From Clostridiaceae bacterium (GTDB lineage: Bacteria > Bacillota > Clostridia > DSM-8532): DNA of 52,528 bases. Shown in pieces: positions 1 to 52,528 of this stretch (positions are counted from its first letter, which is position 1; each line of letters opens with the position of its first letter). Both the position numbers and the translations under genes were made by a program. Location of the stretch: contig JAAYAD010000015.1 in NCBI GenBank assembly GCA_012719545.1, forward strand, positions 1 to 52,528, given 5' to 3'. The notes beneath the pieces are model-generated. The model saw only the letters and a list, made by a program, of their open reading frames with translations. It was not told where the DNA came from and did no database searches.

Positions 1-31
1 ACAGGTGATATGATAACTTAGGAAATCAAAA

Positions 32-141
32 AGGGGCTGTCTCAAAATAACATTGAGATAGCTCCTTGTTTTTATCTCTAAAAACACAAAAGACAGGTCC
101 AAAAGACCCGTCAAATGCGGTAGAATTTTGAGACAGCCCCT
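32..141. mobile_element. MITE-like or IS-end element with 17-bp perfect inverted repeats
   Basis: Positions 32-48 (AGGGGCTGTCTCAAAAT) are repeated as an exact reverse complement at 125-141, enclosing about 76 bp with no ORF. Ends of the form GGGGCTGTCTCAAAA are typical of IS1182-type insertion sequences and their non-autonomous derivatives in Firmicutes (family knowledge). The interior has a smaller partial repeat (agacaggtcc / agacccgtc). No clear target duplication is visible. It could also act as a bidirectional terminator for a gene left of the window. Confidence 0.5.
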
Positions 142-210
142 ATTATAATCAAAAATCATAAAAATATCATATATGAGAATATTAAAAATTTGTTACATGG
201 AATAAAATAA

Positions 211-239
211 TTGTTTTTTCTCTTTTGTTGGTATATTAT
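211..239 (+). promoter_or_regulatory. Putative sigma-A promoter of the ABC exporter leader
   Basis: TTGTTT at 211-216 and TATTAT at 234-239 are separated by 17 nt, ahead of the leader peptide at 332. An imperfect inverted repeat (arms 256-267 and 287-299) lies downstream and would fold in the transcript. Confidence 0.35.
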
Positions 240-331
240 TCTATATGTTGAATATATGCTTTATTACGGATGCAATTATCACATATGTAATAAAAGCATT
301 TAAAATTCATTTCATGAAAGGAGGCCGCAGG

Positions 332-412
332 ATGTTTGATTACCTATTAAGCAATAATACAAAAATAAGAAATATGAATAGCATTTTTGCGGCCGCTGTC
401 GTCTTGTCTTAG
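332..412 (+). CDS. Leader peptide, 26 aa, upstream of ABC exporter
   Basis: A 26-codon ORF starts MFDYLLSNN and ends AAAVVLS, with an ideal ribosome site (AAAGGAGG at 317-324, 7-nt spacing). It lies 160 bp ahead of a heterodimeric multidrug ABC exporter pair. The segment GGCCGCA (323-329) beside its ribosome site is exactly complementary to TGCGGCC (388-394) near its end. A hairpin CGGATTT/AAATCCG (413-429) follows the stop. In Bacillus subtilis the related bmrCD genes are controlled by translation of a leader peptide, bmrB (established). The same logic is inferred here; the peptide has no recognised sequence homology to BmrB. Confidence 0.5.
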   Translation: MFDYLLSNNTKIRNMNSIFAAAVVLS

Positions 413-573
413 CGGATTTTCGCAAATCCGGCACATTTGATTTTCACATTTTAAGTATTTTAATATCCGAATTAAAATTTGCCTGATTTGACAAGCATTC
501 TGACACTGAGCCGTCAATATATAGTGAAGGTTCCATTGTTTTTTATGCTTTTTTTGCTGGGAGGAAAATATAT

Positions 574-2367
574 ATGAAAAAATTCAGGCTATTGGTGCAA
601 TTTCTCAAGGGGAGCGGAATTACTTATTGCTTTGCCATTTTATCAGTACTCTTTCTTGCAATAACAGGCGCCATTGCACCCCTTGTAATAAAAGTGACAA
701 TAGATTCAGTTATAGGCGATTTGCCAGTTGATCTGCCCCTGGGGCTCAATAAGCTCATAGAAAGGGCGGATGCAATTGGTTTTACCAAAAATAATCTTTG
801 GATCATTCTGGTGGTGTTGGTTGGCATAACGCTTTTCCAGGGCCTTTTTATGTTTCTTAAGGGCAAGCTTCCGGCAACGGCTGCCCAGAACTCATCAAAA
901 AGAATGAGGGAAAAGCTTTATGACCATCTAATGCACCTGCCTTTTGACTACCATGTAAAGGCTCAAACCGGAGATATAGTACAGAGATGCACATCCGACA
1001 TTGAGACTGTGCAAAACTTTATAGGCGGACAGCTTATTGAGGCTCTTCACATTGTTATGCAGGTAATAGTTGTAATTATAATAATGCTGTCCCTGGATGC
1101 CAGATACACTCTGGTATCCATAGTGCTTACACCGATAGTTTTCATTATCACAATCCGCTTTTTTATTAACATGATGAAGATTTTCTTAATGACAGATGAA
1201 GCGGAAGGGTTAATGTCTGCAACCCTACAGGAAAACCTTACGGGAGCCCGTGTAGTAAAGGCGTTTGGGGCACAGAATTTTGAAATTGAGAAATTTGATA
1301 AAAGGAATCTGGAATATAAAAATCTGAACCTGAAAATCGTCAAACTTATGGCAGACTTTTGGGCAGGGACAGATTTTATCTGCATGATGCAGCATGCGCT
1401 GGTCATAATTGCCGGTACCATATGGGCTGCCAACGGCCAAATAACAATAGGAAGCATTATCGCATTTTCCACCTATACAGGCATGCTGGTATGGCCATTA
1501 AGAGGTCTTGGGCAGATGATGGGCTTTTTAGGCCAGGCCTTTATATCCCTGGAGCGTATCTATGAAATTCTCAACGCTGTGCCTGAGGATTACAATGATG
1601 GCTTAAGTGACGTAAAAATTGACGGGGATATTGTTTTTGACAATGTGTATTTTGAGTATGAAAAAGGTAAGCCCGTCCTTGACGGAGTCAGTTTTAGGAT
1701 AGAGAAAGGCAAAACGGTTGCTATTTTAGGAACAACCGGCTCCGGAAAAAGCTCACTTCTGCATTTGCTGCTGAGGCTTTATGACTATCAGAAAGGTCGC
1801 ATAACCATTGACGGAGTGGAGCTTAAAAAGATAAGCAGGAGCTGGATAAGAAAAAATATCGGCATTGTACTGCAGGAGCCCTTCCTCTTTTCAAGAACAA
1901 TATTTGAGAACATAAAACTGGGTGAGTCAAAGAGTTCCGAGAAGGATGTGCACAATGCCGCTGAGACTGCCTCCATTCACGATGCCATACTAGAGTTTGA
2001 AAAAGGCTATGACACTCTGGTTGGTGAAAGAGGTGTGACTTTGTCAGGAGGACAAAGACAGAGAATTGCCATTGCCAGGACGGTACTCAGAAATGTTCCA
2101 ATACTTATTTTTGATGACTCCTTAAGCGCAGTGGATACCGAAACCGATGCCCAGATAAGAAAGGCCTTAAGAAAGAGAAGAAAAGATACCACAACCATAA
2201 TTATCTCACACCGTGTTACTACTCTCTCTGAGGCCGACAAAATACTGGTCCTCGATAAAGGCCGAATTGTGGAATCAGGCTCCCATGATGAGTTGATTGC
2301 TTCCAATGGCCTTTACAGGAAGATTTGGGAGATTCAAAGCTCACTGGGTGAAGACATAGAACCATGA
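574..2367 (+). CDS. Heterodimeric multidrug ABC exporter half, degenerate-ATPase subunit (BmrC/LmrC-like)
   Basis: This 597-aa half-transporter has an N-terminal six-helix membrane domain (about 1-320) and a C-terminal ATPase domain. Walker A is GTTGSGKS (386-393), the signature LSGGQ (490-494) is canonical, and the switch histidine is H546. After Walker B the catalytic Glu is replaced by Asp (LIFDD, D515), the hallmark of the non-hydrolysing site of heterodimeric exporters such as BmrCD, LmrCD and TM287/288. The start follows GGGAGG by 9 nt. The partner gene lies 73 bp downstream and has the complementary defect, so the two should form one drug or lipid exporter in the cytoplasmic membrane. 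The substrate cannot be read from sequence. Expression is probably controlled by the leader region upstream. Confidence 0.9.
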   Translation: MKKFRLLVQFLKGSGITYCFAILSVLFLAITGAIAPLVIKVTIDSVIGDLPVDLPLGLNKLIERADAIGFTKNNLWIILVVLVGITLFQGLFMFLKGKLPATAAQNSSKRMREKLYDHLMHLPFDYHVKAQTGDIVQRCTSDIETVQNFIGGQLIEALHIVMQVIVVIIIMLSLDARYTLVSIVLTPIVFIITIRFFINMMKIFLMTDEAEGLMSATLQENLTGARVVKAFGAQNFEIEKFDKRNLEYKNLNLKIVKLMADFWAGTDFICMMQHALVIIAGTIWAANGQITIGSIIAFSTYTGMLVWPLRGLGQMMGFLGQAFISLERIYEILNAVPEDYNDGLSDVKIDGDIVFDNVYFEYEKGKPVLDGVSFRIEKGKTVAILGTTGSGKSSLLHLLLRLYDYQKGRITIDGVELKKISRSWIRKNIGIVLQEPFLFSRTIFENIKLGESKSSEKDVHNAAETASIHDAILEFEKGYDTLVGERGVTLSGGQRQRIAIARTVLRNVPILIFDDSLSAVDTETDAQIRKALRKRRKDTTTIIISHRVTTLSEADKILVLDKGRIVESGSHDELIASNGLYRKIWEIQSSLGEDIEP

Positions 2368-2440
2368 ATAAAATGGGGGAATCCTTTCTAAGCCAGTACT
2401 TCTATAAGAAGACTTTCTATGAAAAGGAAGGTTAATTGTT

Positions 2441-4264
2441 ATGCAATTTGAAGAATACGAATACAGTAAACCAATTGATTTAAGTACCGTAAAGAAGCTT
2501 GCAACTTTTGCGGTGCCATATAAAAAGGGGATAATAATCCTTATAATACAGATGTTGTTCCTGGCTTTGGTAGATGCTGTTTTTCCCATACTTAACAAGT
2601 ATGCCATAGATAATTTTGCCGGACCTGGAGTATTGGACGGCTTCTGGCTTTATTGCGCGCTGGCCGTAGGGCTTGTAATATTCCAGGCAACTAATGTATG
2701 GCTGATGATAAAAAATGCCGGAGGAATAGAGCACAATATTCCATACGACATAAGAAAGGCTGCATTTCAGAAGCTTCAGGAGCTTCCCATAGCCTATTAT
2801 GACAGAACTCCTGTGGGCTGGATTATGGCAAGGCTCACATCCGACATAAAAAGACTGGGAGTTACTCTGTCCTGGCATGTGGTGGACTTTTTCTGGTCCA
2901 TATTCTTAATTATTGTCATGGCTGTAACCATGCTGATAATTAACATAAATTATGCCCTGCTGGTCCTTGCAACTGTGCCGGTGCTTGTTGTAATCAGCAT
3001 GATATTCCAAAGAATTATCCTTCATAATTACAGAAAGACCAGAAGGTATAATTCGCAAATAACCGCAGCCTTCAATGAAGGCATTACAGGGGCAAAGACC
3101 ATAAAATCCTTAAGTGCAGAAGAGTATATGCTAAATGAGTTTGAAAAGACAACAAGGCAGATGAGGGACTTTTCAATTAGGGCGGCCACAATTTCATCAA
3201 TATACACCCCAATAATACTTTTTCTGGGAAGCATTACAACAGGCCTGGTGCTCTGGAAAGGCGGACATGAAGTAAATATGGGGGACGTTAGCTACGGAAC
3301 ACTGGCCGTATTTATATCCTATGCCGTTCAATTCTTTGAGCCTGTTAAGCAATTCGCAAGAGTGTTCACCGAGCTTCAGTACACCCAGGCATCTGCTGAA
3401 CGTGTGGTAACCCTCCTTGAAACAGAGAACGACATTAAGGACAGCCAGAAGGTTATAGAGATGTATGGCGAAATGTTTGAGTCCAACCGTGAAGCCTGGC
3501 CTGAGTTTAAAGGGAATATTGAGTTTAAGGATGTTTCCTTCCGCTATAAGGAAGGGGGAAATATCCTTGAGCATTTCAACCTTACTGTAAAGGCCGGAGA
3601 AAAAATAGCCCTTGTGGGGGAGACAGGCTCGGGCAAAACTACCATTGTCAATCTGGCATGCCGTTTTTACGAGCCAACCGAAGGGCAGATTCTTGTCGAC
3701 GGTGTGGACTATAGGGAGAGGCCCCTTTTATGGATGTATTCCAATATAGGATATGTGCTTCAGGAGCCGCATCTTTTCAGCGGCACGGTAAAGGAGAATA
3801 TTGCCTACGGAAGACAAAATGCTACTATGGAGGATATAGTGGCAGCGGCAAAGACAGTAAATGCCCATGATTTTATAATGAATCTTGAAAATGGTTATGA
3901 TACCGAGGTGGGAGAAAGAGGAAGCCGTCTTTCTACTGGTCAGAAGCAGCTTATTTCCTTTGCAAGAGCTATTCTTACCAATCCGGGCATGTTTGTTCTG
4001 GATGAGGCAACATCTTCTGTAGACACAGAGACAGAGCACCTTATACAGGATGCTTTAAACAAGGCCCTTGAGGGAAGAACAAGCTTCATTATAGCCCACA
4101 GGCTTTCAACCATACGCTCGGCCGACAGGATTCTGGTTATAGATAAAGGTAAAATTATTGAAGAGGGAACCCATAAAGAGCTGATAAGAAAAAGAGGGCA
4201 TTATTACAGGCTTTACACCAATCAGCTTCTCGAAGAAAAGGAGAGCACAGTTCTTAAGGGATAA
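2441..4264 (+). CDS. Heterodimeric multidrug ABC exporter half, catalytic-Glu subunit (BmrD/LmrD-like)
   Basis: This 607-aa half-transporter has a membrane domain at about 20-320 and an ATPase domain with Walker A GETGSGKT (393-400), Walker B MFVLDE with the catalytic Glu (E522) and H553. Its signature is LSTGQ (497-501) instead of LSGGQ. With the upstream subunit this gives one consensus site (this Walker A/B plus the partner's LSGGQ) and one degenerate site (the partner's Asp plus this LSTGQ). That is the arrangement expected of an asymmetric exporter. The gene shares an operon with its partner. Confidence 0.9.
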   Translation: MQFEEYEYSKPIDLSTVKKLATFAVPYKKGIIILIIQMLFLALVDAVFPILNKYAIDNFAGPGVLDGFWLYCALAVGLVIFQATNVWLMIKNAGGIEHNIPYDIRKAAFQKLQELPIAYYDRTPVGWIMARLTSDIKRLGVTLSWHVVDFFWSIFLIIVMAVTMLIININYALLVLATVPVLVVISMIFQRIILHNYRKTRRYNSQITAAFNEGITGAKTIKSLSAEEYMLNEFEKTTRQMRDFSIRAATISSIYTPIILFLGSITTGLVLWKGGHEVNMGDVSYGTLAVFISYAVQFFEPVKQFARVFTELQYTQASAERVVTLLETENDIKDSQKVIEMYGEMFESNREAWPEFKGNIEFKDVSFRYKEGGNILEHFNLTVKAGEKIALVGETGSGKTTIVNLACRFYEPTEGQILVDGVDYRERPLLWMYSNIGYVLQEPHLFSGTVKENIAYGRQNATMEDIVAAAKTVNAHDFIMNLENGYDTEVGERGSRLSTGQKQLISFARAILTNPGMFVLDEATSSVDTETEHLIQDALNKALEGRTSFIIAHRLSTIRSADRILVIDKGKIIEEGTHKELIRKRGHYYRLYTNQLLEEKESTVLKG

Positions 4265-4420
4265 GTTATGGTGTATTTGGCCCTTAAAAAGCTTAAAAAT
4301 AACCTGAGAAAATTATGGCAAAATACGTGAAAGGTTTGTGGTTATTGTTATTGACGCGCTTTACAAATCTATCTTATAATTGAATGAACCCCCCTAAAAA
4401 ATGATGTAAGAAGTGATGGC

Positions 4421-5362
4421 ATGATAGAGATTTGGAAGACACACGAGTCCAGAAATGAGCTTCTATATCTGGATACTATAGAAAAAGGCTGCTGGATTAA
4501 CATGATTTCTCCCAGCGAAGAGGAATTGGAAATGGTTATAAAAAGCCTCGGGCTGGAGCAGAACATGATAAGAGACCCCCTTGATGATGAAGAAAAGCCT
4601 CGTGTTGATATTGACGAGGATCAGACCCTGATTATCGTCGACATTCCTTATGTCTATGAAGATGACGGCTCTATCAAATATGAGACCGTCCCTATGGGTT
4701 TGTTGCAGGTCAGGGACGATTACATCATTACTATCTGCAGTAAGCAGACTTCCCTTTTGGAGAGGTTCAGAAATGGGCAGATAAGGGATTTCTATACCTA
4801 TAAGAAGACGAGGTTCATTCTCCAAATACTTTATCATGTTGCCAAGGACTTCTTAAAATACCTGAAGCACATTGATAAAAAGACCGAGTTTTTGGAAAAG
4901 TCCCTTCATAAGTCAATGCGTAACAAGGAGCTTTACAAGCTGATGGAGCTGAGCAAGAGCCTTGTTTATTTCACAACATCCTTAAAATCAAATGAAACGG
5001 TTCTTGACAGGCTTGTAACCGGAAGGGTAATAAAGCTTTATGAAGAGGACCATGACATTTTGGAGGATACCATTATCGAGAACAAGCAGGCTATTGAAAT
5101 GGCCAATATATACAGCTCCATCTTAAGCGGCATGATGGACGCTTTTGCATCCATTATTTCCAACAACCAGAACGTTGTTATGAAATTTTTAGCCGCCATG
5201 ACCATAGTAATGGCTATTCCAAACATGGTTTACAGCTTTTTTGGCCAGAACATCCAAATCCCCTTTCAGAGCAATCCATTGATGTGGCTGTATGTACTTA
5301 TAGGGTCAATTATATTGTCTTCCCTTGTTGCATATTTCCTCTACAAGTGGGATATGTTCTGA
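4421..5362 (+). CDS. CorA-family divalent cation transporter with variant GQN motif
   Basis: This 313-aa protein has the CorA layout: a long alpha/beta and helical cytoplasmic part (1-250), then two C-terminal membrane helices (about 253-273 and 290-310) ending in a charged tail (YKWDMF). CorA pentamers move Mg2+, Co2+ or Zn2+ across the membrane. The loop between the helices normally carries GMN, which forms the selectivity filter; here it reads FGQN (274-277), so Met is replaced by Gln. Family membership is secure from the overall pattern, but ion choice is uncertain. The gene lies 156 bp after the ABC exporter genes and is probably expressed separately. Confidence 0.85.
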   Translation: MIEIWKTHESRNELLYLDTIEKGCWINMISPSEEELEMVIKSLGLEQNMIRDPLDDEEKPRVDIDEDQTLIIVDIPYVYEDDGSIKYETVPMGLLQVRDDYIITICSKQTSLLERFRNGQIRDFYTYKKTRFILQILYHVAKDFLKYLKHIDKKTEFLEKSLHKSMRNKELYKLMELSKSLVYFTTSLKSNETVLDRLVTGRVIKLYEEDHDILEDTIIENKQAIEMANIYSSILSGMMDAFASIISNNQNVVMKFLAAMTIVMAIPNMVYSFFGQNIQIPFQSNPLMWLYVLIGSIILSSLVAYFLYKWDMF

Positions 5363-5496
5363 ATATTAAGAAGAAATAGGCCTTTAAGCCGCCACATACT
5401 TTCATATTAAAGATGTACGGTAAGGCTTTTTAGATTTTAGCTTTGGCAGAAGACTAATGTGGGTATTATTGGATTAATCCAGAATTAAATTAGGTG

Positions 5497-5525
5497 TTGA
5501 TTTTTGCTCAGTTTTGTATTAATAT
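5497..5525 (+). promoter_or_regulatory. Sigma-A promoter for tRNA-Arg
   Basis: TTGATT (5497-5502) and TAATAT (5520-5525) are separated by 17 nt and end 32 nt before the tRNA gene. Confidence 0.55.
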
Positions 5526-5557
5526 AGTTAGTGCTTCTTCAAGAAGCGCATAAACAT

Positions 5558-5634
5558 GCGCCCATAGCTCAACTGGATAGAGCGTCTGGCTACGGACCAG
5601 AAGGTTGTGGATTCGAGCTCTGCTGGGCGCGCCA
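5558..5634 (+). tRNA. tRNA-Arg (anticodon ACG)
   Basis: The acceptor arms GCGCCCA and TGGGCGC pair fully, followed by discriminator G and an encoded CCA (5632-5634). The D-arm region is AGCTCAACTGGATAGAGC. The anticodon stem CTGG/CCAG holds the loop with ACG. The T loop TTCGAGC sits on a five-pair stem. A strong terminator follows immediately. Confidence 0.95.
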
Positions 5635-5638
5635 GGAA

Positions 5639-5677
5639 CAAACCCCTGAAAGTGTATGCTTTCAGGGGTTTGCTTTT
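5639..5677 (+). terminator. Rho-independent terminator after tRNA-Arg
   Basis: A 14-bp perfect stem (5639-5652 with 5659-5672) and a 6-nt loop are followed by CTTTTA. Confidence 0.85.
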
Positions 5678-5982
5678 ATAATCTTATGGTCTTACTGATT
5701 AGGACATTGACTTCTATGATGTCTACTCTCACGGCGTTGGCCATGCCGGCTTTGTTGGTTCATATTTATCAATTATTTTAAATATTAGTAGGCAAGTTAT
5801 TGCAAATATCATGTTATTTTTTGCATGTATTGTGATAATATGTTATTAATATATATATTTAAATGAAAAATGAAATATAGTTCCCCCTTTATAGTGCTTT
5901 AAATATAAAGTGAATAAAAGTGAACTTGAAAAAGTGACCAACGTCTAATAAGTAAAATGAAAATAATGCAATTGGTGGAAAT
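5678..5982. other. Intergenic region, no complete gene seen
   Basis: A short G+C-richer stretch (5703-5761) reads without stops as DFYDVYSHGVGHAGF and similar, then runs into A+T-rich sequence. It may be a remnant of a coding region but has no start and no ribosome site. Otherwise nothing is recognised until the ribosome site of the next gene. Confidence 0.3.
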
Positions 5983-5997
5983 GTGAGGTCGATTATA

Positions 5998-7023
5998 ATG
6001 CTGAAAGCCCGGTCAACAATTATATCCAGAAGAACATTATTACTAATAGCTTTTATACTTTCCTTTAGCATATTTGCAGCATCATGCGGCAGTTCAAGCC
6101 AAAAAGGTACCAGCCAGACAGTGGCACCTCAAGTATCCGTTAACCAGAACAAAGATGTGCAACTTTCTTTTTCTGAGTCATTGGGATTTGGAGGAGTAGA
6201 ATCAGAAGTACCGGCGGCTACTTTTACAAGTGGGGACGGAACCCAGAAATCCGGTATTAACCTTACTGATCAGCGGAAAATCATCATGGAAGGCAATGTT
6301 TCCATTGAAACCAAAGACTTTGATGCTTCAATTAAAGCCCTTGACCAGCTTATTGAGGATGTGGGAGGCTTTGCAGAGTCCAGAACAGTAAGGGGAACAG
6401 GCATCAGATCCAGGTCACTACGGGATGCCAATTTTGTAATTCGTGTTCCTTCTGAGAAGTTTAATTATGTTATGAATGGTATGGGAAGCGTTGGTACGGT
6501 TCTGGAGGCCAATTCCAGGGGAACTGATATCACCGATCAATACATGGATTATGAAGCAAGGGTAAAAGCTCTGAAGATACAGGAAGAAACCCTCCTGGAG
6601 CTTATGGAAAAATCAACGAAGCTGGAGGATGTCATAGCCCTTGAATCCAGGATATCTGAGGTTCGCTATGAAATTGAAAAAATTGAGAATAACCTTAAGA
6701 ATTATGACAGATTAATAGCCTACAGCCGTATATCAGTTTACATACAGGAAGTAGACGACACAACTGAAACTGAACCTGTGGCTAAGACCTTGAATGAGAG
6801 AATTACCAATGCTTTCAATATGTCAATAAAAGAATTCAGAAGAAATCTTGAGAACTTCCTGGTTTGGCTTGCAGCTTCATGGATATCTCTAATCTTCCTG
6901 TTAATTATTACAATTGTACTTCTCATTATCATAAGAAAGAGTAAAGTCAAAAGGCCTTCCGCACCTTCCCAAAAGGAACCGGAAGTTAAGGCTGAGAAGA
7001 AAGAAGAGGACGGTAAAAATTAA
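5998..7023 (+). CDS. DUF4349-domain lipoprotein, membrane-anchored at both ends
   Basis: The N-terminus has basic residues, a hydrophobic helix and a lipobox ending FAASC, so the mature protein should be lipidated on that Cys and face outside. A DUF4349-like domain follows; its core contains GNVSIETKDFDASIKAL and a coiled-coil part around LEDVIALESRISEVRYEIEK. One C-terminal membrane helix (LIFLLIITIVLLIII) leads into a basic Lys/Glu-rich tail. The function of DUF4349 is not established. I chose ATG 5998 (GTGAGG upstream, 9-nt gap); GTG 5983 in the same frame is also possible. A strong terminator follows, so it appears monocistronic. Confidence 0.8.
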   Translation: MLKARSTIISRRTLLLIAFILSFSIFAASCGSSSQKGTSQTVAPQVSVNQNKDVQLSFSESLGFGGVESEVPAATFTSGDGTQKSGINLTDQRKIIMEGNVSIETKDFDASIKALDQLIEDVGGFAESRTVRGTGIRSRSLRDANFVIRVPSEKFNYVMNGMGSVGTVLEANSRGTDITDQYMDYEARVKALKIQEETLLELMEKSTKLEDVIALESRISEVRYEIEKIENNLKNYDRLIAYSRISVYIQEVDDTTETEPVAKTLNERITNAFNMSIKEFRRNLENFLVWLAASWISLIFLLIITIVLLIIIRKSKVKRPSAPSQKEPEVKAEKKEEDGKN

Positions 7024-7050
7024 TTACCCCCTATAAAGCTTTTTATGATA

Positions 7051-7096
7051 AAATGTTGGAGCAGCAATGAATTTAGCTGCTCCAACATTTTTTTCA
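7051..7096 (+). terminator. Rho-independent terminator
   Basis: A 15-bp stem AAATGTTGGAGCAGC with its exact complement (7051-7065 / 7076-7090) leads into a T run. Confidence 0.85.
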
Positions 7097-7328
7097 AGTG
7101 ACAGCGCGCATAATGTAAAAAATCATAGAATTTTGTAAAGAAATAGATAAAAAGGGGTTGAGCTGTCAGGAATTTGTGCCGATTTATTTTGTGTGGAAGT
7201 TTACTTCACCAAATTTTCAAGAAGTTTTTTACTTAAAAAATATAAAATCTTGTTTAAATTAAAAAATTTTGGGTAAATACAGCGTGAAAAAGTATTTTCA
7301 CCAATATGCATGGCAATTGGAGGACCTC

Positions 7329-9743
7329 ATGGAGTGCAGAAAGAAACGTGAAAACGGATATATTAAGTACATCTTGCTGGTTTTATTTTTTTTTATTGGA
7401 TTTTTTCTGTTATATATATTTTTAAGACCTTTACTGTATGATTTGGCTGGGCAGATGGCTTTAAGCCAAAATGCGAATAATATCGTTTCTTTCTTTGTAG
7501 CACTTCTTGTAAGCCTGGTGGTCCTGTTAATTTATGTGGTTGTTTACCTGGTAATTATCGCCAGAAGAGAAAACCGGGAAAAGCAAATTCTTGAAAAAGC
7601 CATTAACACGGCCAAAATAATTATGATTTCATTTCTTGAAGATGGAGTCATTCTTGAATTTAACCGTATTGCCGAAGAAACACTTAAATATGATGCTCAG
7701 GAAGTTATAAAAACATTAAATATATTTAACTTTCTCGGCAATAGAGATCAGCTTAAGCTAAGAAAAATCATAGATGAGAGCAAGACGGGGAAAATTGAAA
7801 ATACCTTCGAGTTATGCATACATACAAAAAATAACGAGTCCAAATACATAGTATTTAATCTCAATGTTTTTAACCAGAATAATCTTGTCCGTGTTTATGA
7901 ACTCATGGGAGTTGACATAACCGAGCGTGTCAATTCTGAAATAGAGCTGTTTTCAAAACATGAAGAACTTTCTGCAGTTTATGAGGAACTGGCTGCATCT
8001 GAAGAAGAGCTTAAAGATCAGCTGGACGAGCTTATAAGACAAAAGATTATGCTGCAGGAAAAGGATGAAAGGTACAACCTTGTAGTGGAAGCATCCAACC
8101 TGGGTATCTGGGAATGGGATGGAGTAACCAACAGTTACTTCTATTCAGACAAATGGTATGAGATATTTGAGCTTGAAAAAGGTGAAATGAACGGGGAAGA
8201 GCAAGACTGGCTTGAGCTTATTTTGCCTGAAGACAGGCAGATGGTAAAAGACACATTTACCAATCACATCAATAACAAAACTTCTTCGTTTGAATGTGAA
8301 TACAGGATAAGAACCAAAAATGGCAATATAAAATGGATTAATTCGGTTGGAAAAGCATTGTGGGACAGTGATGGCAAGCTCATTAAAATGGCCGGCGCCA
8401 ATACTGATATTACTGCAAAGAAGGAGATTGAAGAAAAGGTCAACAAATTGGCTTACTTCGACACACTGACCGGATTGCCCAACAATACAGGCCTTATCAG
8501 TTACTTTGACTCCATAAAGGACAAAATAAACAATATAGCGCTTGTTTACATTGACCTGGATAATTTAAAGCTTATTAACGACTCTTACGGTCATGTTATT
8601 GGTGACAAGCTCCTTATTGAGGTATCCAAACGTCTGACATCTTTATGTAGAGATGATATGCATATTGCAAGGCTCAATGGCGATGAGTTTGCAGTACTTA
8701 TCCCTGACATTGAATCCGATGAGAAACTTATAGAGTTTGTAGAGAACCTTATAAATGAAGTGGAAGTCATACTTAAGATTGATAATTACAACAATATAAG
8801 CCTGACTGCCAATGTTGGTATTGCGGTTTATCCCAGGGATGCTCAAAATATAGACGAGCTTCTTAAAAATGCCGATACTGCAATGTACAGGGCGGTGGAA
8901 AAGAAGTGCAAGTATTTGTTCTTTGAAAAGGAAATGAACGAGTCCATAACAGAGCGTCTTAACTTAAGAAACAGCTTAAAGGTAGCTCTTGAAAACAAAG
9001 AGTTCCTGCTCTATTACCAGCCCCAGATCAGAGCCGCTGACAGAAGCATTGTGGGATTTGAAGCGCTGGTTCGCTGGAAGAACGACGCTTTGGGCATGGT
9101 TCCGCCAGCCAAGTTCATTCCTATTGCAGAGGAATCCAAAATGATTATCCCTCTTGGGGACTGGATACTTGAGGAAGCTGTCAAGTTCATTAAAAAGGTT
9201 CATGAACAAGGGTATCCTGACCTGATTATATCGGTCAATATTTCGGTTGTTCAGCTTATCCAGAGCAATTTTGCCGAAAAAGTGATTAAGATTGCCGAGG
9301 AATACAATCTTCCCTTCGGAAGCCTTGAGCTTGAGATTACCGAAACTGACATGATGGAGTCCTTGGATCTTGCCATTAACAACATCATGATACTCAGGTC
9401 TAAAGGAGTAAGAATTGCTCTTGACGACTTTGGAACGGGTTATTCATCACTGAATTATCTTACCAGCCTTCCTCTCGACACGCTTAAGATAGACAAGAGC
9501 TTTATTGACAATATCGGGGAAGAGAAGGAAAAGAGCCTGTTGACAGGTTCTATTGTGGAAATCGGAAGAAAACTTGGACTTTCGATTGTAGCTGAGGGCG
9601 TTGAAACAGAAGATCAGTACAAATATCTTGCTAAAAGGCATTGTGAGCGCATCCAGGGATATTTCTTCAGCAGGCCCCTGCCTGAAGAAGAGGCTATAAA
9701 ACTCATGACAGTTCAGGAGAGATTTGCCGAGGAACGTTGTTAA
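7329..9743 (+). CDS. Membrane PAS-GGDEF-EAL cyclic-di-GMP signalling protein
   Basis: An 804-aa protein with two N-terminal membrane helices, two PAS-type sensor segments separated by a coiled coil (ELSAVYEELAASEEEL), a GGDEF domain and a C-terminal EAL domain. The GGDEF motif reads NGDEF (450-454), a first-position variant that may keep cyclase activity. The EAL domain has its signature residues: EALVR (578-582), ITETD, DDFGTGYSSL, TLKIDKSFI and AEGVET, so phosphodiesterase activity is likely. Net effect on c-di-GMP is unclear; such hybrids often degrade it. I chose ATG 7329 because GGAGG lies 5 nt before it; a TTG at 7269 would add 20 residues but lacks a ribosome site. Confidence 0.9.
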   Translation: MECRKKRENGYIKYILLVLFFFIGFFLLYIFLRPLLYDLAGQMALSQNANNIVSFFVALLVSLVVLLIYVVVYLVIIARRENREKQILEKAINTAKIIMISFLEDGVILEFNRIAEETLKYDAQEVIKTLNIFNFLGNRDQLKLRKIIDESKTGKIENTFELCIHTKNNESKYIVFNLNVFNQNNLVRVYELMGVDITERVNSEIELFSKHEELSAVYEELAASEEELKDQLDELIRQKIMLQEKDERYNLVVEASNLGIWEWDGVTNSYFYSDKWYEIFELEKGEMNGEEQDWLELILPEDRQMVKDTFTNHINNKTSSFECEYRIRTKNGNIKWINSVGKALWDSDGKLIKMAGANTDITAKKEIEEKVNKLAYFDTLTGLPNNTGLISYFDSIKDKINNIALVYIDLDNLKLINDSYGHVIGDKLLIEVSKRLTSLCRDDMHIARLNGDEFAVLIPDIESDEKLIEFVENLINEVEVILKIDNYNNISLTANVGIAVYPRDAQNIDELLKNADTAMYRAVEKKCKYLFFEKEMNESITERLNLRNSLKVALENKEFLLYYQPQIRAADRSIVGFEALVRWKNDALGMVPPAKFIPIAEESKMIIPLGDWILEEAVKFIKKVHEQGYPDLIISVNISVVQLIQSNFAEKVIKIAEEYNLPFGSLELEITETDMMESLDLAINNIMILRSKGVRIALDDFGTGYSSLNYLTSLPLDTLKIDKSFIDNIGEEKEKSLLTGSIVEIGRKLGLSIVAEGVETEDQYKYLAKRHCERIQGYFFSRPLPEEEAIKLMTVQERFAEERC

Positions 9744-9767
9744 ATACGGCTGTATTGTACTGATGGA

Positions 9768-9797
9768 TTGACACGGATAACAACTTTATGATATAGT
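9768..9797 (+). promoter_or_regulatory. Sigma-A promoter for rpsR
   Basis: TTGACA (9768-9773) and TATAGT (9792-9797) are separated by 18 nt, in front of the ribosomal gene at 9906. Confidence 0.55.
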
Positions 9798-9905
9798 AGT
9801 TTAGCTAAATAAAAAAATGACGGATAAAGAAATATAGATAGAGAATAAAAGAGCGTGTATGCCTTAGAAAACGAGAAAGAGTCTTGGAAGGAGGCATTCA
9901 GTAAA

Positions 9906-10184
9906 ATGTCTGAAGCAAAAAAAGAGAGAGCGCCTAAGAAAAGTGGCGAGGGCAAGGCAGGCCACGGCATCAGAAGAGCAAAGCGCAAGATTTGCCAGTT
10001 CTGTGTCGATAAGGTTGCTGAAATAGATTACAAGGATGTTCAGAAAATAAGAAAGTATCTGTCTGAAAAGGGAAAGATTCTTCCCAGAAGAATCTCCGGA
10101 TGCTGCGCAAAGCATCAGCGCCAGCTTACAACATCCATCAAGAGAGCCCGTCACATTGCATTATTGCCATATACAACTGACTAA
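9906..10184 (+). CDS. rpsR: 30S ribosomal protein S18, zinc-type
   Basis: A 92-aa protein with the S18 core ([45 protein letters not shown]). The CxxC plus CC cysteines mark the zinc-binding C+ form. S18 binds S6 on the platform of the 30S subunit. ATG 9906 is preceded by AAGGAGG. In most Firmicutes rpsR follows rpsF and ssb; here it has its own promoter directly after a c-di-GMP gene, and a terminator follows. A second, C-minus copy elsewhere in the genome is possible but cannot be seen. Confidence 0.95.
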
Positions 10185-10190
10185 CAAATA

Positions 10191-10222
10191 ACAGCCTATA
10201 GATTTAAATCTATAGGCTGTAT
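10191..10222 (+). terminator. Rho-independent terminator after rpsR
   Basis: A perfect 30-bp palindrome (10191-10220, arms ACAGCCTATAGATTT and its complement) is followed by ATTTG. It may work in both directions. Confidence 0.7.
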
Positions 10223-10257
10223 TTGAATTTCTCCGCATCAAAAGCCTTTACGGGAAA

Positions 10258-10287
10258 TTGGAACTTAAATTGTCACAATGCTATAAT
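10258..10287 (+). promoter_or_regulatory. Sigma-A promoter for the MazG-like gene and rplI
   Basis: TTGGAA (10258-10263) and TATAAT (10282-10287) are separated by 18 nt, ending 31 nt before the ATG at 10319. Confidence 0.6.
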
Positions 10288-10318
10288 GATTTCACATGAT
10301 TAGGTTGGATGTGATGAT

Positions 10319-10651
10319 ATGAGTTTCAAAGGTATGGATATCACTAAAAATATGCGGATGATAGAGAGCCTTAAAAGCCAGCTCCTTCTTGCAATTTCCA
10401 ATCTCTATTCGGAAATGGCCTCTGAAACATGTGATGATATAAGGCCTGTTGCTCTTGATACTTTATCTGATACAATTATAATAAGCTACCTTCTTGCCAG
10501 AAGATTAGGTCTTGATTACCTTACCCTGGAAAAGAAGATTACATCCAAGATACGTCTTGGTATGCTGCAGGATCATGAAACAGAAAGATATTTTGGTGAT
10601 TTGTCAGCCTTGTCCCGTATTCGTGCTTTCCAGTCCGGGAATGCTTCATAA
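10319..10651 (+). CDS. MazG-like family protein
   Basis: A 110-aa all-helical protein. The pattern (SLKSQLLLAISNLYSEMA, then a helix with DTLSDTIIISYLLARRLG and a lysine-rich helix) resembles the small MazG-like proteins of Clostridia, related to nucleotide pyrophosphohydrolases. The usual EExxE...ExxD metal motif of active MazG is only partly seen, so activity is uncertain. It lies 50 bp before rplI and probably shares its transcript. Confidence 0.55.
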   Translation: MSFKGMDITKNMRMIESLKSQLLLAISNLYSEMASETCDDIRPVALDTLSDTIIISYLLARRLGLDYLTLEKKITSKIRLGMLQDHETERYFGDLSALSRIRAFQSGNAS

Positions 10652-10701
10652 CATATATGGCCGGCATATCACCCAAAAAGTGATGAAATGGAGGTTGCAT
10701 T

Positions 10702-11151
10702 GTGAAAGTAATTTTAAAGCAGGATGTTAAGTCCCTTGGAAAGAAAGACGAGATTGTAAACGTAAATGACGGTTATGCCAGAAACTTTCTTATCCCCAAG
10801 GGCCTTGCAATAGAGGCAACTGCAGCTGCTTTGAACGAAGCAAAAGCAAAGCAGAATGCAGAAAAACACAGAAAAGATGTGGAGCTTGCAGAAGCAAAGG
10901 CTTTAGCAGCAAGGCTCTCTGAGCTTACAGTAACATTAAAGTCAAAGGCCGGTGCCAATGGAAAGCTCTTTGGTTCCATTACAGGCAAGGATATTGCCGA
11001 GCAGTTAAAGGCACAATTCAATATTGCAGTAGATAAAAAATGCATGAATCTTCCGGAACCTATCCGTACTCTCGGGACTACCGAAGTTGATGTTAAGCTC
11101 TATCCGGGTGTCGCTGCGAAACTTAAAGTAAAAGTAGAGAATGAACAGTAA
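10702..11151 (+). CDS. rplI: 50S ribosomal protein L9
   Basis: A 149-aa protein of standard L9 length. The N-terminal RNA-binding domain ([34 protein letters not shown] region) is joined by a long helix ([16 protein letters not shown]) to a C-terminal domain ([16 protein letters not shown]). L9 binds 23S rRNA near the L1 stalk. The start is GTG 10702 with GGAGG upstream. The usual neighbour dnaB follows. Confidence 0.97.
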
Positions 11152-11194
11152 AATTTATAGTTTATTGTTTCTTTAAGTTAACTTGGGGGTTATA

Positions 11195-12535
11195 ATGGAC
11201 GAATTAAAGAGGATTCCGCCGCACCATACTGAGGCGGAACAATCTATTCTGGGAGCTTTATTAATTGATCGCAGCGCCCTGTCCGAAGTAAGCGGAAGGT
11301 TAAAGCCGGATGCCTTTTATCTTGAAAAGCACAAGGAAATTTATGAGGCTATTCTTACCCTTTATGAAGAAAGTCTTCCCGTTGATATTGTTACCGTATC
11401 CGACGTACTTGCCAAAAGGGGGACCCTTGAAAAGGTAGGGGATCTGGATTATATCGCATATCTTGCCAACAGTGTTCCCACCACTGCAAATGTTGCCCAT
11501 TATGTATCCATTGTGGAAGATAAGGCCTTGTTAAGAAGGCTTATTGCTGTTTCGGGAGAAATAATGGATCTGGGATATCAGGGAACCATGGAAGGCGCCG
11601 ATGTGCTCAATATAGCAGAAAAGGGCATATTCGACATATCCCAGGGCCTTAATAAATCAGGCCTTGAACCTATAAATTCAATTCTGGACAAGACCTTTAC
11701 CGCATTGGAGGAGCTGTGCCAGAACAAGGGAGAAATAACAGGCGTTCCAAGCGGCTTTATAGATCTGGACAGAAAAACATCAGGCTTCCAGAATTCGGAC
11801 TTGATTCTGGTTGCTGCGCGTCCTGCCATGGGTAAAACCTCCTTTGTGCTTAATATAGCCGTCAATGCTGCTTTAAAGCAGTATCCGGTGGCTATTTTCA
11901 GTCTTGAAATGTCCAGAACCCAGCTGGTTAACAGAATATTATCTCTTGAAGCCATGGTTGAGCTTGAAAAGATGCGCACAGGAAAGCTTGACGCTGAGGA
12001 CTGGAAAAAGATCGGCTTTTCACTTGGCCCTCTTTCCAAAGCTCCAATATACATAGATGACAATGCAAGCGTAAATTCTATGGAAATGCTGTCAAAGCTA
12101 AGAAAGCTCAAACTTGAAAAGGGTCTTGGGCTTGTTATTATCGACTATCTCCAGCTTATGGAGGGAAGGAAAAAGTCTGATAACCGACAGCAGGAAATTT
12201 CCGAGATTTCACGCTCCCTTAAAATTATGGCAAGGGAGCTTAACGTGCCTGTTATTGCATTGTCACAGCTCAGCCGTGCCCCTGAGCAGAGAAATGACCA
12301 CAGGCCTATTTTGAGTGACTTGAGAGAATCGGGCGCAATAGAGCAGGATGCCGATATGGTAATGTTCCTGTACCGTGACGACTATTACAACGAGGATTCA
12401 GAAAAGCGCAATATAACTGAAGTAATAATTGCCAAGCACAGAAACGGTCCTACCGGGGTTGTGGAACTGGCATGGATTCCTCAGTATACCAAGTTCGGCA
12501 ACCGAATGTACGAAGAGCCCGGAATGGTTCCATAA
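11195..12535 (+). CDS. dnaB: Replicative DNA helicase DnaB
   Basis: A hexameric 5'-3' helicase of the replication fork. The N-terminal helical domain begins RIPPHHTEAEQSILGALL; the RecA-like domain has Walker A ARPAMGKTS, Walker B GLVIIDYLQLM, DnaB motif EISEISRSLKIMARELNVP, and LSQLSRAPEQR followed by the arginine-finger region. At about 446 aa it is normal in length, with no intein or frameshift. ATG 11195 is chosen because GGGGGT lies just upstream; a TTG 12 nt earlier is less likely. The gene lies between rplI and tilS. Confidence 0.96.
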   Translation: MDELKRIPPHHTEAEQSILGALLIDRSALSEVSGRLKPDAFYLEKHKEIYEAILTLYEESLPVDIVTVSDVLAKRGTLEKVGDLDYIAYLANSVPTTANVAHYVSIVEDKALLRRLIAVSGEIMDLGYQGTMEGADVLNIAEKGIFDISQGLNKSGLEPINSILDKTFTALEELCQNKGEITGVPSGFIDLDRKTSGFQNSDLILVAARPAMGKTSFVLNIAVNAALKQYPVAIFSLEMSRTQLVNRILSLEAMVELEKMRTGKLDAEDWKKIGFSLGPLSKAPIYIDDNASVNSMEMLSKLRKLKLEKGLGLVIIDYLQLMEGRKKSDNRQQEISEISRSLKIMARELNVPVIALSQLSRAPEQRNDHRPILSDLRESGAIEQDADMVMFLYRDDYYNEDSEKRNITEVIIAKHRNGPTGVVELAWIPQYTKFGNRMYEEPGMVP

Positions 12536-12544
12536 GGTACTGTT

Positions 12545-14002
12545 ATGAAAGGCGACCTTGTTAAAACAATTGCAGGTGATATTGAAAAATATAATCTTTT
12601 TGAAAAAGGCTCCCGCATAGTGGCAGGCGTGTCAGGGGGAGCCGATTCGGTGTGCCTTTTAAAAGTATTATGCGAGCTTAAGGATGAATACAATCTTTCA
12701 ATTACCGCAGTACATGTAAACCATGGTCTAAGAGGCAGCGAAGCTGAAAAGGATCAGGAATTTGTAACAGAACTCTGCCAAAAATGGGAGGTACCCTTAA
12801 GAATATTCAGGGCAGATATAAAGGCCTTAAGCAATGAAAAGAAAATATCACTGGAGGAAGCGGGACGAATAGCCCGCTATAGCTTTTTTAACCAGGTATT
12901 GAAAGAGCAGGGTGCCAATTATATTGCAGTAGCCCATCAGTTGGAGGACCAGGCAGAAACGGTAATGCACCATATCCTGAGAGGTACGGGCATTGATGGT
13001 CTTTGCGGCATGAGCATCAAGCAGGGAAATATTGTCCGCCCGCTATTAAATATTTCAAGAGATGAAATTATAAAGTATCTTTATGAGAATGGGATACCCT
13101 ACTGTATTGACAGCACCAATCTGGAATCCGAATATACCAGAAACCGGATACGAAATGAACTATTCCCTTTTATCAGGGACAATTTTATGGTAAATCCGGT
13201 TGCCCAGCTTGCAAGACTTTCCAATATTGCCCGTGAAGAGCAGGAATTTCTTGAAAATGCGGCAAAAGAGGCATATAAAAAGGCCGTCTTGAATGATTCG
13301 GGAAATGTAGAGCTGTCTTTGACAAAGCTTAAGGATTTTCCAGACGCAATAAAAAAAAGGATAATAAGAATTGCGTGGGAGAAAATAAACAATAATCGAA
13401 AAAATCTTGAATACGTGCACATTGAGCAGCTTATGGCTCTATTGACAAGAGGTCAAACAGGAAAAAAGGCGGAGCTGCCTCAAGGTTTTGAAGCACGTAT
13501 ATCCTATGATAAACTGATATTTTCAAAAAAGATGGACAAAAGCACCGCGCCCTATTCCTACAGGGTAAATCTTAACGGGATTACGGTGGCAAATGAGGCA
13601 AATGGCATGCTTAATGCAAGTGTCATGTCCATAAAAGAGGCAAAAAAGCTTTATGGACCGCCGGAGTCTTTCAAAGAGGGAGATTTTGTCCAATTTTTTG
13701 ATTATAATAAACTTGGTAATGGAATTGTTTTAAGGAATCGTATTGAAGGGGACCGTATTCGTCCCCGGGGTTCAAGGGGGGAAAAAAGACTTAAGGAGTT
13801 TTTTATTGATGAGAAGATTCCCAGAGAAAAACGGGATGAAATTCCTTTAATTGCCCGGGACAACAAGATAGTGTGGATTGTTGGAATGAGAACCAGCCAG
13901 GATTTCCGGGCAGATAAAGACACGGAAACAGTATTGGTATTAACATGGACTTATTTTCAAGATGGAGGAGATCGAGATGACAGATATTACAAAGACAGGT
14001 AA
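12545..14002 (+). CDS. tilS: tRNA(Ile)-lysidine synthetase
   Basis: A 485-aa protein with the PP-loop ATP motif SGGADS (30-35), the VHVNHGLRG and AHQLEDQAET segments of the TilS catalytic domain, and the C-terminal TilS domain (LRNRIEGDRIRPRGSRGEKRL..FIDEKIPR region). It attaches lysine to C34 of the CAU-anticodon tRNA-Ile so that AUA is read as Ile; this is essential in bacteria. It begins 9 bp after dnaB and overlaps the start of hpt by 26 bp, a common Firmicute arrangement. Confidence 0.96.
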   Translation: MKGDLVKTIAGDIEKYNLFEKGSRIVAGVSGGADSVCLLKVLCELKDEYNLSITAVHVNHGLRGSEAEKDQEFVTELCQKWEVPLRIFRADIKALSNEKKISLEEAGRIARYSFFNQVLKEQGANYIAVAHQLEDQAETVMHHILRGTGIDGLCGMSIKQGNIVRPLLNISRDEIIKYLYENGIPYCIDSTNLESEYTRNRIRNELFPFIRDNFMVNPVAQLARLSNIAREEQEFLENAAKEAYKKAVLNDSGNVELSLTKLKDFPDAIKKRIIRIAWEKINNNRKNLEYVHIEQLMALLTRGQTGKKAELPQGFEARISYDKLIFSKKMDKSTAPYSYRVNLNGITVANEANGMLNASVMSIKEAKKLYGPPESFKEGDFVQFFDYNKLGNGIVLRNRIEGDRIRPRGSRGEKRLKEFFIDEKIPREKRDEIPLIARDNKIVWIVGMRTSQDFRADKDTETVLVLTWTYFQDGGDRDDRYYKDR

Positions 14003-14513
14003 AATTAAGGTTTTGGTAAGCAGAGAAGAGCTAAAGGCTAAAACTGAGGAACTTGCAAAGAGAATAACAAAGGATTACGAGGGAAAAGACCTGCTTCTTG
14101 TTGGCGTATTGAAGGGCGGATTTATGTTCATGGCTGATCTTTGCCGTGCAATAGATTTGCCTTTAAGTGTTGATTTTATATCTGTAAGCAGCTATGGCAA
14201 TTCAACGGTATCATCAGGGGTAGTAAGGATTCTCAAGGACATTGATTATGATATTACAGGAAAGCATGTTCTTATTGTAGAGGATCTCATTGACACCGGT
14301 CTTACCCTTACATACCTTAAGGACCTCTTTATGGCAAAGCATTGTGCTAGCGTAAAAATCTGCACTATATTGGACAAGCCTTCAAGAAGAAAAGTGAATT
14401 TAGAGGTCGATTACCAGGGTATAATAATTCCCGATAAGTTTGTAATCGGCTATGGGCTTGACTATGCAGAAAAATACCGCAATCTGCCCGATGTTTGCGT
14501 AATTGAGGAATAA
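13977..14513 (+). CDS. hpt: Hypoxanthine phosphoribosyltransferase
   Basis: A 178-aa purine-salvage enzyme that makes IMP or GMP from hypoxanthine or guanine and PRPP. The PRPP-binding motif VLIVEDLIDTGLTL, the LLVGVLKGGFMFMADL segment and the C-terminal VIGYGLDYAEKYRNLP segment are all present. ATG 13977 is chosen because GGAGGAG ends 6 nt before it; an in-frame ATG at 13962 precedes that ribosome site. The dnaB-tilS-hpt-ftsH order is conserved among Firmicutes. Confidence 0.96.
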   Translation: MTDITKTGKIKVLVSREELKAKTEELAKRITKDYEGKDLLLVGVLKGGFMFMADLCRAIDLPLSVDFISVSSYGNSTVSSGVVRILKDIDYDITGKHVLIVEDLIDTGLTLTYLKDLFMAKHCASVKICTILDKPSRRKVNLEVDYQGIIIPDKFVIGYGLDYAEKYRNLPDVCVIEE

Positions 14514-14657
14514 TTTTAAGGTAATTGGCCATATACCAGAAGTGGATATGAGGTTGTTTTTTTACCCCCGGTATGTTACGATAATATAATGATTTAAGAT
14601 GGCCGTAGTGTATTTATATATAACCTATATTGGCCTTCGTTAGGAGGGTGAATTTAT

Positions 14658-16511
14658 TTGAAGAATTTTAGGGGCTTGAGCTTTTACATCATTATATTTG
14701 TTATAATGGCCCTGATATTAATGATGTACAATGGCATCAGCAACCCGACTGATATGAAATATTCGGAGTTCCGCAAGGAATTGGACGCCGGAAATGTTGA
14801 GTATGTCTTAATTAGACCTCTTGAAGCAGAAGTAATACTTAAGAATCCCTCCGGTGGCTTTCAGGCTAATACGCGCTATACAGTGAGCTTTTTGTCCCAT
14901 GAGGCTTTTGTAAGCCTTCTGGATAAGGCTTTTGATGAAGGAAAAATAGACGCCGATTCCTATGAATTTGAACCGGTTTCAACTCCTCCGTGGTGGCTTG
15001 AAATGCTTCCCATGCTGGGTATAGTTATTCTCTTTATCTTCTTTTGGATTTTCTTCATACAGCAGTCCCAGGGAGCCGGAGGCAATCGGGTCATGTCCTT
15101 TGGCAAGAGCAGGGCAAGAGTTGCCAATGAGGACGGAAAGCTTAAGGTTCGTTTCAGCGATGTAGCAGGTGCTGATGAAGAAAAGGCGGAACTGGAGGAA
15201 ATAGTTCAATTCCTCAAGGAGCCTAAGAAGTATGTGGAGCTTGGCGCCCGCATACCAAAAGGAGTCCTGCTTGTGGGACCTCCGGGCACCGGTAAAACCC
15301 TGCTTGCAAAAGCTGTTGCAGGGGAAGCGGGAACACCTTTCTTCTCCATAAGCGGTTCCGACTTTGTGGAGATGTTCGTAGGTGTGGGTGCATCCCGCGT
15401 ACGCGACCTGTTTGATCAGGCAAAGAAAAATGCTCCTTGTATAATCTTTATAGATGAAATTGACGCCGTAGGCCGCCATAGAGGCGCAGGACTCGGCGGA
15501 GGCCACGACGAACGCGAGCAGACCTTGAACCAGCTACTGGTTGAAATGGACGGATTCGGCGTAAACGAAGGAGTTATTATCCTTGCTGCCACCAACCGTC
15601 CCGATATTCTGGACCCGGCACTTATGCGTCCGGGACGTTTCGACAGGCAGGTAGTTGTAAGCTATCCCGATATTAAGGGAAGAGAAGAAATACTTAAGGT
15701 TCATTCCAAGAACAAGCCGTTGGCTCCTGATGTGGATCTTAAGGATATAGCCAAAACTACGCCCGGATTTACCGGAGCCGACCTTGAGAACCTGCTCAAT
15801 GAAGCTGCCCTTCTTGCGGCTCGTAAAAACCGCAAGGATATTTCAATGACAGAAATCAAGGAAGCTAACTATAAAGTTATGATGGGCCCTGAGAAGAAGA
15901 GCAGGGTAATAAGCGACAAGGAAAAGAAGCTTACCGCTTACCACGAGGCTGGTCATGCCATTACAGTCCGTGTGGTATCTACCACTGTCAAGGTTGACAG
16001 GGTTACCATAATACCTTCTGGTCGTGCCGGAGGATTTACCTCCTTTAAGCCCGATGAAGACCGCCAGTATGTAACTAAGTCCCAGCTTATGGAGCAAATT
16101 ATTATAAGCCTTGGCGGAAGGGCGGCAGAAGAGCTTGTTCTGGGTGAAATAAGCACCGGAGCAGCCAACGACCTTAAGCAGGCAAACAATATTGCCCGCA
16201 ATATGATTACCAAGTATGGTATGAGCGAAGAGCTTTCAAATCTGGTCTTCGGCGATGAAAACGACGAAGTATTCTTAGGAAAGAGTTATGCTCATACCCG
16301 TAACTACAGTGAAGAGATTTCCGCAAAGATTGACGCAGAGGTTAAGAAGATTATTGACGAAGCCTATGCTAAAGCCAAGGAAATCCTTACTGAGAACAGA
16401 CAAAGGCTTGAAGATATTACCCAGGCGCTTCTGGATAAAGAACGTCTTGAAGCCGACGAATTTGAGGAAATATTCAAAAACGGCTATAATCCAACTCCAG
16501 CCATAGACTGA
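14658..16511 (+). CDS. ftsH: ATP-dependent zinc metalloprotease FtsH
   Basis: A 617-aa membrane protease. Two membrane helices (about 8-24 and 115-135) flank an outward domain. The AAA+ domain has Walker A GPPGTGKT and Walker [12 protein letters not shown], with the second region of homology ending RPGRFDRQ. The M41 protease domain has the zinc site HEAGH (H429, E430, H433) and the later Asp in AANDL. It degrades misfolded membrane and regulatory proteins. The start is TTG 14658, with GGAGGG upstream. The C-terminus is normal. Confidence 0.97.
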
Positions 16512-16546
16512 GCTTAAGCCGAATTAAGGTTTCTCATATAATATTG

Positions 16547-16577
16547 CAATAGCTGCCTTCGTATAGGGCAGCTATTG
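16547..16577 (+). terminator. Hairpin after ftsH
   Basis: An 11-bp perfect stem CAATAGCTGCC/GGCAGCTATTG (16547-16557 / 16567-16577). No T run follows, so it may be a weak terminator or mRNA end stabiliser. Confidence 0.4.
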
Positions 16578-16710
16578 TGGTATCTGGAGAAGTTTATAAC
16601 ATCTGTATTCTTTTATAAAAATTTAATTAAATCTTTATTATTTGAATTTCTTTAATATGGTAAAATGATATAGCATTACGTAATAGCCTGAACCTGAAAG
16701 AGAGTTAACC

Positions 16711-17337
16711 ATGTATGGCATTAAAATAATGAAAAACCTTAAGCCTGACTATAATAAAAGCCTTATCTATACAAGGCTTGGCTACAATAAAAAAAGCGCC
16801 GAACTGTCCACAGAAGCATTCAAGGAGACAGAAAGGCTTATAGAGCTTACTAAAAAAACTCTGGATATTACCGCTGCCTACAGGATGATGAATATCGTTG
16901 AAATAAAGCCTCCAGAGGTGATATTAGAGGATGGGACGGTACTTAAAGGGCAGAAGCTGTCAAAGCTTTTGGAAAACTGCAATACGGCTCTTTTAATGCT
17001 TGCAACAGGCGGTAAAAAAGTGATGGAGCTTATTACCCGGCTACAGGACGAGGGAAGGCTCAGTGAAGCCGTTGTAGTGGATGCCGCAGCTTCTGAGATA
17101 ACCGATTCGGCGCTGGATATGGTTATGGCTCATGTGGCGCAGATTATAAGGCCAAGGGGGCAGGCTCTGACCAAAATGCGGTTCAGTCCCGGATATGGGG
17201 ACTTTGATATCACTCAGCAGCGTGATTTTTACAGGCTTCTTGATGCCCAATCCTTTGGGATAACAATAAATGATGCATGTTTGCTGCTGCCTGAAAAATC
17301 AGTCTTTGCAATAGCAGGTATCAGAAACTATTTTTAA
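16711..17337 (+). CDS. Stand-alone MetH reactivation (AdoMet-binding) domain protein
   Basis: This 208-aa protein resembles the C-terminal activation domain of cobalamin-dependent methionine synthase (PEVILEDGTVLKGQKLSKLL region, and TKMRFSPGYGDFDITQQRDFY, whose RxSPGYGD-type segment binds AdoMet). In full-length MetH this domain binds AdoMet and remethylates oxidised cob(II)alamin. Here it is encoded separately, ending 13 bp before the MetH gene, which lacks the domain. The two proteins should act together. It starts with ATG 16711 after AAAGAGAG. Confidence 0.85.
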   Translation: MYGIKIMKNLKPDYNKSLIYTRLGYNKKSAELSTEAFKETERLIELTKKTLDITAAYRMMNIVEIKPPEVILEDGTVLKGQKLSKLLENCNTALLMLATGGKKVMELITRLQDEGRLSEAVVVDAAASEITDSALDMVMAHVAQIIRPRGQALTKMRFSPGYGDFDITQQRDFYRLLDAQSFGITINDACLLLPEKSVFAIAGIRNYF

Positions 17338-17350
17338 TCTGGAGGGAAAA

Positions 17351-19762
17351 ATGACAAAGAGGGAATTTAAGAAACTGTTCAATAACAGAATTGTACTGTT
17401 GGACGGCGGCATGGGCACACTTCTTCAGAAGATGGGAATGCCGGCCGGAGTCTGCCCTGAAAAATGGGCTTGTGAAAATACGGATCTGATTCAATCCCTT
17501 CAGAAAAAATACGTTGAAGCCGGAGCCAATATTATTTATTCCTTTACCTTTGGCGCAAATCCCATAAAGCTTTCAGAATATGGACTGGCAGAAGAAACTT
17601 ATTCAATTAATAAAACCCTTGCTATGGCAGCAAGAAAGGCTGCCGGGGAGAAGGGTCTTGTGGCAGGGGATATTTCATCCTGCGGAAGTCTTCTTGCCCC
17701 TTACGGAAATATAGAGTTTGAAGAAGCGGTCAATAGCTTTAAAGAGCAGATAAAGGGCCTGCTTGACGGCGGAGTGGACCTGTTTGTCATTGAAACCATG
17801 ATGGACCTTCAGGAAGCCAGAGCCGCCATTATTGCCATAAAAGAACTATGCGATCTTCCTGTCATTGCAACCATGACTTATGAACCCAATATGCGGACAT
17901 TAATGGGTTCTGACCCTGTAAGCGCCCTTGTAACCTTGCAGTCTTTGGGGGCTGACGCTGTTGGCTGCAACTGTTCCTCGGGACCTGTTGAAATGGTGGA
18001 AATCATCTCAAAAATGAAACCCTATGCCAAGGTTCCGCTGGTTGCCAAGCCCAATGCCGGCAAACCCCGTTTTAAAAAAGGCAAAACAGTTTTTGATATG
18101 GATGCCGAAAGCTTTGCCTCCTATGCCGAAGCTCTTGTTGAAGCGGGAGCCAATGCACTTGGTGGCTGCTGCGGCACAACACCTGAATACATTGAAAAAC
18201 TGGCCGAGGCAACCAAAAACCTTTATCCTGTAGAGGTGGAAAGAAAGCCATACAGCCTTGCCTGCTCGAACCGTCAGACTGTAGAAATACATCCGTCTCT
18301 GCCCTTTGCCGTGATAGGTGAAAGGCTTAATCCGACAGGCAAAAAAGCTCTTAAAGAAGCTCTTTTAAAAGGTGATATGGACTATGTCTCAGATATTGCC
18401 CGTGAGCAGGTGGAGGCAGGAGCCAAATTACTGGATATAAATGCAGGTGTGCCGGGCATAGACGAAAAAGATGTCCTAGTAAGTATGATTGATGCCGTGT
18501 GCAATGCGGTTTCTGCACCAATTTTAATAGATACCTCCAATGCCGAAGCTCTTGAGAAAGCTCTCAGAATCTATCCAGGAAGGGCAATTATAAATTCCAT
18601 ATCTGGGGAAAGGGATAAGCTTGAAAAATTCCTGCCCCTTGCAAAGAAGTATGGCGCCATGTTTGTCCTTCTTCCGGTAAATGATACTGGAGTTCCCGAG
18701 ACAGCGGAAGAGAGAATTGCAATTATTAAGGACGTATACCGCAAGGCAAGGAAAATGGGCTTTACAAAGGAAGACATACTGGTAGACGGTCTTGTTATGA
18801 CTGTTGCGTCAAATCCTGAGGCGGCTTTGGAAGCCTTAAAGGTTATCAACTGGTGCCATAAACGCTTTAAGACCAATACCACCATGGGTCTTTCAAATGT
18901 TTCATTTGGCCTTCCTGCAAGAGAGCATGTTAACTCCGCTTTTCTTGCCATGGCAGTGGCAAATGGCCTGTCCACAGCCATTATGAATCCCAACAGTAAA
19001 CAGATGATGGATTTGGTGAGAGCTTCCGATGTGCTCTCAGCAAGGGATAGGAGTGCAATTAACTACACAGAATTTTATTCTGGAGAGGTAGTCTCAAAAG
19101 AAAATGCGTCAAATGCCAAGGAAGGATTAAAATCCTTATATGATGCCATTATAAGTGGTGACAGGAACAATATAGAGGAGTTGGTGCGCCAGGAGCTTAT
19201 TTCAGGAAGGCTTGCCAAGGACCTTATAGACGGAGAGCTTATTCCGGCAATCCAAAAGGTTGGAGAGCTGTATGAAAAGGGCAAGTATTTCTTACCACAG
19301 CTCATCCGGGGAGCCGAAGCCATGGAAAAGGCAATGGCAATACTTACTCCTGAGCTTATAAAGGATGGCGGAGAAAGCACCGAAAGCAAGGGCACAGTAG
19401 TTATTGCCACCGTAAAAGGTGATGTTCATGATATAGGAAAGAATATAGTGGCAATGCTATTAAAGAATTATGGCTTTAATGTCATTGACCTTGGCAAGGA
19501 CGTGGAAGGAAGCCGGATTATTGAAGCTGCGAAAGAGCATAAAGCCGATATTATAGCCCTGTCCGCCCTTATGACAACCACCATGGGTGAAATGCCTAAG
19601 GTAATGGAGCTTGTCAGAAAGGAAGGCCTTAATTGTTCCATGATGGTTGGCGGAGCTGTTCTTGATAAAAACTATGCAGAAAGTTTTGGCGCACATTATT
19701 CTAATGATGCTTACTCTGCTGTAAAGCTTGCTGAAAAACTAATGAACGATAATTTACATTGA
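17351..19762 (+). CDS. metH: Cobalamin-dependent methionine synthase, lacking reactivation domain
   Basis: An 803-aa protein with an N-terminal homocysteine methyltransferase barrel (DGGMGTLLQKMG; zinc cysteines in GCNCSSG and GGCCGTTP), a pterin-binding barrel for methyltetrahydrofolate (AVIGERLNPTGKKALKEAL, LDINAGVPGIDE, TTMGLSNVSFGLP), a helical cap (ELYEKGKYFLPQLIRGAEAM) and a B12 domain with DVHDIGKN, whose His693 is the lower cobalt ligand. It ends after the B12 domain, so the reactivation domain of about 1,200-aa MetH proteins is absent and supplied by the preceding gene. It makes methionine in the cytosol. The start follows GGAGGG. Confidence 0.93.
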   Translation: MTKREFKKLFNNRIVLLDGGMGTLLQKMGMPAGVCPEKWACENTDLIQSLQKKYVEAGANIIYSFTFGANPIKLSEYGLAEETYSINKTLAMAARKAAGEKGLVAGDISSCGSLLAPYGNIEFEEAVNSFKEQIKGLLDGGVDLFVIETMMDLQEARAAIIAIKELCDLPVIATMTYEPNMRTLMGSDPVSALVTLQSLGADAVGCNCSSGPVEMVEIISKMKPYAKVPLVAKPNAGKPRFKKGKTVFDMDAESFASYAEALVEAGANALGGCCGTTPEYIEKLAEATKNLYPVEVERKPYSLACSNRQTVEIHPSLPFAVIGERLNPTGKKALKEALLKGDMDYVSDIAREQVEAGAKLLDINAGVPGIDEKDVLVSMIDAVCNAVSAPILIDTSNAEALEKALRIYPGRAIINSISGERDKLEKFLPLAKKYGAMFVLLPVNDTGVPETAEERIAIIKDVYRKARKMGFTKEDILVDGLVMTVASNPEAALEALKVINWCHKRFKTNTTMGLSNVSFGLPAREHVNSAFLAMAVANGLSTAIMNPNSKQMMDLVRASDVLSARDRSAINYTEFYSGEVVSKENASNAKEGLKSLYDAIISGDRNNIEELVRQELISGRLAKDLIDGELIPAIQKVGELYEKGKYFLPQLIRGAEAMEKAMAILTPELIKDGGESTESKGTVVIATVKGDVHDIGKNIVAMLLKNYGFNVIDLGKDVEGSRIIEAAKEHKADIIALSALMTTTMGEMPKVMELVRKEGLNCSMMVGGAVLDKNYAESFGAHYSNDAYSAVKLAEKLMNDNLH

Positions 19763-19773
19763 CGGAGGTTCAC

Positions 19774-20217
19774 ATGGAAGGGTTTTTACGACTAGGTTTC
19801 TTTTCTATGGCTGAAAAGGTAACACAAGCCTTGGGCAATTCACTGCCATACATTCTGACCTGTTCAGTAATTGCTGGGATATGGATATATTTTCTTTTCC
19901 TTGTTCCCAGAAAGGAAAAACGGTACGACAGCTTTTCCGATTACTTAAATGATATCCTGAATTTCAGGATTATGCTTACAAGCGGCCTTGCAAAAATACT
20001 TTACATTGCCCTGACAATCACCGTGTTTATTATTGGAATTATAGCAATGATTGCGGCAAATTTCCTCATAGGGCTACTTGGTACTATCATACTGGAAATT
20101 GTCCTAAGGGTAATGTTTGAGCTTGTAATGGTATTCTTCTCAATGCAGGAGAATCTGTTACTTCTTCGTGAACGTCAGGAAATGAATTATATATATGAGG
20201 AAAATGAGGAAGAATAA
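19774..20217 (+). CDS. DUF4282-like small membrane protein
   Basis: A 147-aa protein. An N-terminal hydrophobic segment is followed by the DUF4282 pattern: an amphipathic FRIMLTSGLAKILY, a membrane helix, a second helix (LIGLLGTIILEIVLRVMFEL) and a short acidic tail. The function of the family is unknown. ATG 19774 is chosen for GGAGG 5 nt upstream. It begins 11 bp after metH and may be co-transcribed with it and with the glycosyltransferase that follows. Confidence 0.6.
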   Translation: MEGFLRLGFFSMAEKVTQALGNSLPYILTCSVIAGIWIYFLFLVPRKEKRYDSFSDYLNDILNFRIMLTSGLAKILYIALTITVFIIGIIAMIAANFLIGLLGTIILEIVLRVMFELVMVFFSMQENLLLLRERQEMNYIYEENEEE

Positions 20218-20251
20218 GCAATGATATCTGACAGAAAGGATTTTCTTCCTT

Positions 20252-21697
20252 ATGTTCAAAGATACTCATTGCAAGTTGGTACTTGGCTTTTATATCTTTG
20301 CATTCGCCATAATTGCCGTAATTACGGGGGTCAACGTTCCATTTGCAATATTCCTTGCTTATTCGATAATATGCTGCTTGCTTTCTTTCAAGCTGAACAT
20401 TAAAAGCGGCAGCTTCTGTTTATTAGTCTTTTCCTTTGCACTTTTATTGAGAGTAGCTTGCATTTTGTGCATAAACACTCCACCGGAATCTGATTTCAGG
20501 GTTCTTTTCAATGCGGCTCGTACTTATTCGGCTGGAGATTACACCTTTAGTAATGATAATTATTTTTATGAGTGGGCCTATCAAACCGGATTTGTCATCT
20601 ATCAGGGGATTGTTATAAAAATTTTGGGAGCCGAGAAGGCATTATTGGCATTAAAGCTTTTAAATGCCGTTTACAGTTCAATGTCATGCATTCTTATATA
20701 CTGTCTTGCAAAAAACTATGTAAGCGAAAAAACAGCCAGATTCAGCTCTCTAATATGCGCAGGCCTCATTTTTCCACTTATTTTTTCTACAGTCCTTTCA
20801 AATCAGCATCTGTCAACATTTCTTGCCCTTTTGGGACTCTTTATTATTACCGATAAAAATTCTAAACTGCATGGCATGTTACGCCATGTTATTGCCGGCT
20901 TTTTCCTTGCCTTAAGCAATATCATAAGGCCCGAAGGAGTATTGTTTTTAGGATCCTTGCTTGTGGCATATCTCATTCGCTTTATTAAGCCTGTAAATGA
21001 AAAGCGCCGGAAAATAGCCATGAGTTATATTGTCCTCCTTGTAATTTATTTTGGGACAAATTTTCTTGCGGATAAGGCGGTTATAGAGAGCGGGGTGAAT
21101 TCTGCAGGGCTTAGAAATAATAATGTGCTGTGGAAGTTTGTTGAGGGCTTGAACTATGAAAGTAAAGGCACCTACTCGCAAAAGGACGCTGAACTTGTAT
21201 TTCAACAGGATTTAAGCAGGGAAGAGCGAAAAGAACTTGAGCTTTCTTTAATTAAGGAACGCCTTAAAATGGGGCCAAAGAAATGGGTTCAGCTTATGAT
21301 TAATAAGCAGTTCTGCCTTTGGGGAGATACACCGCTATTCTGGACATACAGGTATCTTGAAAAGTCAAAGGATTCTGTCATGCTTTTTGGCAGAGATGTT
21401 GCATTTTCAAAAGTAACCGATTTATTGGACGATTATCATTCTATGCAGATGTTTATTCTTATTGCCTTAAGCCTTATTGGAGCCTATGTAGGCTTTAGGG
21501 ACAAAGTGAATGTGGATTTGCTGGTCTATTATCTTATATTGCTTTTTACGGCAGGAGTTTATATAATTGTTGAGGTTCAGGCACGCTATGTTTACCCTGC
21601 CGAGTATATCCTTATAGTGCCTGCTGCAATAGGAATTGAGAGAATATATAACTTGCTCCTTAAAATAAAGCAGATAAAAGATATGAAAGAAAATTAA
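20252..21697 (+). CDS. Polytopic GT-C-fold glycosyltransferase (family 39 / ArnT-like)
   Basis: A 481-aa protein with about ten membrane helices. The first outward loop has the acidic motif PPESDFRVLFNAARTY, matching the DxD/ExD loop of GT-C enzymes, which use polyprenyl-phosphate sugars on the outer face. A long soluble segment (about 285-345) precedes the last helices. Acceptor and sugar are not predictable; protein O-glycosylation or cell-wall glycan decoration are the usual roles. It starts 34 bp after the DUF4282 gene. Confidence 0.7.
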   Translation: MFKDTHCKLVLGFYIFAFAIIAVITGVNVPFAIFLAYSIICCLLSFKLNIKSGSFCLLVFSFALLLRVACILCINTPPESDFRVLFNAARTYSAGDYTFSNDNYFYEWAYQTGFVIYQGIVIKILGAEKALLALKLLNAVYSSMSCILIYCLAKNYVSEKTARFSSLICAGLIFPLIFSTVLSNQHLSTFLALLGLFIITDKNSKLHGMLRHVIAGFFLALSNIIRPEGVLFLGSLLVAYLIRFIKPVNEKRRKIAMSYIVLLVIYFGTNFLADKAVIESGVNSAGLRNNNVLWKFVEGLNYESKGTYSQKDAELVFQQDLSREERKELELSLIKERLKMGPKKWVQLMINKQFCLWGDTPLFWTYRYLEKSKDSVMLFGRDVAFSKVTDLLDDYHSMQMFILIALSLIGAYVGFRDKVNVDLLVYYLILLFTAGVYIIVEVQARYVYPAEYILIVPAAIGIERIYNLLLKIKQIKDMKEN

Positions 21698-21706
21698 TTC
21701 CAACAC

Positions 21707-21735
21707 TGGACAAACGCAAAAGCTTGTGTTAAAAT
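21707..21735 (+). promoter_or_regulatory. Promoter of the tRNA-Gly/tRNA-Thr pair
   Basis: TGGACA (21707-21712), 17-nt spacer, TAAAAT (21730-21735), 25 nt before tRNA-Gly. Confidence 0.55.
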
Positions 21736-21760
21736 AAATCTCGCTGCATGACAAGTGCAT

Positions 21761-21834
21761 GCGGGTGTAGTTCAATGGTAGAACATCAGCTTCCCAAGCT
21801 GATTGCGAGGGTTCGATTCCCTTCACCCGCTCCA
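21761..21834 (+). tRNA. tRNA-Gly (anticodon CCC)
   Basis: The acceptor GCGGGTG pairs with CACCCGC, with discriminator T and encoded CCA. The anticodon stem CAGC/GCTG encloses TTCCCAA, giving CCC. The T loop is TTCGATT. The next tRNA is 14 bp away. Confidence 0.95.
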
Positions 21835-21848
21835 GGGGAAGTAGATAT

Positions 21849-21924
21849 GCCCTCATAGCTCAGTCGGCAGAGCGCATCCATGGTAAGGATGAGGTCACCA
21901 GTTCGATTCTGGTTGAGGGCTCCA
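21849..21924 (+). tRNA. tRNA-Thr (anticodon GGT)
   Basis: The acceptor GCCCTCA pairs with TGAGGGC, followed by T and CCA. The anticodon stem CATCC/GGATG encloses ATGGTAA, giving GGT. The T loop is TTCGATT. It is transcribed with tRNA-Gly; a terminator follows. Confidence 0.95.
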
Positions 21925-21933
21925 ATAAGTAAA

Positions 21934-21975
21934 AGCTTTCGGGATTTTTTATTCCGGAAGTTTTTTGCTTTTACT
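21934..21975 (+). terminator. Terminator after the tRNA pair
   Basis: A stem CTTTCGGGAT / ATTCCGGAAG (G-T pairs included) with a T-rich loop is followed by TTTTTTGCTTTT. Confidence 0.7.
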
Positions 21976-22027
21976 GAAATGAAAATAACTTCCCAGCTTG
22001 CCACCCGATGATTTTGCGGGGAAAATG

Positions 22028-22444
22028 TTAATTAAGAAGTATAAATGGTATAGGACCGCTAAAGTTAGGTATGAAGTCCAGCCCGCTCTTTTCTTCTATA
22101 GCAATTGAATAAATGTAAGAATCAGCATCTTTGTCTGAATAAGGCTGAGTTTTGCCTGACGGGTCAGAAGTCAAATCCTTTTGTTGATAACGGAGGAATT
22201 CATCATATTCCTGACGAAGCAACGCTTCAAATTCATCAGGAGTTTTGTGTTTGATATTATTATAAACCTTCTCCCGGTTTTCATATGGAATATGGAAAGT
22301 TGCTCCCAGTTCAGCATTAAGTTTATCGATAACAGCTTGATAGGGTGCAAGTAATTCATCTATGCTTTTTACTGTTTGTGTAGAAGCAGAGGCGCATAGT
22401 CCAAGCATCAAAGCAATAATTAAAATCATGATTGCTCTTTTCAC
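22028..22444 (-). CDS. Hypothetical secreted protein, 138 aa
   Basis: The N-terminus is a clear signal peptide (MKRAIMILIIALMLGLCASA). The mature part is about 118 aa, soluble, and rich in charged and tyrosine residues (YENREKVYNNIKHKTPDEFEALLRQEYDEF); no family is recognised. It is alone on the minus strand with GGGAGG upstream of its ATG. It opens an accessory-looking stretch of small unknown genes. Confidence 0.6.
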   Translation of the reverse strand: MKRAIMILIIALMLGLCASASTQTVKSIDELLAPYQAVIDKLNAELGATFHIPYENREKVYNNIKHKTPDEFEALLRQEYDEFLRYQQKDLTSDPSGKTQPYSDKDADSYIYSIAIEEKSGLDFIPNFSGPIPFILLN

Positions 22445-22769
22445 AAACTTTACCTCCCTTCGAAATATTGCATACTGGTATCAGCATGCTCCAGTAAACT
22501 ATAACTGGAAATATACCTTTAGATTCTATTTACATTATATATTATATGATTATTACCGTATAAAGTAAAAAATTAAAGTATTAGTATGATGTTCAACTTT
22601 CGCAGAAAAACAATCGATAGCTTTTTCATTAATCGGACAAAGACAAAGTGCCGAACAATGTATCTCTACTAGTCAGAAAACATTTCAATAATTCCCAAAA
22701 ACTGAATTATAATAAATATAAAATTGACTTATTTTTTCTAAATTAAAACAGAGGACAAAAATAATAAGT
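22445..22769. other. A+T-rich intergenic region
   Basis: No coding signal, tRNA or clear terminator is seen. It presumably holds the promoter of the minus-strand secreted protein; the right end runs into a decayed gene. Confidence 0.3.
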
Positions 22770-23336
22770 TTCCAAGTAGCTGACAGTATGTTTTTTATCT
22801 TTCCTAAAGATTTTGCCAGTGTATATCTTGTCATTAGACGATTATGTATAATGCAATTTATGCTTGCTTTAAGGTATCTATATTAGGGGAGCCGTTGATT
22901 CTGGAGCAATGTATATAGATGAGAAGAACAATATTTTTTTGGAGAAGCATGGAATAAAGCTGTTATTGCTGAATCTAACGCTGTATATCCACGTATCATT
23001 TTAGAAAATAGATTAGTTAAATTAATTGAAGAAAAGTTTAAACAGATAAATGAAGGTATTTTGGAATTTTATTTAGACAACGACGGCTCATATGTTTTAT
23101 CCTCATTTGGAATATTCCCTGCGCTAGAACTTAATAATTCAAAAAGTGTCATGGATAACTATAAGATAATTTTTGACAAGTTATACGCTAATATTAATCT
23201 TAATTCTAACAATAGATCAATATTACTAAAATATCTATGGATAGCAAGACAAATTGAACGATTAAATTATAATGAAATCAGAGAGGAAGCTGGTAAAATT
23301 GTAGACAGAATTATGCAAATCCTAGCGAGCATGTAG
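22770..23336 (+). pseudogene. Decayed gene of a nucleotide-cyclase-like protein family
   Basis: Three reading frames carry consecutive pieces of one protein. Frame one has VADSMFFIFPKDFASVY up to about 22880; frame two has IYIRGAVDSGAMYIDEKNNI (about 22878-22937); frame three has FFGEAWNKAVIAESNAVYPR and runs to the stop at 23336. So there are at least two frameshifts, and the usual N-terminus is missing. The RGAV...FGEAW.KA...E..AVYPRIIL pattern is that of a bacterial family whose intact members start with FLDILGF and resemble class III cyclase folds (recalled from family pattern; not verified). The open 91-aa C-terminal part from 23061 should not be called as a separate gene. Confidence 0.6.
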
Positions 23337-23374
23337 ATTACATACTTGGGTTTAAGGGATTGACTTTATTGATT

Positions 23375-23842
23375 ATGAAGGTTTTGGGGAAAATGAGAAA
23401 ACAGAAACGGATTATTGTAATTTCCACAATATTAGCGATTTTTGTGTCGATATGGATGATGTTTGGCCTTGAAATGCTTGGCGCATTTATTTTGCAAAGC
23501 GAAAAGATTGGCCTTTACGAATTATCTGTAATGTTTAATTGCAGATACAAACCTGAAAAAGAGCTTACCATGGATATAGGAGAGGAAAAATATATTATTC
23601 CATTGCCTCCCAACTCTGCAAAATTTGAAAATGACGTATATCCTGTTAATGATGGGAGTCATCAATATATCTCTTGTGTTAGAAATTTAGAAGATTATTT
23701 TAAAGAACTTTCTAAGAATGGTTGGGTTGTTGAAGAACGAATGGGTGCTAGTTATATTATCAAAAATGTCAATACCGGAGATCAATTCATTATAACTGTT
23801 AATAAATTTACTCGGTATTACTATAGATTTAAATTCTCATAA
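23375..23842 (+). CDS. Hypothetical membrane-anchored protein
   Basis: About 155 aa. A basic N-terminus and one membrane helix (IIVISTILAIFVSIWMMFGL) are followed by an outward domain of about 110 aa with a tyrosine-rich end (TRYYYRFKFS). No family is recognised. The start is uncertain: ATG 23375 and ATG 23393 are in frame, and a TTG at 23369 is better spaced from AAGGGA. About 150 bp after it, a short open stretch ending at 23980 (ISGLSDNGEQFIFEKSYW...) without a start may be a gene fragment. Confidence 0.5.
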   Translation: MKVLGKMRKQKRIIVISTILAIFVSIWMMFGLEMLGAFILQSEKIGLYELSVMFNCRYKPEKELTMDIGEEKYIIPLPPNSAKFENDVYPVNDGSHQYISCVRNLEDYFKELSKNGWVVEERMGASYIIKNVNTGDQFIITVNKFTRYYYRFKFS

Positions 23843-23998
23843 AAAGATTAAAGTTAAAAGCTAGATTAAAGGGACATCAGTGGTTTATCAGATAATGGTG
23901 AACAGTTTATTTTTGAAAAATCTTATTGGACCTTTAAGTCGAATTTATTATTACAGACTGAGTATTTGCCAGATTATTGAATGCGGAGGTTAATGAGA

Positions 23999-24331
23999 AT
24001 GAGAAAAAAAGTTTTTGTTATTTTACTTCAGCTAATTATAATCTTGAGCGGATGCAGTCTACAATCTGATAAGCCCGATTCTTCAAAGTTTAATATAGTA
24101 GTACCATATGATAAATTTGAGAAGTACATTAGTGAATCCAGAAAACAAGATAATAACATAGATGAATTGTATATGGATATCATATTTTATCCCCTATACA
24201 ATGAATTTATTTCAGGTGGTCGATACTCTGAGATTGCTTATTGGTATATCCGCAGTACTATAACTCAAATAAGCGATATAGAAAATAAATTAAATTTGTT
24301 AAAGGAAGAAAATGTTGAATACAATAATTAA
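23999..24331 (+). CDS. Hypothetical small lipoprotein, 110 aa
   Basis: The N-terminus MRKKVFVILLQLIIILSGC has a classical lipobox (LSGC), so the protein should be lipid-anchored outside the cell. The mature part of about 90 aa is soluble with a terminal coiled-coil-like helix (ISDIENKLNLLKEENVEY). No family is recognised. ATG 23999 is chosen because GGAGG (23985-23989) is 9 nt upstream; the ATG at 23993 is too close. The GNAT gene starts 14 bp later, so the two may be co-expressed. Confidence 0.6.
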   Translation: MRKKVFVILLQLIIILSGCSLQSDKPDSSKFNIVVPYDKFEKYISESRKQDNNIDELYMDIIFYPLYNEFISGGRYSEIAYWYIRSTITQISDIENKLNLLKEENVEYNN

Positions 24332-24345
24332 GGAGATACTCAATT

Positions 24346-24873
24346 ATGATTGAAAGTAAAAGGCTGATTTTAAGAAAAATAATGCGTGATGATTTTGAAC
24401 TACTAGCTAAAATGTTAAAAGATATCGACGTGATGTATGCCTGGGAGCATGCATTTTCAGATGAAGAAATTAATAACTGGATAATTAATCAACTGAAAAG
24501 ATATCATGAAGATGGTATCGGGTATTTGCTGGCGATAGATAAAAATACAAATGAGACTGTGGGTCAAATAGGCTTGTTGCGCCAGCTAATAAATGGGGAA
24601 AAATGCTGGGGAATAGGTTATATCCTTTGCAAAGAACATTGGGGCAAAGGTTATGCTACAGAAGGAGCAAAGGCTTGCCTGGGCTATGCCTTTAATGTAT
24701 TAGATGCTGATAAAGTAATATGTGATATACGTCCTCAAAACATTGCATCTATTAATGTTGCCAAAAGGCTTGGCATGACTAAAACAGGAGAACATATAAA
24801 GCATTATAACGGGCAGGATATGCTGCATGAAATCTATGAAATTACTAAGACAGAATATCAAAGAATCCATTAA
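24346..24873 (+). CDS. GNAT N-acetyltransferase, RimJ/RimL type
   Basis: A 175-aa protein of the acetyl-CoA-dependent GNAT fold: N-terminal IESKRLILRKIMRDDFELL, central VGQIGLL, then the CoA-binding region GYILCKEHWGKGYATEGAKA and NIASINVAKRLGM. Members acetylate ribosomal protein N-termini or small molecules; the substrate here is unknown. ATG 24346 follows AAGGAG. A terminator follows the gene. Confidence 0.85.
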   Translation: MIESKRLILRKIMRDDFELLAKMLKDIDVMYAWEHAFSDEEINNWIINQLKRYHEDGIGYLLAIDKNTNETVGQIGLLRQLINGEKCWGIGYILCKEHWGKGYATEGAKACLGYAFNVLDADKVICDIRPQNIASINVAKRLGMTKTGEHIKHYNGQDMLHEIYEITKTEYQRIH

Positions 24874-24911
24874 TGGTATATAACATTGTAAACATCAACG
24901 CTGTAAACCCG

Positions 24912-24958
24912 AAAGAGGCGCTTTACTACATTAAAGCAGCCTCTTTTGTTTATTTTTA
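24912..24958 (+). terminator. Terminator after the GNAT gene
   Basis: Stem AAAGAGGC-GCTTTA paired with TAAAGC-(A)-GCCTCTTT (24912-24946), followed by a T-rich tract. Confidence 0.75.
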
Positions 24959-25102
24959 AAAGGGGTAAAGCGGTAAATCTTACCTGCACATTGTTTACAA
25001 ATCAGTCATTGTATCTCCATAACATCTCCACATTTTCTTATTAAAATAAAGTCATGTTAAAACGATAGTGGAGAAGTTCACTTTTTGCACGGGGTGATAA
25101 GC

Positions 25103-25216
25103 GTGGATTTTGTAAGAGACAACCTGCTGTATTTGGTTATTGCCGGAGCGGTTGTATTTTTGACGCTTAGAAACGGAAGCTGCTGTGGTGTACTTTCTCG
25201 TAAAAAGTACGACTAA
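25103..25216 (+). CDS. Small membrane protein with CC motif, 37 aa
   Basis: It starts GTG 25103 after GGGGTGAT. Acidic-basic DFVRDN leads into one hydrophobic helix (LLYLVIAGAVVFLTL), then RNGSCCGVLSRKKYD. A paired-cysteine tail just outside a membrane helix suggests metal binding, in line with the metal genes downstream. No family is recognised. Codon pattern and ribosome site support expression. Confidence 0.45.
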   Translation: MDFVRDNLLYLVIAGAVVFLTLRNGSCCGVLSRKKYD

Positions 25217-25274
25217 AACGGGCAGTAACATTCAGACTATTTGCCATAGGAAATATCAATAGGTTCTGGAAAGC

Positions 25275-25298
25275 ACAGGGCAGGTAAATATGCCCTGT
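25275..25298. other. Perfect hairpin in the metal-gene region
   Basis: ACAGGGCA (25275-25282) and TGCCCTGT (25291-25298) form an 8-bp stem with an 8-nt loop between two small genes. No T run follows, so it may be an operator or mRNA structure rather than a terminator. Confidence 0.35.
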
Positions 25299-25394
25299 AG
25301 CCTGTCAAGCCTATGATTTAGAATTAACTTCACAAACTTATATGAAAGTAATTTAAAGCTTTTTGAAAGACCTGGAAAGTTGGGGGCAAGGATA

Positions 25395-25520
25395 ATGTGG
25401 AAACGTATAAAAAAGGCTATAAATAATTTTTTAGAAAAGCTGGCTAAGGAAAACGAAAAATCCTTTGGAAAAGGTACTCTTGACTGCTGTCAGTTAAACC
25501 GGAACAACACTAAAAAGTAG
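25395..25520 (+). CDS. LDCC-motif putative metal-binding protein, 41 aa
   Basis: A basic amphipathic helix (MWKRIKKAINNFLEKLAKEN) is followed by SFGKGTLDCCQLNR. The LDCC(x)LN ending is a known signature of small putative metal-binding proteins in Clostridia. ATG 25395 follows GGGGGCAAGGA. It lies 28 bp before the HMA/SafE gene and is probably co-transcribed; the two Cys are the likely ligands. Confidence 0.65.
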   Translation: MWKRIKKAINNFLEKLAKENEKSFGKGTLDCCQLNRNNTKK

Positions 25521-25548
25521 GATTTAAGCGCCTTTTGGGAGGTTGAGC

Positions 25549-27375
25549 ATGGAACCGCGAAGGATACGAAAAGTTCTTCAGATAGATGGCATGACATGTA
25601 CAAGCTGTGAAATGAGAATAGAGAATGCTTTAAAAAAGCTTGACGGGGTAATTGAAGCAAAAGCTCTTTTTACAAGCTCCAACGTTTATGTTACTTATGA
25701 TGCAAATGTAATAGAGCTGAATCAAATTATTCAGACCATAGAAAAACTGGATTATGTGGTAAAGAATAAACCTGACACTGATGATATTTCAGAACCAGAA
25801 ACCAAAAAATCAGCAGAAAATAAAATGACAATCAACCAACTGTTAGGTGCAGGAATCATATTGCTTGCTCTATACCTTGTTATTAACAACACAGTTGGGT
25901 TTAACTTTATACCCGAAATTAATCAGTCAATGGGATATGGAATCCTATTTTTTGTGGGACTTTTAACTTCACTGCACTGTGTTGCCATGTGCGGAGGAAT
26001 AAATCTGTCCCAGTGTGTTTCGTATAAGGTTGACAATGACAATAACAGCAAGTTTTCCAGATTTAAACCAAGCCTTCTTTATAATTCCGGCAGGGTAGTA
26101 TCCTATACAATAATCGGAGGCATCGTAGGAGCAATAGGTTCCAGTATTACATTTTCAGGTGCTGCCAAGGGAATTGTTGCTATCATATCCGGCGTGTTCA
26201 TGGTGATTATGGGGCTTAATATGCTGAACATATTCCCATGGCTCAGAAAATTAAATCCCAGGATGCCTAGGATTTTCGGGAAAAAAATACACGGCAGCAA
26301 AGGCAAGTTAGGACCTTTTTATATTGGGCTTCTCAACGGTTTAATGCCCTGCGGGCCCCTTCAGGCCATGCAGATTTATGCTTTAGGTACGGGAAGTGCT
26401 CTTTCCGGAGCGTTATCCATGTTTATGTTCAGCATTGGTACTGTGCCTTTGATGTTCGGCTTAGGCGCACTAAGCTCAATATTAAGCGGCAAATTCACTC
26501 ACAAGATGCTGAAAGTAAGTGCTGTGTTGGTGATTGTGCTGGGAGTTGTTATGACAAACAGAGGTTTGGCATTGTCAGGCCTTACTCTTCCCTCCTTGCC
26601 CTTTGGTGAAAGCGGAAACCCTCAGGGAAGCGGCGTAGCAGTAGTGAAAGACGGGATTCAAATAGTTACTACGGAACTGTCGCCAGGAAAATATGAACCC
26701 ATAACAGTACAAAAGGGCATACCCGTAAAATGGACTATTCGGGCTGAGAAAAAGGATATAAACGGCTGCAACAATGAGATTATAATACCCAAATATAACA
26801 CGAGCAAAAAACTTGAGCCAGGGGACAATATAATAGAGTTTACGCCAACTGGAACCGGCACCTTTGCTTACAGCTGCTGGATGGGCATGATAAGAAGCAA
26901 AATTACAGTAGTTGAAGATATTAATAATATAGATGTATCCGGTGCAAATGGCGAGCAAAAATCTAGCTACAAAATACCCACTGACCGGATTGAAATTGCC
27001 CAAATAAAAGATGGTACACAGTATGTTGAAATAAATATGGAGGATGACAGGTTTTCTCCTGCAGTTATAGTAATGCAGAAAGGACTGGAAACAATATGGA
27101 ATATTAACGCTGTTAAACTGAATGACAGCAACGGTACATTGTTATTCCCTAAGTATAATGCCAGAATAAATATGACTGAGGGAGATAATGAAATATATTT
27201 AATTCCTGACGAAGACTTTAATTTTTCTTCTTCTGATTATTCATTTTACGGCTATGTAAAAGTTGTTGACGATATAAGCAACATAGATATTGATGCAATA
27301 AAGAAAGAGGTAAGCCAATACAGTCCGACTATACAGGAAATTATAGATTACAGCGGACTTCCTTCATGCCATTGA
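25549..27375 (+). CDS. Fused HMA - TauE/SafE-type membrane - double cupredoxin-like protein
   Basis: A 608-aa fusion. An N-terminal heavy-metal-associated domain has GMTCTSCEMRIENALKKLDG (CxxC). A six-to-seven-helix SafE/UreH-type membrane domain follows, with two Cys-bearing signatures, TSLHCVAMCGGINLSQC and LNGLMPCGPLQAMQ. The C-terminus holds two outward cupredoxin-like repeats: the first keeps a possible ligand set (YSCWMGMI), the second has lost the Cys (DYSFYGYV). This architecture is found in proteins tied to copper handling or cytochrome oxidase-type metal delivery; copper export or sequestration is the likely role (inferred). ATG 25549 is chosen for GGGAGG 6 nt upstream. A CopZ-like gene follows. 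Confidence 0.8.
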   Translation: MEPRRIRKVLQIDGMTCTSCEMRIENALKKLDGVIEAKALFTSSNVYVTYDANVIELNQIIQTIEKLDYVVKNKPDTDDISEPETKKSAENKMTINQLLGAGIILLALYLVINNTVGFNFIPEINQSMGYGILFFVGLLTSLHCVAMCGGINLSQCVSYKVDNDNNSKFSRFKPSLLYNSGRVVSYTIIGGIVGAIGSSITFSGAAKGIVAIISGVFMVIMGLNMLNIFPWLRKLNPRMPRIFGKKIHGSKGKLGPFYIGLLNGLMPCGPLQAMQIYALGTGSALSGALSMFMFSIGTVPLMFGLGALSSILSGKFTHKMLKVSAVLVIVLGVVMTNRGLALSGLTLPSLPFGESGNPQGSGVAVVKDGIQIVTTELSPGKYEPITVQKGIPVKWTIRAEKKDINGCNNEIIIPKYNTSKKLEPGDNIIEFTPTGTGTFAYSCWMGMIRSKITVVEDINNIDVSGANGEQKSSYKIPTDRIEIAQIKDGTQYVEINMEDDRFSPAVIVMQKGLETIWNINAVKLNDSNGTLLFPKYNARINMTEGDNEIYLIPDEDFNFSSSDYSFYGYVKVVDDISNIDIDAIKKEVSQYSPTIQEIIDYSGLPSCH

Positions 27376-27408
27376 CGGCAAAAAAGGTTAACTGTATAAA
27401 GTTAAGAC

Positions 27409-27549
27409 GATAATCAGATTTCTGGTTCTGGCATTAATCCTGAATCAGTTGAGGTGAAAGATTTTGCCAAGGATACTTAAGTTTATGGCAATATAATCGA
27501 AAAATCTGGGGCGTATGATCCGAAGCAGATAATTCAACTTGAGGTTTAA
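27409..27549 (+). pseudogene. Possible gene remnant with one internal stop
   Basis: The frame reads ...SGINPESVEVKDFAKDT, a TAA stop (27478-27480), then VYGNIIEKSGAYDPKQIIQL and a final stop at 27547. There is no start or ribosome site. The protein-like composition on both sides of one in-frame stop suggests a broken gene between the two metal genes; the family is not recognised. Confidence 0.3.
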
Positions 27550-27589
27550 TCTAAATCAAAATGTATTATAAAGATAGGAGGATTGGAAA

Positions 27590-27796
27590 ATGGATAGAAC
27601 AGTATTAAATGTTGAGGGAATGTCCTGTTCCCATTGCGTAAACGCAATAAAAAAGGCTGTAGGTGCACTTGATGGGGTTAGTACAGTAACCGTTGACTTA
27701 AAAGGCAAAACTGTCACAGTTGAATTCGATGGTTCAAAGGTATCCCTGGACAGGATCAAAACCGAGATAGAAGATCAGGGATACGAAGTTGTATAG
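27590..27796 (+). CDS. copZ: Copper chaperone CopZ-like HMA protein
   Basis: A 68-aa single heavy-metal-associated domain with the metal loop GMSCSHC near the N-terminus and the ferredoxin-like beta-alpha-beta repeat (VTVDLKGKTVTVEFDG, EIEDQGYEVV). Cytosolic CopZ proteins carry Cu(I) to P-type ATPases or sensors. The start has AGGAGG upstream. It follows the HMA/SafE/cupredoxin gene, so it may shuttle copper to that protein. No CopA ATPase or CsoR is in the window. Confidence 0.85.
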   Translation: MDRTVLNVEGMSCSHCVNAIKKAVGALDGVSTVTVDLKGKTVTVEFDGSKVSLDRIKTEIEDQGYEVV

Positions 27797-27916
27797 CATC
27801 AATTAATGCTTCTAATAATTGCAGGTAAAGTTTGAGAAATTAAAATATTAAATATAAAGATAAAGCAAAAAAAGAATATGAAAACACATATGGACACAAT
27901 TTGACATATATCTTGG

Positions 27917-27945
27917 TTGACAATATATGTAATCCTCTATACAAT
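27917..27945 (+). promoter_or_regulatory. Strong sigma-A promoter of leader transcript
   Basis: TTGACA (27917-27922), exactly 17 nt, TACAAT (27940-27945). It is followed 50 nt later by a micro-ORF with an ideal ribosome site. Confidence 0.7.
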
Positions 27946-28001
27946 GAAATTGATGCAGCATGCTGCAAGTACTAATTTTGCTTAAGAAAGGAGTTGTGCC
28001 T

Positions 28002-28037
28002 ATGTCCGTAAGAAATGTTGAGGTGGTTTTTAACTGA
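28002..28037 (+). CDS. 11-aa leader micro-ORF MSVRNVEVVFN
   Basis: ATG 28002 is preceded by AAAGGAG (27987-27993) with 8-nt spacing, as good a ribosome site as any in the window. The stop is TGA 28035-28037. It opens a transcript of about 270 nt from a near-consensus promoter to a terminator at 28222. Such short uORFs followed by structured RNA and a terminator are typical of attenuators that sense ribosome stalling. No homology to a known leader is claimed. Confidence 0.45.
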   Translation: MSVRNVEVVFN

Positions 28038-28222
28038 ATATCGGCACAGGGTGCACAATATTACCTGACTAACGTGAGTTGGGGAATGTGTTTCACCAAA
28101 GGATAGCATTCTTTGTGGAGAATCCCTCTCAAACAAGGTTTTATTTGTGTAACCTATGCGACTTCTTTCGAGCAACCTGGATAGTCGGATAATAAAGCAC
28201 GCAAAGGTAGCGTGTTTTTTTG
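28038..28222 (+). ncRNA. Structured leader RNA ending in a terminator
   Basis: Several short complementary segments are visible (GAATG/CATTC near 28092-28113, CCAAAG/CTTTGTGG near 28098-28121, AGGTT/AACCT near 28136-28155). The end is a hairpin (CACGC/GCGTG, extended by A-U pairs, 28194-28218) running into a seven-T tract. Together with the promoter and micro-ORF this looks like an attenuator or a small RNA. It is not any riboswitch class I can recognise. Confidence 0.4.
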
Positions 28223-28360
28223 ATGCTCTTCTTTAATAAAAGGGGACGCTTAAGAAGTCTGGGAGCGGTTAAATTGCTCTTATCTTAATGATATCCTCTT
28301 GATTAAAGAAGTCACTTTAAATTAATGAAACGTGCAAAACATAAAGGCATGTCCTTTCCC

Positions 28361-28392
28361 AAACCCGCAGGTTAAGCTCTGTGGGTTTTTTT
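28361..28392 (+). terminator. Second rho-independent terminator before the rsgA operon
   Basis: AAACCCGCAG pairs with CTGTGGGTTT (28361-28370 / 28379-28388), followed by a T run. It lies 50 bp before the 51-aa gene, so it too could attenuate rsgA expression. Confidence 0.7.
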
Positions 28393-28443
28393 ATATCCTT
28401 TTTCAGGTTGCTGATGGAAAAATAAATGACGGAGTGATGTTTT

Positions 28444-28599
28444 ATGAAAGAGAAAAAAAGCACTTTTGATTATATAAAGTCAATCCGAAACACCTGGGCT
28501 ATTAATCCCAGAACAAGAGTACAGGAAAATACTTTAAAAAACAAAAAGAAACGCAGGCAATCAGAAAAGAAAATGATAAAGGAAGGATTTGAACAATGA
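28444..28599 (+). CDS. Small basic protein, 51 aa, coupled to rsgA
   Basis: The sequence begins MKEKKSTFDYIKSIRNTWAI, continues NPRTRVQEN and ends in a lysine/arginine-rich helix. The W(A/G)INP(x)TRV pattern recalls small conserved proteins of Firmicutes of unknown function (recalled, not verified). Its TGA stop overlaps the ATG of rsgA (ATGA), so the two are translationally coupled. The high positive charge and the partner suggest it may touch RNA or ribosomes (inference). Confidence 0.6.
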   Translation: MKEKKSTFDYIKSIRNTWAINPRTRVQENTLKNKKKRRQSEKKMIKEGFEQ

Positions 28600-29657
28600 A
28601 TATAGTTGATTATGGATGGAATGAATTTTTTGAGCGGGATTGGAACCAGAAAAATACAGAAGGCTTGTTCCCAGGACGCATAATAGCAGACTATGGACAA
28701 CAGCTTCGGATAGTTACAGATTCAGGAGAGCTTCTTGTAAAAAGACCCATAAAGAAACTTGATAACGATATGCAACCTGCGGTTGGCGACTGGGTGGCAC
28801 TTGAATATTCCGGTGAAACACAGGCCCCTGGTATTAAATTTATATTGCCAAGAAGAACAGAGTTTTCAAGAGCGGCGGCAGGAATGGAGGTAAAAGAACA
28901 GGTTGTAGCTGCAAATGTTGATACTGTTTTTCTCATTCAGTCACTAAACAGGGATTTTAATATGCGAAGGCTTGAAAGGTATCTTATTACCGCATGGGAA
29001 AGCGGTGCTGTGCCGGTTGTTGTGCTTACCAAGTCTGACTGCTGTGATGATGTAACAGATAAAATTATAACCGTATATGGTACAGCTCCGGGAGTTGAGG
29101 TACATCCCATAAGCTGCGTAACAGGAGAAGGTATTGATGATATTAAAAAATACTTTGCAAAGGGAAAAACAGTAGCTTTGCTTGGCTCTTCGGGAGTTGG
29201 GAAATCCACATTGGTAAACACGCTGGCAGGAAAAGAGCTTTTAAAGACGCAGGAAATTCGTGAGAGTGACAGCAGAGGAAGGCATACCACAACCCACAGG
29301 GAACTTATCCTGTTACCGGAAGGCGGGCTGATTATGGATACGCCCGGAATGCGCACACTGGCCCTATGGGAGGCAGACACAGGCATGGAGGTTATGTTTG
29401 GTGATATTGAGGAGTTGATAAATAAATGCCGTTTTAGTGACTGCCAGCATAAAACCGAACCGGGATGTGCCGTAAGAGAAGCCCTTGAAACAGGAAAACT
29501 TGAACAAAAAAGGTGGGAAAGCTGGCTTAAACTTCAAAAGGAACTTGAACACCTTAAGGCAAAGAAGGATAACAAGCTGAGGCTTCGTGAAAAGCAGTGG
29601 GGCAAAGAGATGGCTAAGTTTCAAAAGGAGTTTTATAAGAAGAGATACAAAGGCTGA
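28596..29657 (+). CDS. rsgA: Ribosome small-subunit-dependent GTPase A (RsgA)
   Basis: A 353-aa circularly permuted GTPase: an OB-fold (GRIIADYGQQLRIVT) comes first, then G4 TKSD, G1 GSSGVGKST and G3 DTPGMR in the permuted order, followed by a zinc knuckle (CRFSDCQHKTEPGC). RsgA helps late 30S maturation. The C-terminus has an extended basic helix (LKAKKDNKLRLREKQWGKEM). It is translationally coupled to the 51-aa protein upstream. Many Clostridia have a main rsgA beside stk/prpC; this location suggests a second paralogue. Confidence 0.92.
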   Translation: MNIVDYGWNEFFERDWNQKNTEGLFPGRIIADYGQQLRIVTDSGELLVKRPIKKLDNDMQPAVGDWVALEYSGETQAPGIKFILPRRTEFSRAAAGMEVKEQVVAANVDTVFLIQSLNRDFNMRRLERYLITAWESGAVPVVVLTKSDCCDDVTDKIITVYGTAPGVEVHPISCVTGEGIDDIKKYFAKGKTVALLGSSGVGKSTLVNTLAGKELLKTQEIRESDSRGRHTTTHRELILLPEGGLIMDTPGMRTLALWEADTGMEVMFGDIEELINKCRFSDCQHKTEPGCAVREALETGKLEQKRWESWLKLQKELEHLKAKKDNKLRLREKQWGKEMAKFQKEFYKKRYKG

Positions 29658-29811
29658 TATAAAAAGGCGTTGGGAAACATTAAAATGATATTGGGTTAAT
29701 TCTTTGAGAATGTGAATTTGTGAGAAATTTTCTGTAAACAGCAGATGTTAAATCCATTGTAAATATTGAATGTGAATATTGACCGTATACTAATCTAACA
29801 AGAGTTATTTA

Positions 29812-29848
29812 ACAACAAACCGGCAACAATATGCCGGTTTGTTGTCAT
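29812..29848. terminator. Bidirectional terminator between rsgA and a convergent gene
   Basis: A 14-bp perfect stem ACAACAAACCGGCA / TGCCGGTTTGTTGT (29812-29825, 29832-29845). Confidence 0.7.
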
Positions 29849-29862
29849 AACCGTGAAAGCAT

Positions 29863-30546
29863 TTATTTTATCTTATCCCAGAAGGAGTTTACGGTCTCAG
29901 TAACATTGTCCGTACCATGCCGGTTTACAAGCTCCCGTTTAAAATAGGCGGAGTGTCCGCCCCAGGGCATTCCCTGGATATTAAGTTCAACATATCTGGT
30001 TTCGGGCATTCTTTTGGTAAAAATGTCGCAGACAGATGATATCAATCCTGCTACGGAATTAAAACTATGGGGTATGGCTTCAGTACCGGTGCGCACATTC
30101 TCGGATACATAATCGGTTTTTACCTGCACCCTTGTAACCTTATGTACGTATTTTTTGTCTACTAATTGAAATGGTGCGCCTATCTGAACGGCGTGGTGAA
30201 TCGGTATCCCTTTCTTTTCTAGAGCAATCAGGGCATCCAGAACTGCCTGGCCGCCGCCGCTGTGGCCAATAAGAACAATCCGGGATGCACGGTTTTTATT
30301 CTCCATAACTGCTTTGACTACTTCTTCTCCGCCTGTTCCCCGGTGCATGTGAACTCCTACCTCAAGTGCCTGCTTTAAAGCAGAAGTATCCTTTACTTCC
30401 CCCAATGGAAACACTTCAACGAATGTGACTGAGTTACCAATCTTTTTATATCTTTTTTCAAGCTCTGCTTTAAGCTCTCTGAACAAGTCCCTTTCTTTAT
30501 TGGTATTAATTCCTGCCGCCAGTATGACAAGGACATTCTCTTTCAT
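29863..30546 (-). CDS. Alpha/beta-hydrolase fold protein (lipase-like)
   Basis: About 227 aa. The nucleophile elbow GHSGGGQAVLDAL fits a lipase/esterase fold (Ser in GHSGG). The start VLVILAAGINTNKE looks like the first strand and the oxyanion region; a late Asp/His (KTDYVSEN, GGHSAYFKREL) may complete the triad. The substrate is unknown. The start is uncertain: ATG 30546 has GGG upstream, and in-frame starts up to 30594 exist. It is flanked by terminators, so it is a single-gene unit. Confidence 0.65.
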   Translation of the reverse strand: MKENVLVILAAGINTNKERDLFRELKAELEKRYKKIGNSVTFVEVFPLGEVKDTSALKQALEVGVHMHRGTGGEEVVKAVMENKNRASRIVLIGHSGGGQAVLDALIALEKKGIPIHHAVQIGAPFQLVDKKYVHKVTRVQVKTDYVSENVRTGTEAIPHSFNSVAGLISSVCDIFTKRMPETRYVELNIQGMPWGGHSAYFKRELVNRHGTDNVTETVNSFWDKIK

Positions 30547-30627
30547 ATATGTACCCAAGCCAAATGCTGCCTGTTTCATAATAAGCAGGAACAAAAGAAA
30601 CAGTCACTTTAAGCTTTCTTAAGAATA

Positions 30628-30667
30628 AAAACAGGCAGATAACACATTTAGTTATCTGCCTGTTTTA
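30628..30667. terminator. Terminator between oadB and the hydrolase gene
   Basis: A 16-bp stem (30628-30643 / 30651-30666) with a 7-nt loop and A/T flanks on both sides. It ends the oad operon on the minus strand. Confidence 0.75.
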
Positions 30668-30748
30668 AAACAAGACGGACTAAAAATGGGGGGAAGTTAA
30701 TTGACTTATGCCAACCGTCTTGTTATTAACTTTTTAAAAGAGTTTGCT

Positions 30749-31885
30749 TTATTGACCAAAGAGAGCCAGCAATACACCTGCAGCCACTGCAGAACCGATA
30801 ACACCTGCAACATTTGGTCCCATGGCGTGCATGAGAAGGAAGTTAGCAGGGTTTGCTTTTTGCCCTTCAACCTGAGATACTCTGGCTGCCATTGGCACAG
30901 CTGAAACTCCTGCAGAACCTATAAGAGGATTGATTTTTCCTCCGGAAAGTACGCACATAACTTTTCCAATTAAAAGTCCTCCTACGGTACTGAATGCAAA
31001 TGCAAACAATCCAAGGAAAATAATCTTAATGGTTTCTAATTTCAGGAATTGTGAACCCTCGGCAGTTGCTCCAACAGTAACTCCCAGGAATATTGTTACT
31101 ATATTGATTAGTGCATTTTGAGCAGTATTGGAGAGTCTTTCAACAACGCCGGATTCTCTGAAAAGATTACCAAGCATCAGCATACCGATAAGAGGAGCAA
31201 CTGAAGGCAGAAGCCATACACAGAATACGGTCACCACTATGGGGAAGCAGATTTTTTCAAGCTTTGAAACCTCACGTACCTGCTCCATTTTTATCTCACG
31301 CTCTTTTTGGGTGGTGAGAAGCCTCATAATAGGGGGCTGAATCAATGGAATCAATGCCATGTATGAATAGGCGGCAATTGCTATGGGAGCCAAAAGATGC
31401 GGTGCAAGCCTTGTTGTTGTATAAATTGCAGTCGGTCCGTCGGCCCCGCCTATTATGCCTATGGAGCCTGCTTCCTGGGGAGTAAAGCCAAGTGCGATGG
31501 CAACGATAAATGCCATGACAATACCAAACTGCGCTCCTGCACCCATAAAGAGACTACTGGGGCGGGCTATTAATGGACCGAAATCAGTCATGGCGCCTAT
31601 ACCCAGAAAGATAAGGGAGGGATATATACCCTTCTTTACGCCAAGATAAAGATAATATAACAGTCCTCCTGGTTCGCTGCCAACTGGCTCTGCCATTAAA
31701 TTGGCAAGGGGCAGGTTTGCAAGAATCACTCCAAAAGCAATTGGCAACAGCAACAGAGGTTCAAATTTCTTTACGATTGCAAGATATACCAGAGTAAATC
31801 CGATAATCAGCATTACAATAGATTCCCACGTCAGAGCGGTAAATCCTGACTGTTCCCAAATGTTGATCAAAGAATCTATAAACAT
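30749..31885 (-). CDS. oadB: Na+-translocating decarboxylase beta subunit
   Basis: A 378-aa membrane protein with nine or more helices and the family's conserved segments GAMTDFGPLIARPSS, GIIGGADGPTAIYTT and NPLIGSAGVSAVPMAARVSQ, which hold the Asp and Ser residues used in Na+ transport. It decarboxylates the carboxybiotin made by the alpha subunit and pumps Na+ out. It is the last gene of the four-gene operon, 12 bp after the biotin carrier. Confidence 0.95.
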   Translation of the reverse strand: MFIDSLINIWEQSGFTALTWESIVMLIIGFTLVYLAIVKKFEPLLLLPIAFGVILANLPLANLMAEPVGSEPGGLLYYLYLGVKKGIYPSLIFLGIGAMTDFGPLIARPSSLFMGAGAQFGIVMAFIVAIALGFTPQEAGSIGIIGGADGPTAIYTTTRLAPHLLAPIAIAAYSYMALIPLIQPPIMRLLTTQKEREIKMEQVREVSKLEKICFPIVVTVFCVWLLPSVAPLIGMLMLGNLFRESGVVERLSNTAQNALINIVTIFLGVTVGATAEGSQFLKLETIKIIFLGLFAFAFSTVGGLLIGKVMCVLSGGKINPLIGSAGVSAVPMAARVSQVEGQKANPANFLLMHAMGPNVAGVIGSAVAAGVLLALFGQ

Positions 31886-31897
31886 TGATTTACCCCC

Positions 31898-32287
31898 TTA
31901 CTTTATGGTCATCAGAATATCATTTGTATTTACGTTTGCGCCCTTTGCAACCAGAATCTGCTCAACTGTACCATCACGCTGAGCCAGCACCTCGTTTTCC
32001 ATTTTCATGGCTTCAAGAATCAAGAGGATTTGGCCTTTCTTTACGGCTTGACCCGGGCTGACCTTTATATCCAGAACTACTCCAGGCATGGGAGCTTTAA
32101 CAGGTTCACCGCTGCCAATTAAAGTTGGAGCGGCAGCCTGAACGGGCTTGGCAGGCTCCTGAACCGGAGCGGCAGGGGCACTTGCAGCAACAGGTGCCTG
32201 TATGGTGGTTATATTTGTAATATTGGCTTTTCCTCTTTCTACTTCAACCTCGTATTCTTTATCATTTATACGGACTATATATATCAT
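31898..32287 (-). CDS. Biotin carrier subunit of the Na+ pump decarboxylase
   Basis: A 129-aa protein with a short N-terminal strand segment (YIVRINDKEYEVEVERGKAN), an Ala/Pro-rich flexible linker (about 35-58) and a C-terminal biotinyl domain with EAMKMENEV, whose Lys is biotinylated. In many decarboxylases this domain is fused to the alpha chain; here it is separate. It overlaps oadG by 4 bp. Confidence 0.93.
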   Translation of the reverse strand: MIYIVRINDKEYEVEVERGKANITNITTIQAPVAASAPAAPVQEPAKPVQAAAPTLIGSGEPVKAPMPGVVLDIKVSPGQAVKKGQILLILEAMKMENEVLAQRDGTVEQILVAKGANVNTNDILMTIK

Positions 32288-32646
32288 GCTTTTGCCTCAC
32301 TTTCCTTGTTGATTAGACGTATGGATTTAAAGCACAACTCGGACAGGGGTATTCCTGACTCATGGCTGATAATGGCCATAATCATGGCTGCGGTCTGTTC
32401 ATCGGTATCTTTTAATACCAGCGTTCCGGCAGAAAAATCATCCTGAGGGGAAACAACCTCAACGGCACTTTCACCTGCTGCCACAGGAGCTGCGACCTGA
32501 GGCTTACTTACATAGCCTAATACAAGTGAGAAGATTCTTATCAGGAAATACAGAATGCCCAGAACAAAGAACACAACAGCCATGCAAAAAAGTGCCACTA
32601 ATATGCTTTCATAAATGGACATAATTTCACACCTGCTTTCTGACAA
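32284..32646 (-). CDS. Oxaloacetate decarboxylase gamma-like subunit (OadG family)
   Basis: A 120-aa protein with one N-terminal membrane helix (LVALFCMAVVFFVLGILYFLI) followed by a soluble tail with a helix containing AAMIMAIISHESG. OadG anchors and assembles the complex. Its start overlaps the end of oadA by 20 bp. An alternative start at MSIYESILV lies a few codons inside. Confidence 0.85.
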   Translation of the reverse strand: MSESRCEIMSIYESILVALFCMAVVFFVLGILYFLIRIFSLVLGYVSKPQVAAPVAAGESAVEVVSPQDDFSAGTLVLKDTDEQTAAMIMAIISHESGIPLSELCFKSIRLINKESEAKA

Positions 32647-34009
32647 TGGAATATGTTACTGTTCTGGACTCGCGCTCTTCTCTTTCTTTGAAGAACTTTT
32701 CGGCTATCTGAGGGAATGCAATATAAGACAGCACGTCTTCATCATCCCTTGCCATTGAACCAAGTTCCTTCTTTGTCTTTTCAAAGGCAGGTTCAAGTGT
32801 ATCGGCAAAGCGTGTGGTGATAGGCTGTTCATCACCCAATACCTTCTTTATAAGTTCGGGTGAGATTTCACCGGGAGCCTTTCCGTATTCTCCACGAATA
32901 TATGCTTTAACCTCTTTGGAAATATTCTTGTAGCGTTCACCGGCAAGAACATTGGCAACGGCCTGTACGCCAACCATCTGGCTCATGGGTGTAACAAGAG
33001 GTGGATAGCCAAGGTCCTTACGTACATCCGGAATCTCAGCAAGAACCTCATCGAGCCTGTCAATGGCGTTTTGTGCCTTCAGCTGTGCAATAAGATTGGA
33101 AAGCATTCCTCCGGGAACCTGATAAACAAGAGCATCTGTTTCGGTACCCATAACAAAGGAATCCATGAGTCCTGACTTGATATATTTTTCTTTGATTGGC
33201 TTGAAATAATCGTTTATCTGTTTCAGTAATTTATCGTTAAGGCCTGTATCATAGCCCATTTGTCTTAGTGCATAGTTGAGAGTTTCTGTGGGAGGCTGGG
33301 AGGTTCCGCCGCCAAAGGATGAAATAGCAGTATCAATAACATCGCAACCGGCTTCAACAGCCTTTAAGTATGTCAGTGGACCTAAGCCTGTTGTAGAGTG
33401 GGTATGAAGCACGATAGGAAGCTTAACGTTCTGCTTGAGGGCTTTTACAAGGTCATAAGCCTCTTGGGGGCCCATAATTCCGGCCATGTCCTTAATGCAG
33501 ATTGAATGAACACCCAATGACTCAAGCTGTTTTCCCATTTCAACGTATTTCTCAATATTGTGAATGGGGCTTATGGTGTAGCAGATGCAGCCCTGGGCAT
33601 GCTTACCCTGCTTTAAGGTTTCATCAACAGCTGTTTCTATGTTTCTGAAATCATTGAGGGCATCAAAGATTCGGAAAATATCCATACCGTTCTGGGCAGC
33701 ATGGGCAACAAATTTTCTTACCACATCATCGGGGTAATGCTTGTAGCCCAAAATATTCTGGCCTCTTAACAGCATCTGTAGCTTTGTCTTTTTTACCTTT
33801 GACTTGATTTTACGAAGGCGCTCCCAGGGATTTTCACTTAAATAGCGCAGACAGGAATCAAAGGTGGCTCCGCCCCAGCATTCCAGGGAATGATACCCTG
33901 CGTTATCCAGCACTTCCAGAATGCCTTCAAAATCAGAAAACGGCATTCTGGTTGCTATAAGGGATTGGTTTGCATCGCGCAAGACGGTTTCGGTAATTGC
34001 AACTTTCAT
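32627..34009 (-). CDS. oadA: Oxaloacetate decarboxylase alpha (carboxyltransferase) subunit
   Basis: A 460-aa TIM-barrel carboxyltransferase of the pyruvate carboxylase/5S type: TVLRDANQSLIATRM (usual form RDAHQSL; His is Asn here), ECWGGATFD, CIKDMAGIM with the candidate carbamylated Lys, and VLHTHSTTGLG with the metal-binding HxH. The C-terminal PYC_OADA region (GEYGKAPGEISPEL) is present, but the biotin domain is not; it is the separate gene downstream. With oadB it couples oxaloacetate decarboxylation to Na+ export. Ribosome site AAAGGAG. Confidence 0.93.
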   Translation of the reverse strand: MKVAITETVLRDANQSLIATRMPFSDFEGILEVLDNAGYHSLECWGGATFDSCLRYLSENPWERLRKIKSKVKKTKLQMLLRGQNILGYKHYPDDVVRKFVAHAAQNGMDIFRIFDALNDFRNIETAVDETLKQGKHAQGCICYTISPIHNIEKYVEMGKQLESLGVHSICIKDMAGIMGPQEAYDLVKALKQNVKLPIVLHTHSTTGLGPLTYLKAVEAGCDVIDTAISSFGGGTSQPPTETLNYALRQMGYDTGLNDKLLKQINDYFKPIKEKYIKSGLMDSFVMGTETDALVYQVPGGMLSNLIAQLKAQNAIDRLDEVLAEIPDVRKDLGYPPLVTPMSQMVGVQAVANVLAGERYKNISKEVKAYIRGEYGKAPGEISPELIKKVLGDEQPITTRFADTLEPAFEKTKKELGSMARDDEDVLSYIAFPQIAEKFFKEREERESRTVTYSIVRKQV

Positions 34010-34412
34010 ACTTGCGGTCTCCTTTCGCTGTTCTTTTATGTATTATATAAACATATAGGGCAGAGAAGCACTCCGCCCTAGAGCTCACATTTTGAAACAG
34101 CAAGGCTTGCCAAACCGAAAGAAAAATACCATAATAATACCATTTCAATTTAACTGTAGCATATTGTTAATTTAATGTCAATTATATAGGCTGAATCGAA
34201 TACATATGATTGCAAGGAAGGTGAGTTCTTCGCCTGAAATTTTGATTTTTTATAGGAAAGCATCAGGCAGAATAAGCATAAAATATCAGAGACTAATAAT
34301 ATAAATATATAGTTGAAAAAACTGCCACAAGTTGTCCAATTATATAGTATAATATTAATGTAAGGATTACATAACAAGCATAAATACTTGCAGGTCATTA
34401 TGAGGTGGAATT
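34010..34412. other. Intergenic region with oad leader and promoter of a micro-ORF
   Basis: On the minus strand it holds the oad promoter and a 5' leader of about 140 nt with a near-perfect hairpin (TAGGGCAGAG / CTCCGCCCTA, 34056-34065 and 34071-34080). On the plus strand it leads to the peptide gene at 34413. No other gene is seen. Confidence 0.4.
34153..34181 (-). promoter_or_regulatory. Sigma-A promoter of the oad operon
   Basis: On the minus strand TTGACA (34181-34176), 17-nt spacer, TACAGT (34158-34153), about 145 nt before the oadA start. Confidence 0.65.
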
Positions 34413-34505
34413 ATGTGGACCGAAAGCTTGACAATTTATAATCCTGCTCAAGATATCAATGATATGCTTGAGGCTGAAGAATATGAAGTTGCAGACCAAA
34501 ACTAA
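34413..34505 (+). CDS. Paralogous micro-ORF copy 1 (30 aa, starts MWTESLTIYNPAQDIN)
   Basis: ATG 34413 is preceded by GAGGTGG. The peptide is MWTESLTIYNPAQDIN followed by an acidic tail ending EYEVADQN. A second gene at 51029 encodes the same first 16 residues. Over those 16 codons there are six synonymous and no amino-acid differences, so the peptide sequence is under selection. There is no Cys, no signal peptide and no recognised family. It is 57 bp ahead of a HAD gene and marks the left edge of the biosynthetic island. Confidence 0.65.
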   Translation: MWTESLTIYNPAQDINDMLEAEEYEVADQN

Positions 34506-34562
34506 ATGATAAAAGGCTTTACGCCATAAGATACATAACTTTGTGCTTAATCGGAGGCATTG

Positions 34563-35168
34563 ATGTACTCTTATATTTTTGATATTGGCGGGGTTTTAAT
34601 TATTTATGAATATCGAAAAATAGTAGAAGCTCTGCATGAAAAAACAGGTTGCGAAATAAGTAAAATTGAAGAACTTTTTAAGCTTGAACGCATTTATCCG
34701 GTTGAAACAGGAAAAATATCTGGGCATGAATTTTATAATAATTACGTGGTTCCTATTATGCCCAGGCTCTCATATGAAGAGTGGATACAGAATTTTGTCG
34801 ATAACAGTTATTTAAATAGGCCCGGCATGGAGCTTCTATTAGAGTTGAAAAACAAAGGCAGAGACGTGTACCTCTTAAGCAATCTGGCTGATTTTCATAA
34901 GATTGCCATGGAAAGAACGGTTCCTGGTCTTTTTGATATCTGCAAAAGAAATTTCTTATCCTATGAGTTGGGCTATCACAAGCCTGAAGCAGAGATATAT
35001 AAAGCGGTATGCGAAGCTATTGGGGCAAAACCTGAAACCTGCGTTTTCTTTGACGATATGAAAGAAAATGTTGAAGGTGCCAAAAAAGTAGGACTTATTG
35101 GAATACAGTTCTCCAATCAGGAGATTGCCTCCATAAGAAAAAGAGTGGAAGAACTGGACTCATTTTAG
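34563..35168 (+). CDS. HAD-superfamily hydrolase (IA-like)
   Basis: A 201-aa HAD phosphatase-like protein. Motif I is FDIGGVLI with the nucleophile Asp; the usual second Asp is replaced by Gly, as in the FDxGG(V/N) group. Motif II is YLLSN, the motif III Lys is in YHKPEAEIY, and motif IV is CVFFDDMKENVEGAK. The substrate is unknown. ATG 34563 is chosen for GGAGG 5 nt upstream. It may be expressed with the micro-ORF before it. Confidence 0.8.
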   Translation: MYSYIFDIGGVLIIYEYRKIVEALHEKTGCEISKIEELFKLERIYPVETGKISGHEFYNNYVVPIMPRLSYEEWIQNFVDNSYLNRPGMELLLELKNKGRDVYLLSNLADFHKIAMERTVPGLFDICKRNFLSYELGYHKPEAEIYKAVCEAIGAKPETCVFFDDMKENVEGAKKVGLIGIQFSNQEIASIRKRVEELDSF

Positions 35169-35248
35169 GCAAAAAATTCATAGATTCTCATACAATTGCT
35201 CATTAAACACAATATAATATGTCTAGATAATATAAGATGACCATAAAG

Positions 35249-35284
35249 AAAGCTGAGGCTTTAACAGAGCCTTAGCTTTTTTCA
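35249..35284. terminator. Terminator at the end of the biosynthetic operon
   Basis: AAAGCTGAGGCT and AGCCTTAGCTTT form a stem with a TTAACAG loop, with T or A runs on the sides. It overlaps the fabZ-like stop codon and separates it from the convergent HAD gene. Confidence 0.65.
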
Positions 35285-35724
35285 TGCATTTGTGTAACAA
35301 TGAGCTTTCCCTTTACTACAACCTTGTTTTCTGATGAAATTTTGCCCCTGACTTCAATGAAATTACCGAATATATTGTTGTTTTCCACTTCAATTATCAG
35401 TTGATCACCAGGCTGGACCAGATCAATAAACTTAACTTCCTCTATCTTTGCGATATATCCTACTTTTTCGGCAGCATTTTCATCCTCGGATTCTGTTGCC
35501 GTATAGACAAGGGCAGCCATTTGGGCGAGCATTTCAATGAGAAGAATGCCGGGCACTATGGGCCTTTCCGGAAAATGCCCCTGAAAATAAGGCTCGTTAA
35601 TTGTAATATTTTTTAGCCCTTTGCCATATTTGCCGGGTTGTACTTCAAGAACCCTGTCAATCAGGAGGAATGGGTATCTGTGGGGCAATCGTTTCATTAT
35701 TTCTAAAGCATCCACTTTATACAC
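35272..35724 (-). CDS. FabZ-like 3-hydroxyacyl-ACP dehydratase
   Basis: A 150-aa hot-dog dehydratase with the FabZ signature LPHRYPFLLIDRV and the catalytic pair His50 (FQGHFPERPIVPG) and Glu64 (GILLIEMLAQ). It removes water from 3-hydroxyacyl-ACP to give trans-2-enoyl-ACP. It is the last gene of the operon, 3 bp after the KS-beta-like gene, so it should serve the operon's own acyl chain. No enoyl reductase is encoded nearby, so double bonds may be kept. Confidence 0.9.
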   Translation of the reverse strand: MYKVDALEIMKRLPHRYPFLLIDRVLEVQPGKYGKGLKNITINEPYFQGHFPERPIVPGILLIEMLAQMAALVYTATESEDENAAEKVGYIAKIEEVKFIDLVQPGDQLIIEVENNNIFGNFIEVRGKISSENKVVVKGKLIVTQMHEKS

Positions 35725-35727
35725 TTC

Positions 35728-36795
35728 CTAATTGGCTTTTTCAATAATAACTGAGGTGAAATTGCCATCAACGGTGACCCCGTTAATCATCATGTATTTT
35801 TTCCGGGTCTCTATCATTTTGATGTCAGATGGATCCGCAATATGGGGAATACGACCTGATTTGAGGCACAGTGCCGCTATGCAGATGTCAAGAATGCCTT
35901 CCACCAGGCAGTTGGTATGGGATATGGTATTCAAAGGTATTTTATGTACTGATGGGTCAATTGACTCAATAGCCTCTTTTTCCATATAATACAGCGCATT
36001 TTCACTATTGGCTGTCATAAAGACTCCGGCTAAATCACTGGCCGGAATTGCCGCTCTTTCCAATGCCATTTCCATGCCGCGCTTCATAAACTGGCTTGTA
36101 ACGGGTATGCTTCCATGCTTATAAATTATGGTGCCGTCAATGACATTGGCACATCCAATGATTTTTGCAAGAGGTTTATTGCCGGTTTTCTCAATACTCT
36201 CCGGGGTTTCCAGTAAAAACGCTGCCGCGCCTTCATTGTAACCGTCTTTTAAAATATCATGGTTGGTAAAGTCCTGAAAATAGTCTTCGTTGTATTCGTC
36301 TACGGCGCCCACCAGTAAAGCCGATACCTTTTTGGTTTTCAACAGTCTGTTTGCGTATAAAACCGGGCTTGTATTGACAAGCATGGATGAAGCGCCCTTT
36401 AGCTTGTATCTAATGCATATGGGTCCCAGGCAGGCATTGTTGACAGTTACCGCAAACAGCTTCGGGCTTACGTACTGAACACCGTCGGTGTACAGATCCT
36501 TCAGGAATTTCATATTAACATGGCAAGCCCCAAATTCGGTGGAAAATAAAGTTCCAATGTCGTATTCACCGAGAGCCTCAAGATTGACGGCATCCAATAT
36601 ATTCCTGCAGGCCGCAAGAAGCGACAGTGAATACTTGTCAAGGCCGCTTCTTTCTTTCATGGGCAGGTTATTAGGTATTTTTATAGGTGAAGGATTTGGC
36701 TTGACCTCATTTCGCACAAGCTTGTCAAATATGTCCTCAGGGCTGTCCCCAAGATTATTGAATCCGCAGATTCCTGTAATAAATACCTCTTTCAT
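35728..36795 (-). CDS. Beta-ketoacyl synthase homologue without active-site Cys (KS-beta / chain-length-factor-like)
   Basis: A 355-aa thiolase-fold protein, shorter than typical KS. Aligned to the neighbouring ketosynthase on the shared KG, the nucleophile Cys155 of that protein falls on Ser143 (LVNTSPVLYANR). The NAHGTGT histidine motif is absent (MTANSENALYY); a HTNCLVEG remnant of the second His region remains. It is therefore unlikely to condense on its own and probably pairs with the active KS, as chain-length factors do in aromatic and aryl-polyene type II systems. ATG 36795 is chosen for GAGGGG upstream. Confidence 0.8.
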   Translation of the reverse strand: MKEVFITGICGFNNLGDSPEDIFDKLVRNEVKPNPSPIKIPNNLPMKERSGLDKYSLSLLAACRNILDAVNLEALGEYDIGTLFSTEFGACHVNMKFLKDLYTDGVQYVSPKLFAVTVNNACLGPICIRYKLKGASSMLVNTSPVLYANRLLKTKKVSALLVGAVDEYNEDYFQDFTNHDILKDGYNEGAAAFLLETPESIEKTGNKPLAKIIGCANVIDGTIIYKHGSIPVTSQFMKRGMEMALERAAIPASDLAGVFMTANSENALYYMEKEAIESIDPSVHKIPLNTISHTNCLVEGILDICIAALCLKSGRIPHIADPSDIKMIETRKKYMMINGVTVDGNFTSVIIEKAN

Positions 36796-36812
36796 ATTGG
36801 CCCCTCGCATAA

Positions 36813-37232
36813 TTAATCAAAATATATTTTGTGTTCTTCTATGTACCTTTTTATTTTTTCAGGATATGATGACATAAGCTCATAATTTTTGCTGACAAAG
36901 CAGAGTTTTATTGTTCCCTTTGTATATACGACCTTTTCGCTGTCATCCTGAATTGAAAAGCTGCATAACACATAGGTGCCGTTTCTCATGTCAATATCAA
37001 GGAATACTTTGTGGTAATCTCTCTTATCAATTCTTTGGAGAAATTTTATGCTCATATCCATTACGAGCACATAGTATTCATCTTCAAGAAAACTTTCCAG
37101 GCTGCCGTTGAAGTAATATTCAAAGGCCTCTATTCTTGCTTCTTCCAGGTACTTGTAATAAACGGAGTGATGGACAATTCCATATTGGTCAAAGTCGGAG
37201 AATCTTGGTTTAAATCTGTATGTATATTTCAT
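36813..37232 (-). CDS. Hot-dog acyl thioesterase, 4HBT/YbgC type
   Basis: A 139-aa single hot-dog domain. FSDFDQYGIVHHSVYYKYLEEAR matches the 4-hydroxybenzoyl-CoA thioesterase signature, with Asp15 as the likely catalytic residue. It probably hydrolyses acyl-ACP, releasing the chain or editing stalled intermediates; an acyl-transfer role is conceivable. Its ATG overlaps the ketosynthase stop (TAATG), so translation is coupled. Aryl-polyene clusters carry the same type of enzyme. Confidence 0.85.
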   Translation of the reverse strand: MKYTYRFKPRFSDFDQYGIVHHSVYYKYLEEARIEAFEYYFNGSLESFLEDEYYVLVMDMSIKFLQRIDKRDYHKVFLDIDMRNGTYVLCSFSIQDDSEKVVYTKGTIKLCFVSKNYELMSSYPEKIKRYIEEHKIYFD

Positions 37233-38419
37233 TATGGCTCACCAATCTTGATAAGAACGCTGGAAGAATTGCCGACAAACCCAAAGGAATTGGAAAGAAT
37301 ATAGGAGCTGTTTAAAGGGCTTATTTCATTTACCGGTATCTTGACTTTTCCGCCCTTAAATTCAGGCTCTTTAAGATTATAGGTGGCAGGAATTTGTTTT
37401 TTTAGGCCAAAGATAATGCAGAATGCCAGCTCAATTGCTCCTGCAGTTGCAAGGCAGTGGCCGGTAAGGGACTTTGTGGAAGTAACAATTCCCTCAAAAC
37501 CCAGGCTTTCCAAGGCCTTATACTCCATGGAGTCGTTAAGCCTTGTACCTGTGCCGTGGGCATTTACATATCCCACTTTTTCAACGGGTACATTTCCCTG
37601 TTCCAAAGCCTTTTTCATGACATATAAGGCTCCATTTCCTTCCGGGTCGGGTGCGGTGGGGGAGTAGGCGTCATTGGCAATTGAATAGCCCAGGATTTCT
37701 CCGTAAATTTTGGCCTTTCTTTCAACTGCGCTTTCATACTCTTCCAGAAGAAATGCTACACTGGCCTCGCCAAGATTAATACCGTTTCTGTTTGAGTCGA
37801 AGGGCTTGCAGACTTCTTCATTTAGTGTCTGAAGTATATGGAATCCTGCCATGGACAATTCCGTCAATGGGTCCGCACTGGCAACAAACATTTTTTTCAT
37901 GCTCCCATCGGCAATTGCATCAAAGGCAAGTCCAACAGCGGCGGTGCTGGATGCGCATGCAATGGACGTATTGTATGCCTCACCCTTTATGCCCAGCAAG
38001 GAAGCCATGTAATGAAGAAAGGAGTCACCGGTCAAAAGAGAAGGAATGTTTTTCTTTCCCTGTACTTTACGCCGGGCATATTCCTGCATTTTTAAGACCT
38101 TTAAGGTTGAAGAAGCAATGGATAAGCCTGTGGTGTATGCTTCATTTTTAAGATCATCCTGGGAAAGATTTGCATCCTTTAGTGCTCCTAATATTGCTTT
38201 TCTTAATAATTTGTGGGTTTTTTCTTCCACCGGGTTTTCCTCAAAATTGTCTTCCTCGCAATCAAGAGTACCAATGGGGTATTTTTCAAGGCCTAAATGC
38301 TTGTATGTATCTTTGTGCTCCAGCCCGGTTCTGTTGCTTAAAGCCAATTCATGCATTTCTTCAAGGCAGCTGCCAGCGGCGCTTTCGGCATAAACACCGG
38401 TTATTACAACTCTTTTCAT
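37232..38419 (-). CDS. Beta-ketoacyl-ACP synthase, FabF-like (KS-alpha)
   Basis: A 395-aa ketosynthase with the intact triad: Cys155 in TSIACASSTAAV, His288 in NAHGTGTRLND and His321 in KSLTGHCLATAGA. The C-terminal SNSFGFVGNSSSVLI matches the GFGGxN region. It condenses malonyl-ACP with the growing acyl-ACP. It is divergent from housekeeping FabF, which would normally sit in the fab operon, and is flanked by its own ACP and a KS-beta-like partner. Confidence 0.9.
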   Translation of the reverse strand: MKRVVITGVYAESAAGSCLEEMHELALSNRTGLEHKDTYKHLGLEKYPIGTLDCEEDNFEENPVEEKTHKLLRKAILGALKDANLSQDDLKNEAYTTGLSIASSTLKVLKMQEYARRKVQGKKNIPSLLTGDSFLHYMASLLGIKGEAYNTSIACASSTAAVGLAFDAIADGSMKKMFVASADPLTELSMAGFHILQTLNEEVCKPFDSNRNGINLGEASVAFLLEEYESAVERKAKIYGEILGYSIANDAYSPTAPDPEGNGALYVMKKALEQGNVPVEKVGYVNAHGTGTRLNDSMEYKALESLGFEGIVTSTKSLTGHCLATAGAIELAFCIIFGLKKQIPATYNLKEPEFKGGKVKIPVNEISPLNSSYILSNSFGFVGNSSSVLIKIGEP

Positions 38420-38428
38420 AGTGCCACC

Positions 38429-38710
38429 TTATACCTTACTGTTCTCTTTAAGATTAGAAACCAGCTCCACAAGGGTATTGATGTTCTGAAAATATTTCCT
38501 GTTTTCATTGGCGTTGATTTCTACACCAAAGTTTTTCTTCAATATTACGATGATTTCCAATACGTCAATGGAATCCAGGCCCAGGCCTTCGCCGTCATCA
38601 TTGTAGCCAAAGAGTGGCATGTCATCTTTGAATGCTTCCTCGTCAATGAATAGTTCCAGTCTTTCAATAATCTCTTTTTTCAATATTGATTTCATTTCGT
38701 TCTTATCCAT
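38429..38710 (-). CDS. Acyl carrier protein
   Basis: A 93-aa four-helix carrier protein. Phosphopantetheine attaches to Ser47 in GLGLDSIDVLEI. It is acidic and slightly longer than housekeeping ACP. It is the carrier for the operon's ketosynthases; activation is presumably by the divergent phosphopantetheinyl transferase at 50171. Good ribosome site (GGAGGT). Confidence 0.93.
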   Translation of the reverse strand: MDKNEMKSILKKEIIERLELFIDEEAFKDDMPLFGYNDDGEGLGLDSIDVLEIIVILKKNFGVEINANENRKYFQNINTLVELVSNLKENSKV

Positions 38711-38731
38711 ACTTTAACCTCCAATTTCTTT

Positions 38732-39442
38732 CTAATTGCTTTTTTCCGACATTACCGAGAGGGATCTTATTAATATGCCGTCTTTCAATGCCAAAATTGA
38801 GTCAGCCATTGATGCCATTTCCATGTCGTGGGTCACAGATATAACCGTCTTGTTGTAGTCCCGGGTCATTTGCTTTAATAATGAGTAGATTTGCAAAGAA
38901 TTTTGGTGGTCCAGGTTACCTGTTGGCTCGTCGGCAAAGATGATTGGGCAGTCCAAAACCATGGCTCTGGCAATGCTTACTCTTTGCTGCTCACCTCCGG
39001 ATAAAAGATTGACAGCTTTGTTCCTTTTATCATAGATCCCTATCTTTTTCATCAATTCATTCATAAGCTTTCTTTTCTCATCTGTTGCCGCTTTGGCTAA
39101 AGACAACGGAAGCAGAATATTTTCTTCAACGGTCAGAACGGGGAGCAGATTAAAAAATTGAAATATGAATGCAAAGTTTTTTCTTCTGAACTCGCTCATG
39201 GCTTTATCATTATTGTACTTTTCATTAATTCTCTGACCGTTGAAATATATTTCACCTTCGTCCGCTTCTTCCAGGCCGCTTAGTATATATAAAAGGGTTG
39301 ATTTTCCCGAACCAGACGCACCGGTAATGCAGTAGAGCCTGCCCCGTTCAAATTCAATATTTACTCCCTTTAATACCTGCTGGGTTGAATCTCCGCTTTT
39401 ATAGCTCTTTTTAATGTTTTCTGCCTTTAATATTGCCGACAT
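38732..39442 (-). CDS. ABC transporter ATPase, LolD/MacB type
   Basis: A 236-aa ATPase with Walker A GASGSGKST, signature LSGGEQQR and Walker B CPIIFADEPTGNLD, the typical subclass partnered with FtsX-type permeases. It lies 17 bp after the permease gene. Together they should move the finished peptide, or its lipid-modified form, across the membrane or give self-protection. Confidence 0.93.
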   Translation of the reverse strand: MSAILKAENIKKSYKSGDSTQQVLKGVNIEFERGRLYCITGASGSGKSTLLYILSGLEEADEGEIYFNGQRINEKYNNDKAMSEFRRKNFAFIFQFFNLLPVLTVEENILLPLSLAKAATDEKRKLMNELMKKIGIYDKRNKAVNLLSGGEQQRVSIARAMVLDCPIIFADEPTGNLDHQNSLQIYSLLKQMTRDYNKTVISVTHDMEMASMADSILALKDGILIRSLSVMSEKSN

Positions 39443-39459
39443 TATAGACGACTCCCTTC

Positions 39460-41913
39460 TTACTCTTCTTTTATACTCGCAATAATTGTTCTGTTCTTAA
39501 GCCTTCTTAAAATAAGGCCCAGGCTTAAACAATAAAGAATGAATATATAAAGAGAAATCATCAAAATACTTGATGTATTATAGTGGTAGGAAGCTACTTT
39601 TCCGATGCCTGCGGAAATGGAAGCAATATCAACAAATTCCCAGGTGACAAGTAAACCGGCAATTACGCTTCCGGCTATGCCCGCAATAGCAAGCATGATA
39701 AATTCTGCAAAATTAATTTTCATTATTTCATTCAGGGATGTCCCCATTACCCGCATCAATGCAAATTCCCTTGTCCTGCCGTTGATAAACTGAATCACCT
39801 GATTTGTCAGCATGAACACTCCAATGGTGCTTATAAATACCAGAATTACCTCAATGAACATGGTGCCTTTAATGGCATTGGCACGGTAGCTTTCTTTAAT
39901 TTCTTCCCTGCTTTTTATATTTGGGGTAAAGACGCCATCCGAAAGGGCGGTTTTAATTGTTTCAATACCGGCGTCAATATCCACGCCGTCTTTAAAAATA
40001 ACGGTAATGTTGTTTACGGGGTAAGAATAATATTTTTCATTTAGATACACGACGTTTCCCATATATTCATAGGCATTGCATATGCCCTCAACAGTGATTT
40101 CATAGGTATTAAGATTGTCGGATATGGTTAAGGTATCCCCAACCTTGATATTGCCTTTCTTTGCAAGACTTTCGCCGATGATGGCACCTTTCTTGTTGTC
40201 CGGAAGCCTGGCTTTTTCACCTGTTTTAACGTCAACCAGATTAAAAAATTCTTCAAACTCACTTCCGGATAGAATGTAGCCTTCAATGCGGCTTCCCTCC
40301 AGGGTTAAAAATCTTGAATGGGATGTTTCGACCGACTTGACAATTGGAAGCTTTGATATGTAATTGATTTTTTCATTTATAACATCCTGGGTCTGGTTAT
40401 ATTTCGTAATAAAAACATGGCCATTGTACTGAAGCTCCACCTTATTGGCAGCATCCGTCCTTATGGTGTAAAAAACATTGTACATGCCTATGTGGAATGC
40501 CAGAATGAGAACAAGGGTGCCAAGAACACTGGCTGTTTTCTTTTTGTTTCTTGCCAGATTCTTTAAAGATAGAGCCAAATGCGGTCTTGTATCCATAAAA
40601 ATATACGACAATGCTGAAAGCATATGAAGAACCACTACAACAAAACTTTCAACAGCTTTTACGGCGGCGAAAACTGCAATGGCAGATAATATCATGGTTA
40701 AATTGTCATTTACACTGTTTCTTGCAATAATCAGCACTATAAAGAGAACAAAGTAAAATATACTGTTGGTGACATATTTATTTATAAGATCTTCACTTTC
40801 ATCGTAACCCTGATTTCTGTAAAGAAGAAGCAGCCGGATTGGTTTATGCTTTTTATACTTTCCTATTTCCATTGACATAAAGACATATGGAGCGGCTATG
40901 GAAACAACAAGGCTTGCCAGAAGAACTATGGGCTTTGGGAGAATGAAGCCTGCAAAGCCATACCTTGAATAAATTATTAAATTGCCAATAAGAATCCCAA
41001 GAAGGACACCTACTGCTTCTCCAATTGCCCCCAGAAGCAGAACCATATTCTGATACAGCACCGCTGCTTTTTGATGGCTTAAGCCAATGGTTCTTAAAAA
41101 GCCGATATGCTCAATATTTTCAGAAATTATTGTTTTGGAAAAGTTATATAGCCCGCCGAATACTACGCCAATAAGGCCTATAAGTATAAAGCTGACAGCA
41201 TAGATAAAGCTTTGAGTGCTTTCTTTCCGGTGCAAATCTATTTTATCAACGATACTGTGGCTTATAAGATTATCAAATTTTTGGGAGAACTGAGCCACAT
41301 CGCTGCCGGATACATTGCCTAAGTCCACCAGAAACACGTTTTTTGCAATTTCACCGCCAAAGGTGCTGGCATAGTAGCCTTCGGACATATATACATTGAT
41401 TTGATTGGTATTGGCGACCTCATAAAAGCTTTTTTCGTCCAGTATATTTGCGATATTAACCGTTTTGGTTATTCCGTTGACGGTTAATTCGAAGCCATCA
41501 GGTCCAGTTCCCAAAAGCTTCAGCGAATCGCTGCCAAGGCAAATACCGTCAAGGTTTCCGATAACTTTACCATCAATATTTTTTATATCATTAAGAAGAT
41601 TGTGATTTTCAAAATCAAGTATATGCAATATGATGCTGTGACTTCCTAAGCTTGCAGGAATATTGCTTTGCCATGCTATGTTTTTTACTTCCTCCTGATT
41701 TATGAGCCTAATGTATGTATCACTTTCGCCCTTGGTATCATAGAAAACTGCGTCAATCTTGCCGTATTTCTCGTTTATCTCTCTTTCCATGTCATGCAAA
41801 GAATAGTCAATGTACAGCAAACTGGCTATAAAGACAGTTACGCACAGGACTATTGCAAATAAAATACTTTTGCAGTTATCACTATTGGCTTTGATTAACT
41901 TTAAGCTTACCAT
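39460..41913 (-). CDS. FtsX/MacB-type ABC transporter permease
   Basis: An 817-aa permease with one N-terminal helix, a large outer domain (about 35-235), a first FtsX membrane block (about 240-460), a second outer domain (about 490-680) and a second FtsX block (about 690-805, with REFALMRVMGTSLNEI). This duplicated arrangement is that of BceB/MacB-like mechanotransmission exporters. It pairs with the ATPase downstream. Position directly after the M50 protease suggests export or immunity for the operon's peptide. Confidence 0.88.
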   Translation of the reverse strand: MVSLKLIKANSDNCKSILFAIVLCVTVFIASLLYIDYSLHDMEREINEKYGKIDAVFYDTKGESDTYIRLINQEEVKNIAWQSNIPASLGSHSIILHILDFENHNLLNDIKNIDGKVIGNLDGICLGSDSLKLLGTGPDGFELTVNGITKTVNIANILDEKSFYEVANTNQINVYMSEGYYASTFGGEIAKNVFLVDLGNVSGSDVAQFSQKFDNLISHSIVDKIDLHRKESTQSFIYAVSFILIGLIGVVFGGLYNFSKTIISENIEHIGFLRTIGLSHQKAAVLYQNMVLLLGAIGEAVGVLLGILIGNLIIYSRYGFAGFILPKPIVLLASLVVSIAAPYVFMSMEIGKYKKHKPIRLLLLYRNQGYDESEDLINKYVTNSIFYFVLFIVLIIARNSVNDNLTMILSAIAVFAAVKAVESFVVVVLHMLSALSYIFMDTRPHLALSLKNLARNKKKTASVLGTLVLILAFHIGMYNVFYTIRTDAANKVELQYNGHVFITKYNQTQDVINEKINYISKLPIVKSVETSHSRFLTLEGSRIEGYILSGSEFEEFFNLVDVKTGEKARLPDNKKGAIIGESLAKKGNIKVGDTLTISDNLNTYEITVEGICNAYEYMGNVVYLNEKYYSYPVNNITVIFKDGVDIDAGIETIKTALSDGVFTPNIKSREEIKESYRANAIKGTMFIEVILVFISTIGVFMLTNQVIQFINGRTREFALMRVMGTSLNEIMKINFAEFIMLAIAGIAGSVIAGLLVTWEFVDIASISAGIGKVASYHYNTSSILMISLYIFILYCLSLGLILRRLKNRTIIASIKEE

Positions 41914-41932
41914 TGTTTCACTCCCAGCTGGT

Positions 41933-43021
41933 TTATATAAGCAATATAATTTCCTTAATTATTTTATATACCCAGGTAATTGTAATATATAAATTAATAC
42001 CCATAATTGACATACTTGAAATTAAATATAGAAAAAATAGAAGCCTGTTTTTATCGGGGATTTTTGCATCGCGTTTTTTTATAATGTTTCTTAAATATTG
42101 CCACATCTTTGTTCTAAGACCATTGATGCCTAAAAGATTCATTAACATAAAATAGCCGTCGTTCATTAAAAAGGGGGAAATATTTATAAGGATAAAGTGA
42201 AAATTCACTAAAAATATAATGCCGCAAAGATCCAACAACCTTTCGGGCATGCCGGAAATACCCATCAATGCCAGGGCCGTAGCCGCCATAACAATGTTGG
42301 TTCTAAGGCCTGCCGACAATATGGCAATCTTCCTCTTTCTGTCAAGAGCGATCATTTCGGGATACTGTGTATAATACATGGGAATAAAGCCTGCATATAG
42401 GGCGACACTGAAATCAAGACGGGACATATTCTGCCTGACAGCCTCAAGAACATGAGCAATTTCGTGTATTGCGATAACAACCATGCTGACGGCCATGCTC
42501 ATGAGTGCCCCCTGTATGGAAGACTTATTGTAGGTGAAAAAATGGTTCCTGCTGCTTAAAATGACCGCGTCAAGATTAACCAGTATCATAACCAATGAGA
42601 CCAGTACCAATATAGGCTCCAGCCATCTTGTAAAGGACAGTGCTTTTGAGGCTTTAATGAGGAAGCTTGGCATCTCATTTATGTTGGTTGAATACAAATG
42701 CACTCCCATCATTTTTACCTCACTGGTCTCCAGACGGCTTTGCGAGTTCTCCATAAGGCCCATGTCGTCTAAATAGGACTTTAATTCTCCAATATTAATC
42801 TTATAGGCCAGTTTATCCAATATCATCTTTTCAATTTCTTCATCAGAAAGCTGCTGTTCCTTTAATGTGTTATATATAAACTGAATGATTTTATATTGGA
42901 CTGAACTGACCCTTATTGAAATCTGCCTTTCTATGCTTCCAATAATATAAAATTTTTTTCTGCCCAAGGATTTGTCTTCCAGAAAGAATAAATCCTTTGC
43001 AAGGGTAAGCTGATTTTCCAT
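41933..43021 (-). CDS. M50-type membrane metalloprotease (YydH-like)
   Basis: About 362 aa. An N-terminal soluble segment of about 120 residues may bind the substrate peptide. The membrane part has the zinc site HEIAH (H188, E189, H192 counted from the GTG two codons earlier) and the third-ligand motif NISPFLMNDGYF (Asp290). This is the signature of site-2-protease-like peptide zinc metalloproteases found beside radical SAM peptides such as YydF. It probably cleaves the leader from the modified precursor. ATG 43021 is chosen for AAGGTG upstream; it follows the radical SAM gene closely. Confidence 0.85.
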   Translation of the reverse strand: MENQLTLAKDLFFLEDKSLGRKKFYIIGSIERQISIRVSSVQYKIIQFIYNTLKEQQLSDEEIEKMILDKLAYKINIGELKSYLDDMGLMENSQSRLETSEVKMMGVHLYSTNINEMPSFLIKASKALSFTRWLEPILVLVSLVMILVNLDAVILSSRNHFFTYNKSSIQGALMSMAVSMVVIAIHEIAHVLEAVRQNMSRLDFSVALYAGFIPMYYTQYPEMIALDRKRKIAILSAGLRTNIVMAATALALMGISGMPERLLDLCGIIFLVNFHFILINISPFLMNDGYFMLMNLLGINGLRTKMWQYLRNIIKKRDAKIPDKNRLLFFLYLISSMSIMGINLYITITWVYKIIKEIILLI

Positions 43022-43030
43022 AACCACACC

Positions 43031-44407
43031 TTATGATACCGACTTATATTCCTGTGCAGCTTTTTTCAGGTTGTTCATGAAAAGCCTGCTTTTGTCCTTG
43101 TTTATAAGTAGTTCGGCAATCTCTTTCAAAACATAGTTGACTGTAATGTCTACCACCATGCACCTTGAATTTACTGTGGACAATATTTTCCCGTTGCTTA
43201 AAACGCTTGAGCCTGCACACCACAGGAAACACAAATTGCGGTTTTTGCAATTTCGGCATTTCTTTATATCATATCTGTTGTTTATGTATTTTCTGAAGTT
43301 CACTACTTCTTCGCTGTCCTCAAAACCTTCATCAAGGCTTCCCAGCCTCATGTATCTGGTATTGTAAAGCAGATGGCATGGATACAGTTCTCCTTCAGGA
43401 TTAACAAATAATGTACCCAGCCCTGCCTTGCAGAAGCGGTTGGCTCTTTTCATGAAGATATTGCCAAAGACCCCCACAAAATGGCCGGGAGGAAGTTGCT
43501 TCATCTTTTCAGACAGGAATAATTCCATGTAGTAATCGTATACGCCCTTGAAAAAGAGCCTCAGCCGTTCATAATATTCATAGCTGTCTATGGATATATC
43601 CTTGTCCTTGCTGTCCACCGGGAAAACGTAAACTGTGTCAAAGCCTAAATTATAAAGGTTTTTGACAAAATTGTACCCGCCTTCAACTTCATTTCCTTTA
43701 AGCAGATCAAGATGCTTTTTGTGTATGGTGGCTTCCGCAATTAAAGGGAAGTTTCTACCTTTCTCTTTAAGATACAGTAAATTTCTTTTTATGGTGCTGA
43801 AGCTGCCTTTCCCGTTAGGGAAGACCCTGGCGCTGTCATGCAATTCTTCTATGCCATCAATGCTTATTGACAGATATATGTTCTTCTCATTAAGAAAGTT
43901 AATAAGTCTATCATTTATTAATACTCCGTTGGATATGATGGAATATCTGGGCGGAGTAAAATTTCTCTCCTCAAACATTGAGTTTAAAATATCCACAGCT
44001 TCCATTATGGTATCGAGCCTAAGAAGCGGCTCTCCGCCGAAAAAGCAGACAAAGGTTGTACCTTCCTTAAAATGCTCAAACATGAAATTGAAGGTTTTCA
44101 CATAATCCTCAAGGGCCATATGCTTTTTGGAATTTTCGTTTTTGTATGTACCTTTGGAAACCATGCAGTAATCGCAAGCCAGATTGCATGTCTCGGTAGT
44201 GTTTAAAATAAGGCCAGAAAGACGGTTTGGGTTGCTCTTACGGCTCTCTAAAAGAACCTTTTCCACATCCGGTTCATTTTTGAGCTTTTCTTCAATAGAA
44301 TTAAGATCGGTGAAATTATTTTTTATAATGGTAACATTCATGGTAGGTACATGCAGTGCAATATTAATATCTTCATTTACATTAACTATCTTGAAATTGC
44401 TATCCAT
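43031..44407 (-). CDS. Radical SAM/SPASM peptide maturase
   Basis: A 458-aa enzyme. Residues 1-65 may be a leader-binding region. The radical SAM cluster motif is CNLACDYC (C74, C78, C81), followed by FFGGEPLL. The C-terminal SPASM domain has all seven cysteines (C326, C344, C384, C387, C393, C397, C416), so two auxiliary 4Fe-4S clusters are expected. Such enzymes make thioether (sacti-/ranthipeptide) or C-C crosslinks, or other changes, on ribosomal peptides. The three-Cys precursor gene lies just upstream, pointing to thioether formation (inference). The exact chemistry cannot be told from sequence. Confidence 0.93.
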   Translation of the reverse strand: MDSNFKIVNVNEDINIALHVPTMNVTIIKNNFTDLNSIEEKLKNEPDVEKVLLESRKSNPNRLSGLILNTTETCNLACDYCMVSKGTYKNENSKKHMALEDYVKTFNFMFEHFKEGTTFVCFFGGEPLLRLDTIMEAVDILNSMFEERNFTPPRYSIISNGVLINDRLINFLNEKNIYLSISIDGIEELHDSARVFPNGKGSFSTIKRNLLYLKEKGRNFPLIAEATIHKKHLDLLKGNEVEGGYNFVKNLYNLGFDTVYVFPVDSKDKDISIDSYEYYERLRLFFKGVYDYYMELFLSEKMKQLPPGHFVGVFGNIFMKRANRFCKAGLGTLFVNPEGELYPCHLLYNTRYMRLGSLDEGFEDSEEVVNFRKYINNRYDIKKCRNCKNRNLCFLWCAGSSVLSNGKILSTVNSRCMVVDITVNYVLKEIAELLINKDKSRLFMNNLKKAAQEYKSVS

Positions 44408-44419
44408 AAAATCGCCTCG

Positions 44420-44466
44420 TTTATAAAATCGAATAAGTTTCCTTCACCTCTACTCGATTTTATAAA
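44420..44466 (-). promoter_or_regulatory. Hairpin between precursor and maturase genes
   Basis: A perfect 13-bp stem (44420-44432 with 44454-44466) and a 21-nt loop lie in the 114-nt gap after the precursor gene and just before the GAGG ribosome site of the radical SAM gene. It has no long T run. It probably limits or processes the transcript so that more precursor than enzyme is made. Confidence 0.5.
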
Positions 44467-44521
44467 TTTAAATTTTTACTTTATTAACGGTCCCTTAATG
44501 GATTATTTGATATCTATGTAA

Positions 44522-44650
44522 TTAGTTATTGTCGCAGCCGCAAACTGTTCCACCGATACCTGCACAGATAACTTCTTCGATAGCCTCCATATCGGAGAAG
44601 TCAACGATTTCATAGTTCTCAACCTTTGTTATATCGAACTTATTCATCAT
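44522..44650 (-). CDS. RiPP precursor peptide, 42 aa, three Cys
   Basis: A 42-codon ORF with a perfect ribosome site (AAGGAGG) that starts ATG-ATG; the second ATG (44647) has the better 7-nt spacing. The leader is acidic and rich in Ile/Val/Phe (MNKFDITKVENYEIVDF, then SDMEAIEEVI). The C-terminal part CAGIGGTVCGCDNN holds all three cysteines (C29, C37, C39), several Gly and one Thr. It sits directly before a radical SAM/SPASM maturase and an M50 protease, the classic position of a modified-peptide precursor. Cys-rich, Gly-rich cores next to SPASM enzymes are typical of thioether peptides. No known family member is recognised. Confidence 0.85.
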   Translation of the reverse strand: MMNKFDITKVENYEIVDFSDMEAIEEVICAGIGGTVCGCDNN

Positions 44651-44695
44651 TTTACCTCCTTCCGTATTTCAATCTGAGTGTATGGTGAAGAAAAC

Positions 44696-45772
44696 TTATT
44701 CGCCATGTAAAACTTCTCTTAAGCGGGAAACCGCAGCTTCTTCCGCCGATGCCAAATTACAGATAATTGAGTAGAACTTTTCGTAATACTTCTTTGGATT
44801 TCTGTAGAAATAGGGCATATTCACCTGGTACAATATTCTGACGAACTCTCTCCAATGCTTTCCCAATGCGATAAATTCCTCTCCGGACTCTTTAAGGAGC
44901 GGATTATACTTACCAAGATAAATCAGGGAATTGCCGATTTCGCTGCGGAATGCTGTTTTGCTTCCCTTATCCTGATAAAGCCTCATGATATTTAATCTGT
45001 AAGCCAGTATTTTAAGGTATCTTTCATCCTCAGAATCTGTGAATTTGTTAATTAATGCCTTTACTTCTTCGTTAAGAGCGGCAAAGGAGCTCTTTCCCGA
45101 AACTCCATATTTTTTTGATTCTTCATCATATTGATATTTGCTGACTTCGGTAAGGTATATATCACAAGCTCTTTTTAAATCGTCCAAAATAACAGGGTAG
45201 AGAGAATCTTCGTTTTTATGGATGCTTTCATCTATTTCAAGAAATACGGTATGCTCATACAGCTTATTTTCTTCATATGCTTTAAAATTCAGCCTGATGG
45301 GTTTTCCGTCCAGATCCACAACATTTAAATAAAAGTACTCATCATCATAATTTTCAATAATTCCAAAGGAATTGAACATGAATCTTCCCATGTTGATAAC
45401 AGGGGTGTTTGAAACGCTTATAACCTTGTCCTTATGTACTTTACGGACATTAAAATCAAAGTAGACTCCAACATCTCTGCCTTCATCCACATATTTTTTT
45501 ATTTCATCAATGGAGCTGGTTGGAACGGGTGATTCTTTAATGCCAAAATAATTCATTATCTTTTTTTCGCAATACTCGTTATATGTAATCATGAACCAAA
45601 GGAGCTGCTGCTTGTAATTTTCCAGCCCGAACTGCAAGAACTCGTCAAGCCCCAAAAGGAATATAATGTGCTCGCTGATATCAATATTTTTTGTTTTGAG
45701 GTAATAGCAAAGAGTTTGAATTTTGCAGTGTTCAATATTATCTTTTACATTCCTTTTCAGCAGCAATTTCAT
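44696..45772 (-). CDS. BtrH-N-like protein, putative ACP-dependent acyltransferase
   Basis: About 358 aa. The N-terminal part NIEHCKIQTLCYYLKTKNID followed by ISEHIIFLLGLDEFLQFG matches the HC...L..G..ISE...FGLG..L.F pattern of BtrH_N/DUF4872 proteins, with a candidate catalytic Cys. A VGVYFDFN strand and a mainly helical C-terminal half follow. BtrH moves an acyl group from a carrier protein to an amine in butirosin biosynthesis (established). Here the neighbour on one side is the precursor peptide, and an ACP is in the operon, so acyl transfer onto the peptide is the natural hypothesis. ATG 45772 is chosen for GGGTGA upstream; the gene overlaps the aminotransferase end. Confidence 0.6.
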   Translation of the reverse strand: MKLLLKRNVKDNIEHCKIQTLCYYLKTKNIDISEHIIFLLGLDEFLQFGLENYKQQLLWFMITYNEYCEKKIMNYFGIKESPVPTSSIDEIKKYVDEGRDVGVYFDFNVRKVHKDKVISVSNTPVINMGRFMFNSFGIIENYDDEYFYLNVVDLDGKPIRLNFKAYEENKLYEHTVFLEIDESIHKNEDSLYPVILDDLKRACDIYLTEVSKYQYDEESKKYGVSGKSSFAALNEEVKALINKFTDSEDERYLKILAYRLNIMRLYQDKGSKTAFRSEIGNSLIYLGKYNPLLKESGEEFIALGKHWREFVRILYQVNMPYFYRNPKKYYEKFYSIICNLASAEEAAVSRLREVLHGE

Positions 45773-47129
45773 AATATGCTTCACCCGTTTTATTTATTAA
45801 AATTTGGTGGCATTTTCTAAATCCGCTGTCCAGTATAGCTGCAATTCTGTCGCAATAGGTTTCGTCAATTGTGAGGGGAGGTGCTATTAAAATGGCTTGT
45901 CCTCTATCATTGCAAGGATAGACAATTAATCCTTTCTGGCAAAGAAAATCTCTTAGCAAATAGCTTAATTCCACAGGCTTAAATTTATTGCTGTATTCTT
46001 CGCTGAGAATAACCGCAATCAAAAGTCCTTCACCCTGAACGCAGCTTATAAAATGATATTTTTCTTTCAGGGCGCTTATTTTTTGTTTAAGTAATATCCC
46101 CATTTTATGCGAATTTTCAATTAAATTATTTTTTTCAATATAATCAATCACTGCCAGCGCACATTGGCAGGCGATAGGGTTTCCGCTTGTGGTAAAGCCA
46201 TGTCTGAATAATTTATTCTTATATGAACCTTCCAGATTTAAAAATGCGTTGAATATTTCGGAAGTTGCCATAACTGCGCCTAAAGGGATATAGCCCGATG
46301 TAATGCCTTTGGCCAGCATCATTATGTCAGGATAAAAACCTGCCTTCTCCATATAGAACATGTATCCGCATCTGCCAAAACCCGTGGCAACTTCATCGGA
46401 CATTAAGAGAAAATTATATTTTTCCTTAAGCTTTTTAAGCCCTTGCAAGTAGCTTACAGGCAGTATATTTACCTCGTTACTTAACTGCACCGGTTCAAAG
46501 ATTAGGGCGGCTATACTGTCGGCTCCTTCATTTACTATGCATTCTTCAAGCTTGTCCAACGCTTTTTTGACTTCAGCTTTTTCATTCACAGAATCCTTGC
46601 TTATAAAGGTGTCTACGCTTACAAACCCGTCAAGCCTTAATCTCAACGGCTCAACATCCGAATCAAAGGTGCAGGTGCTGAGAGCCCCCAGGGTGCTGCC
46701 GTGATAACACCCTTTCAGGCTGATAATCTTATATTTGTTAATATCCTGGTTCCAATAGTACTGCTGCACCATTTTTATTGCAGTGTCGCATGCTTCCGAA
46801 CCGCTGTTTACAAAGAATACGTGCTTAAAATGGTTGTTGGTTAGTGCGCAAAGTTTTTTTGCCAAATGATATGAAGGCTCCGTTGTAGTTCTAAATACCG
46901 TACCCGCGCTCATTTTCAGCAGTTGCTCATTGATTGCCCGGATAACCTCCCTGTTGCCGTACCCTAATGAACAGTTGAACATTGAAGACATGCCGTCGAT
47001 GTGCTTTTTATCTCTGTTATTGGTTACAATAAGCCCTTCTGCTTCTGTCAGCAAATTGTATTGAGACTTGTATTGGTACATATCAGTCCATGTATTCCAG
47101 ACAAAAAACTTGTCTTCCAAATTGTTCAC
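45738..47129 (-). CDS. Class III PLP aminotransferase
   Basis: A 463-aa fold-type I enzyme of the BioA/omega-transaminase group: FVNSGSEACDTAIKM (phosphate cup), GCYHGSTLGALS, FEPVQ, LLMSDEVATGFGR (Asp245) and LAKGITSGYIPLG with the PLP lysine Lys274. It transfers an amino group to an aldehyde or keto substrate. Within an acyl-chain operon it could aminate a beta-keto or terminal carbonyl group, as stand-alone transaminases do in other lipopeptide pathways. It starts with GTG after AAGGGGG and overlaps the acyltransferase-like gene by 35 bp. Confidence 0.9.
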   Translation of the reverse strand: MNNLEDKFFVWNTWTDMYQYKSQYNLLTEAEGLIVTNNRDKKHIDGMSSMFNCSLGYGNREVIRAINEQLLKMSAGTVFRTTTEPSYHLAKKLCALTNNHFKHVFFVNSGSEACDTAIKMVQQYYWNQDINKYKIISLKGCYHGSTLGALSTCTFDSDVEPLRLRLDGFVSVDTFISKDSVNEKAEVKKALDKLEECIVNEGADSIAALIFEPVQLSNEVNILPVSYLQGLKKLKEKYNFLLMSDEVATGFGRCGYMFYMEKAGFYPDIMMLAKGITSGYIPLGAVMATSEIFNAFLNLEGSYKNKLFRHGFTTSGNPIACQCALAVIDYIEKNNLIENSHKMGILLKQKISALKEKYHFISCVQGEGLLIAVILSEEYSNKFKPVELSYLLRDFLCQKGLIVYPCNDRGQAILIAPPLTIDETYCDRIAAILDSGFRKCHQILINKTGEAYYEIAAEKECKR

Positions 47130-47181
47130 TTTGCTACCCCCTTACTTATATATGTGATTGTAATGGGCAAATTAAAATGAT

Positions 47182-47922
47182 TTACACCATTTTGGAATAA
47201 CCGTTATCAATCACAATTGTTTGACCGTTAATGGCTTCATAATCCAGCAATACACTTATGCACAACCTCGCTGTTTCCCTTACCTTAACGAAAACTCTGG
47301 GAAGAAGGGCATAGCTGTCAACAAGATTTTTGTCTTCCATCATGGATGCAAGAAATTTATTTATAAATTTTGTCCGCATAAGTCCGGGCGCTATGCAATT
47401 AGCCGAGATGTTGTATTCCGAGTATTCCTTTACTGTAGTCTCCATAAAGGCTTTAAGCCCTGCCTTGGATATTGAGTAGGAAGAAAAATTCTTCCTGGTT
47501 ATTTCCGAAAATACCGATGATACATACAGGATTCTGCCAAACTTATTTTTCATCATATAGGGCAGAACACACTTGGTTGCAATTATTGGATTTAAGACAT
47601 TTTGTCGGAAGGTATCCAAATATTTCTCCGCAGGCTCTTCCATTATGCTGCCATAGCTCATAATTCCGGCACAGTATAATAGGTAGCCTATGGTTTTGCC
47701 AAGCTTTCCGCTTGCCGTTTCAAGTATCTCAGCCATCAGCTCTTCATTGCCTGCGTCAAAAGAGTATGCAAGAATGCTCTTATTAACATCCTCGTAATTT
47801 AAGACATCTTTGTCCTTATCTATAAGGATAAGAGGCAATTCTCTTTCCGAAAGGTCCTTTACAATTGCCTTTCCAAGCTGCCCGCAGGCGCCTGTTACAA
47901 CCACAATCTTATCACTGGACAC
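47182..47922 (-). CDS. Short-chain dehydrogenase/reductase with atypical Rossmann loop
   Basis: A 246-aa SDR with YSISK at the catalytic Tyr/Lys and a Ser in YVSSVF. The nucleotide loop reads TGACGQLG, not the classical TGxxxGxG, so cofactor geometry may differ. It probably reduces a keto group on an ACP-bound intermediate or oxidises an alcohol before transamination. It overlaps the FabG-like gene by 11 bp and starts with GTG. Confidence 0.85.
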   Translation of the reverse strand: MSSDKIVVVTGACGQLGKAIVKDLSERELPLILIDKDKDVLNYEDVNKSILAYSFDAGNEELMAEILETASGKLGKTIGYLLYCAGIMSYGSIMEEPAEKYLDTFRQNVLNPIIATKCVLPYMMKNKFGRILYVSSVFSEITRKNFSSYSISKAGLKAFMETTVKEYSEYNISANCIAPGLMRTKFINKFLASMMEDKNLVDSYALLPRVFVKVRETARLCISVLLDYEAINGQTIVIDNGYSKMV

Positions 47923-48646
47923 TCAAACCACCGTCTATCACAATACATTGGCCTGTAATATAGCCGGATAAGTCCGAAGCTAAGAACAGTACCAGATTGC
48001 ACACGTCTTCAACTTTTCCGAAGCGCCTTAACGGTATTGACTTTAAGTATTCCTTTTTTACCGCGGGATCAATTGTGTCCAGCATGTCGGTTTCAATGTA
48101 TCCGGGAGCAATAGCATTAACTCTTATATTCTTTGCTGCAAGTTCCATGCTCAATGTTCTTGTAAGGGCTATGATGCCGGCTTTTGAAGCACTGTAATTT
48201 CCCTGACCCTTAACGCCTTTTAAGGCTGATACCGATGTAATGTTAATAATATTGCCCTTTCTTTTTTCCAGCATCTTTCGGGAAACATGCTTTAAGTAGT
48301 AGAAACAGCCGTTTAAATTGACATCAATAACCTTGTTCCAGACTTCCACATCCATAAGAGGTATTAATTGATCTGAAACAATGCCTGCGTTGTTTACAAG
48401 AATGTCGATAGTATCAAAGCCCTCGATAAACTTTTCTATCAATGTTTCATTGGTGGAATCAACCTTATGGGCAAAGACATTCAAACCATTCTGTTTTGCT
48501 TCTGCTAGAAAGTTCAGCATATCAGCATTTTCTTTTGTGTATGTAAAATGGACAAAAGCACCTCTTTGGGCAAAAGCTTTAACTATGCCATGGCCTATTC
48601 CGCGGCTTCCTCCGGTTATAATTACTGTTTGGCCTTCAAAATTCAC
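47912..48646 (-). CDS. FabG-like 3-oxoacyl-ACP reductase
   Basis: A 244-aa classical SDR: TGGSRGIGHGI, NNAG, ITSVSALKG with the catalytic Ser, YSASKAG and the C-terminal GQCIVIDGGLSVQ. It is close to FabG in length and motifs, so it likely reduces 3-oxoacyl-ACP with NADPH for the operon's elongation cycle. Strong coupling with the atypical SDR downstream (11-bp overlap). Confidence 0.9.
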   Translation of the reverse strand: MNFEGQTVIITGGSRGIGHGIVKAFAQRGAFVHFTYTKENADMLNFLAEAKQNGLNVFAHKVDSTNETLIEKFIEGFDTIDILVNNAGIVSDQLIPLMDVEVWNKVIDVNLNGCFYYLKHVSRKMLEKRKGNIINITSVSALKGVKGQGNYSASKAGIIALTRTLSMELAAKNIRVNAIAPGYIETDMLDTIDPAVKKEYLKSIPLRRFGKVEDVCNLVLFLASDLSGYITGQCIVIDGGLSVQ

Positions 48647-48652
48647 AGAAGC

Positions 48653-49336
48653 TTACCTCCCATACGGACAATAATAGAAATCTTTTAATTTCAGTCCGTT
48701 TTTTCTTCCCAGTGAGTACCAGTAAAAATAGGTTATTATTTTGTATATCAGCTTGCTTATCCGGAAATTTACGAATTTATTGGTACCCTGGGCTTTAGGT
48801 TCTTCTTCCTTATACAGCTTTTCAATATGATTGATTAATTCATTAATGCTTTTTTCCACAGGGCCTTTCAGGTAGGAATCTATAATAGGTACAGTATTAA
48901 AGCTTGTCAGCAGTTGCCCGCAGCCTATGCCTATCCCTCCGGAATAAACCCTGCCGATTTTTCTGCCAAACTGCTCTATGATGTTAAGGACGCAGCGGGT
49001 ATGTATGGGCTCATAAAAACCACAGTTTGATATGCCGAAGATGTACCTTTTATTGTCGTCAAGGCTGGTTTTTATACTGTCATATAACGTGTAAGTATCC
49101 TTCATGGTCTTTAAAAGTCCAGAAGGAGGCGCATCTATATAAACGGGAGAAATCACGATTATTATCTTTTCTGTTATTAATTTTTGAAGCTCGGATTGGG
49201 TGGGATTTGATTTAACTGTAAGTGTGAGTGTATTAATACCTTTGTCGTTTAGAGCGGATTCGATTTTTTTTTCTATGTATTGAGATACGCTTTTTCTTAA
49301 GGTATGACTTCCAATTAATATGACAACATTGCTCAT
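48653..49336 (-). CDS. Flavodoxin-fold protein (NADPH-dependent FMN reductase-like)
   Basis: A 227-aa protein. The N-terminal VVILIGSHTLRKSVSQYI fits the phosphate-binding loop of the FMN reductase family; IIVISPVYIDAPPSGLLKTM matches the flavin-binding second loop (SPVY...P..LK). The C-terminal 50 residues are basic and aromatic (FRISKLIYKIITYFYWYSLG), possibly a membrane-surface anchor. The role is unknown; it may deliver electrons to the radical SAM enzyme or reduce an intermediate (inference). Confidence 0.7.
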   Translation of the reverse strand: MSNVVILIGSHTLRKSVSQYIEKKIESALNDKGINTLTLTVKSNPTQSELQKLITEKIIIVISPVYIDAPPSGLLKTMKDTYTLYDSIKTSLDDNKRYIFGISNCGFYEPIHTRCVLNIIEQFGRKIGRVYSGGIGIGCGQLLTSFNTVPIIDSYLKGPVEKSINELINHIEKLYKEEEPKAQGTNKFVNFRISKLIYKIITYFYWYSLGRKNGLKLKDFYYCPYGR

Positions 49337-49344
49337 TTTGCACC

Positions 49345-49902
49345 TTACAGTTTTATAAGGCTGTTATTTAATAGCTTATGAAAATCAATGGTCTGATTCT
49401 TCTCAATGATGAAGTGCCTGTGCTTGTCCCTATGCATATTTACTGCGTTTAAAGATGTCAAAGCAGCGAATAGCTTCTTTTCTTCCTCTGATATGTGTTC
49501 AGCGTATCCAATCATTATGTATTCGGGATATTTCCGATATCTTGGAGCGTGATACATCTTGTTTTGCCTTTCTTCAAAAAAAGGCAACATATTTGGTATC
49601 AACCGTTCCAAACACTTTTTTATCTCTGCACTGTAGCAGCCAAAATCAATTCGGGCGAATATAATGAAAAGGTCGGCGTGGAAAAATAATTTGCTAAGAT
49701 TATCGATGCTGTCTTTTATCCGGCAGGAACCAGGTGACTTTATCCAACATGAATAGCAGGAAACGCATGGTTTAACGATTTCTTTTTTGATGAAGAAAAT
49801 ATCGGGTTTAATTCCGCTTTGACTGAGTGCATTTATTAAGGCATTGAAATTAATATAATCAGAATTGCTGTCATCAATATCTGTAAGCACCAATACTCTC
49901 AA
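49345..49902 (-). CDS. Cys-rich flavodoxin-fold protein (iron-sulfur flavoprotein-like)
   Basis: A 185-aa protein, first gene of the operon. PCVSCYSCWIKSPGSC resembles the Cys cluster of iron-sulfur flavoprotein or FMN-reductase relatives (C-x2-C-x2-C-x7-C). Later flavin-loop residues (IIFARIDFGCYSAEIKKCLERL) are partly preserved. A redox-carrier role for the operon is plausible. The start is TTG with GGAGG 12 nt before it, a rather long spacing, so expression may be tuned down. Confidence 0.65.
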   Translation of the reverse strand: MRVLVLTDIDDSNSDYINFNALINALSQSGIKPDIFFIKKEIVKPCVSCYSCWIKSPGSCRIKDSIDNLSKLFFHADLFIIFARIDFGCYSAEIKKCLERLIPNMLPFFEERQNKMYHAPRYRKYPEYIMIGYAEHISEEEKKLFAALTSLNAVNMHRDKHRHFIIEKNQTIDFHKLLNNSLIKL

Positions 49903-49958
49903 TAATGCTATCAGCCTCCAATCGCTGGGTAAATCCCTTATTTTTTTACTGCTTGTAC

Positions 49959-50002
49959 AAATTTACAACTAACATTATAATTGTAAGTTTAATAGATGTC
50001 AA
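49959..50002 (-). promoter_or_regulatory. Promoter and inverted-repeat operator of the biosynthetic operon
   Basis: On the minus strand TTGACA (50002-49997), exactly 17 nt, TATAAT (49979-49974). An inverted repeat AAATTTACAA / TTGTAAGTTT (49959-49968 and 49981-49990, 9 of 10 matched) brackets the -10 box, as a repressor operator would. No regulator gene lies nearby. The transcript would start about 65 nt before the first gene. Confidence 0.7.
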
Positions 50003-50170
50003 GAATTTCTAGTTTACATTTATCGACACAATTTTTCTTGAAATTAGGTTAAACAGGTTTATTAGTAAAAATACCGCTTTCATACCAGTAAAAAATATTT
50101 AATTGATACAATTTAAGTATTTATTTTTCCGTGTTTTTCCTGTATTTTAAGAATTAGCAAGGCATGAAGG

Positions 50171-50872
50171 ATGGTATTAATTGTCGAAATTTATATATTA
50201 AAAATCGAAAATCTTCTTGGGACAGATACCATCAACTTATTAAAAGAATTTGTGCAGGAAGAAAAGAAAAACCAATTAGGCCATTTTTCACAAGGTACAT
50301 ATGCTCAAAATACCCTGCTGGGAGATGTATTGGCAAGATATGCCGTATGCAAAAGACTGGGGGTAAAAAATAAAGACCTGATTTTTGGAAAAAATGCGTA
50401 TGGTAAGCCGGTGCTGCTTAAGCCTGGAGGAATTCATTTTAATATTTCACATTCAGGGAAGTGGATAGCATGTGCAGTTGATGAAAATAGTGTAGGAATA
50501 GATATAGAAATAATTGAATCTATTGATTTTACGTCCTGTGAAAGCATTCTTTCAAAAGAAGAATGCGCGTACCTTGAAGCATTGCCCCAAGACACAAAAT
50601 TGAAGTATTTTTACATGATCTGGACCCTGAAGGAAAGTTACGTAAAAATGAAGGGGAAAGGCCTATATATACCTTTTAACTCCTTTTCAATCAGGGTTGA
50701 GAACGGCAATATAAGAATGGAACCAAATGAAGAAAATCTTTACTTTTACCAGTCCTTTTTATGTGATGATGTACTTTACTCTGTCTGTACAAAAAGCCAT
50801 GCTATTCCGGAAAAGATTATATATTGGAACACAGATACCTTCTTTAAACATATACAGAATATAAGAGGGTGA
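50171..50872 (+). CDS. 4'-Phosphopantetheinyl transferase, Sfp type
   Basis: A 233-aa protein of Sfp length. HFNISHSGKWIACAV, VGIDIEIIE (Mg2+-binding Asp/Glu) and WTLKESYVKMKGKGL are the family's three key motifs. It adds phosphopantetheine from CoA to Ser of carrier proteins. It is divergent from the operon that encodes an ACP, which it probably activates. The ribosome site is weak (AAGG next to the ATG). Confidence 0.92.
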   Translation: MVLIVEIYILKIENLLGTDTINLLKEFVQEEKKNQLGHFSQGTYAQNTLLGDVLARYAVCKRLGVKNKDLIFGKNAYGKPVLLKPGGIHFNISHSGKWIACAVDENSVGIDIEIIESIDFTSCESILSKEECAYLEALPQDTKLKYFYMIWTLKESYVKMKGKGLYIPFNSFSIRVENGNIRMEPNEENLYFYQSFLCDDVLYSVCTKSHAIPEKIIYWNTDTFFKHIQNIRG

Positions 50873-50923
50873 TGTTTAACATGACATTTCTTGAAGAAAA
50901 ATAAATTGACATACTTTGAGAAA

Positions 50924-50942
50924 TATGCTTAAAATAAGCATA
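50924..50942 (+). promoter_or_regulatory. Perfect inverted repeat ahead of micro-ORF copy 2
   Basis: TATGCTTA-AAA-TAAGCATA, 13 nt after a TTGACA (50906-50911). It resembles an operator placed over a promoter, though a good -10 is not obvious. Confidence 0.4.
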
Positions 50943-51028
50943 AGATAGTATGTTATGGAAGCAATTTATAGTTTTATATCATAATAAGCATTTTTTTTAT
51001 TTATTTCTGATAGCAATGAGGTTAAATT

Positions 51029-51151
51029 ATGTGGACCGAGAGCTTAACAATTTATAATCCGGCACAGGATATCAACCACATGCTGGATGCGGAAGAACAG
51101 AATAATAGCGATAGTGAAGACAATAAGAAAATTGTCAGAATCAACTTTTGA
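51029..51151 (+). CDS. Paralogous micro-ORF copy 2 (40 aa, starts MWTESLTIYNPAQDIN)
   Basis: ATG 51029 follows GAGG by 7 nt. The first 16 residues are identical to the peptide at 34413 despite six synonymous changes; the next seven differ at two residues. The tail here is longer and hydrophilic (EEQNNSDSEDNKKIVRINF). No signal peptide or Cys. It lies 157 bp after the phosphopantetheinyl transferase and marks the right edge of the island. The role is unknown: signal, regulator or substrate are all open. Confidence 0.65.
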   Translation: MWTESLTIYNPAQDINHMLDAEEQNNSDSEDNKKIVRINF

Positions 51152-51193
51152 TGTAGGTTTTTTTGGATACGGTTGATAATGACCGCTGGCATC

Positions 51194-51979
51194 TTATAGC
51201 GGCTTTCCTCTGCGGATAAGCTTTTTCTCCAATTCTCTCTGCTTTTTCTGCTGTCTTACCTTGCAATCATACCATGACCTGTAAAGATGAATAACGTTGG
51301 TATAATATTTTTCCGAGGGAGATTTATTTATCCTGCTTATGAAGAAATAAAGAGTTTGCACGTTTGAGATGAAGGTCTGATGCAGGGACTGATATACTAT
51401 TTTTTCATCGGCAAGCTTATATGTAAAATGTAAAGAAAACCATTCCAGTTCGTTAAGCAATTCCATTATCAGCTTGGTAAAATCGTTGATTAAGTAATTT
51501 CTTTCTATGGTGGCCGCTGAATCCTCTGTGCCTTTTATTAAAACGCAGCTGCTTATAATTTCATTTCGTTCCATGCTGCTTTTTGCAGCACTCAGTCTAA
51601 CTTTTATCAAATGCTCAGGATCAATGCTGTTTATCTTATTGATAATATCTTCTTCGGTATATTTGTCTTTCAGAAAAGTTATCATTTCATTGTAATCGAA
51701 AACCAGTATTTCTTCCGGCTTAAATATTTCTCTTAATAGTGCTCCAAGCTTTGAGGAATTAAAGACTTTGCTTATATAATCTATTTTGGGAAGAATGTTG
51801 TCTATGTAGTATTTCGCAAGCTCGGCAGCCTTATTTTTTTTAAGACTTTTTCGGCTGAACAGATAGGAAATGAGAGCAATAAATAAAGATAGCGCCGTAA
51901 TAATAAAATGTGCTATTCCCGTAAGATTATAAATATACTCGAGATCTAACTGGAAAGCATCCATATCCATACGCTTCAC
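51194..51979 (-). CDS. Hypothetical protein with one membrane helix, 261 aa
   Basis: One N-terminal membrane helix (IAHFIITALSLFIALISYLF) is followed by a basic stretch and a mainly helical cytoplasmic domain of about 215 aa, ending in a Lys/Arg-rich tail (KKQRELEKKLIRRGKPL). It resembles DUF4760-like membrane proteins in layout only; no family assignment is made. It is convergent to the micro-ORF copy 2 and probably outside the biosynthetic operon. Confidence 0.55.
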   Translation of the reverse strand: MKRMDMDAFQLDLEYIYNLTGIAHFIITALSLFIALISYLFSRKSLKKNKAAELAKYYIDNILPKIDYISKVFNSSKLGALLREIFKPEEILVFDYNEMITFLKDKYTEEDIINKINSIDPEHLIKVRLSAAKSSMERNEIISSCVLIKGTEDSAATIERNYLINDFTKLIMELLNELEWFSLHFTYKLADEKIVYQSLHQTFISNVQTLYFFISRINKSPSEKYYTNVIHLYRSWYDCKVRQQKKQRELEKKLIRRGKPL

Positions 51980-52528
51980 CTATTTATTGCTAATTTAATG
52001 CTATAAAATTTCCATAAAAATGTCAATAGAAAAAACAAATAGAATTTATTACAATGATATTCTGTTGCGGAAATAGAAGGGTTTTTGCTGCATTTATGAA
52101 ATTTACTGAAATATACCTTTGCAATTCCAGTTTTGAGTGATAAAAGTAAGTGAATATTATTTGATACATAGAAATTATAGCAGGCAGGAAAATTATTTCC
52201 CAAAAAATCGGGAATTAATATCAGCCGCCGAACCCAAAGTTTTTAAAGGGGTTACCTTTTAAATTAATAAGACAGAAACCTGATATTTTACGGGCAATTT
52301 AAAAAATATGATCCAACATGATACTTTATTCATAAAAACTATCTTACTATGATATATTCCTGCAATTTGAGAAAAGGCATAAAAAAAGGTTCTATAATAA
52401 ATGTTGGGGTGCCGGAAGCAAAACAACAAAAATTGCTTCGGTACTCCAACATTTTTTGTAAATAAAATGAGCATGGAGTTGGAATCTCTAGTAAAATGAA
52501 GTTGCTCAGACCACATTTGAAAGGAGAT
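51980..52528. other. Intergenic region at the right end
   Basis: No gene is seen. It contains a segment 52224-52258 (GCCGCCGAACCC...GGGGTTACC) resembling the 5' part of a ydaO-type c-di-AMP riboswitch without the rest, and a strong terminator. The final GAAAGGAGAT looks like a ribosome site for a plus-strand gene that starts just beyond the window. Confidence 0.35.
52398..52456. terminator. Long terminator hairpin
   Basis: A stem of about 22 bp (52398-52420 / 52432-52453, with G-T pairs and one bulge) ends in a T run. Its outer arm AAATGTTGG/CCAACATTT is the same as that of the terminator at 7051. Confidence 0.75.

Follow-up and report, generated by a model that had tools for sequence, protein, structure and literature searches.

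Sixteen close-packed minus-strand genes at positions 35272-49902 of a 52,528-nucleotide stretch of DNA from a Clostridiaceae bacterium (the window, meaning the whole stretch analysed) encode a Cys-rich precursor peptide, its maturation and export proteins, and a set of acyl-chain enzymes. We put at about even the chance that the product is a radical-SAM-modified Cys-rich peptide bearing a chain assembled on an acyl carrier protein (ACP) of the cluster itself. The best reading is that a BtrH/DarH-type protein joins the carrier-bound chain to the radical-modified peptide. A core of BtrH-like, precursor, radical SAM (rSAM) and M50 protease genes recurs in other Clostridia alongside differing assembly lines.

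Peptide and acyl-chain genes form one operon

The features are, in order of transcription and preceded by the divergent Sfp gene:

50171..50872, plus strand: Sfp-type phosphopantetheinyl transferase, divergent (Pfam ACPS, 1e-17)
49974..50002, minus strand: sigma-70-type promoter match (consensus match only, 12/12)
49345..49902, minus strand: flavoprotein, NADPH-FMN reductase/iron-sulfur flavoprotein type (CxxCxxCx7C; FMN_red, E=7e-4)
48653..49336, minus strand: flavodoxin-like protein with weak similarity to EFR1 and FMN reductases (NCBIfam EFR1 under its cut-off, E=0.0011)
47912..48646, minus strand: SDR, FabG-type 3-ketoacyl-ACP reductase (TIGR01830, E=1.7e-82)
47182..47922, minus strand: second SDR (Pfam adh_short, E=3e-33)
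45738..47129, minus strand: class III PLP aminotransferase (Pfam Aminotran_3, E=6e-83)
44696..45784, minus strand: BtrH-like protein, papain-like acyltransferase family (BtrH_N, E=0.0099; hhalign; alignments)
44684..44702, no strand: 19-nt inverted repeat enclosing the precursor gene, arm 2 (mRNA-upstream side)
44522..44650, minus strand: precursor peptide MMNKFDITKVENYEIVDFSDMEAIEEVICAGIGGTVCGCDNN (leader/core motif common to the precursors of six relatives)
44430..44448, no strand: the same inverted repeat, arm 1 (mRNA-downstream side)
43031..44407, minus strand: radical SAM/SPASM peptide maturase (Pfam Radical_SAM, 4e-17; SPASM, 3e-6)
41933..43027, minus strand: M50-type membrane metalloprotease, HEIAH ... 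NDGYF (daptide_HExxH, 5e-15; YydH/LiaK, 1.5e-9)
39460..41913, minus strand: FtsX/MacB-type ABC permease (Pfam FtsX, MacB_PCD)
38732..39442, minus strand: ABC transporter ATPase, LolD-like (Pfam ABC_tran)
38429..38710, minus strand: ACP (Pfam PP-binding, 7e-7)
37232..38419, minus strand: KS-alpha, active-site Cys-His-His intact (Pfam ketoacyl-synt)
36813..37232, minus strand: 4HBT hot-dog thioesterase (Pfam 4HBT_2/4HBT above cut-off)
35728..36810, minus strand: KS-beta/chain-length-factor-like, without active-site Cys (fabF-like, E=2e-11; no Pfam match at 1e-3)
35272..35724, minus strand: FabZ-type 3-hydroxyacyl-ACP dehydratase (NCBIfam FabZ above cut-off)

Gaps are at most 52 nt at 14 of the 15 junctions, including three overlaps (-47, -11 and -1), and the largest junction, 114 nt, lies between the precursor and rSAM genes. 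Immediately 5' of the first gene stands TTGACA-17-TATAAT (50002-49974, minus strand), matching the promoter consensus at all 12 positions. The single operon proposed by an earlier, sequence-only reading of this DNA is borne out by this spacing behind the promoter match. Window translations and Pfam/NCBIfam searches likewise recovered every gene it had named in its place: the three-Cys precursor, the rSAM/SPASM maturase, the M50 protease, the FtsX exporter and the acyl set, with Sfp divergent. Its description did not include the two flavoproteins at the operon head (48653-49902). Terminator-like sites were not commoner than in shuffled sequence (9 versus 14), and an Rfam search of 34-52.5 kb gave no match. 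The peptide genes lie between two groups of acyl-chain genes.

Precursor, maturase and protease

The precursor is 42 residues long with three Cys and ends in Asn, and its gene has a strong Shine-Dalgarno sequence (GGAGG). Across all six frames of the window, the precursor-motif pattern matched once, at the precursor itself. The predicted core contains no Lys, so that an acylation site would need to be the new N-terminus, Cys or Thr. The fold around the inverted repeat that brackets the gene has z=-4.3.

The maturase carries CxxxCxxC and seven Cys in the SPASM region, and its invariant Cys and its Pfam matches above cut-off place it in the rSAM/SPASM superfamily. Its best NCBIfam model is PapB (NF047865, 4e-52), reaching 177 bits against a cut-off of 340; membership of the PapB or SCIFF systems was rejected, and every curated score fell below cut-off. 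PapB/SCIFF-type RiPPs (ranthipeptides, sactipeptides) also combine a SPASM maturase with a short Cys-rich precursor, but the window's precursor lacks the CX3D/E and SCIFF patterns and the operon adds the M50 protease, BtrH and acyl genes. The M50 protein matches both daptide_HExxH and YydH/LiaK under their cut-offs. YydF/LiaK epipeptide and daptide clusters share the arrangement of peptide, modifying enzyme, M50-type membrane protease and ABC exporter, whereas their modification enzymes differ, they have no carrier protein or KS, and their models score below cut-off here.

The acyl-chain genes

The ACP translation contains the motif DSI. Membership of an 'ACP-related' peptide maturation family was considered and rejected, as the model searches listed none for the carrier proteins. 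KS-alpha retains Cys155, His288 and His321 in translation, all three of which are missing from KS-beta. The KS-beta profile matches KS/CLF chains in the PDB, the best solved match being 9s5h chain C; KS-alpha matches chain B of the same entry. An active KS is thus encoded together with a paralogue without the catalytic Cys, as in a type II KS/CLF pair, and the genome has its own FabF besides this set. The FabG-type SDR scores 277 bits against the TIGR01830 cut-off of 298 and passes that of the subfamily PRK12826.1-2. The FMN_red match of the flavoprotein at 49345..49902 is under the Pfam cut-off.

The type II PKS-like pathways to cispentacin and coronafacic acid similarly use a KS with a non-catalytic partner, an ACP, hot-dog enzymes and a class III aminotransferase working on a carrier-bound keto acid. 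In cispentacin biosynthesis this aminotransferase is AmcC, whose substrate comes from a KS/CLF-like pair (PMC10698177). That pathway involves no peptide, and a homologue of AmcH was not seen in the window. The carrier-bound chain in the window's system is probably amino-acyl.

We considered, and rejected as very improbable, that the aminotransferase and an SDR instead aminate the peptide C-terminus in the manner of daptides, the KS set being unrelated. Both the M50 protein (5e-15) and the aminotransferase (7e-78) do score against daptide models, but at 55 of 300 and 262 of 450 bits they lie far under the curated cut-offs, and the aminotransferase scores higher with bioA-type models. Moreover, daptides use a C-terminal Thr, not the Asn of this precursor, and the clusters related to the window's showed no aminotransferase.

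Related clusters in other Clostridia

Six loci of the peptide family were readable: the window, G380, G422, R. hungatei, G353 and G929. In G380 (Ruminiclostridium family), one run holds rSAM, M50, FtsX, ABC and BtrH genes and three precursors together with ACP, KS-alpha, FabZ, KS-beta, SDR, Sfp, two 4HBT and a flavoprotein, as well as an NRPS module (A-PCP-C). Its SDR matches the window's FabG-type SDR at 45%, and its flavoprotein is a relative of the one at 49345..49902; the two KS-alpha proteins are no more similar to each other than either is to FabF. The G422 cluster comprises NRPS, MFS, a free carrier protein, BtrH-like, precursor, rSAM and M50 genes, and shares with the window the placing of the precursor between BtrH and rSAM. 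R. hungatei and G353 have BtrH, precursors, rSAM and M50 with no local assembly line. G929 has the peptide half without a KS set or carrier, and no BtrH on its 16-kb contig. A contig profile scan with the M50 alignment returned two true relatives only. At another locus, G114, an upstream fragment resembled the end of a condensation domain; Pfam gave no support and it was therefore left out of the NRPS count.

The link between peptide and acyl genes is hence not confined to the window's contig. The sequence-only reading had taken the two halves to belong together, a view that homologous clusters keeping them apart as a rule would contradict. The linkage stands for the window's operon and for G380 with its ACP, KS, CLF, FabZ, SDR, Sfp and 4HBT, and in G422 it takes the form of a carrier protein and NRPS; the KS/CLF set, however, is missing from four of the six clusters (R. 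hungatei, G353, G929 and G422) and is thus an optional module, while the BtrH-like gene travels with the peptide half. As this gene is present at five of the six loci, it is nearly core and the assembly line a variable plug-in. The likeness of clusters in unrelated Clostridia suggests a peptide family made for joining to carrier-protein-built chains.

The BtrH-like protein

BtrH is an ACP:aminoglycoside acyltransferase (PMC10318531), and a BtrH-like gene occurs in the Azoarcus dialkylresorcinol cluster with its ACP and KS (PMC3949708). BtrH (butirosin) and the DarH/DarE-type proteins belong to the same family as the window's copy and are encoded beside ACP and KS; BtrH is known, and DarH thought, to hand an acyl group from a carrier protein to a nucleophile. 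In the window's system the acceptor would instead be a ribosomal peptide.

The assignment of the window's protein to this family is weak for the protein by itself, which scores 16.5 bits with Pfam BtrH_N against a curated cut-off of 29.7, but was confirmed through its relatives: hhalign against the BtrH-like set gave a probability of 98.7% over 312 columns with a query profile of two sequences. Searches with the window's protein as sole query gave no matches because it is too diverged, the BtrH profile had no real match among PDB sequences, and an AlphaFold model from a two-row alignment, with a mean pLDDT of 38, was set aside. The G380, R. hungatei and G353 proteins all exceed the BtrH_N cut-off, and the G380 one aligns with DarH along most of its sequence (E=7e-20). 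Judged by this profile-profile homology over most of its length, the putative BtrH-type transferase is a real homologue. In the alignments, Cys20 is kept and Asn-Ser stands in place of the relatives' catalytic His; G422 has lost both catalytic residues, and G380, R. hungatei and G353 keep both. With the His missing from the window's copy, acyl transfer is what we infer for it, and another route is possible.

A rival reading, which we regard as unlikely, is that the operon makes two partner products: the 4HBT thioesterase would free an amino-fatty or beta-amino acid that acts with a separately matured peptide, and the BtrH-like protein would be a vestige or a binding protein. The lost His and the peptide halves without acyl genes are in keeping with this, as is the thioesterase in both composite clusters, an enzyme used for product release in cispentacin biosynthesis (PMC10698177). 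Retention of the BtrH-like gene at five of the six loci argues against it, since known relatives take carrier-bound acyl groups, as does the free carrier-protein gene directly adjoining the BtrH-like gene in G422 and G380.

Less likely still, the precursor could be processed by the BtrH-like protein acting as a papain-like peptidase or transpeptidase, with the acyl half a more recent chance neighbour. BtrH_N does count among the papain-like proteins, close to the C39 family (PMC10318531), and the R. hungatei and G353 loci pair BtrH with peptide genes only. A processing protease, the M50 membrane protein, is however already present at all loci, and BtrH is found with acyl or NRPS genes in three different arrangements (window, G380 and G422), which chance joining would not predict; the flanking of the window's peptide genes on both sides speaks against it too.

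Proposed pathway and implications

The main caution about the favoured reading is the missing His of the window's BtrH-like protein; the peptide halves that stand without a KS set or carrier, the Lys-free core and the distance between the two KS-alpha proteins also count against it. For the favoured acylated, radical-modified peptide, a plausible product as predicted from these genes, we infer the following chemistry. Sfp would activate the ACP, and KS-alpha/KS-beta would extend malonyl units from the host FAS, with SDR and FabZ performing beta-processing. As an enoyl reductase would be borrowed or absent, the chain may be short, unsaturated or both. The class III aminotransferase may then aminate a keto group of the chain while this is still on the carrier, like AmcC with a beta-ketoacyl-ACP. 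The SPASM enzyme would cross-link the Cys residues of the core (CAGIGGTVCGCDNN), perhaps with electrons from the flavoproteins, and the BtrH-like protein, as enzyme or scaffold, would move the chain from ACP to peptide in the way that BtrH acylates an aminoglycoside. Cleavage by the M50 protease would fall near the EEVI/C(T)P motif. The FtsX-type ABC system may serve product export or immunity.

Lipolanthines, goadvionins, selidamides and nostolysamides embody the same idea of a ribosomal peptide with a fatty or polyketide chain, made with other modification and acyl-transfer enzymes; none is known to involve radical SAM, a KS/CLF pair or the BtrH family. Neither a lanthionine synthetase nor acyltransferases specific to lipolanthines, goadvionins or selidamides were found among the proteins of 35-52 kb, and the open-access literature searched yielded no prior report of BtrH with precursor peptides or hybrid RiPPs. 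Tentatively, and with slightly less assurance than for the window's own product, we propose an undescribed Clostridial peptide family in which a conserved precursor/SPASM/M50/BtrH-like core takes chains from carrier-protein assembly lines that can replace one another (type II polyketide/fatty-acid in certain genomes, non-ribosomal peptide in others), giving ribosomal-polyketide or ribosomal-nonribosomal hybrids. The G380 BtrH has both catalytic residues, and with this cluster the transfer step could be assayed directly in vitro. If the proposal is true, radical-SAM chemistry with BtrH-family transfer would join the few routes known for attaching a fatty or polyketide chain to a ribosomal peptide, and other genomes could be searched for such hybrids by way of the BtrH/DarH enzyme family.

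Results

Layout of the operon

The window comprises a whole contig of a 2.95-Mb genome from the same class as Ruminiclostridium. Sixteen consecutive minus-strand genes run from 49902 to 35272, with gaps of at most 52 nt except for one of 114 nt between the precursor and radical SAM genes, which bears out the single close-packed operon proposed in the sequence-only reading.

Order of the operon genes (minus strand)
From 49902: flavoprotein, flavoprotein, SDR, SDR, class III aminotransferase, BtrH-like protein, precursor, radical SAM/SPASM maturase (rSAM)
Thereafter, to 35272: M50 protease, FtsX permease, ABC ATPase, ACP, KS-alpha, 4HBT, KS-beta, FabZ

Acyl genes therefore lie on both flanks of the peptide genes, and the Sfp gene is divergent from the operon. 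Consensus scans gave a perfect sigma-70-like promoter match upstream of the first operon gene and terminator-like sites within the operon no more often than by chance. Since Cys-His-His is intact in KS-alpha and not kept in KS-beta, and a separate FabF is encoded elsewhere in the genome, the KS genes of the window represent a dedicated set.

Precursor peptides and their flanking repeats

In every precursor a short, acidic leader closes with E-(D/E/S)-(I/V/L/T)-(V/I/A)-(C/T/V)-(P/A), and the core behind it is rich in Gly and Cys. A six-frame scan of the window with this pattern returned its precursor alone, and the other loci likewise gave no hits beyond their known precursors; as the pattern was built from the same sequences, this measures specificity and not independent discovery.

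Of the seven related clusters (loci denoted L), four have their precursor gene or genes enclosed by inverted repeats of 15-19 nt; no such repeats were seen in L067, L034 and L118.

Inverted repeats and matching positions
Window: 44430-44448 and 44684-44702, 18/19
L033: 2237-2255 and 2470-2488, 17/19
L038: 16777-16791 and 17300-17314, 15/15
L100: 8845-8859 and 9280-9294, 15/15

The four repeats are unrelated in sequence and similar in placement. Sliding controls within the same loci never reached the repeat score (0/530, 0/78, 0/185 and 0/188), and 8/6000 random places did so over all loci; the stem at the window precursor has a fold z of -4.3. The repeats perhaps form a long-range mRNA stem isolating or protecting the precursor message, or bound an invertible segment. 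Within the precursor-rSAM gap there is also, in the stretch 44412-44470, a 16-nt hairpin (44420-44435/44451-44466), whose loop contains the strong Shine-Dalgarno-like GAGGTGAAGG; the rSAM gene starts about 40 nt further downstream.

The BtrH-like protein

Taken alone, the window protein matched BtrH_N at only E=0.0099. Its counterpart in genome G422 scored 0.0013 against BtrH_N; compared jointly with a set of clear BtrH-like proteins, the two reached 98.7% probability over 312 columns. In genome G380 the counterpart exceeds the Pfam cut-off for BtrH_N and hits DarH, the NCBIfam model named 'BtrH-related acyltransferase', at 7e-20. According to the alignment, the window protein retains the catalytic Cys (EHCKIQ) and carries Asn-Ser-Phe in place of its relatives' His of the HxV motif; Cys and His are both lost in G422 and both retained in the proteins of G380, Ruminiclostridium hungatei and genome G353. 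Homology to BtrH, as claimed in the sequence-only reading, is thus supported, but with the catalytic His replaced it is doubtful that the window copy is catalytically active. Genomes of the Ruminiclostridium family (L044, L045, L046, L047 and L108-L111) also encode BtrH-like proteins next to NRPS proteins or as fusions with them, separate from any RiPP genes seen.

Related clusters in other genomes

The searches, with radical SAM, M50 and BtrH as queries, covered 1856 genomes in total, and the species-representative collection was scanned as well; 'absent' denotes no homologue of the queries within the stretches read.

Contents of related clusters
G380 (L037/L038): rSAM, M50, FtsX, ABC, BtrH, ACP, KS-alpha, FabZ, KS-beta, SDR, NRPS (A-PCP-C), Sfp, two 4HBT, flavoprotein, three precursors
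G422 (L067): NRPS, NRPS, MFS, carrier protein, BtrH-like, precursor, rSAM, M50
R. hungatei (G312; L034/L052): BtrH, five tandem precursors, rSAM, M50, ABC, FtsX, histidine kinase, response regulator; no carrier or KS in the stretches read
G353 (L100): BtrH, two precursors, rSAM, M50; neither carrier nor KS found in the stretch read
G929 (L118): precursor, rSAM, M50, kinase, regulator; BtrH absent from the contig
G114 (L033): precursor, rSAM, M50, ABC, FtsX; too short a contig for the remaining content to be assessed
Defluviitalea phaphyphila (L051): damaged M50 gene, FtsX, ABC; no KS except its own FabF-like one

The five R. hungatei precursor genes are near-identical and form tandem 162-bp units (L034, 8256-9056). 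In D. phaphyphila, FtsX and ABC (L051, 1088-4266) are 74% and 82% identical to those of the window (38732-41913), whereas its FabF is only 60% identical to that of the window's genome. Together with the damaged M50 gene, this suggests horizontal transfer and subsequent decay; the transporter was perhaps retained for immunity.

Six clusters, the window's among them, are readable and have their peptide genes intact. In this handful of loci from a genome sample, BtrH occurs in five, a carrier protein in three, and the KS pair and NRPS genes in two each. The combination of rSAM, BtrH and KS pair recurs in G380, but the KS pair is confined to a minority of clusters. The simplest reading is that the carrier-bound chain ends up on the peptide; the main rival explanation is that the operon specifies two products.

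Discussion

KS/CLF pairs, with ACP, KR and DH, yield carrier-bound chains, and those of the operon would do likewise. The class III aminotransferase could then aminate the chain, an ability found in the class III enzyme AmcC (PMC10698177), before its proposed transfer to the peptide. BtrH itself uses an aminoglycoside as acceptor for the acyl group that it takes from ACP (PMC10318531), and an ACP/KS dialkylresorcinol cluster also contains a BtrH-like gene (PMC3949708). For this operon, the chemical steps, the atom that accepts the chain and the part played by a BtrH copy lacking the His are inferences.

No report of BtrH together with a precursor peptide, or of the window's gene combination, was found in the open-access literature searched. 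Lipidated RiPPs are an established idea, which the proposed product shares; the enzyme set differs and is, to our knowledge, new among them.

Similar pairs of sensor kinase and LytTR-like response regulator adjoin the peptide clusters of R. hungatei (L034, 15264-17323) and G929 (L118, 9802-11867), and an AgrB-like gene adjoins that of G380 (L038, 17610-18239), all assigned by eye. From these neighbours, the peptides may be signals, or may themselves be under peptide control.
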